From: Antedon mediterranea
Taxonomy: Eukaryota; Echinodermata; Crinoidea; Comatulida; Antedonidae
DNA: 64,000 bases
Assembly: GCF_964355755.1 (NCBI RefSeq)
Contig: NC_092672.1
Location: 13,760,501 to 13,824,500 of the forward strand
Direction: 5' to 3'
In this document: positions 1 through 64,000 of the stretch, in pieces
Numbering within the stretch: position 1 is the first letter of the stretch
Layout of the letters: each line of letters begins with the position of its first letter
Made by a program: the position numbers and the translations under genes
The notes under the pieces: generated by a model
Told to the model about the DNA's origin: nothing
What the model saw: the letters and a program-made list of their open reading frames with translations, nothing else
The model's database searches: none

Positions 1-199
1 CACAAGCTTTAAAATGTTACTGATGAAGAAGATCAAATTATTAAAAATGTGATAATAGTGAAAATAGGCCCTAATATGATTTTATGGTGATGACATGAAA
101 TGTAAATAAAAGTGGTGTTTACACCACAAAGGAGGAAAAACCTCGGCCTAATGTGAACTACAAATTGTTGTCAAAAGTTATTTGTTTAAGGACATAGAA

Positions 200-700
200 A
201 GTCATTGGCATTGTTGGGTGGTCCCTATCAAACGTTCTGGCAGGAAGGTTCAATCGAAGTTGATTTTGGTTAGATATATTGTGGAATACGCGTCTCTTGA
301 TCCTTTGATCGAAGGCGTTTGATAGTTAATTTAAGGTTTTTTTTAACATTAAAAAGGTTTTGTTTCAAAGAAAATGTGTTGCGGTGGTTCCGCTGTTTTA
401 TGCTGAATCTTTTAGTCATGTCATGGTTAATGGGGCGGGGCGTGAGGCAATGCTGCCCTCTTTTTCCTGCTTTATGTTTTGTACATGAAGTCATGTTTGA
501 TTCAGGGTGCGAAGTTACCTGGTAGTCGGGGTAAAGAATGCAAGTTCATTCAGTATGCGGATGATTTGAGATGTGCGGTGTCGTCTTACTTTACTTCTGT
601 GTTAAAGGCGTTTGAAGTTGCGTCCGATTCGCGTTCTCATACACAAAGAATCTTGAATAAATTCGCGTTGCCAGTTCTATTTTATGTTGCGCCATAAATG
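200..700 (+). mobile_element. LINE reverse-transcriptase fragment, copy A
   Basis: Translated pieces in shifting frames give LVRYIVEYASLDPLIEG, GRGVRQCCPLSPALCF-type motif B (here CPLFPAL) and KECKFIQYADDLRCAVSS. The last includes the YADD catalytic box and the LPGS-x-GKECK lead-in seen in Tx1/L1-like non-LTR elements. Frameshifts and a stop separate the motifs, so it is dead. Confidence 0.7.
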
Positions 701-719
701 CATGATGGGAACGACTGAA

Positions 720-1490
720 TGAGGACGTGTACAAAACCAGCTCCGCTAAATATTTTCAACCAACACATTTTATAGTGATTCTACAATCTCACTGCTTCAG
801 TAAGTCCATTTTACTTGCTTACTCACGTTCTACATCATTTTCCTGTTACTTATGGGGCCGAAACGAAATAAAGTTCCCTGAACCCACAGCAGCTGAGTCA
901 ACGATCAGCTCAAATCTCCCGCTACAGAAACATACCTTATACGGTCAGGAGCTGTGTGAGCTAAGCAAAGAGATCCGTGCCGGTATATCGAAGATTATGA
1001 TCAATCATGAAAAAATATTCGATCGTATGCTTAATATTGAACCACTCAGCAATGCAAGTGGTTGCATTGCTAAATGCAGCCACTGAAGATAATTCAGCAA
1101 AGGTGAAAAAAAGCAAGAATGTCAGGTATGGAGTCTGCTCTGAAACAAAAGGATGAAATATTGCATTGCTGGAAGCGGCATACTACGGTATTTCCGTAGC
1201 TTTAACCTTCGATTTGGAGGAATAGAGGAAACCGAAAATCAAAACCCATGGACAAACATTAAGGAGATATTTACTTCCGAATTTAATCTACCAAATATAG
1301 AAGCTGAAAATGCTCATAAGGTTGGAAAACGACGACAGCAAGCCACGGCATATCATCATTAATTTTATTTTTAGGCCTCAAAGACAGTTGGTATTGATGA
1401 AAGTCAAGGAACTGTTACAAGGTAAACAACACTTTATCATAGAAGACCTAACTGACGCAGATGTGAACAAGGCCAACAGCCATAAGTTGC
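720..1490 (+). mobile_element. L1/Tx1-type ORF1 remnant (copy A)
   Basis: Frames around 1190-1490 read NLRFGGIEETENQNPWTNI, AENAHKVGKRRQQ and LLQGKQHFIIEDLTDADV. These match the RNA-binding ORF1 protein pattern of L1/Tx1 LINEs (LRI-x-GIEE, H-x-VGK, FV-x-EDLT). The preceding stretch 727-1066, shared with copies B and C, may be its N-terminal coiled region. Several stops and frameshifts. Confidence 0.55.
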
Positions 1491-1665
1491 GTGCTAAAAC
1501 GCATAGTGATACCGGACCGACAGACAGACCAACAGACCGACCGACATAGTGAACTATAGAGTCGCGTCCACGCGACTAATAAACGTGAGCTAAAAACCAT
1601 CGTGGCCGATAGATAGATATAGAGATGGTAAGCGTCTTCAGTTCCAGAATGGTAACCTCTACGCT

Positions 1666-3382
1666 TCCCTGTCATAAAAGAACGACTCAACTGACACATT
1701 TTTTAAAAATCACCTTTTTTATCTTTTTTGGCTATTTAGGAAATAATACACCTTGTGGTAAATTCAGATATTCAAAATTGTAACTAGAAATATGAAATTT
1801 TAAAATCAAAATGCCACTCAATTGCAAGTGTGTGTTACTATTGTCACCAAAGACTAGCTCAACTGCAAATTCCATGAAAGACTCACACTGACAATGAAAG
1901 ACTCACTCAAGTGCACACAACAATGGTGTTTACTGGACAGCAATGCATTGCTATTTGTTAACAATCTTGAGAGTTATTTATTTGGGTATGTCACTAAAAT
2001 GGGAGAGAAATAACAACAATTTAATTAGTCACCTAAACTATCAAAGTTTTAAGTAAAGAATTTCAAATGCTTCCCAAATTTTAAATCATGTTTAATTTTG
2101 TTATCAGTCATACTAGCTTCTATATTTCACTTTCAGTTTTGTTAAAATTAAAACCGGTACTGTGTATCAAGAATTTGTGTTCAATTTCAAGAATACATAA
2201 TGTCAATTACTGGGGTTTTTTTTAATAGAGGGATAATTGATAAATTTCATAATGATGGTAAAATTGTAGAAGAAAACAAAGGCATAACCAAAGGCATGAG
2301 TAAGTTCATATCATTCTAACTATTAACTAAATGAAATATGTTATAAATTTGAAATATTTATTTGTGTTATTATGAATATAAATCACATTGATTTTAAATT
2401 TTAAAAAACTTTAATACCACAGTCTTTACATATTATAGTGAACAGAACAGTTTCTGATAAACAGTTGGTTAGAAGGTTGCGCGGATTGGTTAAGAAGGAG
2501 GCACATTCTGGAATGGTATCCCAACTGACAAAGTTGCAGATTTGACTGCCAGTCTAAATAATACAAATTACACAAAACAAAGTAATTAATGGAAATAGGC
2601 TGCTCTCTATTAAAGAAAAATAAATCTAATAGTATAATTAATAATCTATTAAAAGATGTATTCCTGTTCACATTATAATTAATGTATACTTTGGTTTAAT
2701 TACCATCACATTATGTACATACAGAGTATAAGCCTACTACAGAGTTAATTAATGGTGAGTTAGAAATAGCTGGCCCCTCATTATAAATTATTGAAAAAAT
2801 GTAATTATTATTATATCGTATTCTTGTTATATATAATTGATGTATACTTTGTAATTTTTGTAACATATTAAATTATTTACAGTAACTATTTTGCTTTAAG
2901 AACCCAACAACGCTAGGCCCCTCACACCTAGGCCTACTAAGCCTAGCCATACAGGCCAGAGTTGGGGTTTTAAATTTTGCTATTATATAAAAAGAAGTCT
3001 CTTGAACAAGGTTATAAAGTTAAATAAAGTATTTTGTATATATGTTTACATTAATTTAGTACCTATTTGAATTTAAGAAAAAAAGTTTGTAGTTGAGTGG
3101 ATTCTTCCATGACAAATGCAGTTGAGTTTCTTCTTCTTTCATGGTTTTCATGAGCGTGATTGACACAGAATGTCTTGAAAAACATTAAATCTGACATATC
3201 TAATAAAACATGGGGAAATCTTAAACAATGTTTACACAATAAAGAGGACTTATATAAGCTACTAAAAGGTATGACAACCAAATAATATAATCTACACAAA
3301 AGAAGAGCTAAAACCATATCACGTTTTGTGGATTATCTCAAAATTTTGCTTTATGCAGTTAAGTCGTTCTTTCATGACGGGG
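1666..3382. mobile_element. Possible DNA element with imperfect 27-bp terminal inverted repeats (copy A only)
   Basis: The sequence at 1666-1693 (CTGTCATAAAAGAACGACTC core) recurs inverted at 3356-3382 with about three mismatches. The interior is AT-rich and has no coding sequence I can recognise. It is absent from copies B and C, consistent with insertion or with deletion from them. Confidence 0.4.
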
Positions 3383-3879
3383 CAATTGGAAACTTTACTT
3401 CACTAAATGAAAAGATTATCTTTAGAGACCGACTTGGAGAACTACTTGATTTAGATAAGATTATCGTATAGATAAGAATTACACGATCACATTTATAATT
3501 CATTGGTTCCGTAATAATTAAAGATAGCTGGTTGATACACTATTCAGTTAGATTTATTCTTTAATCATTCAGATATATAACCATACATATTTTGGATGAA
3601 AGCATCACTGGACGAGACGTTGCGATGTTGCTAGACCATTTGATAAGTTTATAAGACACTCGGTATTAGGGTCAATCACATGGCAACCATGGACGATCAA
3701 ACCAAATAAAATGTATGTACTTTGAAACTGGACACACTTTCATGTCAGTCGACTTGTTTTAAACATCAGATATAACTCGGAATGAAAAAAGAATGACTAT
3801 GACAAGAAGATTTTTGTAATTGGTAATGATGCTGAGCGTGTAATTAAAATGTCTTACACATACTTTGTTAAATATAAAA

Positions 3880-4312
3880 ATAAGAATGCAACACGTGGAT
3901 AACCTTATAACACAAACCAAAGAAGTTTTATTCAAAACAGGAGAAGCAAAAATTTATTGGAAAACAGATTACATGGCCACTGAGTATACTTCAGGAGAAT
4001 TTCTCAAAGCAAAATTATGCAAGCAATAAGAGACAAAACATAAAACTCATTCATTAACATCTGAACAGGGAAGATCAAAATATAAGAAGCAATAGTTAAG
4101 CAATTGCTAACCAGGTACGGTTGGGTGCGATGTTATGGTAAGTCTAAAACGTGCCGTTGTTGTGGGGTCGTTGACCAGCTGGTTCAGGACTGATTGGGAA
4201 CGTGTTCGAAAGGTTACTCTCTTGGTCAAATTTACTTAGAATGTAAGAACAAAGTAGTCTGCTCTATTTGTTTTGAGGCTGGCTGGTCGATGGTGATGAG
4301 TATTGAAGAGAA
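3880..4312 (+). mobile_element. Retroelement gag-like zinc-knuckle remnant (copy A)
   Basis: Around 4105-4185 one frame reads RYGWVRCYGKSKTCRCCGVV, resembling the Y-x-GQP-x-TC-x-x-CG zinc knuckle of Tx1-type ORF1 proteins, then meets a stop. Little else is recognisable in 3383-4100. Confidence 0.35.
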
Positions 4313-4368
4313 GGATGTAGGCTATCTCAAAACTTCTAATAATGTAGTAGGTAGTGAAGTAAAGAAAA

Positions 4369-4571
4369 GGGAAGAAGACATGTTGTAGGGGAAGAAGACA
4401 TGTTGTAGGGGAAGAAGACATGTTGTAGGGGAAGAAGACATGTTTTAGGGGAAGAAGACATGTTGTAGGGGAAGAAGACATGTTGTAGGGGAAGAAGACA
4501 TGTTGTAGGGGAAGAAGACATGTTTTAGGGGAAGAAGACATGTTGTAGGGGAAGAAGACATGTTGTAGGGA
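4369..4571. repeat. 20-bp minisatellite, about 10 units
   Basis: The unit GGGAAGAAGACATGTTGTAG repeats about ten times with occasional TTTTAG variants. The same array occurs in copy C at 18873-19014 with about seven units. Confidence 0.95.
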
Positions 4572-7219
4572 CAGAAAGAGGATTACTTCAACTACCGTTC
4601 TAGTCTTCCTTTACTGACAAAGTTTGGGAGTGTCTTTGAAGACAGCCTAGATAGTGTCAATGGTGATTCTCAGAAGCAGCAAGTGCTCAGGAATCCTCGA
4701 ATTTTGTTTCGAATAGTTCTCCGAATGAAACTTATTTCACTCGGATGAAGATTGGATTTCTTATGGTGTGCCACACTCATGATAATATAGACCAGATATT
4801 TCATGCTTAACCAAATATTTTAACAAATATCGATCTTCGACACTTGACCATTCTTCAAAGAGTAGTTAAAACTCTCACAAAAAGCTAAGAATTAAATCAA
4901 CTTTTATTTCATATTTGATTTTCATAATAACTATACTTGAGCTGGAAGCTAGACTTTTTTTTTACTTATAGTTACGCAAATTATTCGTTAGAATTCCTAT
5001 TCTGTAAATATAACTGCGCATGCACATTCATCGCACGCTAGGATCGTAAAATTTGCATAATTCTAATTCAACATGACTGAAACTGTACTGGGAATGTAAT
5101 GTAGGCCTACAAATTATTTTGAAAACTGCCACTCATTATTATGGGTTGGGGTAATGGCTTAACACACATCTTAAACACATACTAAGAAGGGGGTTAGTTG
5201 GAAGGGGGATGGGTGGAGATACTAGATTTTTGAGGTAATAGAAGTGCAACTTCTGGAATTGTACTGGGAATAGTAACTAGGCCTACTAAAGATTCTGGTT
5301 CTAGACAGTGGTTTGGCCTAAGTTTTATAAAAAGAAAATATGTTGGCATACACGGCGTGCCGTAATAACTATACTTGAGCTGGAAGCTAGACTGTGTGTT
5401 TGTGCTAGAATTTAGTTCATCATAATAGGGCACTCGTTAGAATTCCTATTCTGTAAATATAACTGCGCATGCACATTAATCGCAAGCTATGATCGTGCAA
5501 TTTCCATAATTCATATTTATAGACTATATAGGGAGCTATGTCATATGAAGATTTTCATCCTAATTTTTACTCTTTGGCTGAATGGCTATAAACATTCATT
5601 TACGTCATTAGTTTCTTTTTTTCAGTTGATAGATTGTTTGCATGTATTGTATAAAAAAAATACGTCAGCTAGAATCCGCCGGTGACATGTTATGTAGTGC
5701 CCTCTACCAATTGTTATAGACCCCTTTTTTACTTGATCACTTTTTCCATTTCGCGAAATCAAATTATTGGACTTATCTACAAAAAGGATTCAAAAGGGAC
5801 GCGAAACTCATTGTGTTCCCTCTAATCCTATACATGCACATCAAGAAATATAGCCTACTTTTCGGATTGGTGCTGATGGGCAATGATAAGTTATATTTTA
5901 ATTAAATTATAATGTCAGTGAAAGTCAATTTTTTCATGTTTATATATTAATTAATACCTTCAATACAATTAAGTAGATTCCAACATTAATGAATTAACCA
6001 AATTCTTTTATAATGTAATAACTAATTATCTGGAGGTATCAGCCAATCAAATACAAGCCACGCCTGTTAATTAATGTAATACCGTTATAACTATCTGCCT
6101 TAAATGGTGTGAAATATTTTACACGGCAAACCTCTTGCCGATTCCGCACTAAGAGTATCGGTGTTACTTTAATCGGAATTGTAGCTGTTACTATTAACAT
6201 TGAAGGAAAAGGGACAGCAGATAAGACATTTTTAAGCTTAAGTACACAGTACTTCGTCTTGTGATCTTTTAGAGTTTTATTTTATGAACCGTAATTATTG
6301 TTCTCAAATCTCGCTGTCATGCAGAAAACAAGACTACACGTTTCCCTTTTTAGTAAATTTGAGTAATGATATATTCGCGACATATTCTCAAATAATATTT
6401 TTATGTAACGTACTATACATGGAATACGCTTTAAATGTTCCTATTGAGGACGAAATAAAGCGATTTAATTTGAAATCCCAGGACCGTACCAACCTTAGCC
6501 AGTTGTAGATTATAGCAAATAAAACCGTTATATCGCGGCGGATACTGCACGCTTTTCCTGTATTGATAATAAGAATCCTAGGCAATTTGGCCCAGATCGA
6601 GCCGATTGGACCGATTTCTGGAAGGAATTAAACAAAATCAAACATAAAATTATTATTCAAAAGACATGATAATTTGACTTATGTATTACTTTATGTAATT
6701 ATAAGGTGATGATACCAAATACAAGATTTATTCTGTTTTACAGAAAACACTATATTAAAGCACAAGTTCAACAACAATTAAGTATAAACTGTTATTACTG
6801 CAGTAATTGTACTGTCTAATCTGTTATTACTGCAGTAATTGTACTGTCTATAGTCATGTCGTTAGGATGTTCGTTAGAAATACAGTAATAATAAAACGGG
6901 TACCATCAAAACCATTGGAAAATGTCCTTAGGCCTCCAAAATCTTGTAATGGCATTGTTAATACAAATCCTTATATACAATATTAAACACGGTTATGTAA
7001 TAATTACAATTGATGATTTAGCAAAGAAACTTAATTGCAAAATTAATTTGTTTCATGAAAAAAGAGTTCCTTTCTATTTTTGGTTAAATTAACCCAATTT
7101 TTTGCTCATTTGTGTAGGCCTTGTTTAACATGTAGCCTACGTAGTTTGTTTTAATCTAGGCTGTTTATAGATATACCATTTATTTATTTAACGTTTATTT
7201 TATTTATTAAGGTGAAAAA
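4572..7219. other. Non-coding upstream sequence of GPCR copy 1
   Basis: No coding sequence is supported. From 4923 it is shared with copy B (13351-15663). It holds Helitron-like internal sequence (5070-5170; compare 52440-52560), a dispersed block around a GGCATACACGGCGTGCC hairpin (5340s; also 8870s, 13330s, 13770s, 17320s), and a 37-bp direct duplication at about 6785-6850. Confidence 0.5.
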
Positions 7220-8359
7220 ATGAACAAATCAACTTTTTACACCGATTCGAATATTGTGTATGAGTCGACGACTGATGTCATAGGAAAAGTTGAAAAGACC
7301 GATTGGGATGACGTAATCAAATCTTACTCCTATACAACTACAGATGAAATTGTTATCACAATATTTATGCCAATTGTTGTAATTATCGGTATTATTGGGA
7401 ATCTAATGACAATCACTGTAATAGTGAAACATCCTCGCATGCGCACATCAGTCAACGTGTATTTAGCCAACTTAGCGATTGCTGACGTTCTGTTTCTTTG
7501 CTTTGCTCCTGATCTGATATGGTCATCCTTTGCGCACAGTCCATTACACGATGTATTTGACATGGGCATCGGAGAGGGTATGCTATGGTTTTGCCACCTA
7601 AACATTTACATCGTGGACACTGCGTTGCAAGTTGAAAATTTCACAATCTTCTGGATGTCTGCTGAACGATATCTTGCAATTTGTCACCCTTTGAAATTTC
7701 GGAACAGTAAATTTGGAGAACGTTCGAGATCTTTACAAGTCTGCGTTATCATGTGGCTAATATCCTTAACATGGCAGGCCCGGAAATTTACTTGGATCTC
7801 TATAGTTTCATATGAATTCCCATGGCCTGATATGTACAACGGGGCTCCAAATTCAACGATAGTATGTACTTACTGTGGTGCGAACACCGACAGTTGTGAT
7901 TTTCAAAATGATCTTTTTGTGATCGATATTTATTTATCGTTTACCCTAATAACAATTGTAGTTGGTTTCTATACAATAATCCTGATTACACTCTAAAGAT
8001 CAACCTTTGCAACAGCCAATTCAACGGGTAATAAAGTAAGGTCAAAATCAGAAAAGAAGGTCTTTATGACGATCTTCCTAACTGTAACTATCTACATATT
8101 TTGTATGGCACCATTCTCAATCATGAACATAGTGAGTATCTACCATGGCATTGACCATAATGTTATATTTCTGCAGATTGTTAACATATTTCGTGTTGCA
8201 CTTTATACAAATTCGTCCGTTAATCCTTTCATATATAATGTTGTAAATGAAATGTTTAGGAAAGCATTTGTCGATGTTTTCTACAGACGACGAAAGAGCA
8301 AGAAGACGAGTGGAGTTACAGTGGTTTCACAGACAAACCCCGCCTACGTCAATGGATGA
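7220..8359 (+). pseudogene. Class A GPCR copy 1, interrupted by one nonsense codon
   Basis: An intronless frame of 379 codons shows a complete rhodopsin-type receptor. It has an N-terminus with N-glycosylation sites (NKST), TM1 with GN (IIGIIGNLMTITVIV), TM2 LANLAIADVLFLCF, a TM3 cysteine and the ERY box in SAERYLAICHPLKF, TM6 FCMAPF, and TM7 NPFIYN. The TAA at 7994-7996 replaces the AAA lysine codon seen in copy 2 and would remove TM6, TM7 and the tail. The frame is otherwise open to 8359. The ERYLAICHPLK and NPFIYN context resembles neuropeptide receptors of the TRH/neuromedin U type; the ligand is unknown. AATAAA follows at 8378. A sequencing error at 7994 is possible. Confidence 0.8.
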
Positions 8360-8377
8360 CCATTTCATATATTTGTT

Positions 8378-8383
8378 AATAAA
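8378..8383 (+). promoter_or_regulatory. Polyadenylation signal after GPCR copy 1
   Basis: An AATAAA hexamer lies 19 bases after the GPCR stop codon and is conserved in copy 2 at 16820-16825. Further AATAAA words occur downstream, so use is uncertain. Confidence 0.35.
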
Positions 8384-9289
8384 CTGTCAAGATATACATT
8401 ACTACAGTAGTAAATATTTTATTGCACCTTTTTCAGTTTCTACTCTATGTAGGCCTCAGCGCTTAGAGGTTTCACGACATTAGGCGTTATATGAATCCAT
8501 AATAAATTATATATTATAATTTAAACAATTTTATTTTGAGTAATAAAGTTTCATTTTTAAAATCACAGTGTTATTACGTATGTATTTCACGTGATACGAG
8601 TTACAACTTTCTTTTACCCGTTTCAATTCCTACTAGATATATTACAAACTGCATTGTACTCTGCCTGCTTCTTAACAAAATTCACACTTGAAAGAAAAGA
8701 GAGATTGAACATGAGCATGCTATGAGCAGTGCAGAATATATTTGGGATTTTATACTAACTTATTTTTTGTTTTTGGTGACTGAATAAATATTATTATTAC
8801 TATTTTCACCGCGCGGCTAGTTTAGGTTCTAGACGACGATTTGGTCTAATTTTCATAAAATAAAATATTTTGGCATACACGGCGTGCCATAACAACTATA
8901 CTTCAGCTGGAAGCTATTTTTTTCTATAGTTACGCAGTACGATTCGTTAGAATTTGTAAAGTTTGACTTTATATCTTGTTTAATGGTTTAGCGCCCTCTC
9001 TAGTTCTAGATAATAAGAGTTGGTCAGAGGTCATGTTGACCATGTGAATCTTTGAATTGGTGATTGATACGCACATCTTATGAGAATTCCCGTGAAATAC
9101 AACCTTAATGTAATGACAAAGATCAAGGCTGATCTGTAGGGCCTGACTCAGAGTCAATTGGAGGGAGCTCGAGTTAGGACGAGGGTGCGGTTTTTTGAGG
9201 AGGGAAAGAGATTGTCCGGGGCAGTGAATACATTTTTGAGGACATTTATAAGAATCTGTTTGAAATGAGTGAGGATCTTTTTGCAGAGA
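8384..9289. other. 3' flank of GPCR copy 1, repeats only
   Basis: This matches 16826-17682. It includes another copy of the GGCATACACGGCGTGCC block near 8870. I see no gene. Confidence 0.5.
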
Positions 9290-9450
9290 ATCAAGATGTT
9301 TTCTCGATTCGTAGTTTGTGTTTACAAGTCGATTTTTGAAAAGAGGCACTTGTCGTCATCTCAAAAAGGTGGGCTTATTTAAGTTGTTCCCGAAAGGTTG
9401 GGATTGTCTGGATCCCGAAAATCGCAGCCCAATAACTATGCTTAATGTAT
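9290..9450 (+). mobile_element. LINE reverse-transcriptase finger fragment
   Basis: One frame reads KSIFEKRHLSSSQKGGLI and then, with decay, PERLGLSGSRKSQPNNYA, matching the LINE stretch FEKG-x-LP-x-SQ-x-x-G-x-I...NWRPI. It precedes the RT remnant of copy B. Confidence 0.5.
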
Positions 9451-9583
9451 TTATAAGGATATTATATTATTATTATATAATATTTATATAATATTATTAT
9501 GTTATAGCGATGTTTGAAAACAAAAAGGTAAACGTTGCAGTTATTTGTGCGTTAACTTCTTAAACTTCTATTGTGAAAGTGTA

Positions 9584-9655
9584 GTATCGAACAAGGCCAA
9601 CAGCCATTAAGTCGCGTGCTACAATGCATAGTGATACCGGACCGACAGACAGACC

Positions 9656-9710
<55 letters not shown>

Positions 9711-10390
9711 CGACCGACCGACATAGTGAACTATACTGACCGAAATTACTGAACATGTTTAAAAATGTTGAAATGTTTAAAAACATTTATATTTTTTTAA
9801 TTTACACGTGCGTAGCCTGTCACTTTTGATGTGCTCGTATAACGTAATTTCGAGTTGAAAAGTAAGTCAAGAAAACAGAAATCGGGCAAAAAGAGTGCGC
9901 AATAACATTTAACGCATGTTAAATGCGTTAAAATTGCACTCATGGCAATTTTTTAAACGCTTAAAATTGCCTGAAACGTACTCTTATTTCATAGAAAATA
10001 AATTTTGAAAATTTTAAGCGCGCGTACGCATGCGTCACATGCGCTACGCACGTAATTGTATTGCCATATGATGATTTAAGCCCTGAAATTTATGAGTACC
10101 AATTTTTATTTAATTGTGATTCATGGTTGTGAAGATATGATTACAAACGTGATTTCGTTAAATCGTGCGTAGACCGCGTAATTTTTTATTGCGCACCGTG
10201 AAAACATAACCACATCGAATCCTGGCCATAAGGAATATACTGTGAAAAATTGACCTAGCTAGATTAAACTGATATTAAGATAAGGTCAGAAAGCGATAAA
10301 ACGCATAGTGATACCGGACCGACAGACCGACAGACCGACAGACCGACCGACCAACATAGTGAACTATAGAGTCGCTTCCACGCGACTAAA
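9584..10390 (+). repeat. Dispersed repeat with (GACA)n/(CGAC)n cores
   Basis: A long (GACA)n tract at about 9640-9715 sits in a CGAC-type element (9584-9735). From about 9800 the sequence matches 24838-25355, starting CACGTGCGTAGC. It ends with a second CGAC-type core and the hairpin terminus GTCGCTTCCACGCGAC at 10297-10388. Confidence 0.7.
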
Positions 10391-10649
10391 AATATAAAAA
10401 AAAATTATGAAAACATGAGGTAATATGAAATACAAAGTGAATTCACAAGCTTTAAAATGTTACTGATGAAGAAGATCAAATTAAAAATGTGATAATAGTG
10501 AAAATAATATGATTTTATGGTGATGACATGAAATGTGAATAAAAGTGGTGTTTACACCACAAAGGAGGAAAAACCTCGGCCTAATGTGAACTACAAATTG
10601 TTGGCAAAAGTTATTTGTTTAAGGACATAGAAAGTCATTGGCATTGTTG

Positions 10650-11137
10650 GGTGGTCCCTATCAAACGTTCTGGCAGGAAGGTTCAATCGAAGTTGATTTT
10701 GGTTAGATATATTGTGGAATACGCGTCTCTTGATCCTTTGATCGAAGGCGTTTGATAGTTAATTTAAGGTTTTTTTTAACATTAAAAAGGTTTTGTTTCA
10801 AAGAAAATGTGTTGTGGTGGTTCCGCTGTTTTATGCTGAATCTTTTAGTCATGTCATGGTTAATGGGGCGGGGCGTGAGGCAATGCTGCCCTCTTTCTCC
10901 TGCTTTATGTTTTGTACATGAAGTCAGGTTTGATTCAGGGTGCGAAGTTACCTGGTAGTCGGGGTAAAGAATGCAAGTTCATTCAGTATGCGGATGATTT
11001 GAGATGTGCGGTGTCGTCTTACTTTACTTCTGTGTTAAAGGCGTTTGAAGTTGCGTCCGATTCGCGTTCTCATACACAAAGAATCTTGAATAAATTCGCG
11101 TTGCCAGTTCTATTTTATGTTGCGCCATAAATGCATG
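10650..11137 (+). mobile_element. LINE reverse-transcriptase fragment, copy B
   Basis: Same remnant as at 200-700, with RQCCPLSPAL and FIQYADDL in different frames. Its upstream RT part (GHLSSSQK-like) lies at 9290-9450, separated by about 1.2 kb of inserted repeat. Confidence 0.7.
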
Positions 11138-11493
11138 ATGGGAACGACTGAATGAGGACGTGTACAAAACCAGCTCCGCTAAATATTTTCAACCAACACA
11201 TTTTATAGTGATTCTACAATCTCACTGCTTCAGTAAGTCCATTTTACTTGCTTACTCACGTTCTACATCATTTTCCTGTTACTTATGGGGCCGAAACGAA
11301 ATAAAGCTCCCTGAACCCACAGCAGCTGAGTCAACGATCAGCTCAAATCTCCCGCTACAGAAGAAACATATATATATATACGGTCAGGAGCTGTGTGAGC
11401 TAAGCAAAGAGATCCGTGCCGGTATATCGAAGATTATGATCAATCATGAAAAAATATTCGATCGTATGCTTAATATTGAACCACTCAGCAATT

Positions 11494-12175
11494 CTAGACG
11501 TTTATTTTCCTTGTGCATTTTGAAGAAAGCTGGAATCTTAATTAATGATTTGTTGACTGTTTATATGGCTTATATAAGACCTATTTTAGAATAATGCTGC
11601 CGCTGTTTGTCATGGCGCTATCACTAAGGATATGTCCAAGTCTATTGAAAAGGTACAAAAGAGAGCATTGCGAATCATGCTAGGTAACAACTATTTGTGC
11701 TATGATCATGCATTGTCTGTTACCGGTTTACCTACTCTTGTTGAGAGAAGAAACAAACTAAACTGGCGTTGTCTTTCGGAGAAGGCTTATTAAAATCCGA
11801 GGTGTTTAGAGAAATACTTCCCCACTCTTCATAAGCCAGCTCGGTCTCTCAGATTCAACCGCTTTCTAGAAGTACCTCATTGTAAAATCAGCAGACTTAG
11901 GTCGTCTCCAGTTCCCACCATGGTGGATATAATTAATAGGCACCACTAGCTCTTTTTTAGATATGTAATAAGTGTATGTTTTAAGGTTTTTTATTCATGT
12001 ATGTTTTTTTAATTTTATGGTACGATATCTAATTTTAATAAGATGTTTCTATTTTTATAGCAATTTTAACTAATTTTTATTTATTTGTAATACAATTCAT
12101 TTCAGTCCTTGACTGTCGTTTTGTAATATATTTTTATATACCGAATAAAATAAAATAAAATAAAATAAAACAATT
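11494..12175 (+). mobile_element. 5'-truncated non-LTR element end (copy B)
   Basis: Translation gives LKKAGILINDLLTVYMAYIR, VQKRALRIMLG and SSPVPTMVDIIN across frameshifts. These match the C-terminal end of a LINE RT protein. A closely similar end (KIQKRVCKIVLG, TSPVPFMVELLNKL) is read from 53095-54011. It terminates in (AAAAT)n at about 12145-12173. Confidence 0.7.
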
Positions 12176-13350
12176 ATAATGTATAAACCATAGAGGGAGT
12201 TAAATATGGCATATGAAGATTTTCATCGTATTTTTTGCCAAGATCTACTTGTTCCCAAAAAATTTAAATGCCCACTGGGGGCGCTAGTGTTAAAATAAAC
12301 AGACACGGGAAACTTTTTATATCTTCAACTGATTTATTTCCAAAATTGCATGTGATTAGATAATAGAATAGAAATTTAATATGAAGCAACACAGTATGAA
12401 AAACCAAAAGAGCATACTCGTTATTGTGGCTACACTTATACATAGCTATAGGTCCCTTTCCCGCCAAAAGCAAAACTTCGGAGAAACTCCGGCGGTGTTT
12501 TTGACCAGTGTGAAAGGTAAAATCACTTTTCATAAGTCTCAGAAGTCATATAATGTTTTACTGATACTACTTATTATTTTTTAGACCCGCTATATATTTT
12601 GTAGGAATAGAAGAATTGATTATTGATCGTGTGAGGATGGCCTTTTAATCTAAAAACTCCAGAGTTTGATGTTGTTACCTTTCACACCAAAACACCGGTG
12701 TGTCTCCGGAGTTTGCCCTCCGGAGAACGTTCAGCTGTTCAACCCCGCTGTTTTGAAGTTTTATTTCTTTTATCTTTCACATCAAAACACCGGTGCGTCA
12801 ACTCCGGAGTGTCTCCGGAGTTTTGCTTTTGATGTGAAAGGTGTATTTGTGTTTATATTCAGTAACATAACTGGCCGGCTCATCATATATATTGTGCCAG
12901 TTATGTGGTACATATCATTTCAAAACCTGAGCTGCACTGAAGAGATCTAATAAGATCGAAACATTATACTGTCTGCAGATTAGATAAAAACATACACTTA
13001 AAAAAGAACTATAAAAATTTAATATAAAATGAAATAATATATTTGTTGTATTGATGTTGAAAAATATTAACAGTAAGATCAGTGTAAAACATAGGCCTAT
13101 CTTTCTTCCCAAAATACAGTAGTATAAATTATTTATAAATCTTTTTAAATATTGTCGGACAAGCAGATATCTTTAACAGAATTTCTTCATAAGATTCACA
13201 TTCCCAAAACAAGAATGAACTCGATGTTCAAAAATTAATATTGAATAACCCACAAATAGAGTAATTTATTTTGTCCAAAAGGTTCTGGTTCTAGACGGTG
13301 GTTTGGTCTAATTTTCATAAAAAGAAAATATTTTGGCATATACGGCGTGC
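12176..13350. other. CCGG-rich hairpin repeats, no gene
   Basis: Between 12440 and 12842 several inverted repeats share CTTTCACA-x-CAAAACACCGG ends. One hairpin has arms 12774-12787 and 12827-12840. These look like ends of small inverted-repeat elements. The rest holds nothing I recognise. Confidence 0.5.
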
Positions 13351-15663
13351 CATAATAACTATACTTGAGCTGGAAGCTAGACTTTTTTTTTACTTATAGT
13401 TACGCAAATTATTCGTTAGAATTCCTATTCTGTAAATATAACTGCGCATGCACATTCATCGCACGCTAGGATCGTAAAATTTGCATAATTCTAATTCAAC
13501 ATGACTGAAACTGTACTGGGAATGTAATGTAGGCCTACAAATTATTTTGAAAACTGCCACTCATTATTATGGGTTGGGGTAATGGCTTAACACACATCTT
13601 AAACACATACTAAGAAGGGGGTTAGTTGGAAGGGGGATGGGTGGAGATACTAGATTTTGGAGGTAATAGAAGTGCAACTTCTGGAATTGTACTGGGAAAA
13701 GTAACTAGGCCTACTAAAGATTCTGGTTCTAGACAGTGGTTTGGCCTAAGTTTTATAAAAAGAAAATATGTTTGCATACACGGCGTGCCGTAATAACTAT
13801 ACTTGAGCTGGAAGCTAGACTGTGTGTTTATGCTAGAATTTAGTTCATCATAATAGGGCACTCGTTAGAATTCCTATTCTGTAAATATAACTGCGCATGC
13901 ACATTAATAGCAAGCTATGATCGTGCAATTTCCATAATTCATATTTATAGACTATAGAGGGAGCTATGTCATATGAAGATTTTCATCCTAATTTTTACTC
14001 TTTGGCTGAATGGCTATTCAAACATTCATTTACGTCATTAGTTTCTTTTTTTTTCGGTTGATAGATTGTTTGCATGTATTGTATAAAAAAAAATACGTGA
14101 GCTAGAATCCGCCGGTGACATTAGCCAAAAAGAAACTGACACGTGATTCATGTTATGTAGTGCCCTCTACCAATTGTTATAGACCCCTTTTTTACTTGAT
14201 CACTTTTTCCATTTCGCGAAATCAAATTATTGGACTTATCTACAAAAAGGATTCAAAAGGGACGCGAGACTCATGTGTGTTCCCTCTAATCCTACATGCA
14301 CATCAAGAAATATAGCCTACTTTTCGGATTGGTGCTGATGGGCAATGATAAGTTATATTTTAATTAAATTATAATGTCAGTCAAAGTCAAATTTTTCATG
14401 TTTATATATTAATTAATACCTTCAATACAATTAAGTAGATTCCAACATTAATGAATTAACCAAATTCTTTTATAATGTAATAACTAATTATCTGGAGGTA
14501 TCAGCCAATCAAATACAAGCCACGCCTGTTAATTAATGTAATACCGTTATAACTATCTGCCTTAAATGGTGTGAACTATTTTACACGTCAAACCTCTTGC
14601 CGCACTAAGAGTATCGGTGTTACTTTAATCGGAATTGTAGCTGTTACTATTAACATTGAAGGAAAAGGGACAGGTAAGACATTTTTAAGCTTAAGTACAC
14701 AGTACTTCGTCTTGTGAGTTTTATTTTATGAACCGTAATTATTGTTCTCAAATCTCGCTGTCATGCAGAAAACAAGACTACACGTTTCGCTTTTTAGTAA
14801 ATTTGAGTAATGATATATTCGCGACATATTCTCAAATATTATTTTTATGTAACGTACTATACATGGAATACGGTTAAATGTTCCTATTGAGGACAAAATA
14901 AAGTGATTTAATTTGAAATCCCAGGACCGTACTAACCTGAGCCAGTTGTAGATTATAGCAAATAAAACCGTTATATCGCGGCGGATACTGCACGCTTTTC
15001 CTGTATTGATAATAAGAATCCTAGGCAATTTAGCCCAGATCGAGCCGATTGGACCGATTTCTGGAAGGAATTAAACAAAATCAAACATAAAATTATTATT
15101 CAAAAGACACGATAATTTGACTTATGTATTACTTTATGTAATTATAAGGTGATGATACCAAATACAAGATTTATTCTGTTTTACAGAAAACACTATATTA
15201 AAGCACAAGTTCAACAACAATTAAGTATAAACTGTTATTACTGCAGTAATTGTACTGTCTAAACTGTTACTACTGCAGTAATTGTATTGTCTATAGTCAT
15301 GTCGTTAGGATGTTCGTTAGAAATACAGTAATAATAAAACGGGTACCATCAAAACCATTGAAAAATGTCCTTAGGCCTCTAAACAAAATCTTGTCATGCC
15401 ATTGTTAATACAAATCCTTATATACAATATTAAACACGGTTATGTAATAATTACAATTGATGATTTAGCAAAGAAACTTAATTGCAAAATTAATTTGTTT
15501 CATGAAAAAAAGAGTTCCTTTCTATTTTTGGTTAAATTAACCCAATTTTTTGCTCATTTGTGTAGGCCTTGTTTAACATGTAGCCTACGTAGTTTGTTTT
15601 AATCTAGGCTGTTTATAGATATACCATTTATTTAACGTTTATTTTATTTATTAAGGTGAAAAA

Positions 15664-16801
15664 ATGAACAAATCAACTTTTTACACCGATTCGAATATTG
15701 TGAATGAGTCGACGACTGATGTCATAGGAAAAGTTGAGGAGACCGATTGGGATGACGTAATCAAATCGTACTCCTATACAACTACAGATGAAATTGTTAT
15801 CACAATATTTATGCCAATTGTTGTAATTATCGGTATTATTGGGAATCTAATGACAATCACTGTAATAGTGAAACATCCTCGCATGCGCACATCAGTCAAC
15901 GTGTATTTAGCCAACTTAGCGATTGCTGACGTTCTGTTTCTTTGCTTTGCTCCTGATCTGATATGGTCATCCTTTGCGCACAGTCCATTACACGATGTAT
16001 GTTGACATGGGCATCGGAGAGGGTATGCTATGGTTTTGCCACCTAAGCATTTACATCGTGGACACTGCGTTGCAAGTTGCAAATTTCACAATCTTCTGGA
16101 TGTCTGCTGAACGATATCTTGCAATTTGTCACCCTTTGAAATTTCGGAACAGTAAATTTGGAGAACGTTCGAGATCTTTACAAGTCTGCGTTATCATGTG
16201 GCTAATATCCTTAACATGGCAGGCCCGGAAATTTACTTGGATCGCTATAGTTTCATATGAATTCCCATGGCCTGATATGTACAACGGGGCTCCAAATTCA
16301 ACGATAGTATGTACTTACTGTGGTGCGAACACCGACAGTTGTGATTTTCAAAATGATCTTTTTGTGATCGATAGTTATTTATCGTTTACCCTAATAACAA
16401 TTGTAGTTGGTTTCTATACAATAATCCTGATTACACTCAAAAGATCAACCTTTGCAACAGCCAATTCAACGGGTAATAAAGTAAGGTCAAAATCAGAAAA
16501 GAAGGTCTTTATGACGATCTTCCTAACTGTAACTATCTACATATTTTGTATGGCACCATTCTCAATCATGAACATAGTGAGTATCTACCATGGCATTGAC
16601 CATAATGTTATACTTCAGATTGTTAACATATTTCGTGTTGCACTTTATACAAATTCGTACGTTAATCCTTTCATATATAATGTTGTAAATGAAATGTTTA
16701 AGAAAGTATTTGTCGATGTTTTCTACAGACGACGAAAGAGCAAGAAGACGAGTGGAGTTACAGTGGTTTCACAGACAAACCCCGCCTACGTCAATGGATG
16801 A
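15664..16801 (+). pseudogene. Class A GPCR copy 2, broken by a one-base frameshift
   Basis: This is the tandem duplicate of the receptor at 7220, almost identical in sequence. An extra base near 16001 (GATGTATGTTGA against GATGTATTTGA in copy 1) shifts the frame in the first extracellular loop and creates a stop at 16003-16005, after TM2. The second part stays open in another frame from 15974 to 16801, covering TM3 (SAERYLAICHPLKF) through TM7 and the tail (TNPAYVNG). It keeps the lysine codon that is a stop in copy 1. One codon is missing in the third extracellular loop (HNVILQ against HNVIFLQ). AATAAA follows at 16820. Confidence 0.8.
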
Positions 16802-16819
16802 CCATTTCATATATTTGTT

Positions 16820-16825
16820 AATAAA
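16820..16825 (+). promoter_or_regulatory. Polyadenylation signal after GPCR copy 2
   Basis: An AATAAA hexamer 19 bases after the stop codon, at the same relative position as in copy 1. Confidence 0.35.
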
Positions 16826-17987
16826 CTGTCAAGATATACATTACTACAGTAGTAAATATTTTATTGCACCTTTTTCAGTTTCTACTCTATGTAGGCCTCA
16901 GCGCTTAGAGGTTTCACGACATTAGGCGTTATATGAATCCATAATAAATTATATATTATCATTTAAACAATTTTATTTTGAGTAATAAAGTTTCATTTTT
17001 AAAATCACAGTGTTATTACGTATGTATTTCACGTATATATACGAGTTACAACATGCCGCCTTTTCTTTTACCCGTTTCAATTCCTACTAAATATATGACA
17101 AACTGCATTGTACTCTGCCTGCTTCTTAACAAAATTCACACTTGAAAGAAAAGAGAGATTGAACATGAGCATGCTATGAGCAGTGCAGAATATATTTGGG
17201 ATTTTTCACTAACTTATTTTTTGTTTTTGGTGACTGAATAAATATTATTATTACTATTTTCACCGCGCGGCTAGTTTAGGTTCTAGACGACGATTTGGTC
17301 TAATTTTCATAAAATAAAATATTTTGGCATACACGGCGTGCCATAACAACTATACTTCGGCTGGAAGCTATTTTTTTCTATAGTTACGCAGTATATGATT
17401 CGTTAGAATTTGTAAAGTTTGACTTTATATCTTGTTTAATGGTTTAGCGCCCTCTCTAGTTCTAGATAATAAGAGTTGGTCAGAGGTCATGTTGACCATG
17501 TGAATCTTTGAATTGGTGATTGATACGCACATCTTATGAGAATTCCCGTGAAATACAACCTTAATGTAATGACAAAGATCAAGGTTGATCTGTAGGGCCT
17601 GACTCAGAGTCAATTGGAGGGAGCTCGAGTTAGGACGAGGGTGCGGTTTTTTGAGGAGGGCCCAAGAGATTGTCCGGGGCAGACAGACCGACCGACATAG
17701 TGAACTATAGAGTCGCTTCCACGCGACTAAAAATATAAAAAAAATTATGAAAACATGAGGTAATATGAAATACAAAGTGAATTCACAAGCTTTAAAATGT
17801 TACTGATGAAGAAGATCAAATTATTAAAAATGTGATAATAGTGAAAATAATATGATTTTATGGTGATGACATGAAATGTAAATAAAAGTGGTGTTTACAC
17901 CACAAAGGAGGAAAAACCTCGGCCTAATGTGAACTACAAATTGTTGGCAAAAGTTATTTGTTTAAGGACATAGAAAGTCATTGGCAT

Positions 17988-18443
17988 TGTTGGGTGGTCC
18001 CTATCAAACGTTCTGGCAGGAAGGTTCAATCGAAGTTGATTTTGGTTAGATATATTGTGGAATACGCGTCTCTTGATCCTTTGATCGAAGGCGTTTGATA
18101 GTTAATTTAAGGTTTTTTTTAACATTAAAAAGGTTTTGTTTCAAAGAAAATGTGTTGCGGTGGTTCCGCTGTTTTATGTTGAATCTTTTAGTCATGTCAT
18201 GGTTAATGGGGCGGGGCGTGAGGCAATGCTGCCCTCTTTCTCCTGCTTTATGTTTTGTACATGAAGTCAGGTTTGATTCAGGGTGCGAAGTTACCTGGTA
18301 GTCGGGGTAAAGAATGCAAGTTCATTCAGTATGCGGATGATTTGAGATGTGCGGTGTCGTCTTACTTTACTTCTGTGTTAACGGCGTTTGAAGTTGCGTC
18401 CGATTCGCGTTCTCATACACAAAGAATCTTGAATAAATTCGCG
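17988..18443 (+). mobile_element. LINE reverse-transcriptase fragment, copy C
   Basis: Third copy of the same RT remnant, with RQCCPLSPAL and FIQYADDL. It lacks about 36 bases present in A and B (after GCGTTGCCAG), so the frame 18255-18818 runs open for 187 codons into the downstream block. Confidence 0.7.
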
Positions 18444-18872
18444 TTGCCAGAACGACTGAATGAGGACGTGTACAAAACCAGCTCCGCTAAATATTTTCAA
18501 CCAACACATTTTATAGTGATTCTACAATCTCACTGCTTCAGTAAGTCCATTTTACTTGCTTACTCACGTTCTACATCATTTTCCTGTTACTTATGGGGCC
18601 GAAACGAAATAAAGTTCCCTGAACCCACAGCAGCTGAGTCAACGATCAGCTCAAATCTCCCGCTACAGAAACATACCTTATACGGTCAGGAGCTGTGTGA
18701 GCTAAGCAAAGAGATCCGTGCCGGTATATCGAAGATTATGATCAATCATGAAAAAATATTCGATCGTATGCTTAATATTGAACCACTCAGCAATGCAAGT
18801 GGTTGCATTGCTAAATAGGATGTAGGCTATCTCAAAACTTCTAATAATGTAGTAGGTAGTGAAGTAAAGAAA

Positions 18873-19014
18873 AGGGAAGAAGACATGTTGTAGGAGAAGA
18901 AGTCATGTTGTAGGGGAAGAAGACATGTTTTAGGGGAAGAAGACATGTTTTAGGGGAAGAAGACATGTTTTAGGGGAAGAAGACATGTTGTAGGGGAAGA
19001 AGACATGTTGTAGG
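18873..19014. repeat. 20-bp minisatellite, about 7 units (copy C)
   Basis: Counterpart of the array at 4369, with fewer units and more TTTTAG variants. Confidence 0.95.
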
Positions 19015-19362
19015 GACAGAAAGAGGATTACTTCAACTACCGTTCTAGTCTTCCTTTACTGACAAAGTTTGGGAGTGTCTTTGAAGACAGCCTAGATAGT
19101 GTCAATGGTGATTCTCAGAAGCAGCAAGTGCTCAGGAATCCTCGAATTTTGTTTCGAATAGTTCTCCGAATGAAACTTATTTCACTCGGATGAAGATTGG
19201 ATTTCTTATGGTGTGCCACACTCATGATAATATAGACCAGATATTTCATGCTTAATCAAATATCTCAACAAATATCGATCTTCGACACTTGACCATTCTT
19301 CAAAGAGTAGTTAAAACTCTCACAAAAAGCTAAGAATTAAATCAACTTTTATTTCATATTTG

Positions 19363-20269
19363 CACGACATTTAGGAGAACTTGTGTATGCTATAGATTCA
19401 ACACACCATATTTGTTTTGGATCAAACATGAAAGTGCATTATGTCCTATAAGAACAAAGTTTGGCATCTGTTGCTAATTTTTTGAGAATAGAAGAATGTG
19501 CGCGGTGAGATGAATTCCTATTTAAGATATCACACAAGGTATGGCAAACTGATCACTGGACGTGTTTTACTATTTTAGTGGCATTATTAAGAGGCATTTA
19601 TATTTTGTAAGGATATATCAGTTATTGTACAAATAATTAATGTTTATGAGTACAATGAGGCAAACAATATTTACGGGGTGAAAAGTGGGAGAGAAATCGA
19701 TGTAGCTCTGGAATACGAGCAAATCAAAAGCCAATTAAACCAGATTAGAAATACAGCATTAGTGTACTTCAAGACAGAAATAAAAAAAAAGATACAAAGC
19801 AAAATGTGCACCCGAATTGAATTTGAACTTCATAAGACAAATAAAAATGACGAAGAAAGGAATGTACCTCTCCAGATTTTTTATATAACAAAGTTTGTTT
19901 AAGTTTTATTATCCTACTCTTATTTCAGTATTAATCTGTTAATGCAGAAGAATTAAAGTTATAGTTAACAGGAGACGTGTAAAAAGCAGAAAAAATGGAG
20001 AAACAGAAATTGTTTATAACCATATGAGTTTATACAAATTATTATAAAATAACGAGAAAAGGTAGAAAACGGAAATTTAACGTACGAAAATGAAATTTGA
20101 ATAGAGTGTACTACTTATGAAAGAATAAAATTAATAAAGGTCGTTTAACCACAACAGATTAAAAAAAAGATTAGGACTGAAAATGTTTTACAAATGTTAC
20201 TGTAGACAACAATTAAGCATTTGTGCAGGTGTCAACAGTAACAACAAATATGAAGATTACAATCAATTA
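19363..20269. other. Intergenic, no supported gene
   Basis: A 74-codon frame at 19678-19902 encodes a lysine-rich polypeptide without recognisable motifs. I see no other support for it. Confidence 0.4.
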
Positions 20270-20479
20270 TCAAAGGGGATTAAACAATAAAATGATGACA
20301 CCGAGAGCAGAAAAAACCACGAGATAACCTAAACCCGACGTGTAAGCGCGCCGCAAATAACTTGACCAATCACGACGCAATATTTCATCCAGACTGGTAA
20401 ACTCATGTTTTTGAGTGGGAACAAAGGTTAAAGAAGTAAAGCAAGTAGGCCTAAGCCTAAGTACAATGATATCATTCAC
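20270..20479 (-). CDS. Candidate 69-aa protein with C-terminal membrane anchor
   Basis: The frame starts MNDIIVLRLRPTC and ends with the hydrophobic span GLGYLVVFSALGVIILLFNP just before the stop, with RRDWSSYLRR ahead of it. That is the layout of a tail-anchored small membrane protein. I do not recognise a family. It could be a chance frame or one exon of a longer gene. Confidence 0.3.
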   Translation of the reverse strand: MNDIIVLRLRPTCFTSLTFVPTQKHEFTSLDEILRRDWSSYLRRAYTSGLGYLVVFSALGVIILLFNPL

Positions 20480-23054
20480 GTTTTATATTTAAAACAGGCT
20501 TTTAATTTTTTTAAATTCAAAGGAAGAAAAATATTAAAAAAAAAAAAAAAAACAATTATAGTCAAAGAGTATTGGGTAAAAATAATAACATATTGAAAGT
20601 CCTTATGAATCCACTTGGACGCAATTCAAAATGGCGCCTAAAATGACCGTCATTCTCTATTTTTCCATAAGTCTGCAGCTAACACAATTTTAATTTCTAT
20701 TAGGAATCCAATCAAACATTAGTGTACTTTACTTTTGATAGAATGCTTGTATTTGTTGCATTTTTATCTTTTGGTGGTCGTTCTATTTGTACTTTACTTT
20801 AGGTAACAATAATACACACTTCTAATGTATATGTTTGTTTTGAGACTCAAATATTCCAACAAAACGCATTATTTTTTTTAACGCACAAGGCCCAATCAAA
20901 TTATTTTAGACTTTCCTAATTTCCAAAAATTGGTTAAAACGGAAATACATTTCGGGTTTTCTCATAACCTCATGGTTTTTTTAAGCACACAAGGAACAAT
21001 CTTCTTAGCTTTTAGAGAATATTTGAAAAAAAATCTTGTCATGATGAATCACTGTTTGGTGAAGAATTCACTATTTGTTTCTGATCAGACAATCTTAATA
21101 GTTCTATCTGATAATATATGGAGAAAAGATAATAAAGATAGATGCATTTTTGTTGGATGGACACAGATACACCTTCCATTTAACCATACGAAAACTGTTT
21201 ACTTGGTCTCATTTTTAAATTCGTCCTGATGTTCCAATAGTAACAGAAATAGAAAAGTGTTCAATAGAACCACATAAAACTGCACATAATGTTGCTCCTT
21301 ATCTTGGCACCTTCTTACATACATCTGTGATACCAGACTCTGAGAAAGAATGATCTGGATCTACTGCTAAACTGTTCACCACAAGCGATCATTTGTTTTA
21401 TATGGCAGTCACTTAATGCAATCAGTTTGGCCATAAACCGTCAGGCATATCGTTCGTACATCTGGCAACCACATTAATGGTACATATTTAATGAAAGAAG
21501 TGTAATTAGCTCAGCAAAGTCAAAGTACAAGAATATGTGACGGCGGCCCACCTTTTGACTGTTACTTTATGTAAAGGTTTGGTTGTCTCCACATCACTAG
21601 CAATAGCCGAGTCATACTGTTTTTGTCCGTAAGATGTATTTGGTTATATAGGTCGACTATTGAACACTAGACATCTTGGGAGTTTATATAATTTTGCTTT
21701 TCAAAGTCTCTTAATAAGAATTTCGTTTACTAATGTGCCTGAAAATATAATTTAGATAATAATGTATAATGTTTATTTTTTTTATTCATGAAAATTACGA
21801 GTGTCAGTCGTTCTTGTTCGAAAATGCATTATATTGGACTTATCGTATCTTAAAACAATGATATAACATTAAAAGTGTGTTTCTGTGATAACGTTATTTG
21901 AAAAAACAGCAAATTATATATCTAAGTAGGTATATTGTTGTGAGTGTTTTATTGGATCCTCTATATTCTATGGTGTATCTTTATTGGAGTCATGATGCCA
22001 CAAAACATATGTATAATAATATATATTAAAATTATACAGTGGTGGTTAACGGAAAACAGGTAATAGCGGTCATTTTAGACGACATCTTGAATTGCGGAAA
22101 ATTGTCAAAGATTTCTTTTATAATATTATGTCATTTTGTATATTATTCTAAACATATTCATGAAAAAAGAAGGTAAATCATTTCATCCATACACTTATTC
22201 AGTTATAGCAATAAATTGTCCCATACAACTCAACTCAACTTGATTATTGGTGAATAGAAAAAAGAGGGCCATCTATAGGAAAATCGACGAAGATAGCGTT
22301 AACAATGAGTGTTATAAAAGTGTCTCAATAAACAATTAATTTTTAACTGAAATTTAATTTTAATTTATTAAATGAATAACTGTTCACAAGCAATGGTTTG
22401 CAAAATATTATCTTTATTTGAAGTGGAGAAAGCGTAACATTTCATTGGCTATAAAATACTGTATTCGTGTATTGTATGTAGCCCTAATCGATTGTAGAAT
22501 GCATTGGATATGTAATTATTATAATTATTATATACATACACAAAATAAAATTGTTGAAACTTAAAACTTAATAATGCGGATAGCGAAAACCGAAAACCTT
22601 AACTTCATTAAGACTTGATTGAAGTTTTGACTATAGTAGACAACATCATTAAAGACTTAACTTACAGTAGGGAAAGATTGCATAATTGGATAACAAGAAT
22701 ATATTTCAACACAGATTATACTATAATGAAAAATGGCTGGAGCTCAAGAGGAATTGAAATGAAAACAATGGTATTAGACAGCTTCACAGGTCGTGCTGCT
22801 TGAAATCCAAGCAATTTCAGTTAGAAAGAATATTTCGGTATAAAACTACCTTATGTATACAATTGAATGAAACTGCAATTAAATGAAACTGAAATTAAAA
22901 GAAACAGACGTATTATATGCCATGTTTCCGTGTAACATAAATGAAAAGAGCATTTTAAAAAGTACATACTAATATTTTGGATATCTCTACATAGTAAAAT
23001 AACTGTAAAGAAAAAATCTAACAGTATCAATAAGTAATATAAAAATAACGCTTA
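20480..23054. other. Intergenic, no supported gene
   Basis: AT-rich sequence with short frames lacking motifs. Weakly similar blocks occur near 20620-20660 and 22050-22100 (GGCGCCTAAAATGACCG against GCGGTCATTTTAGACG, inverted), possibly ends of a degraded repeat. Confidence 0.4.
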
Positions 23055-23335
23055 AAAGAGAACGACGTTTCGACTCCATCATGGGGTCATTATCAAGTCC
23101 AATGAATAAAATATAAAACAACAACTAATTAAGTAGCACAAGCCAAGGGTCAAAGTTTAAATAACAAAAGACCTATTGTCTAACATCCTGTCAAATGAAA
23201 AGCTTAGCTTTTACAGAGTCACTTTGTTTATTCAGACTAGGTTTTAATTGTCTGATATACAACATTTCATAGATAAGACAGTCAAATTTGTTTTTGCATT
23301 TCCTAAGTATACTAAAACATGAATTAATTTTACTT
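23055..23335 (-). mobile_element. Penelope-like element 3' fragment
   Basis: On the minus strand the frame reads ILRKCKNKFDCLIYEMLYI and then RQLKPSLNKQSDSVKAKLF, the characteristic end of a Penelope-like RT/GIY-YIG protein. About 130 bases on is GGAGTCGAAACGTCG, the hairpin-GAAACG signature also found in the intact element at 40636. 5'-truncated. Confidence 0.7.
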
Positions 23336-23504
23336 ATCAATAAGGTGACAAATAATTGCATTTATAGCACTATAAAAAAATAAATACAAAGAGAAAATAT
23401 TTACTACCGACATTTACCGACAAATAAATACGTTATAGAAGATTTTGCAGTATAACAATAGAAGCTCATTGGCTTATTTCTGTTGGGAACGTTATTGTTT
23501 TATA

Positions 23505-23634
23505 ACAAGGCCATATACATGGCTGCAGTCGCGTGCTCAAATTTGAGTTAGTGTTTACCGACCGACCGACCGACCGACCGACCTCCCGACCACCCGACCA
23601 ACCGATCGACATAGTGAACTGTAGAGTAGAGTAA
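23505..23634 (+). repeat. CGAC-core element, direct copy
   Basis: It begins AAGGCCATATACATGGCTGC, has a (CGAC)n core at 23557-23612, and ends CATAGTGAACTGTAGAG. Other copies lie at 1462, 9584, 10297, 17685, 25355 and 25476 (plus) and at 23772 and 63752 (minus). Confidence 0.8.
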
Positions 23635-23771
23635 AAATACTACAGTGGAACAATTTGCTTTAAAGGAGAAAATATTAGATGACAAAGTAAATCTTATAGA
23701 TTATCAGAAGAGGGGGCATGAGGGAAAAAACAAGGGCTAGAAAGAGAAAGCCCTACATAGAGATTCTTGGA

Positions 23772-23896
23772 GATGGCTTAGTAATGGTTTTTAGTCACGT
23801 GCAACGCGACTCTAAAGCTCACTATGTCGGTTGGTTGGTCGTCCGGTAAACACTAACTTGAGCACGCGACTGCAGCCATGTATATGGCCTTGTTTG
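23772..23896 (-). repeat. CGAC-core element, inverted copy
   Basis: Minus-orientation copy of the same family, ending ATGTATATGGCCTTGTT at 23895. It directly abuts the LINE fragment at 23897 and forms an inverted pair with 23505-23634. Confidence 0.8.
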
Positions 23897-24262
23897 AAGA
23901 AGGAGACAGAAGGTTTGATACTAGCTGCTCAAGAACAAGCTTTAAGAATGAATGTGATAAAATACAGTATACATCAGAAACACAGTTATGTAGATTATCT
24001 GGAGACTCTACTGAAACTGTAAGACATATTATCAGTGGATGCAAGATGCTCGCCCAGAGAGAGTATAGAAAGCGTCATGACAAGGTGGCATTGCGGGTAC
24101 TGTACACTGGGAGATTTGCAGAAAATATGAATGTACTGACAAATGGTATGACCATCAGCCATCCGCAGTCACAGAGAATAAAAACATTCGAATTACTTGG
24201 GACATGACAGTTTACACGGATAAGAAATTAAAACACAATCGACCTGATATTACTATTGAAAA
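23897..24262 (+). mobile_element. LINE C-terminal fragment
   Basis: Pieces in two frames read AAQEQALRMNVIKYSIHQ, STETVRHIISGCKMLAQREY and ITWDMTVYTDKKLKHNRPDI. I recall this arrangement (QALRTN...CRLCG...ETV-x-HI-x-x-C-x-x-LAQ-x-EYK-x-RHD) from non-LTR RT C-termini. The second zinc-binding Cys is Ser (CRLSG), and there are frameshifts. Confidence 0.65.
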
Positions 24263-25570
24263 GAAATGTAGGTTCCAATCGTAATTGGCGCTCTTGAAAT
24301 AATTTCAAAAAAATGCAAAAAAATGGCATGAAAAGTTAAGAGTTCAGATGTCGGCCATCCTGGAAACAGCACACATATTGAGAAAGCTGTTATGTCTCTA
24401 AGCTTCTTATTTCGTTTGTTTCCCAAGGTGAGATCTCGGTACCACCGAGCCATACACTGACTAAAAGTTGTAGAAAGATTCCTCCGTGTATTTACTATGC
24501 AGTAACCACTTTGATGCAGATAGATTATTACATACCGCAATGAATTATATTTTTTTACTATGATGACATCTCAAAAAATATAAATAAAAAAAATGATGCA
24601 CTGTCAAACTATATACTTTTAAATTTAACATATGAACATTTAAAAAAAAAAGTTAATGTTAAGTTTGTTATTTCTTATGATTATTAATGATGACTTAATC
24701 AACCTTTATTCTTTTAATTTCATATTAAAGTATACATAAGATACACTTTAAGAAAATGAAATGCAAAATAGGTGTTCCCGAGCATTCTGACGATCTATAT
24801 TAATTTTAAAATTTAGCATATTTTCACCATTTTAACTTACACGTGCGTAGCGTGTCACTTTTGAGGTGCTCGTGTAACGTAATTTCGAGTTGAAACGTGA
24901 ATCAAATATGATGATATTATTAAAGAAAGTTTGTAAAACTGAAATCGGGCAAAAAGAGTGCGTATTAATGTTTAACGCGCAGAGCGCATGCAAAAATCTG
25001 CGCACTCATGGCAATTTTTAAAAAACTTAAAATTGACTGAAACGTACTCTAATTTCATCGAAAATAAATTTTGACAATTTTGAAAATTTTAAGCGCGCAT
25101 ACGCATGCGTTATATGCGCTACGCACGTAATTGTATTGCCATATGATGAAATATGACCTGAAATTTATGAGTTAAATTTTATTTAATTGTGATTCATGCT
25201 TGTGAAGATATGATTACAAACGTGATTTCGTTAAATCGTGCGTAGACCGCGTAAATTTTTGATTGCGCACCGTGAAAAACATAACTACATAGATTCCTGG
25301 CCATAAGGAATATACTCTGAAAAATTGACTTAGCTATATAAAACTGACATCAAGACAAGGCCATATACAAGTTAGTGTTTACCGACCGACCAACCAACCG
25401 ACCGACCGACCGACCAACCAACCGACCGACCGACCGACATAGTGAGCTGTAGAGTCGCGTTCCACGCGACTAACAATAACAAGGCCATATACATGGCTGC
25501 AGTCGAGTGCTCAAGTTAGTGTTTACCGACCCACCGATCAACCGACCGACATGGTGAGCTGTAGAGACTA
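24263..25570. repeat. Dispersed non-coding element ending in CGAC-core units
   Basis: Part of 24263-24860 is found inverted at about 57590-58015 and 24838-25355 matches 9800-10260. It closes with two CGAC-core units, 25355-25470 and 25476-25569. It may be the 3' region of the LINE fragment before it or an independent non-autonomous element. Confidence 0.6.
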
Positions 25571-26944
25571 ATAAAAATATAATAACAAGCAAAAGCAAGC
25601 TACATGCAAACAATACAGTTACATACAGATCCTTCATCGAAATGCAACTGCCCAGCGTTTGGAGACGGAACCCAAACCACTTCGTTTAATGATGTTTTTA
25701 TGGGATGATTTATGGAAAATCGGTGACGATAACTTTAATAATGAGTGTTATATAAAAGTGTCTCAAAGAACAATTTTGAACTAAAATTGGCGATTAGCGC
25801 TTCGTAACACTCCATTGGCCTTACCGATTGGATATTTAATTAATGCATTTTGCTTAAAACTGATATTTTATGCAAATTGTGAAAACCGTTATGGCGCTCT
25901 GATTTCAGTGTGTCTTACGCCTACACGAATCAGTATACAATAGGCAATCAGAGAAACGCTACATAGAGGTGACCCATAGCCCTACAGTATGCGGCCTAAA
26001 ATAAATGCGCATTCTCATAATATTACATCTCTCTGGGATAATATTAAGAAACACAACGATAGACAATATTCAGATATTCATAATATTGTACTTACAAGGC
26101 TTACTTAATATATACGTTCTTGAATTTCAATTACGTGGCCCGGTATAACTGCACAGTACTAACGCGTTCTTCGTGGAATGCCTCATATCAGGATAACTGG
26201 TTGCGGGAAATTTAAATTAGGTTAGATCGGTTGAAAAAGCTGAATTGTATGGCGCGCTATTTGTGAATAATACTAATGGTAGGCCTGATATTGTATTTTT
26301 AGGTGGTATACATTTCGTCACCGATATAGATATGACCGTATGAATGCAATTAATATTAATTCTTTATTTGTCCACTTATTTTCAGAGTGGAAATTCTTTT
26401 TATATGCAAATACATATAGCATATAAAAATATTTTAACAGCAGTATACATATGATTTAATACATATATTTTTTGTATAAATTATTTATTAATAAACATTT
26501 TTTGTCCTAATTAGGCCTACCATTGCTGTTACCAGCATTTCCAATATTTCTAATATTAACGATATCAAGAAAGAGATCATGAACATGAAAACTCCTTATA
26601 ATTAAATATTAATCAGTGTAAACAAATTACGCTAGTTTTCTTTATATTACATAATATTATTGTGCCTCTGCATTCAGTATGTTTAGTGCTAATTACATTC
26701 TCTACTTACCTTTTACCTTTTATGGAAAGTATTATGAATGATGGGGTTTAACATTCATATTATAGCCTACATTCAATTTGAACACATCTGAATTATATAC
26801 GTCTGTGTAAAGTTACTGTACACTTCTTATTATATTATATGTTGAATCGGGCATGAATCAAAATGAAAAAAAATAAACAAGCCATGGTTTTATACTGTAG
26901 TATGACTAGCGGTGAGTAGTTTCACACATTCTTCTATAGTTGTC
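25571..26944. other. Intergenic/3' flank of the receptor gene
   Basis: No coding sequence is supported. Possible minus-strand polyadenylation words (AATAAA) occur near 26360, but the 3' end of the receptor transcript cannot be placed. Confidence 0.4.
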
Positions 26945-27185
26945 TTACAATAAACATGTTTCGTAAATATTCTGTTCATTGTCAATTGATTCGTAGACTT
27001 TCTCATCTTGTTCTTTGTAACTCTGGTATATAGTATTCTTACTCACGTAATGAACATTCTGGTAAATTAAAGAATTGTCTGTAGTCCCTTTGGTGTTGGC
27101 TCCGTTTGGTTTACATCGTCGAATCAGGATTATTGTCACCAAAAACAAAATAAACACAAGTGACGGAATTGTTCCACCCAGTATT
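26945..27185 (-). CDS. Receptor exon 18: transmembrane segment and tyrosine-rich tail
   Basis: The last exon begins ILGGTIPSLVFILFLVTIIL, a single hydrophobic span followed by the stop-transfer RRCK. The tail of about 58 residues has six tyrosines: LIYQNV (Y1309), Y1314, Y1321, Y1324, VYESI (Y1332) and IYETC (Y1342). LIYQNV fits the ITIM consensus and also Y-x-N, a Grb2-SH2 type site. Signalling is inferred only. The chain ends ETCLL at the stop. Confidence 0.75.
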
Positions 27186-30100
27186 CTAAAATAAAACAAA
27201 ATAATATTTACTTACATAAACCAGCTTAATATAGTATGTTACTAAAACTTGGTGTAATGAAAATCCACAAATGAAATTTACTAGTGTTTCTAATATTAAT
27301 AATTTTCATTATTTTCAATTTTCCAATAAATTATTGTCATAACATTTTTTTTCTCATATTAAAACGAAACCGATCTAATAAAGTACTTTTTAGTAGCTTT
27401 ATCATTAGTAATTTACTCTGCATTAAACCTACTACTGTAACATTGATCAGGGTTTACTTTAAGTATGCTCCTCAGTGAAAAATAATGCTTCTCATATTTT
27501 TCAACATCTGCAGGATTCAAAATGGTGTAAGGCCCTCGCTAATACGGAATGCTTTACCGTTCTGGATTTTGGAGATGTCGCCTTTAAACTTAAGGTCAAG
27601 GAAACCCTCCTTGAAACGACCTATAAATTACTCAAGGAGCCGGGCTGCCGGGCCCTGGTCCCCAGTATTTCATGTTAATACTCACCCCCCCCCCCTCTCC
27701 CCACCTACTATTAAAAACGGATCTGCGCCGTTGATTCAGACTATAGGCCTAATCACACATCAGGGCTTATACAAATTGTAACAAATTTAATAATAAAAAT
27801 AATATTAAGTGACGTAGCCAAATTATAGCATTGTATCATGTTAATACTACTAGATCTAAAGGGTATAACTAATATAATTTTTTAAATTATATATGCATTG
27901 AATAGTTAAAATTACATTATTTCCCGTTCTGTGTGTAATTTTGTGTGAAACAACAGAATCCAGTAGAACCACCAACACCCGTCATCTAATTTGGTTTTAC
28001 GTTTGTGAAAGTTGTTTTTAGCCTAATTCATCACATTACTAAACTCAGTAGTTTCATTTGTTCAACCAAAGGCTAAATCAGAATGGTAGACTAAGTTTAT
28101 TCGTGGGACTTCTGATTATAGGTAGTACTAATCTAAATTTGCAACGAGAAGCGTTTGTGTATCTGTGTTATGTTATTATAGACAAACGAGGTTATTTTGT
28201 GTATACTGAAAAGCTTATAAAGATGATTTAAATAAATAAAGATGTAAAATGTAACATTACATTATATACTTCTTATACTTTGTGTACGTCGTATCTGATG
28301 CATTAGTTACATTAAAGAAGCGGATTGTAACAAAATCGGTCTTCGTGTTTCCAATTACATCAGTAGCCTTCACAAAAAATATGAACGTTTCTTCATAATC
28401 AATATCTCTCAGTTCAATTGTCACCATTCCATTCTAAAATACGACAAGTTCGAGACTCTCAGTTTTAACATTCTCCGTTGCTGTTTCAAATTAATTGTTT
28501 TCAAATCAAATTAAATACTATTTATTTGTCATGTGTAAAATATTATATAAATATAAAAACATAACATTATTACTACTACTACTACTACTACTCATCAAAT
28601 TTAATAGTTGTATTAAGACACATCATTATTTTTATTTCTATATATTATAATTAACAAAAACAAATCCACAAACATTATGACAACAAAACATTAGGTTCCC
28701 ATATTTGGTAGAATCCGGCCTAAAAGCATTTGTTGTAACCACTTTGGTATTTGACAAGTACCTTATTATTCGGCAATATCGTCCATTCCTGTTCCAGTTC
28801 ATCGCCTTTTTCCACATCTGTTACATTCTTTGTTTCCAGAAAGTAATAATAATTCATGGTTGTAACTAAATATTCGAATTTCACAATGCCCTCTTTATTT
28901 GGAATAGCTGATAAGGGCCGTCCTGGTGGCTGGGCATTTGAATCGTACGTCTCTTCAAAATCGTCGCCAATTGTTTCGATTGCAAGTAAGAAACCTTCAT
29001 CGACATGTAATTTGTTCTGAAATCGCTTTTCCCATGATAACATTACCTAACAATTGGAACGATAACATTAAATATCAGCAAAAACAAACAATAAAACGTA
29101 TTTTGGTATAGTAGAAATTGTCCCGTCGTACCGCCACGCTGAAGGTGTCGCTTTTCAATCTAATTTGAACAGTATCATGACACCCCCAGTCGTTAGAAAA
29201 TCTGTATATCCTCATCTTATCGTCTCAAAATTAATGTATTTATTATCAGTATATCACCAGACGGTTTATATATGTCCGAAAATCTACCAATAATAATATT
29301 GACAAATTTAATTAATGAATAACCCTAATACTTAATAAATGTACATTTACTTTGTTTTGTTTGTTTCCATTTATTTTAACTTCTGAATTGTTGGCATACT
29401 TCACGCCTCCAACTATGACATCGATAGAACTATCATCTACAAATGATATTTCACTCTGGTTATCAAAAATGAAACACCGTCGAGCATTACGAGTGTTACC
29501 AGCACTATCATTAACACTCAAGACTACACAGTATACACCTATGTTAATGAAAAGCAAACACAAACATAGTTATATAACGTTATACTGTACGTCTGTCCTC
29601 AATATAAAACTGTAGATGACCTTTGTTCTAATGTTATGTTTGTTTCGATTATCTTTAAAAACGCTATCATAAGAATATGTGTTTGTTTTATTTTGAATCT
29701 ATTAATAATGTGTATATAGTACAACAATAGATCCAGTGAAACTCAGTTACTCCTTCCACAGAGATAGTAGAAATGTCCATTGGTGTTCTTAACAGTTATT
29801 CAAAATAGAAAAAAACACTGCCGAAGGACCAAACATGATTTTGTGATCATTATGGGATGAAGTTTTTAAAGTAATTTCTAAATTTTATCTTAAAGTGCCC
29901 TTTAAGAATATTCCATAAAAACACTATAGTGGAAATGAATATATTTACAAAATAGACCAAATTCAGATCACTGTATTTCTTTTGGCATAGTTTTTTTTTC
30001 TTTCTAAATATAACGATTATTAAAACTATTTAATGCACGTTGTTGAAACACAGAAGTCAAACCAGTCAAATATCTCCATATTCCTGTTCTCGGTGATTCA

Positions 30101-33100
30101 AAATCAATGTGTTTAATGAAATGAATAATAATTGCATCATATAGGACCAATAATTAAAAACACACATGTATATACTTGACATCTGATTAGTTAATTTCGG
30201 ACAATATGGTAATGGTTCTATAACTCGGCAGCTTTTAGTATTTTATGCGAGCTAGTGGTCTGTTCGAAACAAACTTGTATTATGCACCGTCTATCTGTTC
30301 TAATCTGCGGCCAAAATCTGAGAGCGTTGCCTTTCTTTTTGAATAGTTTAGTCGCCGAGGGTTAGCTGCCGTCAAAAATAGAAAATTCTTAATCATTGAA
30401 CTGATAGACATTTCTTATTCTATACTACAGTAAATTACCTGGCGATGTGGGATTAAATATGGCCGTAAATGAATGTTCAGGTTGTGAAAACTTTAAAGTA
30501 ATACATTCGTCAGAAACATCAAGACTTCTATTGAAAGGAATCATTTTGCAAACTTTTGCATTATAGATTGAAACTCCGGATATTGCATCAAACCATGCCG
30601 ACCACGTGATTCTCAACTCACTCTGAAACAAAATAAAGAGAGAGATAGAATAATAATGGCTTTACATGACATTTATATTTTTATCAATTATATTTCAACA
30701 GACACGTAAACAAAATAAATTAATACCACAGCAATAATTAAAAAGTTCTCTAATTAATTAACATGTTCAAATAATAATAGCAATAACGATGAAGGTGTGT
30801 AGATACAGCTGACAATGACACACGCTAGGTCATTTAATTGAAAAACTAACCAATAATATATGCTACTGAAATAGGGTTCTGTCTGATATTAATAATTGCG
30901 GTGATAACAATAATAATTAATTATTAAATTTATGAATTCCTTACAGATTTAGTGTACCTATCACTGATTTCCAGCGCATTTCCAGCGCATGTTGAAGCTC
31001 GTGTAGTTGAAACTGAACAGTGAGTTGGTGGATTAAAGTCTACAACTACGTCCAGGTACCTCACTGAGCTTTTACCTTCGTAATATATTGAGCTGGGAGG
31101 GTCATGGATTATATTCAGGAATCCTCCATTGGTGGAGGAAGTTGTAATGACTAAGCTGAAAATAACATAGAATACAGAATACAGAATGTATTGATCCAAC
31201 AGGAAATTCGTTTCGTTAACAAGCTCTCAAACAATTAATTAAAAATATATAAAAAGTCATGAATACAAAATACAAGATCTTATAAAAATACGAATAAACC
31301 TCAAAATAGACAAAAATATAAAAATACTATATCGTAACATATATAATATATAGAAAAATAGATATATATTACCAGTATTATATACAGTTAAAACAAATTA
31401 CATATTCAATCTATCTTTTAATAGTTGCGTTATATAAATGGCAAGAATTTGGAACAAATAGATAGCAGTGTGTGTGTTTTAACAATGGGTTTATGTATGT
31501 TTCATCACTTTATTTATTGTTAATAATTTTATGTGTTAATTTTAAGTGGTCATTCAATCAAACATTTAATGTCTATACAAAATGTAGTATATAGATTTAC
31601 TAACAATAATGGATAAGATAGAACTATTATAACTAAAATAACTCATTCTATTAACATTTTTGGTGATGTCATCTGAGATTCATTGCCCGCTCCAATTATC
31701 TCATTCATTGATCTAATATCATTTGTGTTTTAAGTAAGTCACGTGTTTCATGTTTGAGATCAGCCTGAAAAAGGTTTGTATAAAATATAACATACCTGTC
31801 ACCATTTTGAAGGTTTCCTTCTAAATGTGCATATTCATCACATGTATGTAAGTTTTCATTTGGATAACTTCTGCTATAGTTTAAATTACAATCTATATTT
31901 CCAGCATCGAGAACATAGTTTTCTATAAGATAAGATACAATAATTAATATTTGGAATACAAACTCTATCATCATTTTCTCTCTTAACTTGAATGCACATT
32001 TACAACATAACTTATACTGATACTAATACCGTAATAAACTGTAAATTGGCATTAAGAAGGCTTTCGTACCTCTATTCACAGTCCAGTTTATAGCAGCTGC
32101 AATGACTCCTACTTTAAAATCACTGATATAGTAAGGATATGGATATTCGGATTCTGGAGGACCAGTAAATTTGGTGTGCCAAATTACAGATATCTTGGTG
32201 ACGTGTAAAGAACTATAATATGCAGGAATGTTTGGCAACATATTATGGCATGGGATGTCTGCAGTATAATCTTCATCGTTTTCATAAAGTACTACTGAGC
32301 ACTGAGTTACCGTAGATCCAACAGATACTATAAATAAATAAATAAATCAATTAATTGATTGATTGAAAATAATAATATAATTACCACATATATTGTTTGA
32401 AGGTTTGCATGGCGAAATCAAATGTTGATATAAAGTTTGCGGTACACCACGTATATTATTTCTGAAAAGAACTGTTGAGTTTGAGGACGATCAAAGCATA
32501 TTGATCGAAACGTCGAGAAACTTAACAGTTCTTTTCAGAACTAATACACGTGGTGTACCGCAGACTTTATATCAACATAGTTACCACACTTACGATAATA
32601 CTTTTACATTCGAGCAATCTATTCGATTAGAAAACTATGTGCATCATGAAAATCCACCTGATATTGGAGGAACTTACTACGCTAGACACATGACAGTTGA
32701 GCTTAAGGGCGTGCTAAACTTGAATTTTTTCCGTTTTGTTTAGTGTTTGTTTCGTAATTTCAATGTACTGTATCTCTAATTCTGGAAGCTTATTTGAATA
32801 AATTGAATAATTTGTTTTACATACTTGCCATGCAGTTGATGTCCATATTGAAATCTGGATGACAATTACAGCTATTGGTAGAAGAGTTACACGTGCCAGG
32901 GTAGCAAGAGTTGTGTTCATTTTTCCACATACATGTTTCTAGTGAGTAGTCTACACGTTAGTATAATACAATTCATTTATTCTATTTTTTGTATTTCTGA
33001 TGAGATCAATAGACATTTCGTAATATTTCTGATAATCTTATAACAGTCTTTTTTTGTGTGTTTCATTTATTTATTTTCCAATAAAAATGCATCAGGGATA

Positions 33101-36100
33101 AAAGTTTGCAAATTTGAATCTTGCTTCCTATGAAAATAGTCTGTTTTTCGGAAACTGTAAACTAATATACTATTTTGTTTGTTTTGTTAATAATTAAAAT
33201 TGTGAGAATAAAAAAAATGAATTACTTTACTTGGAAAGGTTTTGCCAGTTTAATTATAATCGTTATTCACTTACCAAAAATAGATCAATCAATTGTATTA
33301 CAAAATACTATTGAATTTGTCTGAAATATTTGTTAAATGTAATAGTTTATTGTGGCTTTTTATAAGTAAACTCATTATTTCTGTTCATTTTTTTCTACAA
33401 AAGTTAATAACCTTATTAAAACTGCAACCATCTTCATTAATGTCACAATACATCTTTAATAAAACAATAAGTACATAGATTATATTTTTTTATTTTAACA
33501 TCAGTATCACTGATTTTTAACCAAAAAAATTAAAAATATAAATAATGTAAAAATCAATGTTTCCATATTCATAGATTATATCTCATGTTCACTGCAACTT
33601 ACCAACAACTCTAATAAGAACCGTACATGTATCCGAGTTGCCAGATTGATCTACAACCGTGAACTCAACGACACTTCCATTTTCATTCATTGGAAAAATG
33701 TCGCCAGATATGAATGGATTTGAGTTTACTTCAACAACGTCGCCACTGTTGTCAGTGACAACCGGAGAAGTCCAAGATACAGTTGCAGTTGGTCTACCAG
33801 TGTCAGTAGAGATGTACAAAACACCACCTGATGTCTCAATTAGATTGCCAGAGGTAATACTGATGTTACAAGTTATGAATGGGTTTTCGTTATCTAAGTG
33901 TAAAAAATACAATTTAATTGTATTTATGTTTACAAGAAAAACAATCATACATCTGAAAATCTATCAAGAGTTCTTGCTGAAGAAGATTAATAAGCAATTA
34001 TTTCGGCTAGTTGCAATAATAATGATGTTAAATTGTTATTAATGTATATTTTGAATTACACAGAAAACTCTAAACCGCATAATATAAGTAAACTCATTAT
34101 TTCTGTTAATTTTTTTCTACAAAAGTTAATAACCTTATTAAAACTGCAACCATCTTCATTAATGTCACAATACATCTTTAATAAAACAATAAGTACATAG
34201 ATTATATTTTTTTATTTTAACATCAGTATCACTGATTTTTAACCAAAAAAATTAAAAATATAAATAATGTAAAAATCAATGTTTCCATATTCATAGATTA
34301 TATCTCATGTTCACTGCAACTTACCAACAACTCTAATAAGAACCGTACATGTATCCGAGTTGCCAGATTGATCTACAACCGTGAACTCAACGACACTTCC
34401 ATTTTCATTCATTGGAAAAATGTCGCCAGATATGAATGGATTTGAGTTTACTTCAACAACGTCGCCACTGTTGTCAGTGACAACCGGAGAAGTCCAAGAT
34501 ACAGTTGCAGTTGGTCTACCAGTGTCAGTAGAGATGTACAAAACACCACCTGATGTCTCAATTAGATTGCCAGAGGTAATACTGATGTTACAAGTTATGA
34601 ATGGGTTTTCGTTATCTAAGTGTAAAAATACAATTTAATTGTATTTATGTTTACAAGAAAAACAATCATACATCTGAAAATCTATCAAAAGTTCTTGCTG
34701 AAGAAGATTAATAAGCAATTATTTCGGCTAGTTGCAATAATAATGATGTTAAATTGTTATTAATGTATATTTTGAATTACACAGAAAACTCTAAACCGCA
34801 TAATATAAGTAAACTCATTATTTCTGTTCATTTTTTTCTACAAAAGTTAATAACCTTATTAAAACTGCAACCATCTTCATTAATGTCACAATACATCTTT
34901 AATAAAACAATAAGTACATAGATTATATTTTTCTACAAAAGTTAATAACCTTATTAAAACTGCAACCATCTTCATTAATGTCACAATACATCTTTAATAA
35001 AACAATAAGTACATAGATTATATTTTTTTATTTTAACATCAGTATCACTGATTTTTAACCAAAAAAATTAAAAATATAAATAATGTAAAAATCAATGTTT
35101 CCATATTCATAGATTATATCTCATGTTCACTGCAACTTACCAACAACTCTAATAAGAACCGTACACGTATCCGAGTTGCCAGATTGATCTACAACCGTGA
35201 ACTCAACGACACTTCCATTTTCATTCATTGGAAAAATGTCGCCAGATATGAATGGATTTGAGTTTACTTCAACAACGTCGCCACTGTTGTCAGTGACAAC
35301 CGGAGAAGTCCAAGATACAGTTGCAGTTGGTCTACCAGTGTCAGTAGACATGTACAAAACACCACCTGATGTCTCAATTAGATTGCCAGAGGTAATACTG
35401 ATGTTACAAGTTATGAATGGGTCTTCGTTTTCTAAGTGTAAAAATACAATTTAATTGTATTTATGTTTACAAGGAAAACAATCATACATCTGAAAATCTA
35501 TCAAAAGTTCTTGCTGAAGAAGATTAATAAGCAATTATTTCGGCTAGTTGCAATAATAATGATGTTAAATTGTTATTAATGTATATTTTGAATTACACAG
35601 AAAACTCTAAACCGCATAATATAAGTAAACTCATTATTTCTGTTAATTTTTTTCTACAAAAGTTAATAACCTTATTAAAACTGCAACCATCTTCATTAAT
35701 GTCACAATACATCTTTAATAAAACAATAAGTACATAGATTTGATTTTTTTATTTTAAGATCAGTATCACTGATTTTTAACCAAAAAAAATTAAAAATAGA
35801 AATAATGTATAAATCAATGTTTCCATATTCATAGATTATATCTCATGTTCACTGCAACTTACCAACAACTCTAATAAGAACCGTACATGTATCCGAGTTG
35901 CCAGATTGATCTACAGCCGTGAACTCAACGACACTTCCATTTTCATTCATTGGAAAAATGTCGCCAGATATGAATGGATTTGAGTTTACTTCAACAACGT
36001 CGCCACTGTTGTCAGTGACAACCGGAGAAGTCCAAGATACAGTTGCAGTTGGTCTACCAGTGTCAGTAGAGATGTACAAAACACCACCTGATGTCTCAAT

Positions 36101-39100
36101 TAGATTGCCAGAGGTAATACTGATGTTACAATTTATGAATGGGTCTTCGTTATCTAAGTGTAAAAATACAATTTAATTGTATTTATGTTTACAAGGAAAA
36201 CAATCATACATCTGAAAATCTATCAAAAGTTCTTGCTGAAGAAGATTAATAAGCAATTATTTCGGCTAGTTGCAATAATAATGATGTTAAATTGTTATTA
36301 ATGTATATTTTGAATTACACAGAAAACTCTAAACCACATAAGATGAGGAATAAATGTAATCATTCTCACTCTTGTTCTTGTATATTATCATTAACAAAGG
36401 AGAGGTTGGAAAGGTAACATGCTACACATAGAGCAGGTTTGAAATATAAACACCGACACACTCTGAAATTAATTGATAATATTTGAAACGATAAAGATGT
36501 GGAAATCTGTGAGAATGAGAAAATTTCGCCCCAACCGAGATTCAAAACCGGAACCTTTTGCTTGATATGCAGATGTCCTAACCACCAGACCGTTTTGTTT
36601 GTGTTGGTCCTGGTATTATTCAAATTTGATTGGATATATGAAATATCATTGAATGTACATTAAATGTACAATACAATAAAGCATTACGTCAATTTATTTA
36701 ATCATGGAGAGTAACTAACGCCACCACAGTAGTAGACCTACGCAAAACAATATAGATAGTATAACTTCTTTTAAAACATCATTGTAATTTTTAAAAATTT
36801 GAAAAATATTTCGGATCTCAATAATTAAGATCGTAAAACAATACAAAACAACATCATAAGTTGTGATGAGTTGCGATTTGCATTTGTAGTAGATATTATT
36901 TGATATGTGAACTTACCACCTGTAGCCATGATTATTGCTTGGAATCCCGGTCTAACAACAGAGCCATCGGTTGTAATACGTACAACAAGTGTATCACCTG
37001 CTGGAATTACGTAATCTGGTGGATTACTATAACCATCATGATATCCAAGTTGCACTCCATTACTGTTTATGTAAACGAAGTCATACGAACTTTCAAACGA
37101 GAAATCTATAAATTGCAATCGAAGACTGCACTGATCACAGGGCATAAACGTGCACGAGACATCCATACTGTTATCATATGACGTAGGATAACCTATAGAA
37201 GATACTCTAACATCCCTAGTAGTTGAAACTTGTGTCGTCTGCCCATTGCATGTGACGTCTGTTGAAACTAAAAGAAAAATATTGAACTATCTCTACGGAA
37301 AGCTGGTACAATATACACTAAGCTATATATTAATGTAGCCTAGTGTATTTGTTATTGTTAATTATAATAATAGTTGTGTATGAACATAAAAAACATAGCA
37401 TACATTTAGGAACAATCAAATATTGTTTTACCAGTATGTATATGTAAACCTCCTGGGAGTCGGATATCACTACTTTGCTTTGATTGTATTCCAGTTCTTC
37501 TGTCAACTCGATATATGCCATCCGTCCAATCAGACCAGTATAGATAATTCTCATACATTTCAATACCAAACGGGTGCTTTCCTTCAATGTCAAGAATTCT
37601 TCTTCTTTTGGTACCGTCAAGGTTAGCCTCCTCAATCACATCAGTTCCTGCATCACACCAATACATCTTTCCATCTAAAAAAATAATAAATACATCAAAT
37701 ATTAATGAACATCTTTTTAATGACTGTTATATTGTATTCCAAGATGGCTGTTATATTGTATTCCAAGATGGCTGTCATATTGTATTCCAAGATGGCTGTT
37801 ATATTGTATTCCAAGATGGCTGTCATATTGTATTCCAAGATGGCTGTCATATTGTATTCCAAGATGGCTGTTATATTGTACTCCAAGATGGCTGTTATAT
37901 TGTACTCCAAGATGGCTGTTATATTGTATTCCAAGATGGTTGTTATATTGTACTCCAAGATGGCTGTTATATTGTATTTCAAGGTGGCTGTTATATTGTA
38001 TTCCAAGATGGTTGTTATATTGTATTCCAAGATGGCTGTTATATTGTATTCCAAGATGGTTGTCATATTGTATTCCAAGATGGCTGCCATTAAATCGCAT
38101 AGTTGCTGTTTTTCATGTACAGTATATAATTACTACCAAATTTATTTCTTTGCATATTTGGAATCCTTTGGATTAACATGGCAATCTATAACCACATAAC
38201 ACATTACCTTATTACTAGTAGGATACTTTGCAATTGAGACAACACATACACCTACTTTCATCTCCCCAAAAAGTTGTCAAACAGCACTCATCTGCACACT
38301 TGGTCCACACCACGTTAGCCTCGTCATACTCATTCCGTAAGATAATTACGTATGGAAAACACCAAAATATCAATGCTAATTAAAATATTTCTAAAGAAAG
38401 TATATTTTTTTTTGGTTTGATAAGTCACATGAAGAAAAAAACCACAAAAGTGGTACATTTTTCGTTGAAAATTAAGGAACAATCTCTGAATTTTAATTAT
38501 TTATTTTACACTTACCAAAAATACAAAAGATCCTTTATATTATTTGAGAACTGAAGATATTTATTCTACGAGTATGTATTAGTTTAGAACCCAATTTTGC
38601 AATTTTAATTATCAACAATTATCACTTGAAATATAATGTATACATATTTATTGTAATTGTTTTTGCGTTTGTTGTTTATCACTGTTCTTTAATAAATTAT
38701 TATTCATATAGGTGGTAAAATAAAAAATTTAAAAAAACATTCCGTAAGGTAAACTGGGTTATTTAAATTTAAATGAGATTTAGTACTTATCCAAGAATAC
38801 TTGTCAGAATTACTATGTAGTTGATTTGATAGTTAATCTGATTTCTCTGCCTGTTGTCCGTACCAAACGGTACTGACATTACATTGTTGGAAATCAATAA
38901 CAAATAAATTAATAATAAACATAACCAATTACAATACTTTAAAGTTACAGTTTCATACTTCTCATTTCACACTTTTACAACACTTTACATTAGTTTGAGT
39001 GGATTGTTAGGGTGCTTTTGATTATGTATTGTATTGAATTACAGTTTTCCTTTTATACTTGATGATATTTTATGTTACACATGTTTCATGTTCAATTCAG

Positions 39101-42100
39101 ATTCTGGTACCACTGCGATATTTTCAATAAACGTTGATTCTGATATATATTCATTGAATATAACTAAATCACAGTTTATGGTTAAAATGTAGAGTGAGAT
39201 GCAACAAGTTTTCATAATTGTTAATCTTAAATAAAGGTAGCACAAGTCAGCCACAAAAGAGAAAAAGAACATCTAATGAAATGAATGAAAGATATAATTA
39301 ACTTACCACGAACTGCTAAAACTAGTCCGTTTGGAAATTGAAGTCCAGTTGTGACAAGGGCAGTTCTACTACTCAAGTTATTTAATTTAGCTCGTTCTAT
39401 CTTCTTTGTTCCCCAATCAGTCCAATATAAATATCTAAAATAAATGAGAGAAATAAAGCCTCATAATTTTACAAGTAGCTTGGTATATTGTACGATTTGA
39501 AATAAGGATCATTGAAATCGATTTGAAATGATTAATTTTAGCCCACCATTGTGTATTCAATTCAATTCAATTCAACTTTTATTTCAGGCAATTGTCCATA
39601 ATGGTATAATACATTACAAAAAAAAGATGAAGGAGAGAAGACAAAAACTTTTATATATTGGTATATAATGCCTCTCTCCATTTGTAGTACATGTTTGAAT
39701 CCATCAACAAATAATTATATATACAAATTAACATTCTGTTTTCGCTTTTCATTATTCTTGTAAGAAATCAGTAAGTCGAAATCTTCAAATATTCATAAAA
39801 TGATGAAATATTGTTTTCCATAAACAAATTCCTCGCACTAACAAATCTGAGTTGTCCCAACAACCTCCGGAAAGCATCATTATAACAAACTTTAAGTCGG
39901 TTGATATCTTTATACAAATAATGAATGTTTATGAGTGTAATGGTACAAATAATGGCATGAGGTGAATGATGAAAGGTTATTATATAACCTTTCATCATTC
40001 ACCTCATGCCATTATTAAGTATTAAAGGTTTGAGCATCATAGAAAAGATACCGGTACTGTCATTTAGCCTACACATTTTATTCTGGGATGTTATTACCTC
40101 CACCGAAATGACGACCAATCGTGTGTGTGTGTGTGTGTGTTTCTTTCTATATTTTAGCAGGATTTCCATAGACTTATAATAGCTTCATATCTGTATGGAA
40201 CAGGTTATTCAAATTTTGCGCTCTCTAGTTGATCTAGAAATGAATTTTCTACCTTAATTTTCTATATGTACGAAATTGTTCTTGTCTGATTTTTATTCCC
40301 AGGAAGATTAGCTTACAATTGTTTGTTATTCTTTTTCGATAAAATCAATGTTAAAAACATACCCATAAGCTGGGTCTACCTCAATCGCACGTGGCTTTAC
40401 TAACGTTGTGTCAAAAAGAATTGTTCTGTTTGTTCCATCCAGGTTTATTACTTCGATTCTGTTTTCATTTTTACTTGTCCAATAAAGTTTATTTCCAATG
40501 GCATCAATAGCTAAACCATCCACAACTACACGCACAGGGCAGAAAAAATCAATTATGAGATGCACCATTAAGCAAAAAATGAAAATAAAATTATTGTTCG
40601 TAGTCTCCGAGATATTAAATTAAGATATATTTCATCTTGAAAGAATTTCATTTAGCTTCGATTTTGTATAGATGACAAATTTCGTTTTTGTAAAAGCACA
40701 AGTTAACGGAGTACTTACTCGAACGTTTCGATCTCTATCAGAGATCCTTCTCAACTGACTGCGGAGTGTTAATGCAGCTTGGTCATTCTTGACGTCATCT
40801 GTTGATGACGTTGTACGCCTCCGGAGGCGTACAACGTCATCAACAGATGACGTCAAGAATGACCAAGCTGCATTAACACTCCGCAGTCAGTTGAGAAGGA
40901 TCTCTGATAGAGATCGAAACGTTCGAGTAAGTACTCCGTTAACTTGTGCTTTTACAAAAACGAAATTTGTCATCTATACAAAATCGAAGCTAAATGAAAT
41001 TCTTTCAAGATTTAAGAGAAAAATATGGTCAAGAAACCATCAACATCGTACGCAAACAGGAAAATATCGCGAAGAAAATTTCACGGCAGAGAAATCACCG
41101 GGTATTCTCCCTTCATTGTAAGCGGTTGGACATTACCCCTCCGAGCCTGAAATTATATCGACCGATCAAATCGTCTAAAGCAGAGGAAATAATAAAACAT
41201 GCAGAAAGACAGCTTTTACGTGAGAGAATAAGAATCACCACCAACAAAATCACACAGTTAGAAGGCAAAAAGAAAGATTTAAATGAGGAAATCGTATCGC
41301 TAATTCCCAACGGAGGGGACATCACCAATGTATGTAATCACGTAAACAAAGTGTGTGAAGCGGAATTCTTAAAATGCCGATCACGACAACAAAACAAACT
41401 GTTGTGGTGGAAAAACAAAGCAGAAAACGCAGCTAGAGATTTACATCAAGAACAGGATTTATCCGGTAAGATCTTAAGAGAAAAATGGGTGGTAAATCTG
41501 TCTAGTAAGTTGGTTAGTGAGGACGAAATATCAGCATTACAAAGGGGATTGAACTATGCGGCGAGCCCACGATCCATGCCCATTGACGATCTCATAGTAG
41601 CGGCTGAAAAAGCGGCTGATCTCGTCCCCCTGGAAGAACAAGACACCGTTCGCAGTAAAATTGTAGCTATTGTAAAATCTACCACTCTACCACCTTCAAA
41701 TTTAACCCCCAAAGAACGAAAGGCCATAAACAACTTGAAGAAAGATAAATCTATTCTTATTCTCCCAGCGGATAAAGGTAGATCTACTGTCATCCTAAAT
41801 ACTAATGATTACAAAGATAAAGTGGGAACCATGGTGAGCGACACTAATGTTTACGAACTGCTAAAACGTAATCCAACACAAAACTATAAACGAAAAGTGG
41901 TCAACATCATAGGCAGGTTGTTCAAAGAAAAGAAAATCAACTACAGAGAGAAAGAATGGCTGTTTCCCACGGCTGAAATTGTACCTAGGTTGTATTGTCT
42001 TCCGAAGATACATAAACCAAATTGGCCATTAAGACCTATAGTAGATAACATCAACACCGTTTTTTACACCGTTGCACAATTCCTCACCAAAATCCTGGGT

Positions 42101-45100
42101 CCGCTTGTCGGAAACACAGAACATCATGTAACTTACTCAGGAGAGTTGGCGAGTGAACTAAAAGAAATAATAGTCAAACCAAGTGAAACATTTGTCTCGT
42201 TTGACGTAGTATCTCTGTTTACAAAAACACCAGTAGAAGAGGCCCTCAAAGTTGTCGAAAATCGCCTAACAACAGATCCGACACTTCTGGATAGAACTAA
42301 ACTACATGTGACAGACATAATGGAGCTCCTCGGTTTAATTGTGAACAAAACCTATTTCTCGTTCAATGGTAACATTTATAGGCAAATACAAGGCATTGCT
42401 ATGGGAAGCCCAATAAGTCCTATATTGGCGAACTTGTATCTAGAGTGGCTCGAACATCAAGCCATAAACACGGCACCCACTAACATCAAGCCTGTGTATT
42501 GGAAACGATACGTTGATGATGTATTAGCTATCATCCCCATAGGTACAGTACATACATTTAACACACATCTTAATAACATCGATATAACTGACAATATCAA
42601 GTTCACCACAGAATCGATGACAAACAACACAATACCTTTCCTGGACATGCTCATCACACTCAATGACAATGGAACAGTTACCACCTCAGTCTATCGGAAG
42701 CCCACTCACACAGACCAATATTTACATTTCAACTCACATCATCCACTCGAACACAAACTGGGGCTTATAAACACGCTTGTGGACAGAGCTGAGAAGGTAG
42801 TGGGAGATATGGATTTGAGGAAAGTTGAGATGGATAACATCAAGAAAGCGTTACACAACTGCCAGTATCCAGAGTGGTCCTTCCAGAGAGTTATGGAAAA
42901 CCGAAAAAGAAAAAAGAACAAAGGACACGAACCACAGAAGGAAAAGATCAAGATGCGAGGTAGCATAGGAATCCCCTATGTAAAAGGAATGGCAGAAAGA
43001 ATACGACGCACTCTCTCCTATCACAATGTCGGAACCTATTTCCTACCCCAAAATAAAATCAAGAATAGCCTCGTCCACCCAAAAGATAAAATCGAGAAGA
43101 TGGATACATGTGGAGTAATCTACGAAGTCACCTGCCGCAACTGTCCACAAGTTTACATTGGGGAAACAGGGAGGGCATTACAAACACGAATTAATGATCA
43201 CAAAAAAGATGTTACAACAAACACGGGGGGAGTAATGACTAGGGCCTCCAGAACATCCACATCTTCGATCATACACAAATCTGCCATTACAGAACATGTC
43301 ATAAAACACAATCATGTACCGAACTGGGAGGCTACCATCTTAACCAAAGAGCCTAAACGCAAAGACAGACAGATTAGAGAATCATTACATATAAGGAGAA
43401 ATAAAGAGAAGACCATGAACCGGGACACTGGAGCCCACGAACTCTCGCATTTGTACAATGATTTGATAGACACATCACCTGGCCGAGCCCCGCACAACCT
43501 CCAACCTACAACCGGAGGCGTACAACGTCATCAACAGATGACGTCAAGAATGACCAAGCTGCATTAACACTCCGCAGTCAGTTGAGAAGGATCTCTGATA
43601 GAGATCGAAACGTTCGAGTAAGTACTCCGTTAACTTGTGCTTTTACAAAAACGAAATTTGTCATCTATAGATATATTTCATATTGTGATAAGCCAATATA
43701 TAGTGGAACCATGCTTTTAGGACACCCCTATTCAGGAATAGGAACACTTTTGATTGTGCTAAATTGTTGATTAAATACCTATAAAGGGGACAACATTTTT
43801 CCCATCACAAAAAAATCAAATAATTATACTCATATATATCATTATTACTACAATCACAGATATTTAATAATTATTATAATATTAATTATGATAGATTTCA
43901 TTTGTGAAACGTTGGCTGCTCAATTTTCAATTCTCAATTTCCTGAATCCAGATCAATTGTTCATTTTGGTAAACTTTAAGGAAACACTTGAGTGCTACTA
44001 TAATTCGATTCATATGGATTTGTTTCTCAAAATGTATGGTTGAATTTTTTTTTAAATTCTACTTCAAGACACACTTACAGTATTTAAAAATTCTAACAAA
44101 AATAAAATATAGGCCTAAGTTTGTTTGTAGCCAGAGAATATATAATAGAGATTCTAATAAAATTGAATTGAGATAATTGTTACCTCCAGATTGAAAAGAC
44201 ACTAAAACGTCATGTTCGTCGGTGACAAGTGAATACCATTCAATTGTAGATTCTGATACATCAGACCAGTATAGTGTAGCGGTGTTAGCATTATAATCAA
44301 GAGCGACTGGTCTCTGTAGTGGAACATTCTGAATTGCGTCCGTAAATTCTAAAGATGTACCACTGGAATCAATAGGCGAAGAGTAAATTCCTGGAGGATT
44401 GAGATTGGTTACAAACATAACATCACCTAAAAATAAATTAGTTAAATATTATCTGCAAAGCAGGATGTGCTTATAAAGTTATTAATTTAAAATAATGTAT
44501 ATCTTTAACTCAAATAATGTATATTTATATAAGTGTCTCAATGTGCAATTTTGTTGATTTGTAAACAGCATAAAAAAAAGAAATAATATTTAATTATTTA
44601 TATTGTCTAAGGATATAAATATAGAAAATATAAATATGATAATAAATGTCTATTAATGGATACATTTTAAATGTTTGTACTATACACATTCTTATTTATT
44701 ATTATTAACAAACTTTATTTCAGATTTGTCCATATTACAGTACATATCAAATATAAAGTGTAAGCAAAACATTCAAACTATATATATATAAATATCATAT
44801 AAAATAATGGGCAGTACGAAAAAACAAACTGAAACACTAGGTGCTCAAATGCTCAAGTTTTGATCCAAACATACTAGATTGTACAACAACCTTTACAAGA
44901 GAATTGTTACTATTTGTAACTCTATTCATAAATCCATAACAAGTTTTTATATAATATTCATAGAAAGATGGAACATTACTTGTTACAAACATTTGACTAG
45001 CACTACGGTGTCTAGGAAAGCCCATACATTTTCTGAAGGCATTATTTAACACACCTACAACTCTTTTATACTAACCTGAGTGAATTTAGACCATAGACTA

Positions 45101-47745
45101 CTGAAATACATAGTGCTACAATAAGATTTAAACAGATTACACTTATAACCTCATTGGAGCATTTGTTAAATTTGCGGCATAACAAATTAGCATGTGTGCA
45201 ATTGATTTCTACTGACGTCTGATATCATGAGCATCATTTAGATCATAGGATAAAATATGACCAACAAAATTAAGCTCATTGCCTCAGAGAGTAATATTAT
45301 GTCTTCTGTCTCTAATTTTTTTTGGTGAAAAGACCATACATAACGACTTTTTGGGATTGAATAATATATCATGCTTAATACCATATGATTCACAGATACT
45401 GACTAACATTTTGGAGTCCAGTAAGTGAATGTGCTAAAAGTTTATATCATCGACATAACTTGAGTTGTTAATTCGCACTCCATAAATAGTACAACCAACA
45501 ATACATTTGTTAAGCTCAGTATTAAGATCATCAATATACATATTATATAACAAGGGGGACATTATGCCCCCTTGCCTCACACCATTGGAAACTGCAAACC
45601 ATTTAGATAGGTTATTACCACAATTAAAACTGAATGTTTGTGACCAATACCACGATGCAAGCAACTTAATTTTTTTTATATGATATAATGTTATGTAGAT
45701 TTAAAGTAATTATCTATCAAAACCTTATAAAATAAAAATAACTCAAATCAATGAAATAGTAAATTAATATTAACAATTATAATACATGTAAGGATCGTGA
45801 GGTAATTTCCCGATTGATCGTAATCAAAACGGTACTGGGTATGGTCTACTAACGTTCCTGCTCCCAACTCGTCATCCATTCATAGAAGCTTTGATGAAGA
45901 AAGCCTACCTGGTGGTAACCATAGAACGGTCCCGAGATAACGACTATACTTCGGCTTTAGTCGATAGAAGATTGAAAAAATTGTTAGAGATAGCGTATAC
46001 AATGCTTGATTATGTGTCGTGAGGTAATTTCCCGATTGATCGTAATCAAAACGGTACTGGGTTTGGTCTACTAGCGTTCCTGCTCCCAACCAGTACATCC
46101 ATTCATAGAAGCCTTAATGAAGTAAGCCTACCTGGTGGTGGCCATAGAACGGTCCCAAGATAACGACTATACTTCGGCTTTAGTCGATAGAAGATTGAAT
46201 AAATTGTTAGAGATAGAGTATACGATGTTATGATTATGTGTAGATATGTGATTTGTTCTTTTTATTCAAGTGATGTTATGTATTTAATAAATTTGTTATA
46301 TCAATTAATTAAATTATCGTAGATTGCATATTATGCGATAAATATTATTTAATACATTTTTGATATATTATTATTATTATTATATTAATAAAAAGATATT
46401 TGTTAGTATAAATTTAAAAATATAGATATAAGGAAGAAAAGCAAAGAGATTATTGTAAAGTTAATATATTTAAAAAATTTAGGCGATCTTGTCAAAGGTC
46501 AAGCGTCTTCAGCCTGCCACGTTTCGATATTCAATATTGAACTTGACCTGACGTGGTTCCACAATATCTTTATATGAAAATGGTAGAGTGGATAGAAACA
46601 TAAATTAATTTAAATTTAAGATGTTTACCTTAAACTGGTTTTGAACTGAATCGGTTGATGTCTTATCGTTGTATGTATGATTTGGTTTGGTCAAAGAACT
46701 TATAACACAAGAATCTCCTGTTCTTCAATTTGCATTCAAAACACAGTATCGGAAGTACAGGGTTAAAAGGTCAAACTGGGCGACGCCAGTTCACAGCATG
46801 GTGCAGCGCCCCCTCCAAACTAGGAAGTCAATTACTCTACCCCCCCCCCCCTAGAGTATTAGCAGATCCCCTCTATGATTTTGACTTTCTAATTTGATGC
46901 GGGCGCCCTACTCCTCAGTCAATTACTCTATCCCCCCTAGAGTATTAGCAGATCCCCTCTATGATTTTGACTTTCTAATTTGATGCGGGCGCCCTACTCC
47001 ATGGCTCACAATGGCGCCACCCATTAGCTCTATTCTATCCCACAATGCCTTTCGAAATTGTTACGCGCTTCGGACGAACAGGAGATTCTTGTGTTATAAG
47101 TTCTTTGACATTTAAATATGTTCGATAAAAGTGCGTATGCGTATAGAATGAAATGCTCGCGTTACGATGTACGCGTGTAATGCTGTTTATATCGTATAAA
47201 AGATAAAGGATGAAAATATAGAAGGTATGATGGTAGAAAAATAAAAAAGCAGCTTAGGATGTAGAAATAGGAACAGTTTGTTAGTGCAAAAGTGTAGATT
47301 TTGAATGCGAAACACTCGGACTTGTACAGTTCGTGCTTACATTTATTAATGCTTATCCTTTTACACATCTATAATTATAATTGTTTAAACACTTAAAAAT
47401 TATTATCAGTAATGTTAATAGATGAATAAATTGTTATAATAAGTCTACACTAATTGTATTAAACGTTATATACGTGATATTGTTGAATGAAATTGAATAT
47501 AGGTGGTGCATGCCACAAAAAGAAAAAAAAGTGAGTAAAATTAATCGACAAATTGAATTTCTTATTTTAGTTTTAAAACGCCTATGTATGTGCAAATACA
47601 TAGCTTGTTCTATGGGGCTATTGATATTAAATGCGAACTCACCGATAACTACGTCTTGTGCAACCACTACCGGTACTAGAAAATACCAACACAATGTACA
47701 AAATAACATTGTCATTGTTCCTATAAAAAGTAATAAAATAAACAA
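26945..47745 (-). CDS. Mosaic type I membrane receptor: YWTD propeller, CUB, 4x HYR, FN3-like, TM, Tyr-rich tail (18 exons)
   Basis: I assembled exons by GT-AG borders and phase, in transcript order: 47643-47745, 44184-44426, 40363-40525, 39307-39434, 37432-37674, 36917-37267, 35863-36153, 35141-35431, 34325-34615, 33603-33893, 32070-32327, 31796-31922, 30945-31155, 30439-30622, 29351-29538, 28762-29046, 28279-28433, 26945-27185. They sum to 4044 nt, all junction phases agree and no stop interrupts, giving 1347 residues. Layout: signal peptide (about 1-30), YWTD propeller (35-294), CUB (294-411), four HYR (411-799), cysteine-containing region (799-997), FN3-like modules (998-1268), TM (about 1274-1289), cytoplasmic tail to 1347. 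From family knowledge these are extracellular binding and adhesion modules; ligand and function are unknown. Small exons could be missing, especially in the 3.2-kb first intron. I do not recognise a named orthologue. Confidence 0.8.
27475..27680 (+). mobile_element. Possible Penelope-like C-terminal scrap in receptor intron
   Basis: One frame reads ECFTVLDFGDVAFKLKVKET, weakly resembling the FKVLD...LKIKEAL stretch near the end of GIY-YIG retroelement proteins. Short and degenerate; could be coincidence. Confidence 0.25.
28279..29046 (-). CDS. Receptor exons 16-17: membrane-proximal FN3-like module
   Basis: Exon 28762-29046 (285 nt, phase 0-0) begins VMLSWEKRFQNKLHVDEGFL and contains AIPNKEGIVKFEYLV. 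Exon 28279-28433 (155 nt, phase 0 to 2) continues NGMVTIELRDIDYEETFIFF and VKATDVIGNTKTDFVTIRF. I recall similar, mostly unnamed modules from invertebrate extracellular proteins, but this is from memory. The exon ends just before the membrane segment. Confidence 0.7.
29120..29275 (+). repeat. Copy of the tRNA-containing repeat with tRNA body deleted
   Basis: The flanks match the full copy at 59584-59815 (GTACCGCCACGCTGAAG, AACAGTATCATGACACCCCCAG, CAGTATATCACCAGACGG), but most of the tRNA part is missing. It lies in the receptor intron between exons 15 and 16. Confidence 0.6.
29351..30622 (-). CDS. Receptor exons 14-15: FN3-like module
   Basis: Exon 30439-30622 (184 nt, phase 0 to 1) starts SELRITWSAWFDAISGVSIY, resembling the W-x-x-F-x-D-x-x-SG start of extracellular FN3-like modules. 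Exon 29351-29538 (188 nt, phase 1 to 0) continues VYCVVLSVNDSAGNTRNARR and CFIFDNQSEI, the D-x-AGN closing pattern of the same fold. The phase-1 junction gives CCA G|GT GTA without a stop. Confidence 0.7.
30945..32327 (-). CDS. Receptor exons 11-13: cysteine-containing ectodomain of unknown fold
   Basis: Exons 32070-32327 (258 nt), 31796-31922 (127 nt) and 30945-31155 (211 nt) join with phases 1-1, 1-2 and 2-0. They encode about 198 residues with scattered cysteines (TQCSVVLYEN, ADIPCHNM, IDCNLNYS, HTCDEYAH, THCSVSTTRASTCAGN) and several N-glycosylation sites. I recognise no named domain. The third exon ends RYTKS at a good donor (AAATCT|GTAAGG). The region lies between the HYR array and the FN3-like modules. 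Confidence 0.7.
32423..32577. repeat. Inverted repeat with Penelope-type terminal hairpin in its loop
   Basis: Two 60-bp arms (32423-32482 and 32518-32577) match with about four differences. The 35-nt spacer holds GATCAAAGCATATTGATC, a hairpin followed at once by GAAACG. The layout mirrors the head-to-head terminal repeats of the intact Penelope-like element. Confidence 0.65.
32821..32920 (-). CDS. Possible alternative first exon with signal peptide
   Basis: Inside the intron between HYR domain 4 and exon 11 an ATG at 32920 opens MNTTLATLARVTLLPIAVIV, a plausible signal peptide. The strong donor CAA|GTATGT is phase 0 and does not fit exon 11. A weaker donor four bases on (TAT|GTAAAA) is phase 1 and would splice in frame to exon 11, making a short receptor without propeller, CUB and HYR. 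It could also be chance or the start of an unrelated small gene. Confidence 0.25.
33603..33893 (-). CDS. Receptor exon 10: HYR domain 4
   Basis: This 291-nt phase 1-1 exon is the last HYR domain before the membrane-proximal region. Its phase-1 donor joins exon 11 in frame. Protein sequence matches HYR domain 3. Confidence 0.85.
34325..34615 (-). CDS. Receptor exon 9: HYR domain 3
   Basis: This 291-nt phase 1-1 exon appears identical in protein to HYR domain 4 (33603-33893). It has the same acceptor (ACACTTAG|AT) and donor (TTG|GTAAGT) as the other copies. The flanking intron is also nearly identical. Confidence 0.85.
35141..35431 (-). CDS. Receptor exon 8: HYR domain 2
   Basis: This 291-nt phase 1-1 exon is nearly identical to the neighbouring HYR exons. 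Distinguishing residues are NEDP near the start and YMSTDTG where the others have YISTDTG. The intron downstream in transcript order carries an extra 94-bp internal duplication, so its repeat unit is 816 bp instead of 722. Confidence 0.85.
35863..36153 (-). CDS. Receptor exon 7: HYR domain 1
   Basis: This 291-nt phase 1-1 exon encodes a complete HYR (hyalin repeat) domain of 97 residues. It shows the two conserved cysteines (FITC..., DTCTVLI), VSWTSPVVTDNSGDV, the G-x-x-FP turn and VEFTAVDQSGNSDTC. It differs from the other copies by an Ala in place of Val (FTAVDQ). It shares splice sites and flanking intron sequence with the three other HYR exons. Confidence 0.85.
36470..36606 (-). repeat. 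Degraded copy of the tRNA-containing repeat
   Basis: On the minus strand this reads GGTTAGGACATCTGCATATC and later GAATCTCGGTTGGGGCG, the same tRNA body, anticodon loop (ATATCAA) and tail (CTCATTCTCACAGATTTCC) as at 59659. The 5' acceptor strand no longer pairs. It lies in the intron between the CUB exon and the HYR array. Confidence 0.7.
36917..37267 (-). CDS. Receptor exon 6: CUB domain
   Basis: One 351-nt exon, phase 1-1, encodes a whole CUB-type domain of about 117 residues. It contains the paired cysteines of FMPCDQCSLRLQFIDF, the acidic-aromatic YDFVYINSNG stretch, and the closing strand PGFQAIIMATG. The donor is GGTG|GTAAGT. The phase symmetry marks it as a shuffling-type module, like the HYR exons that follow. 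Confidence 0.8.
37432..37674 (-). CDS. Receptor exon 5: last two YWTD blades
   Basis: This 243-nt exon, phase 1-1, encodes DGKMYWCDAGTDVIEEANLD and then NYLYWSDWTDGIYRVDRR. Exons 2-5 together give about 259 residues, the expected size of a complete six-bladed YWTD propeller. The 24-bp minisatellite begins about 50 bp upstream of this exon's acceptor. Confidence 0.85.
37725..38092. repeat. 24-bp minisatellite, about 15 units, in receptor intron
   Basis: The unit TATTGTATTCCAAGATGGCT plus GTTA repeats with few variants. As 24 is divisible by 3, several frames stay open on both strands. These are artefacts of the repeat. It lies just upstream of exon 5's acceptor in transcript direction. Confidence 0.95.
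39307..39434 (-). CDS. Receptor exon 4: YWTD blade
   Basis: This 128-nt exon (start phase 2, end phase 1) encodes YLYWTDWGTKKIERAKLNN followed by LQFPNGLVLAVRG. YWTD and the NGL motif are canonical for LDL-receptor class B blades. The donor is CGTG|GTAAGT. Confidence 0.85.
39556..39998 (-). mobile_element. 5'-truncated LINE end in receptor intron
   Basis: The minus strand encodes VCYNDAFRRLLGQLRFVSAR and NLFMENNISSFYEYL, the C-terminal tail of a CR1/L2-like RT protein. It ends with a (TTGAA)n-type tail near 39545-39560. A perfect inverted repeat sits at its 5' truncation point. Confidence 0.65.
39948..40016. repeat. Perfect 33-bp inverted repeat with 3-nt spacer
   Basis: Arms 39948-39980 and 39984-40016 are exact reverse complements around TAT. 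It coincides with the 5' end of the LINE fragment. Confidence 0.9.
40363..40525 (-). CDS. Receptor exon 3: YWTD blade
   Basis: This 163-nt exon encodes VDGLAIDAIGNKLYWTSKNE..., a textbook LDLR class B blade, and ends DPAYG. It starts in phase 1 and ends in phase 2 at ATGG|GTATGT. Joining to the next exon rebuilds DPAYGYLYWTDWG across the intron, which is strong evidence for the splice. A Penelope-like element lies in the intron just upstream (antisense). Confidence 0.85.
40634..41011. repeat. Perfect 378-bp palindrome at the 5' end of the Penelope-like element
   Basis: Arms of 189 bp meet without a spacer at 40822/40823 (CGCCTCC|GGAGGCG). Confidence 0.95.
40636..43668 (+). mobile_element. 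Complete Penelope-like retroelement, antisense in receptor intron 2
   Basis: The element carries one long RT/GIY-YIG ORF. The 3' terminal repeat 43514-43669 is identical over 156 bp to 40823-40978. At the 5' end that repeat and the start of the ORF are mirrored in a perfect 189-bp head-to-head inverted repeat (40634-40822 against 40823-41011). A 13-bp target duplication, AGATATATTTCAT, flanks it at 40623-40635 and 43669-43681. Identical repeats, an intact ORF and a clear target duplication point to recent insertion. Confidence 0.9.
40994..43567 (+). CDS. Penelope-like RT with C-terminal GIY-YIG endonuclease, 857 aa
   Basis: The RT has motif A FVSFDVVSLF (Asp404), motif B GIAMGSPISPILANL, the YVDD box at residues 506-509 and the following TIPFLDMLITL. 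The GIY-YIG endonuclease domain has GVIYEV (707-712), VYIGETGR (720-727), an ITEHVIKHNH helix and the glutamate in RESLHIRRN. The order RT then GIY-YIG is that of EN-plus Penelope-like elements, which copy RNA into DNA at a nicked target. No stop or frameshift is visible. The Met at 40994 lies inside the terminal repeat, and the C-terminus (VQRHQQMTSRMTKLH) runs into the 3' repeat. Confidence 0.92.
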   Translation: MKFFQDLREKYGQETINIVRKQENIAKKISRQRNHRVFSLHCKRLDITPPSLKLYRPIKSSKAEEIIKHAERQLLRERIRITTNKITQLEGKKKDLNEEIVSLIPNGGDITNVCNHVNKVCEAEFLKCRSRQQNKLLWWKNKAENAARDLHQEQDLSGKILREKWVVNLSSKLVSEDEISALQRGLNYAASPRSMPIDDLIVAAEKAADLVPLEEQDTVRSKIVAIVKSTTLPPSNLTPKERKAINNLKKDKSILILPADKGRSTVILNTNDYKDKVGTMVSDTNVYELLKRNPTQNYKRKVVNIIGRLFKEKKINYREKEWLFPTAEIVPRLYCLPKIHKPNWPLRPIVDNINTVFYTVAQFLTKILGPLVGNTEHHVTYSGELASELKEIIVKPSETFVSFDVVSLFTKTPVEEALKVVENRLTTDPTLLDRTKLHVTDIMELLGLIVNKTYFSFNGNIYRQIQGIAMGSPISPILANLYLEWLEHQAINTAPTNIKPVYWKRYVDDVLAIIPIGTVHTFNTHLNNIDITDNIKFTTESMTNNTIPFLDMLITLNDNGTVTTSVYRKPTHTDQYLHFNSHHPLEHKLGLINTLVDRAEKVVGDMDLRKVEMDNIKKALHNCQYPEWSFQRVMENRKRKKNKGHEPQKEKIKMRGSIGIPYVKGMAERIRRTLSYHNVGTYFLPQNKIKNSLVHPKDKIEKMDTCGVIYEVTCRNCPQVYIGETGRALQTRINDHKKDVTTNTGGVMTRASRTSTSSIIHKSAITEHVIKHNHVPNWEATILTKEPKRKDRQIRESLHIRRNKEKTMNRDTGAHELSHLYNDLIDTSPGRAPHNLQPTTGGVQRHQQMTSRMTKLH
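43514..43669 (+). repeat. 3' terminal repeat of the Penelope-like element
   Basis: Identical by eye to 40823-40978. It contains GATCTCTGATAGAGATC followed by GAAACG, a hammerhead-like arrangement discussed in the findings. Confidence 0.9.
44184..44426 (-). CDS. Receptor exon 2: first part of YWTD propeller
   Basis: This is an 81-codon exon, phase 1-1. It begins GDVMFVTNLNPPGIY and contains the blade signature LYWSDVSESTIEWYSL, typical of LDL-receptor class B repeats. The acceptor lies in TTTTTAG|GTGATG and the donor in GGAG|GTAACA. It supplies about two of six blades. Confidence 0.8.
44696..45670 (-). mobile_element. LINE fragment in receptor intron 1
   Basis: The minus strand reads NGVRQGGIMSPLLYNMYIDD and INNSSYVDD (RT motifs B and C), then NNAFRKCMGFPRHRSASQMF near the 3' end. 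Same general family as 39556-39998. Truncated and frameshifted. Confidence 0.65.
45797..46235. repeat. About 220-bp sequence duplicated in tandem
   Basis: Two copies starting near 45797 and 46018 share TCGTGAGGTAATTTCCCGAT and CGACTATACTTCGGCTTTAG. They lie in receptor intron 1, with no known domain. Confidence 0.85.
46490..46565 (-). repeat. Penelope-type terminal signature
   Basis: The minus strand reads TTCAATATTGAATATCGAAACGTGG, a hairpin immediately followed by GAAACG, with CCACGT upstream pairing to ACGTGG. Likely a relic of an element end. Confidence 0.4.
46691..47108. mobile_element. 418-bp element with perfect 33-bp TIRs in receptor intron 1
   Basis: Termini 46691-46723 and 47076-47108 are exact reverse complements starting TCAAAGAACTTATAACACAA. 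The interior has an approximately 90-bp tandem duplication (46826 and 46917 onward) with C-rich tracts. There is no coding sequence: a MITE-like element. I could not identify a clear target duplication. Confidence 0.7.
47643..47745 (-). CDS. Receptor exon 1: signal peptide
   Basis: The ATG at 47745 opens a strongly hydrophobic leader ending in a small-residue cleavage context (VVVAQD). The reading frame stops at a good donor (ATCG|GTGAGT) in phase 1, matching the phase-1 acceptor of the first propeller exon. A second in-frame Met at 47715 (MTMLF...) would also give a usable signal peptide. No upstream promoter element is evident. Confidence 0.65.
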
Positions 47746-49230
47746 TCAATGGATTGCAAATTGAGTTAATATTAAGCTATTATGAAAGTGTTTTAAAATT
47801 GCATTTAAAATGTTAAACTTCAACTGTAAATTATTCGCAACATTAATTGTTGACCCTTTGTATCGTAGGTCTTCTCCAAACCCTACCCAAGTTGACTATT
47901 CTGAATAATTACCACCCTTTCAAAATATATTGCCAGAACCTGCAGAATAATAATTTCCTATATTAAAGATTAACATTTCAATATATTACAGCTTTCCTAT
48001 AGAAAATTACATAACATTAATTGGAATAGTAAGATCATGGTTGATTTATCAAAACAATCAATTAACATTATGTTTCCGGAGAGAGCTATACATGAAAAAA
48101 CAAAATTATTATTTTTAAGAAATACATGTACTTCTTACAGCCCTTTACAATAAATAGAACATATGTCTTTCTTTTGCTTGATTTATTAATTGATTGATAG
48201 ATATAGATAGTCTGATTGACTCGATTATTCAAGCAACATGACTTGGTATTATTCTAAACTAAAAGATAATCTTTTAAATACGACTTACTAACCTGTTAGT
48301 CTCTATTGTTTGATCGTATTTACTGGTTGTCTCCTTTAAAGCGAAGAACCTCTCACGCACGAAAAGTTTAGATATAGACCAGAAACATGACACCAGTAAC
48401 TAATAATAAACACAAGGAAATTCTCATATTATTATTAAAATAACACTAGGCATTTAAAAAAAAGCAACATTTAAGAAGGAAGTTCAAAGAAAAGCAGTAA
48501 ATAAGACAATAACAAACAAAAACGCATCCATTTGTATTGCACCAGGGAAGGTCTCTAAATTAAATGACGATGAACAGCCTGAGGGATCATTTTTTTTAAA
48601 TTTCATTTCATTTTTTTATTCGACATAATCGGTCAAGGAACTTAGAGATTTTTCTTCAAATTTAGAGAAAGACCAGGACACTACGAAACAATGGAATAGC
48701 CAAACAAGCTAATTACTACATAAAACATTCTTATTATAAAACAATTTAGTTTGCATATACAAAAAAAAAAATTATTCTAGAATTTAGTTAGTTTACACTA
48801 TAACTTCACTAGACAAATTTTTGTCAAAATATAGACCAATATTAATCTATACAGGTGAAATGTTAATTGTAGGCAACCTAGAGCTATGCTTTTTTATCCT
48901 TTGCACCGAACGAATTTCGCTGGAAAACGCTGATCAAAACTGGAATATTTCGTAATTAAATTGAACGTGATATATGAAAAGGAAACAATTTCAATAAAGC
49001 CGTGGACTTCACCGAGGTCGTCTTAAAATTAGGAAAAACTGGTAATTTGTATATACTTTAGGTCTAGATTTTTAATGAATTTTAAATTCTTATATAATTT
49101 GATGTTTGATTGTAATTTTTCTAGAGTCTATGTATGTTTATTTTACTATATTTTTAGTTGTATGTATAATTTCTATAGATGTAATAGCCGCAATTCAGTT
49201 TTTATTGGCATATATTTGTAGATCTATAAA
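47746..49230. other. 5' flank of receptor gene, nothing recognised
   Basis: AT-rich sequence without convincing coding potential. The receptor promoter should lie at its left end, but no clear element is visible. Confidence 0.4.
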
Positions 49231-50088
49231 TGAGGCCTGGCATCACAAAAGCGGCGCAGAGTCGCAACCCAAACTTTTGAGATATTTAGCCTTGAAGTTC
49301 AGAATGTGAAAATCGGCCTAACCTATCCATTTTCAAATTTCAATAAAAAACGATACTATAAACACTTATGTTCAAGTATGTCTATTTTGCAATTAGTCGT
49401 TTCCATTGAAAATCATTAGGAAATTGTATTTTTGTTCACTCAAAAATCAACTTTCTTTACGGCGCTTTTGTAAACAAACCGCTTACCCGAATGACGTCAT
49501 GTTTGGTACCTATCTGTTCGAAAATATATCAGCTACCATAATTTTTAACAACCTTTTAATCTAGCCAATGGAAATTTGTTTTATTAAGGTGTTAGGTTGC
49601 TGAAATTTCTAACAAGAATTTGTGAATCCTTGACTGTGATGGGCTATAGAGATAAATTACACTCTCTGATTGGCTGACGCTTTTGTTTACGTTGAAAAAC
49701 AGCATGTCTTCTATCGTAATTTCTCGAATGAACGTTTCAACATTTAATGAATATTTAGGAAGTTAATCGTTATTTTTATCCATATATCCATTTGCCGTTA
49801 TTGAGAGGAGGAAAATAGCGAGTTTTTACAGAGAGTCTGGTCGCGTTGATCGGCGGGCTAGGCCAAGCTAATCGGCTTCGCTACTTCTTCATTGTTGATT
49901 TTCTCAAAATGAAGATTTCCTGAGTTAGAAAGTATCTCGTATGTTTTCATTAATAACTCTTCATATAATAAACCAATTTTAATAAACAACGCCTCATTTT
50001 AAAGCTTATTAATTGTAGATTACGAATATATAAAATCTAAAAAATGATTATTTCCGACACTACGCCGATTTTGTGATGCCATGCCTCA
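49231..50088. mobile_element. 858-bp element with 34-bp imperfect TIRs
   Basis: Termini 49231-49264 (TGAGGCCTGGCATCACAAAA start) and 50055-50088 are inverted copies with four mismatches. No ORF of note; a non-autonomous DNA transposon is likely. Confidence 0.65.
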
Positions 50089-50564
50089 AATAATAAACGG
50101 TCTGCCACTGTATTTTATTTTTCCAATAATAATAGTACATACATACAATACAATAGTTGTTTATTGGTATTTCTTTGTTGTTTCACTTCACTTCTGCTTA
50201 GATCGAAAACTCTTTCCTAATAACCTTTCCGATTAGCTACTTGTATATATCCGGATTATATTATAACATAACAGTACGCATCAATATCATACAATAACGT
50301 TTATAGTTTCACTTCTATCGATACTCATTGCATTTATAATGGATTGAGTTTGTTCTACTCAATTGGTCCTCTGAATACAAACAATTATCTTTAAACACTG
50401 TATATTCTTCAAGATTTCCGTTGATTTAAGATCTTGTGTTCAGTGTGAAAAATAGTTCCATTTGAAAATATGTAGCTTGTTCATTTTATATTTTTGTAGA
50501 GAAACCTTTCGCAATTTTATTTCTAAAATGTTATTTCTAAAATTTTATTTTAAGAAAATTTTGT

Positions 50565-51028
50565 AAACTCAATTTCGTTGTACCTAAAGTCCAAGGCATA
50601 GAATGCAATACATTCTATTTTAATGCAATCAGAGAATGGAATAACCTTCCTGACTATATTAAACAAATTGCCAACACATCTAAATTTAAAACTGAATTGA
50701 AACAATATTACAAAATTAAACATAGATAAGTTATTATTGTGCCATTATATCAGATGTTTTGCTTATATGCTTATATATTTATGAACCCCGTCTTATAATG
50801 TTTGTTTTGTTAAAATTATAATTACTATCTTTTTAGGGACCACATTGGAATTAAGTTGTTTTACTTTAAACGACTTTATGTGTTTTCCCGTGCATCGTCA
50901 GACCTCATTAATCCCGCCATTTTTATTTGCTTTTTTGATGTATTTTAATATTTAAGGTGATTATATATATTATTGACGTATTTTTAATGTTATGTATTGA
51001 GATTCCAAATAAATGAAAAAAAAATAAA
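50565..51028 (+). mobile_element. 5'-truncated LINE end
   Basis: A frame reads FVVPKVQGIECNTFYFNAIR and EWNNLPDYIKQIANTSKFKT, typical of the last residues of a non-LTR RT protein, then a stop, a 3' UTR and a terminal CCAAATAAATGAAAAAAAA. Confidence 0.65.
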
Positions 51029-51519
51029 AAATTCAATTGTCAAAGGGATTCCATCGTTACGTTATGTGTCAACATTTCAAATAACTGGCAAAGACATTCC
51101 TATCGTGAGGATATTTTCCAGTAAAACGAGGGGCTGGAAAAGAATGTTTATCGCTTTCACCATTCCATACTTCGGAGCGGGGCGGATGATTGATTCAACC
51201 TAATACAACAAATCCATTTAAACCATTAAGTTTTAATAGTAATACAAACATTGACAATCTTCAAAAACAAAATACAGAATTAAGATTAATTGTATAACAA
51301 AAGCAATCTGCGGCCGTCGTGTCGCTAATTGGGTCTTGGAATCTAAATGCAAATAAAAACATAATGGTGATACTGTACGGTGTTCTGTTTTATTATCGTC
51401 TTCTCGTAAAACGTGCCAATGCTGAAGCTCACTATTTTGTTGTATGTATTGTGACATCAATTGATATTAAACTCACTATTACGGGAATTTATGTAGGCGA
51501 CAATAAAGATAAATGTAAT

Positions 51520-52020
51520 TCAATGAACTGGGGACAATAAAATTTAAATTATGGGCGAAAAGAAACCTCACATTCTTTGGTAAAATTACCATCATTAAGC
51601 CATTTAAAAAATTATATATAATGCGTCTATCCCAAAGTAGAACAAATAATATATAGTTTTCTTTGGGGAAAGAAAAAAGAAAAATTTAAAAGAACAACAC
51701 ATATCAATCCAGTGTGTGAAGGTGGTCTTAATATGATTAATTTTAAGCCAATGGTAAAATCTCTAAATTTAAGTTGGATTAAAAGGCTTCTAAGTCCAGA
51801 CCCCGGTAAAATGGAAGTGCATACCGCTCTATTGTTTGTATCCCATTGAATATACTGTATATACAAGCCTACTCAATCTAGAAGATCAGGTAGTTTTAAG
51901 AGGTTTATCAGACTTCTATGTACAAATGTTAAAAGATGTTGTACACATCAACAACATTTTAGGTCAACATCCAATCAATTTAGCACAAATTAAAAAAAAA
52001 AGAATTGTGGTAAAATAGGT
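51520..52020 (+). mobile_element. L1/Tx1-type LINE ORF2 fragment
   Basis: Frames read LWAKRNLTFFGKITIIKPF and INPVCEGGLNMINFKPMVKS followed by LNLSWIKRLL, the post-RT region of L1/Tx1 ORF2. Frames are broken. The Helitron-like element lies directly downstream. Confidence 0.6.
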
Positions 52021-52090
52021 ATATTACTAATTACTAATGGAAAATCAATATATGTTTAAACATTGTTACATTCATTCATTCATAAAGTAA

Positions 52091-54166
52091 TCTATATTAT
52101 AAATGAGAGAGTTTGTACGTTTGTTTGTCTGTCTGTCTGTCTGTTTGTTCGTTATACAAATTGTTGTTACTGCACGTAACCTTACATATGGGGTATCAAA
52201 ATGACCGCAATTGTACCGGGAAGGTTTTAAACTACATTTCAAAAAGTCCGGGAATTTTAATTTTTTGGAAGAGGGGGGGTTGGGAGATAGGGTGTGAGAG
52301 TTGGGGTTCAGGGGATAGTGGGTATTTTGCTTAGGCTAGGGGTAGTAAGCTATCAAATTGAGCAGAATTGGGGTAAGAAATTGTTAAAGTATTTTAATTA
52401 TCACTGGGAAGGGGCTGGGAGTTTGGGTTGGGGATGTAGCAGGCCTATCACCATGACTGAAACTGTACTGGGAATGTTTTAAACTACATTTAAAAACTGC
52501 CACTGAGGGATTATGTGTTGGGAGTGATGGCTAACATTATTTGTGCTGGAACCGTCTTAAACACATCACCCAGTATCTGGGGTGTGTTGGGAAGGAGGAG
52601 GGGGAGCAGAAATACTGGCGTAATGAAGTAGCCTATATTGGAATTGTACTAAGAAAATTTACTACATTTGAACTGTCCAGGGGAGGAGTTAAGGTTTGTT
52701 GATTGTGGCTGGAATGGTAAGAGGAGAAAGAAGGCTGGAGACCGCAGTTTCAAAACGAGATATTTTAATTATCAGCCAATATGACACCTATTCATTTACA
52801 CAGTTTACAACGTAACTTAAACTATAGGCCAATCATAGCTATGTATACCCCTCTCATTTTGAAGCTAAAGTTGAATTGAATTTGTCCTGCACTGGTAGGA
52901 ATTTATATCGGTATATTTTATTCAAAATTCACATACAAATTACATACATGGCAGCACATGGCTGAATTACATATGTATTACATTATAAAAACTATTTAAA
53001 CTATAGTCACTATCAACAATACATACATATATAAAAACGAATAAATTAGACTGCAGTTACCTCAAATAATACAAGCAAAAAAAAAATAATAAAGTTACAG
53101 TTTGTTCAAAAGTTCAACCATAAAAGGGACAGGACTAGTTTGGAAACGTTTTGTTTTGTAACTATAGTTTTCCATTTTACGATTATGTCTAAGGGTCATG
53201 CAGGATCTATACTGAGGGGCAGGGAACCAGGTGGAGAATTGACCAGAGGGGTGTGCTTTAGAGGCAAAAACCTTGCAAGAGTGCCATCTTCTTGTGTGGA
53301 GTGGTTGAAGATTTAAAATGGCAAGAGAATCCGAGTATGTTGTATACTCATTGCCCAACACAATCTTGCAGACACGCTTCTGAATCTTTTCCACCTGATT
53401 CACCTGTCCCTGCGTAAAGTAAGACCAGCATGCCACAAAGGGGCTGCATACTCAAGCACCGGTCTCAAATAACCTTTATAAACAGAAATAAGTTCATTAC
53501 TATTAAGACCTGCTTCTCTCAACTTACGTATCATAAACATTTTCTTGTTAGCTTTAATACAAATGTTATCTACATGGCTTTGCCACTTTAAATTGTTTTG
53601 AATGATTACACCTAACAATTTAACTTCCTGAACTACAGCCAAAGAGTGATTAGATATATGCAAATCAGGATAGGGGGATATATGTTTACTAAAATTGATA
53701 TGCATTGCAAGGCATTTATTTGGATTTAGTTTAAGTTTATTAATAATGCTCCATTCAAACAGAGTGTCTAAACTAGTTTGAATCGATGTACCACCATTTG
53801 TCCTATTTTCACCAAGTGTGAGGTCGTCTACATATTTCCAGACTTTCATTTTGTTATTATTGATGTTAACTAGAGCGTCATTGATCATAGCCAAAAATGC
53901 TATGGGACCAATGATTGTGCCCTGGGGCACTCCACCCATCAACTCAATCCAATCAGAGTACGAATTTTTATATCGGACTCTTTGTTTTCTTTCCGTCAGG
54001 AAGTCCACCACCCACTGTACGTAATTAATTTTTAAAAAGAGTGTGTGGTTTTATTGAAAAGGGGTGGAGGCTGGTGAGTATAGGGAAATACTGGCGTCGG
54101 TTGTTATGTACTGAGAAGGCTTTAAACTAATTTTTAAACCCGCCTTGGGGCGGGTATAATTGCTAG
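52091..54166 (+). mobile_element. Non-autonomous Helitron-like element with nested LINE
   Basis: The left end TCTATATTATAAATGAGAGA and the right end CTAG, with the hairpin ACCCGCC-TTGG-GGCGGGT ending 8 bp before it, match Helitron termini (5' TC, 3' hairpin then CTRR). The flanking bases are A (52090) and T (54167), the expected A/T target. About 1.1 kb of the interior is an inserted LINE on the other strand. Similar internal sequence occurs at 5070-5170 and 13500-13600. Confidence 0.6.
52880..54015 (-). mobile_element. Non-LTR retrotransposon fragment nested in the Helitron-like element
   Basis: Residues read GGVPQGTIIGPIAFLAMIND (RT motif B) and VWKYVDDLTLGE (motif C, YVDD), then LLGVIIQNNLKWQSHVD and LRPVLEYAAPLWHAG. 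A frameshift in the overlap 53400-53436 leads to KIQKRVCKIVLGNEY and TSPVPFMVELLNKL at the stop 53095. It is a 5'-truncated element end; one frameshift is the only obvious lesion in 900 bp, so it is fairly young. Confidence 0.8.
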
Positions 54167-54429
54167 TTAGTGATATTGTAGTAAATAACAGAATAATAGC
54201 ACCTGATGTCTTAACACCCACTCTATTACCCAAAAGACAAAATGGTCTAATAGAATACATGGTGCGTATTAATGCCATACCCATTGAATAGAAAGAATCC
54301 ATAGCGAGAGACCAATACGATGACAAACAATTGGGAGTACAATTAAGAAATCCTTGTTCCGAAAAGATAACAAAGGTCTCAGTTTTATTATAGGCATTTT
54401 GTAGATGAAATAGATACCAATCCCATTGT

Positions 54430-54620
54430 AGAAGCAAAATGGGAAGTAGTGTTCAATAATGCTGAATTATGTATGAAGTATGGAATAATAAAGTTTAATC
54501 ACATACATAGAATTGCACAATTTAATTTCAAATTACTACACAACATTTAAATGATAAATATGTTTTTAATTAATCAGGTAGAATTCGTCCTTTAATGTGC
54601 AATACCATTCGATTTAGGAA
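54430..54620 (+). mobile_element. Possible continuation of the L1/Tx1 LINE beyond the Helitron
   Basis: A frame reads KWEVVFNNAELCMKYGIIKF and HRIAQFNFKLLHN, resembling the ORF2 end of L1-type elements (W-x-x-x-FN...FQYRI-x-HRI). If right, the Helitron-like element split this LINE. Confidence 0.35.
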
Positions 54621-54734
54621 ATCATTTGTCCACAACTATATTCATGTTTCCAACTCAACATTTCAAAGATAGTTTGTTTTTTTATTCCTTCTGTAAATAT
54701 AACTTGTTTACTAATATTATAGTTTTAATGTCAT

Positions 54735-55740
54735 CATCATCATCCGTTACGCTATTCGTCTTGGGTAGACATTGCGTACGCTAATCGTTTCCATGACTCT
54801 CTTTCGGTGGTCTGATGGTCTGTCATTAACTTTGCGATCGATGTATTTGCTTTTTAGAGTTCTTTTTTATGTTTCCTATCCAGGTAGTTTTTGGTCTGCC
54901 AACTGGTCTTTTAACTTTTCTAATAGATTCTGTCAATGCTAATTTGGCTGGAGTGTCCATCGGAAGCCTTAGCATATGTCCGGTTCATTTGTATTTTCTT
55001 TTCCTTATTATGTTTGACCATTTTAGTTCTTTTGTTTTTCTGTATAGTTCTATATTTCTGATTGTGTACGGCCACTTAATTTTTATAATTTTTCTTAATA
55101 ATTTCCTATGGAAGCAGTCAATTTCGTCCTCTTGTTTTTTGGTCATTGTCCATAATTCTGAGTTGTACATGAACATGCTTTAGACGTATACATTGAATAG
55201 TCTCATTTTTACTTCTAGTTAAAAGTTTTTGCTTGTTAGAATTTCTTTGTAGTTGTTGAAGGCTGATATTGCGAGTTGTTTTCGGCGTTTCATATCGTTA
55301 TCTGTGTCAATTAGCGATCCTAGATATTTACTTTTTTCCACGATTCTTCTCCTTTTCTTTTGATTATATAATCTTCTGTGTTTTAGTGTTGTTTATGATT
55401 AGGTTTCTGCTTTCTAGTTTCTTAGGTATGGTTTTCTTAACTTCTTCGACTTGTGTTTTTGAATTTGCCACCCATCCGATGTCGTCTGCATATTGTTGAT
55501 CCATTATGAAGAATGATGATTGTGGTAGTTGTTGGTTTTCATCATCGTGTTCCAGTGCTCTTGCAAGATAAAGAGTGAAGAGCACTGGACTCAGGCAATC
55601 TCCTTGTGGAATACCGATGTTAGTTGTAAAAGATTTGCCTACTGTACTACTTTTAGTAGAAGTGAGACCATGTGCAGTTCGTCATCATTCTTGAGATCTG
55701 TTAATAGTTTCCCCCTGTTCATCGAATCATGGTGGCTCTG
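54735..55740 (-). mobile_element. RTE-like LINE fragment
   Basis: The minus strand reads GIPQGDCLSPVLFTLYLARA, MDQQYADDIGWVANSKTQVE and later YNSELWTMTKKQEDEIDCFH, RKLLRKIIKIKWP. This is a contiguous non-LTR RT (motifs B and C) and its C-terminal domain, with frameshifts between. Dead. Confidence 0.7.
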
Positions 55741-55749
55741 CAGTTTACA

Positions 55750-58530
55750 ATTAAATTCAATTGTATGTATGAGCAGGGAGTAAAATAAAATCTCCCTGGT
55801 ATGAGGAAGTAATCATATAACATTACCATATCAAATATTGCCATAGGCCTATTCAAACCATTAGAAAAACTCTCTACTTCTCAGACTGATTGTATTTATT
55901 GATGCTCGGGTCATATTAATTATCACGCAACCTCCAAAATGATTTTTATACAAGCTGCCTTGAGAAATACTGCTATATACGGCGCAAACGCAATGCCAGG
56001 CAAGTTTCTACTGTTGCAGAATGTTAAAACATGGTTACATCAAAAAAGTAATGCAAACAACTGTGTACCTCCCAGGGAACTTCTCAGGGAAAAAGATTTA
56101 AAGGACGTACAGAACTACCATATGATGTCATAGTACGTCATATGGGAATTTAAATATGCTAATTAGAATGTTTAATATCACATTTATATCTACTCGTAAT
56201 GCACTTAGGTGGTCTAAATTCAACCGTTAAGGAGATATGGGGCTTCAAAATAGCAAAAGGCGGCCATTTTGAATTTACGCTAATCAACCCACTTCCCGAT
56301 GTCCGATTTTGGTAAACTTTGGATATGATATTCATTTGAACCATATTTACCAGACAAAACAAAAACAAAATCTGTTGCAATTTGTTCTAGGTTCACCCTA
56401 TTTTTGACTTATCTTTACTGGACTATTATTATTTACAGGTGGATCGTAAGAAGCTGCACGAGATGGCCGCTATTAAATTACCTGACACTCTTTATGCCAA
56501 ATAACGTGTTAGTGAAGATTCACATGATTAAAAATAAAATATAAATATAATTACATTGGAATACTTGTACTAGGTGTGTAGATGTAGAATTGAAGCGAAA
56601 GCTACGTCATTATGAAGGAATCAATAATATAGCATGTATATTTGTGTAAAAATATGAAAGAAGAAAATAATATGTTGATATCGTTTAGGTTGGACAATCA
56701 AGCTTATCGTTTCAAAAAAGAAATCTTAGGCTCTCGTCTCGCATGTATAAAATTACATTACAAATGTTATGATGGTATCTGATGATAAATATTCCAACAA
56801 AAAACTGTCAAAAATAATACAATAGATACAAATAATTAGGTAATGTACGAACACATCTGTATTACCAATGAAAAAAGAAATGTAGGTCGCAGAATATGAC
56901 ATTGTGTTTTATCTGCAGAACAAAAATGAGATCGTTATGAGTTATGTTCTTTTGGACGAATGCCTAATACTGCTGCTAACAGTTTATTATTTTAATTATT
57001 TCACTAGTTGCCAATCTTCAAAATAATTTGCTGGTCTTCGAAAGGACATCCGCAATAATAGTATATTGATTATCTTATTGTGTCACGTATACAGTATCTG
57101 ATGGAAATGTTGATATCGGAGTTTGGTATATCTTGTGCCTGTGGACTCGAGACAAATAAAATAAAACTCTTTCACAAAATACCAACACCCGACTTGAGCT
57201 TCACATATGCAAAAGTGAACAAAATATGACAATTTGTTTACATTTTAACTATATTTTCCTTTGATACACAGACAATTCATAATTGTAATATTACATACAT
57301 CAAACAAGACAAGCACTCCAATATCAATTGCCACTCTCTCGAACCAGTCTTTAAATGAACACCGTATACACTAGTCCCAAACTTTGGAATTTATATTTAA
57401 TTCTTAAACAATCGTATAACTTTTTTTTTATTTGTCCAAGGTTCTTTGTACTTTGTTAATATTTGCATACCGTATTTAGATAAAATCTGAAAAAATTGTT
57501 ATAATCTAGACTTGTATTATTATTTTTTTCGACTTTTTAAAATGAGGTATATCATAATATTAGTTTTACAACCTTTATTTAGTAATTTCATCATATTGTA
57601 GTGAAAGACTACACACATGTAAGTTAACAAAACGATGAAAATATGCTAAATTTTAAATTAATATAGATCTTCAGATGCTCGGGAATCCCTATTTTTCATT
57701 TCATTTTCTTAAAGTGTATGTATCATATGTATGATTTATTATAAAATTAAGAGAAAAAAAGTTGATTACGTCATCATTAATTGTATATTAATTCAAACAA
57801 ACTATGACATTTTCTTAGACCGAAATAACAACTTCATCATCATCAAAGTAAAAAATTATGATTCATTTCGGTATGCAATAATCTATCTGCAGCACAATGG
57901 TTACTTCGTACTAACTACATGGAGGAATCTTTCTTTAACTTTTAGTAGTTGTGTTATAGATAGTCTGTGCTCGCGTCTGCATTCAAGGTACCGAGATTGA
58001 GTCCCACCTTGGTGTTATCCGTATTATTTTTTCAATTTTATCTAGAGAAAAAGTAACTTATGTCTTTATTATTATGTAACAAAGTTAGGTTATGACATTA
58101 TACGCGGATGGATCTTTGATCAGATTGTGATACCGGCTATAGTATTTGCATTAGCAATTCAAGATCCTATCTTTCATATTTTTATTTTTTTTTTGTATTT
58201 ATTTATTTAATCACACTCTTGTGAAATACAAGACCAGCCAATTCATGTATTATAAATAATTAAAGATTCTGACAAAATCAATCAATCAACCAATATATCT
58301 TTTAAAAATCAATTATCTGTATTTAAATCAATGCATAATATAACCCACAATTCGTCATAATGACGAATTCAATCTAGTTCTTTATTGTACTTCTTATTTC
58401 ACCACCAACAGTAAGTTGCCTATTTAGTCTTCTTAATTATTTATTCATTGTACAATTTTGGCTATAAAGTTTTATTTAACCAGTAACAAAATAACACGTG
58501 ACAGCGTATGATATGACTGTAAAAATTAAT
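55750..58530. other. Intergenic, repeats only
   Basis: 57590-58015 is an inverted relative of 24263-24860. It includes CCGAGATTGAGTCCCACC, which resembles a tRNA T-arm and hints at a tRNA-derived SINE. No gene is supported elsewhere. Confidence 0.4.
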
Positions 58531-58534
58531 TTGT

Positions 58535-58584
58535 CTAGTAGAATCATATCTGAGTAGACTCGAAACGTTTGTAACTTTGTCTAA
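58535..58584 (+). repeat. Penelope-type terminal signature just before the synthetase ATG
   Basis: CTGAGTAGACTCGAAACG is a short hairpin followed by GAAACG, like the ends of the Penelope-like element. It lies about 10-45 bases upstream of the start codon at 58585. Confidence 0.35.
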
Positions 58585-61500
58585 ATGTCTTTCTTGAGAA
58601 AAAAGAGCTACGTCCATACTCCCAGTATAAAGCCCTTTATTGGGCTGACAATGCACGAAATGTTGGAAGAGAGGGTAAAGAAAAATCCGGACAGAGAAAT
58701 GCTTGTTTTTGTCGGTGATAATGAACGAGTTACGTTTGTTGAATTCAAGAAAAAGGTGAGCAAATGATTCGAATGTACATTAATGAATGGGAAATCTTGA
58801 TTACTAAATAACACATCGAAATATTTTTGCAATAGATATTATTTAACGTTTACACCATGCACAAATTTGGGATCGAGGCAAATTATCGAAACATTGTACT
58901 AGGTACAGGAAACAAATATGTAGACCACATGTTCTCTATTGGATGCTTCTGCGTTTACAAGGCACATACTTTGAAAAATGTAAACAAATGGACCGCATCA
59001 TTGTCTCGTCTTTTTATGGCGGAAAAAAACAAAAGATCTTACTTTAACCACCTATTATAATTTATATTGATGTGAATCTGATTATTTAAAATATATTACA
59101 TAATAATGTTGTATAATACACATAGGCAGTTTCATTTTATCTTATATGAAATAAGTAACGCACGAGAAGATAAGCAAACAAATATAACCATGAGACATAA
59201 AACTAGACACAGGAGTAAGAAAAGCATTTTTAATATTTTTGTTTTTGTTTTTTTTTTATATTCGTATTTTAAAATAATGTAAATAATCTGTATATAGGGT
59301 ATAAATGAATTATATGTCAAAAAATACTACCGAAAATAACTATACAACATTAGTAAATGTATCTCCTACAGTACATTTATTAGTTAAGTGTTCAGAATTT
59401 TAGATGTTGAGAATTATAGAACAAAAAAATACTAGAAAATTATGAAAAAAGGTGGATAACAGAAAAGAAATATTAATGTTCTGATTCCAAGAACAGTAAC
59501 GTTGATAAAATATAAAAAAAATATATATATAAGATGAGGGCGTATCAATTTGATCTCTGATGCGCGTGCGTACAACTGAGGACTAGTGCTGTTCCGCCGT
59601 ACCACGCCGAGAATGTTAAAGAGTCGCTATCCAATCGAGTTCGAACAATACCATGAAAGCCCCAGTGGTCTAATGGTTAGGACGTCTGCATATCAAGCAG
59701 GCGGTCCGAGTTCGAGTCTCGGTTGGGGCGACTTTTTCTCATTCTAACAGATTTCCTTATCTTTATCGTTTCAAATTAATTAATTAAATTTCAGTATATC
59801 ACCGGGCGGTTTAGAATTAATGTTCTTTGCCTGATTTGTTGATATATATATACCTATATATACCTATACCTATATATACCTATAATATATATTATAAACC
59901 AAACAAAAGTAAGAATAACAATGAATAGTTATTATTAATATTAGAAATAATTGTATTAATCTGTTGATGAAATGAAATGAATAAATAGTGGTTAACGCCA
60001 CAAAAGAGAAAAAAAATAGATATTATTTAATTGTTGTTTAAACTACAGGAACTGTGAATTTTTTTTTTTATATTTAAGATAATAAACTTGGCAGCCGGAA
60101 TCCTACTGAAACTTGGTCTTCGTCGTGGTGATCTTATAGCTGTTATAGGTCATAACCACATAGAATGGCCACTTATTACAGGTGCAGCGAGTGCAATTGG
60201 AGTCGGTGTGGTAGGCACTTCTTTTAGTAAAACAAATTATATCCATTATAGATATTGGTTAGGTTGGTATACTGTAGGCTAGTACCTCGAGTATATTAAA
60301 TGTAGGCTAATTTCTAAAACGTGAATTGTTTGTAATGTAATGCATTATTGTTCTATTCTTTCTTCAGGTTAATCTACTAATTGGTCATACTCATCAAACG
60401 TTAATGAAAGTAATGTCACAAGTAAGATTTTGTGATCAATTTATTGTTGCCTATGACTGATGTTGCTTAATAACATGATTACATGACTTTAGGATTTATT
60501 TAAACGCCACAAAAATGATAAAATAAACTTCCTAGCAATTATTATTTACAGGTATCATGCAAAGCTCTGTTCATAACTCGTAGCCCTGATACACTTTACC
60601 CGATGGTTTGTGAAATGATTCCAGAGTTAAGTGAAAGTATTCCAGGTGACCTAAATTCAAAACAGTGAGTATTTTAAAATTGTATACATTGTATACATAC
60701 ATATGTAACAGTAGACAAGTTTGCTTACTTTACATTGTTTTATATGGTTTCTCTAGGTTCCCTTACTTGAAAAAAGTCATAGCCGCTGGTTTAAATTGCA
60801 AAAGGTAGGTACCGATTACATGTTCATCAACAGCAAGGACATTTGGTTATACTGTAAGTTATCGAAATATTGTAATGTAATTTTTTTATTCAGTGGGATG
60901 CTGAATTTCGATGATATAGCTATTCCGGGACGTGAGATGGAAGTAGCAAAAGCGGCGAAAAAAGTTACAATGAATGACATCTGCCATATTACTATGACAT
61001 CGGTAAACACTATTTCAGTAAAGATTATATTTTTAAAATATTATGTTTGTACCTTTTCTTGAATTAATTGCCCAAGTTTGGATGAAACATTTTATTCTGA
61101 GGTGCAACGTGCATTAAGTACATTAGTAACTGTTTATTATATTATTGAGTACTGGTACATATTATGTACCAATATTTTATAATGTTTTTTTATAAACATA
61201 GGGCACAACAGGATCCCCGAAATTGGTACCGTATACTCATTTCCAAACACTTAATGGAAACTCCTTTCTACCCGATCAGTTTGATGAGAAACAAGTAGGT
61301 TAAAACGTATTTTAGTTTACTAATTTCTATACACAAACGATTAAAAAAGTCAAACGACGAAAACCAGAGTATATGACGATCGAAATAAGAAAGAAGATGA
61401 TAACTATGACATTTTTTTTTTTTGGTCTATTCAAACTTTTTGGAGCTTTTGATTGGTTGCGTATTTGTATCGTAAATAATATAATCTACAAATATGTAAA

Positions 61501-63276
61501 ACAACTGATTAAAATTGCGCGAATACATTGTGGAAAAAGCTGAAAATAAAATATAATAATAACAATAACAATAATGACGACAGCGACGACAACGACAACG
61601 ACAACTGAAATGACAACGTCAACGTTAATATTAATAATGATAATAATAATAATGTAAATATTAATAACAACAACTACCATATAACAATAACAATAACGGC
61701 GACGGCAACGACGACGACGACAACGACAAGGACAACTAAAACGACAACGACAACGTAAACGTTAATAATAATTTTAATAATAATTTTAATGCTAATAACA
61801 ATAACAACAACTACAACAACTACAACAACTACAACTACAATTACAACTACAACTACAATTACAATTACAACTACAACAACTACAACTACAACAACTACAA
61901 CAAAAACTACTAACAACTACAACTACAATTACAACTACAACAACTACAACTACAACAACTACTAACAACTACAACTACAATTACAACTACAACTACAACA
62001 ACTACTTCCAACTACTAACAACTACAACTACAATTATAACTACAACAACTACAATTACAACTACAACTACAATTACAATTACAACTACAACAACTACAAC
62101 TACAACAACTACAATTACAACAACTACTAACAACTACAACTACAACAACAACTACTACAACAACTACAACAACAACAACAACAACAACAACAACTACAAC
62201 AATAATAGCATAGTTATTAGTAACAATAGTAACAATAACAATATTATAACATATATTATGATAATTCAAAAAATGATTATTTGTTTAAATAGTAATGTTT
62301 CTTTTTTAAAACCAAAGATCAACAAGATAGCATTCGTCGGCAACATAGCTTACATTTCGACAACGCTACTTAGTCAAGTATGGCCACTTTTTTTTGGTAC
62401 AACTTCTGTATTTTGTTCACCAGCCTACAACTTTGAAAAGTTTATTCAGGCTTCTGAAGCAGAAAGGTAAAGTATTCACAAACAATTATGCGCGGAATTC
62501 AATAGTTTCCAATTCAGTCAGAGGGCAATGTTAACAGAGCGTGACGAGCATGTCATGTCATCTTCCGTTCCAATCTATTCAATACTGGTAGTTGTATTAT
62601 TACAGTTGTTATTATAGAATAGTTGATCAATTGATCTAAAATTGTTTTTAGATGTACCTTTCTGTCGTTGAGCATTGATGGTGTGGTTAATCTTTTGTAT
62701 AATCCTATTTGTGATAAGTACGACCTGTCATCATTTAAATCAGGTATAATATTACCAGTCTACTAAAAATCTCTTTATAATATGCAAAAACTATGTACAA
62801 AAAACAAATACAATAACCCATGGACCTTGGCTTTCAAGTATATTACAACTCTCGGAGTATAAAACATCCATTGCTGAGCCATAAAGGGTATTTCTCATAA
62901 TGTACATAACCAAATTCCTACTGAGAAACGATACATATATTTTCTGATGTTTTCTTTGACCATCAACATCATCAACCATCAACAAACAATGCACTATTGG
63001 GTAGTGGTAAAGTATGAGTCATACATAAAATGGGTAACTGTAACAAACGTTTACCTTCCTCAAAGCCCTATTATAATGATTCATACATAATTTAAACTCT
63101 TATACTCAACATACTGTACATTTGTAAAAATTGGCCTATTAATTCCTAATATAAATATCTGTTTTGCACGTGAGACAATTTTTTTTTTAAATTCTTTTTA
63201 AGGTTTTATCGCTGGTTCGCCGATACCTCCAGCTCTTATTTTCGAAATGAACACAAAGTTTGGAATTCGTTTGTTG
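58585..63276 (+). CDS. ACSF2-like acyl-CoA synthetase, first ten exons (3' end outside window)
   Basis: Exons 58585-58755, 60079-60210, 60368-60421, 60552-60664, 60757-60804, 60894-61002, 61202-61294, 62318-62466, 62652-62743 and 63203-63276 join in consistent phase: 1035 nt, 345 residues. The start SYVHTPSIKPFIGLTMHEML, the middle VSCKALFITRSPDTLYPMV, and the end SGFIAGSPIPPALIFEMNTK follow the medium-chain acyl-CoA synthetase (ACSF2) pattern. The AMP-binding signature TSGTTGSPK is present and split by the intron at 61003-61201. The family activates fatty acids with ATP and CoA, usually in mitochondria. The stretch after exon 2 (VNLLIGHTHQTLMKVMSQ) departs from the usual VNPAY region, so this may be a divergent paralogue. 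The C-terminal half is not in the window. Confidence 0.82.
59659..59730 (+). tRNA. tRNA-like gene, anticodon ATC (Asp), in a dispersed repeat
   Basis: A 72-nt cloverleaf folds well: acceptor GCCCCAG/TTGGGGC, D-stem GTCT/GGAC, anticodon stem TCTGC/GCAGG, loop ATATCAA, T-stem CCGAG/CTCGG. The A box TGGTCTAATGG and the B box GTTCGAGTC are intact, and TTTTT follows at 59733. The anticodon ATC would read GAT (Asp), but normal animal Asp tRNA is GTC, and the body looks closer to Glu/Arg types. Because family copies exist it may be a SINE head and not a working tRNA. Confidence 0.55.
59733..59737 (+). terminator. Pol III T-run after the tRNA-like gene
   Basis: Five thymidines start two bases after the discriminator base, as expected of a Pol III terminator. 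Confidence 0.5.
61555..62215. repeat. Long trinucleotide-rich microsatellite in synthetase intron
   Basis: About 660 bp of mixed AAC, ACT, AAT and ACG triplets, mostly ACAACTACA-type. The valine-, tyrosine- and serine-rich frames on the minus strand are artefacts. Lies between exons 61202-61294 and 62318-62466. Confidence 0.95.
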
Positions 63277-64000
63277 GTATGTACAAAGTATTAAAATTAG
63301 GAGCTTGTTGATAGCCACGAACGTCTGCACATTGTATTAATTAAATTAATTTTAACTCTTTTTTGGCAATAGTTAGAATTGTTTAGACCACTAAAAAGAA
63401 ACACATTTAAACACATAAAATATAATTAAAAATTAAGGAAAGTATCAATCAATTTATTTGGTTAAATATTTAACAATGTTGCCAATGCTAAAAGTAAATT
63501 TTAAATTATCGGGGAAGATATTAGCGAGCTTTAGCAGGAGCACGTATAATGTCAACTATCCCAACAGTCAACTCGCAAGCTCAGTCTACTGTGTAAACAA
63601 ATAGATCTGCTCATGCGCAAGCAATACGAAAACCTTATTTCTGTAAAATAGCGTCAATAAAAACATTAACAGAAAAGTATCGAAACATGGAACACTCGTT
63701 TAAATTCTGCAAAATAGTTAAGAAAACAAAAATGACAAAGTTAAAGTTATGTTTTTAGTCGCGTGCGTGCAACGCGACACTTCAACTCACTATGTCGGTC
63801 GGTTGGTCGGTAAACCCTAACTTGAGCACGCGACTGCAGCCATGTATATGGCCTTGTTGATTAAACCAAACAGGTTGCAATATGCATGATAAAACATGCC
63901 TAGCTAGGCCTAGTATATGTCAAAAGGTATTCCATGATTTGATTTAATACGAGTGGCGTATGTTGTATGCGCTACACCCGCCGTCGAAGCGCGAAATCAA
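63277..64000. other. Synthetase intron and a CGAC-core element (63752-63860, minus)
   Basis: After the last visible donor no further synthetase exon is recognised. The CGAC-core copy ends ATGTATATGGCCTTGTTG near 63860. Confidence 0.6.

Follow-up and report, generated by a model that had tools for sequence, protein, structure and literature searches.

The stretch of DNA analysed here (the window: 64,000 nucleotides of the crinoid Antedon mediterranea, C3:13760501-13824500) holds a region that we consider likely to be a single gene of 19 exons encoding a type I recognition receptor with one membrane pass, kinase-less and RTK-related, in which the N-terminal half would have been shuffled in and the tail is predicted to dock SH2 proteins. 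The membrane-proximal half of this window gene would belong to a family comprising a tyrosine-kinase locus and kinase-less relatives, and the modules in front of it have close counterparts elsewhere in the 354-Mb, 18-contig genome, against which the gene was searched.

Gene model and domain evidence

Three-frame translation and a listing of splice sites place the gene on the minus strand of the window (47715..26945), with 19 exons encoding 1,385 amino acids and a stop (Table 1). GT-AG is present at 18 of 18 introns, all 18 junctions are phase-compatible, and 12 of the 18 introns are in phase 1. The initial annotation had joined eighteen exons in phase to 1347 codons; the gene, its outer limits and the in-phase joins stand, while the count becomes 19 exons and 1,385 residues. 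The predicted order is a signal peptide, a single LRP-type YWTD propeller, a CUB domain, four HYR domains, a small Cys-rich exon, a juxtamembrane region of ~465 residues, a transmembrane segment (TM) and a tail of 58 residues. Propeller, CUB, four HYR, TM and tyrosine tail were thus recovered as claimed, the segment then called FN3-like was not, and the Cys-rich exon (32950-32825) had probably been missed.

Table 1. Exons of the window gene and sequence features within its span (window coordinates).
Feature	Positions	Strand	Evidence or remark
Exon 1: start and signal peptide (MTMLFCTLCWYFLVPVVVAQ...)	47643..47715	-	Translation, splice sites
Exon 2: propeller (Y1)	44184..44426	-	PDB match; 97% identical in paralog, splice sites intact there
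Exon 3: propeller (Y2), YWTD repeat	40363..40525	-	Pfam, splice sites
Exon 4: propeller (Y3), YWTD repeat	39307..39434	-	Pfam, splice sites
Exon 5: propeller (Y4), many genomic copies	37432..37674	-	Splice sites, genome matches
Exon 6: CUB	36917..37267	-	Pfam, 24.1 bits; 5' half absent from tandem paralog
Exon 7: HYR 1	35863..36153	-	Pfam, repeat spacing
Exon 8: HYR 2	35141..35431	-	Pfam, repeat spacing
Exon 9: HYR 3	34325..34615	-	Pfam, repeat spacing
Exon 10: HYR 4, same coding sequence as HYR 3	33603..33893	-	Pfam, repeat spacing
Exon 11: small Cys-rich module, EGF-like in appearance (CYPGTC...CNC)	32825..32950	-	Like exon precedes X1 in four C6 cluster copies
Exon 12 (X1): juxtamembrane region, no known family	32070..32327	-	Family alignment
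Exon 13 (X2)	31796..31922	-	Family alignment
Exon 14 (X3)	30945..31155	-	Family alignment
Exon 15 (X4)	30439..30622	-	Family alignment, genome matches
Exon 16 (X5): conserved GVYC..L.V.D.A.N.R.ARRC	29351..29538	-	Family alignment, genome matches
Exon 17 (X6)	28762..29046	-	Family alignment
Exon 18 (X7): weak donor site	28261..28433	-	GT kept in paralog
Exon 19: TM; cytoplasmic tail of 58 residues, six of them tyrosine (LIYQNV, KVYESI); stop	26945..27185	-	Equal length in paralog
Four-unit tandem duplication with HYR exons and introns, spacing 722/816/722	33387..36161		
24-nt minisatellite, intron before exon 5, approximate limits	37700..38130		
Penelope-like retroelement, intron between exons 2 and 3, 857-aa ORF	40634..43669	+	Absent from paralog

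Pfam returned 18 families at E<=1 for the 1,385-residue model. HYR was found on four stretches (117.8 bits), Ldl_recept_b on three (95.3 bits) and CUB at 24.1 bits against a cut-off of 21.4; further rows on the HYR stretch (Big_3_2, VWA_3_C, CDC48_2, PQQ_2, GCV_H and others), some above cut-off, we take to be repeat artefacts. In the PDB the propeller matches chains of LRP6, LRP4, LRP2 and LDLR (170 bits for LRP6, 3sob), and the CUB weakly resembles neuropilin-2 and MASP (best E 0.0022). The Cys-rich exon 11 gave no Pfam family at E<=1. GPS and 7TM are absent from the Pfam list of the gene, as is any kinase family, and its last exon stops 58 residues past the membrane. Model and domain matches together bear out the anatomy first proposed, that of a single-pass receptor with ligand-binding-type modules. 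The four HYR units are pairwise 97.9-99.7% identical over 512-720 bp, introns included, and their amplification therefore appears recent; this near-identity could in part be an assembly artefact.

The region from the Cys-rich exon to the membrane (X1-X7, ~465 residues) is common to the window gene and five further loci, at 42-60% identity. In the window member no Pfam family reaches its cut-off and no PDB match is clear, and a profile of the region found no PDB chain at E<=1. The FN3 label is unproven, since FN3 is not among the Pfam families of the window gene or the six family members and the profile is without a PDB match; the best family across the six is Big_13 (three of six, E 4.6e-05), which is Ig-like, a hint of beta-sandwiches in this region.

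Elsewhere in the window there are two much alike rhodopsin-type GPCR ORFs, one with an in-frame stop (7211-8359, +) and one with a frame change or short intron (15655-16801, +); the scanned pieces score 74.8 and 86 bits. One ORF fragment (WERLNEDVYKTSSAKYFQPTHF..., also in a variant form) recurs at three places (706-1086, 11139-11594 and 18222-18818, +). The usual anticodon of tRNA-Asp is GTC; a tRNA-Asp at 59659-59730 (+) has ATC and may be a pseudogene. Marker searches of the genome found let-7 and gave no match for COX1, bantam, mir-2 or GH6. These negatives say little, as a missing match in this assembly is no proof of absence and bantam and GH6 had no match in the control genomes either, and the markers do not establish the invertebrate-deuterostome association that the initial annotation invoked for HYR and CUB.

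The membrane-proximal half and its tails

Five copies of the X region lie at C6:21.53-21.66 Mb. In four of them the Cys-rich exon, X1 and X2 could be read, and no propeller match was found in this cluster. At one of them, C6:21657, X7 is followed on the same strand by a piece common to the 21637 copy (ESGI..VHWQI), a TM segment and kinase exons. The kinase pieces score 233.7 bits for PF07714 when joined by eye, with exon edges and the TM-kinase joint approximate, and EGFR, FGFR and Tie2 chains are the best in the PDB among the best 60 of 799 matches. The catalytic loop reads IIHRNLGARN, with DFG kept; HRN replaces the HRD of active kinases, so that kinase activity at this locus is doubtful. 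At C6:21657 (C6:21647501-21660500, minus) kinase exons sit beside an ectodomain homologous to that of the window gene, a feature of RTK membership, and the C-terminal half of the window gene is, as far as predicted exons tell, shared with this RTK-like locus. The C6:21637 copy has a similar TM and juxtamembrane piece, with no kinase exon seen by eye within 6 kb beyond the TM piece, and the C6:21534, 21541 and 21593 copies have tyrosine tails on a tail exon without a kinase. Most of the kinase-less relatives read have tyrosine-motif tails.

In all six tails counted there are tyrosines, from 5 to 19 of them, the window gene having six in 58 residues. Each of these tails was shuffled 2,000 times by composition, C5:21576 being left out. 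The strongest signal is that of C6:21593, whose tail (368 residues, 19 tyrosines) has 17 YxxPhi motifs against 3.58 in shuffles (0/2000 reach 17) and four ITAM-spaced pairs against 0.02 (0/2000); the tail DNA repeats with periods of 99 and 117 nt, so these motifs are copies of one unit and not independent. Its TM and tail form a single ORF (C6:21591263-21592468, minus). The C6:21534 tail has seven YxxPhi motifs against 2.74 (15/2000) and no strict ITAM. YxxPhi is not above shuffles in the window gene (2 against 1.08; 569/2000 reach 2), its tandem paralog (2 against 1.13; 630/2000), C6:21541 (1 against 0.85) or C6:5187 (1 against 1.70), and ITAM spacing (YxxL/I-x6-12-YxxL/I) is absent from the same four tails. 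At C5:21576 a TM-like ORF ends, unless another exon comes after it, in 36 tail residues that include no tyrosine, exon borders being approximate; it lies downstream of X5 and X6 (positions 4258-4476 of C5:21571001-21578000, minus), and X7 was not found in that stretch.

The description of the tail as phosphotyrosine-type therefore holds in part: it is rich in tyrosine, and it has no more YxxPhi motifs than its composition gives. YQNV presumably fits a Grb2 site, and YESI or YESV what we take to be an Shp2/ITIM-like site. The motif YES[IV] is common to the tails of the window gene, the paralog and C6:5187, the last tail being otherwise different; together with the tyrosine content this supports a putative docking role for the window tail.

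Two other readings of the protein bear on this tail. The gene could encode an extracellular-matrix anchor or adhesion protein that signals little, in which CUB and HYR are adhesive and the tail incidental, as the great abundance of HYR in the genome (1,415 candidates, with 150/150 of the best 150 scored over cut-off), a tail motif count not above shuffles and the C5 relative without a tail tyrosine would allow; six tyrosines in 58 residues, the presence of YES[IV] in the otherwise differing C6:5187 tail as well and the kinase relative make this unlikely. An endocytic or scavenger receptor of the LDLR/LRP type, in which the propeller would bind or release cargo and the YxxPhi motifs would act as sorting signals and not as phosphotyrosine docks, has the LRP-type propeller in its favour, and LIYQNV and KVYESI also fit, we assume, YxxPhi sorting signals. 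We judge it improbable, given that LDLa (class A) repeats are absent from the 18 Pfam families at E<=1 and EGF from the Pfam list of the gene, that the tail has no NPxY (there is no NP in its 58 residues), and that relatives with the same juxtamembrane region have kinase exons in one case and long tyrosine arrays in others.

The tandem copy and the probably shuffled N-terminal half

A tandem paralog at C3:13908516-13925689 is colinear with the window gene and has an intact frame of 880 residues with the internal GT/AG sites kept; in exon 1 the first ATG is lost and the second kept. CUB and HYR apart, its exons are in the same order and 91-100% identical to those of the window gene, with differences at 46 of 2,637 aligned exon sites and 269 of 10,244 intron sites. 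That the order, splice sites and open frame recur in the paralog makes a chance origin of the gene model unlikely. In the paralog the CUB exon is missing its 5' half (window 37050-37319), and a LINE ORF of 988 residues takes the place of the entire HYR block (window 33354-36768); because the exons flanking the gap join in phase 1, the frame of the paralog is open. The LINE ORF is uninterrupted (C3:13916769-13919732, minus), with reverse transcriptase (RT) at 121.4 bits and endonuclease at 24.9 bits. Within the window gene, the Penelope-like element scores 29.6 bits for RT, at cut-off, and 21.3 bits for GIY-YIG, just below cut-off, and its terminal repeats, both direct and inverted, are partial; at the corresponding site of the paralog the element is absent, so the insertion is probably younger than the tandem duplication.

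Another relative, C6:5187 (C6:5180001-5190000), has propeller exons and, ~105 bp further on, part of X3, X4-X7 and the TM, with phases compatible from Y2 to the TM and Y1-Y2 outside that resolved span; it is without the CUB-HYR cassette. The initial annotation had named a split of the region into two genes as an outcome that would speak against it. In such a split, exons 1-10 would encode a secreted propeller-CUB-HYR protein and exons 11-19 a Cys-rich-X-TM receptor, much as the C6 cluster has the X-TM half without a propeller match; as both halves stand in the same order in the paralog, their phases compatible, and propeller and X exons lie ~105 bp apart in C6:5187, we regard it, on DNA sequence, as very unlikely, and the window region as probably one gene. 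A recent pseudogene or non-expressed chimera from segmental duplication, to which several intronic transposons and a dN/dS of about 0.6 could point, is about as improbable, with 1,385 codons free of stops, splice sites intact, the duplicate intact too, and exon divergence below intron divergence. The dN/dS value comes from 774 codons, leaving out the signal, Y4, CUB and HYR exons (24 amino-acid and 35 nucleotide differences; dN 0.0133, dS 0.0223), and at ~0.6 on 35 differences between tandem copies it is weak evidence of constraint.

For the single gene that we favour, the N-terminal half would have been added piecewise by phase-1 exon shuffling, a direction that we infer. The propeller would derive from an LRP-type cassette of which the genome has dozens. 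A genome search with the C6:5187 Y4 exon gave at least 46 matches at E<=1e-6, at least 37 of them with at least 53% identity over at least 76 of 82 residues; these counts, which include the window copy and the paralog, are lower bounds, the best 150 of 160 candidates having been scored. The 37 are spread over C1, C2, C3, C5, C6, C7, C8, C9 and C11, one with an internal stop, and sequence was retrieved at 17 of these 37 loci besides the window, the downstream context being read at those described here. HYR lies downstream at four C1 propeller loci, with 13 matches at C1:6532 and 3, 2 and 1 at the others, and at C1:6727 a further 11 HYR-like ORFs were seen by eye further on. The HYR arrays of the propeller genes at C1:6724001-6742000 and C1:6532001-6542000 are long and seem to consist of repeating sets, each with some three dissimilar HYR types. 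At C5:21592 an X4 exon lies ~4.5 kb downstream of the propeller match and may belong with it. In a tree of 18 Y4 exons, in which three of 15 inner branches are well supported, the four C1 propeller-HYR genes group together (99/99), apart from the window gene and its copy (99/97).

Some candidate domains near other propellers were rejected: a VWD after the C1:5906 propeller scored 20.5 bits, below its cut-off of 22.9, and a D8C-like reading of a piece near the same propeller had no Pfam match. An adhesion-GPCR reading of C9 propeller genes, made by eye, was likewise set aside, the GAIN-like piece having no Pfam match and the EGF piece being below cut-off.

The CUB-HYR cassette would be related to a nearby GPS-bearing locus. 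At C3:13117446-13129931 (+), ~0.68 Mb from the window gene and on the opposite strand, two CUB exons are 94 and 95% identical to the window CUB, and of 18 HYR matches the first is 92% and the rest 33-64% identical to window HYR; exon-plus-intron stretches round CUB and HYR are ~86% identical between the two loci. Beyond the HYR matches come an EGF-like piece, at 17.7 bits below its cut-off of 21.5, and a GPS motif that Pfam scores at 54 bits. This locus thus resembles the window gene in CUB and one HYR and differs in having two CUB, 18 HYR matches and GPS, with no propeller match. It is probably an adhesion GPCR, and only probably so, because Pfam returned no 7TM family for the single ORF submitted, though a 7TM was read by eye. 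It lies within C3:13108001-13138000 (plus). Since C6:5187 is without the cassette and the paralog keeps a CUB remnant, the cassette would have entered the ancestor of the window gene before the tandem duplication and then been lost from the copy. The window gene is apparently one product of a genome-wide reuse of the same parts, and no lone oddity.

Relation to known receptors

The window gene shares the LRP-type YWTD propeller with LRP5/6, LRP4, LRP2 and LDLR, LRP6 being the best single-domain PDB match, and differs from them in having a single propeller followed by CUB and HYR, no LDLa and no NPxY. With RTKs of the EGFR/FGFR/Tie type the link runs through C6:21657, where the Cys-rich-X1-X7 region is accompanied by kinase exons that best match EGFR, FGFR and Tie2; the window gene itself has no kinase, and the C6:21657 catalytic loop has HRN. 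RTKs of the ROS1/Sevenless type are built of propellers, FN3, TM and kinase. They resemble the window gene in placing a propeller in a single-pass receptor, and ROS chains match its propeller weakly (E 2.8e-06 at best), whereas the window gene is without an FN3 match or kinase and has CUB and HYR instead.

By description, the choanoflagellate RTKC8 is alike in its four HYR domains, single pass and tail tyrosines; it also has a kinase, CAP-Gly and Cys-rich domains, and no propeller or CUB is named for it in the portion of the source available (PMC10263333). Tails with ITIM, hemITAM or YxxI/L/V motifs are described, in the available part of the source, for Botryllus fester co-receptors and Hydractinia allorecognition candidates, so the tyrosine-motif tails reported here are not new in kind (PMC12065747). 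The fester co-receptors, likewise compared by description, differ in having Ig and sushi ectodomains and in belonging to a polymorphic allorecognition locus (PMC12065747). The initial remark that no named receptor was known with this domain order agrees with a literature search, mostly at the level of listings, in which none was met; nor did the listings yield a receptor combining HYR and YWTD. The sections available of PMC7853314 name both, among domain abbreviations and for an unrelated YWTD coral skeleton protein, and the main text of PMC12716839, in the part available, has nothing on HYR or YWTD. We file the window gene as a kinase-less, RTK-related modular receptor.

As a working model, the propeller and CUB would bind a ligand protein or the surface of an adjacent cell, and the HYR repeats would form a length-variable stalk or adhesive spacer. 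Clustering may then let other kinases, of the Src type or an RTK relative, phosphorylate the tail tyrosines, which would dock SH2 proteins. Each step beyond "surface receptor" is an extrapolation from the families concerned, and expression, ligand binding, adhesion and phosphorylation of the window gene are predictions from its sequence. Against this model stands the paralog, which does without CUB and HYR.

A broader scenario, which we hold tentatively and think rather unlikely as a whole, is that an RTK lineage gave rise to kinase-less receptors keeping the RTK juxtamembrane ectodomain, with tyrosine-motif tails (up to the 17-motif, ITAM-spaced array of C6:21593) and varied N-terminal cassettes (propeller, CUB and copy-variable HYR). 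The window gene might then be one product of a fast-shuffling recognition system specific to its lineage, whether immune, self/non-self or gamete, relying on borrowed Src/Syk-type kinases and with HYR number differing between individuals.

The window gene would represent a receptor caught mid-assembly, its likely sources still present in the genome as propeller cassettes, a GPS-bearing CUB-HYR locus and an RTK-like family. Nature provides a deletion of CUB and HYR in the tandem copy, by which these domains could be tested directly, and the kinase-less relatives with tyrosine arrays suggest a possible route from receptor kinase to ITAM-like receptor in invertebrate recognition.
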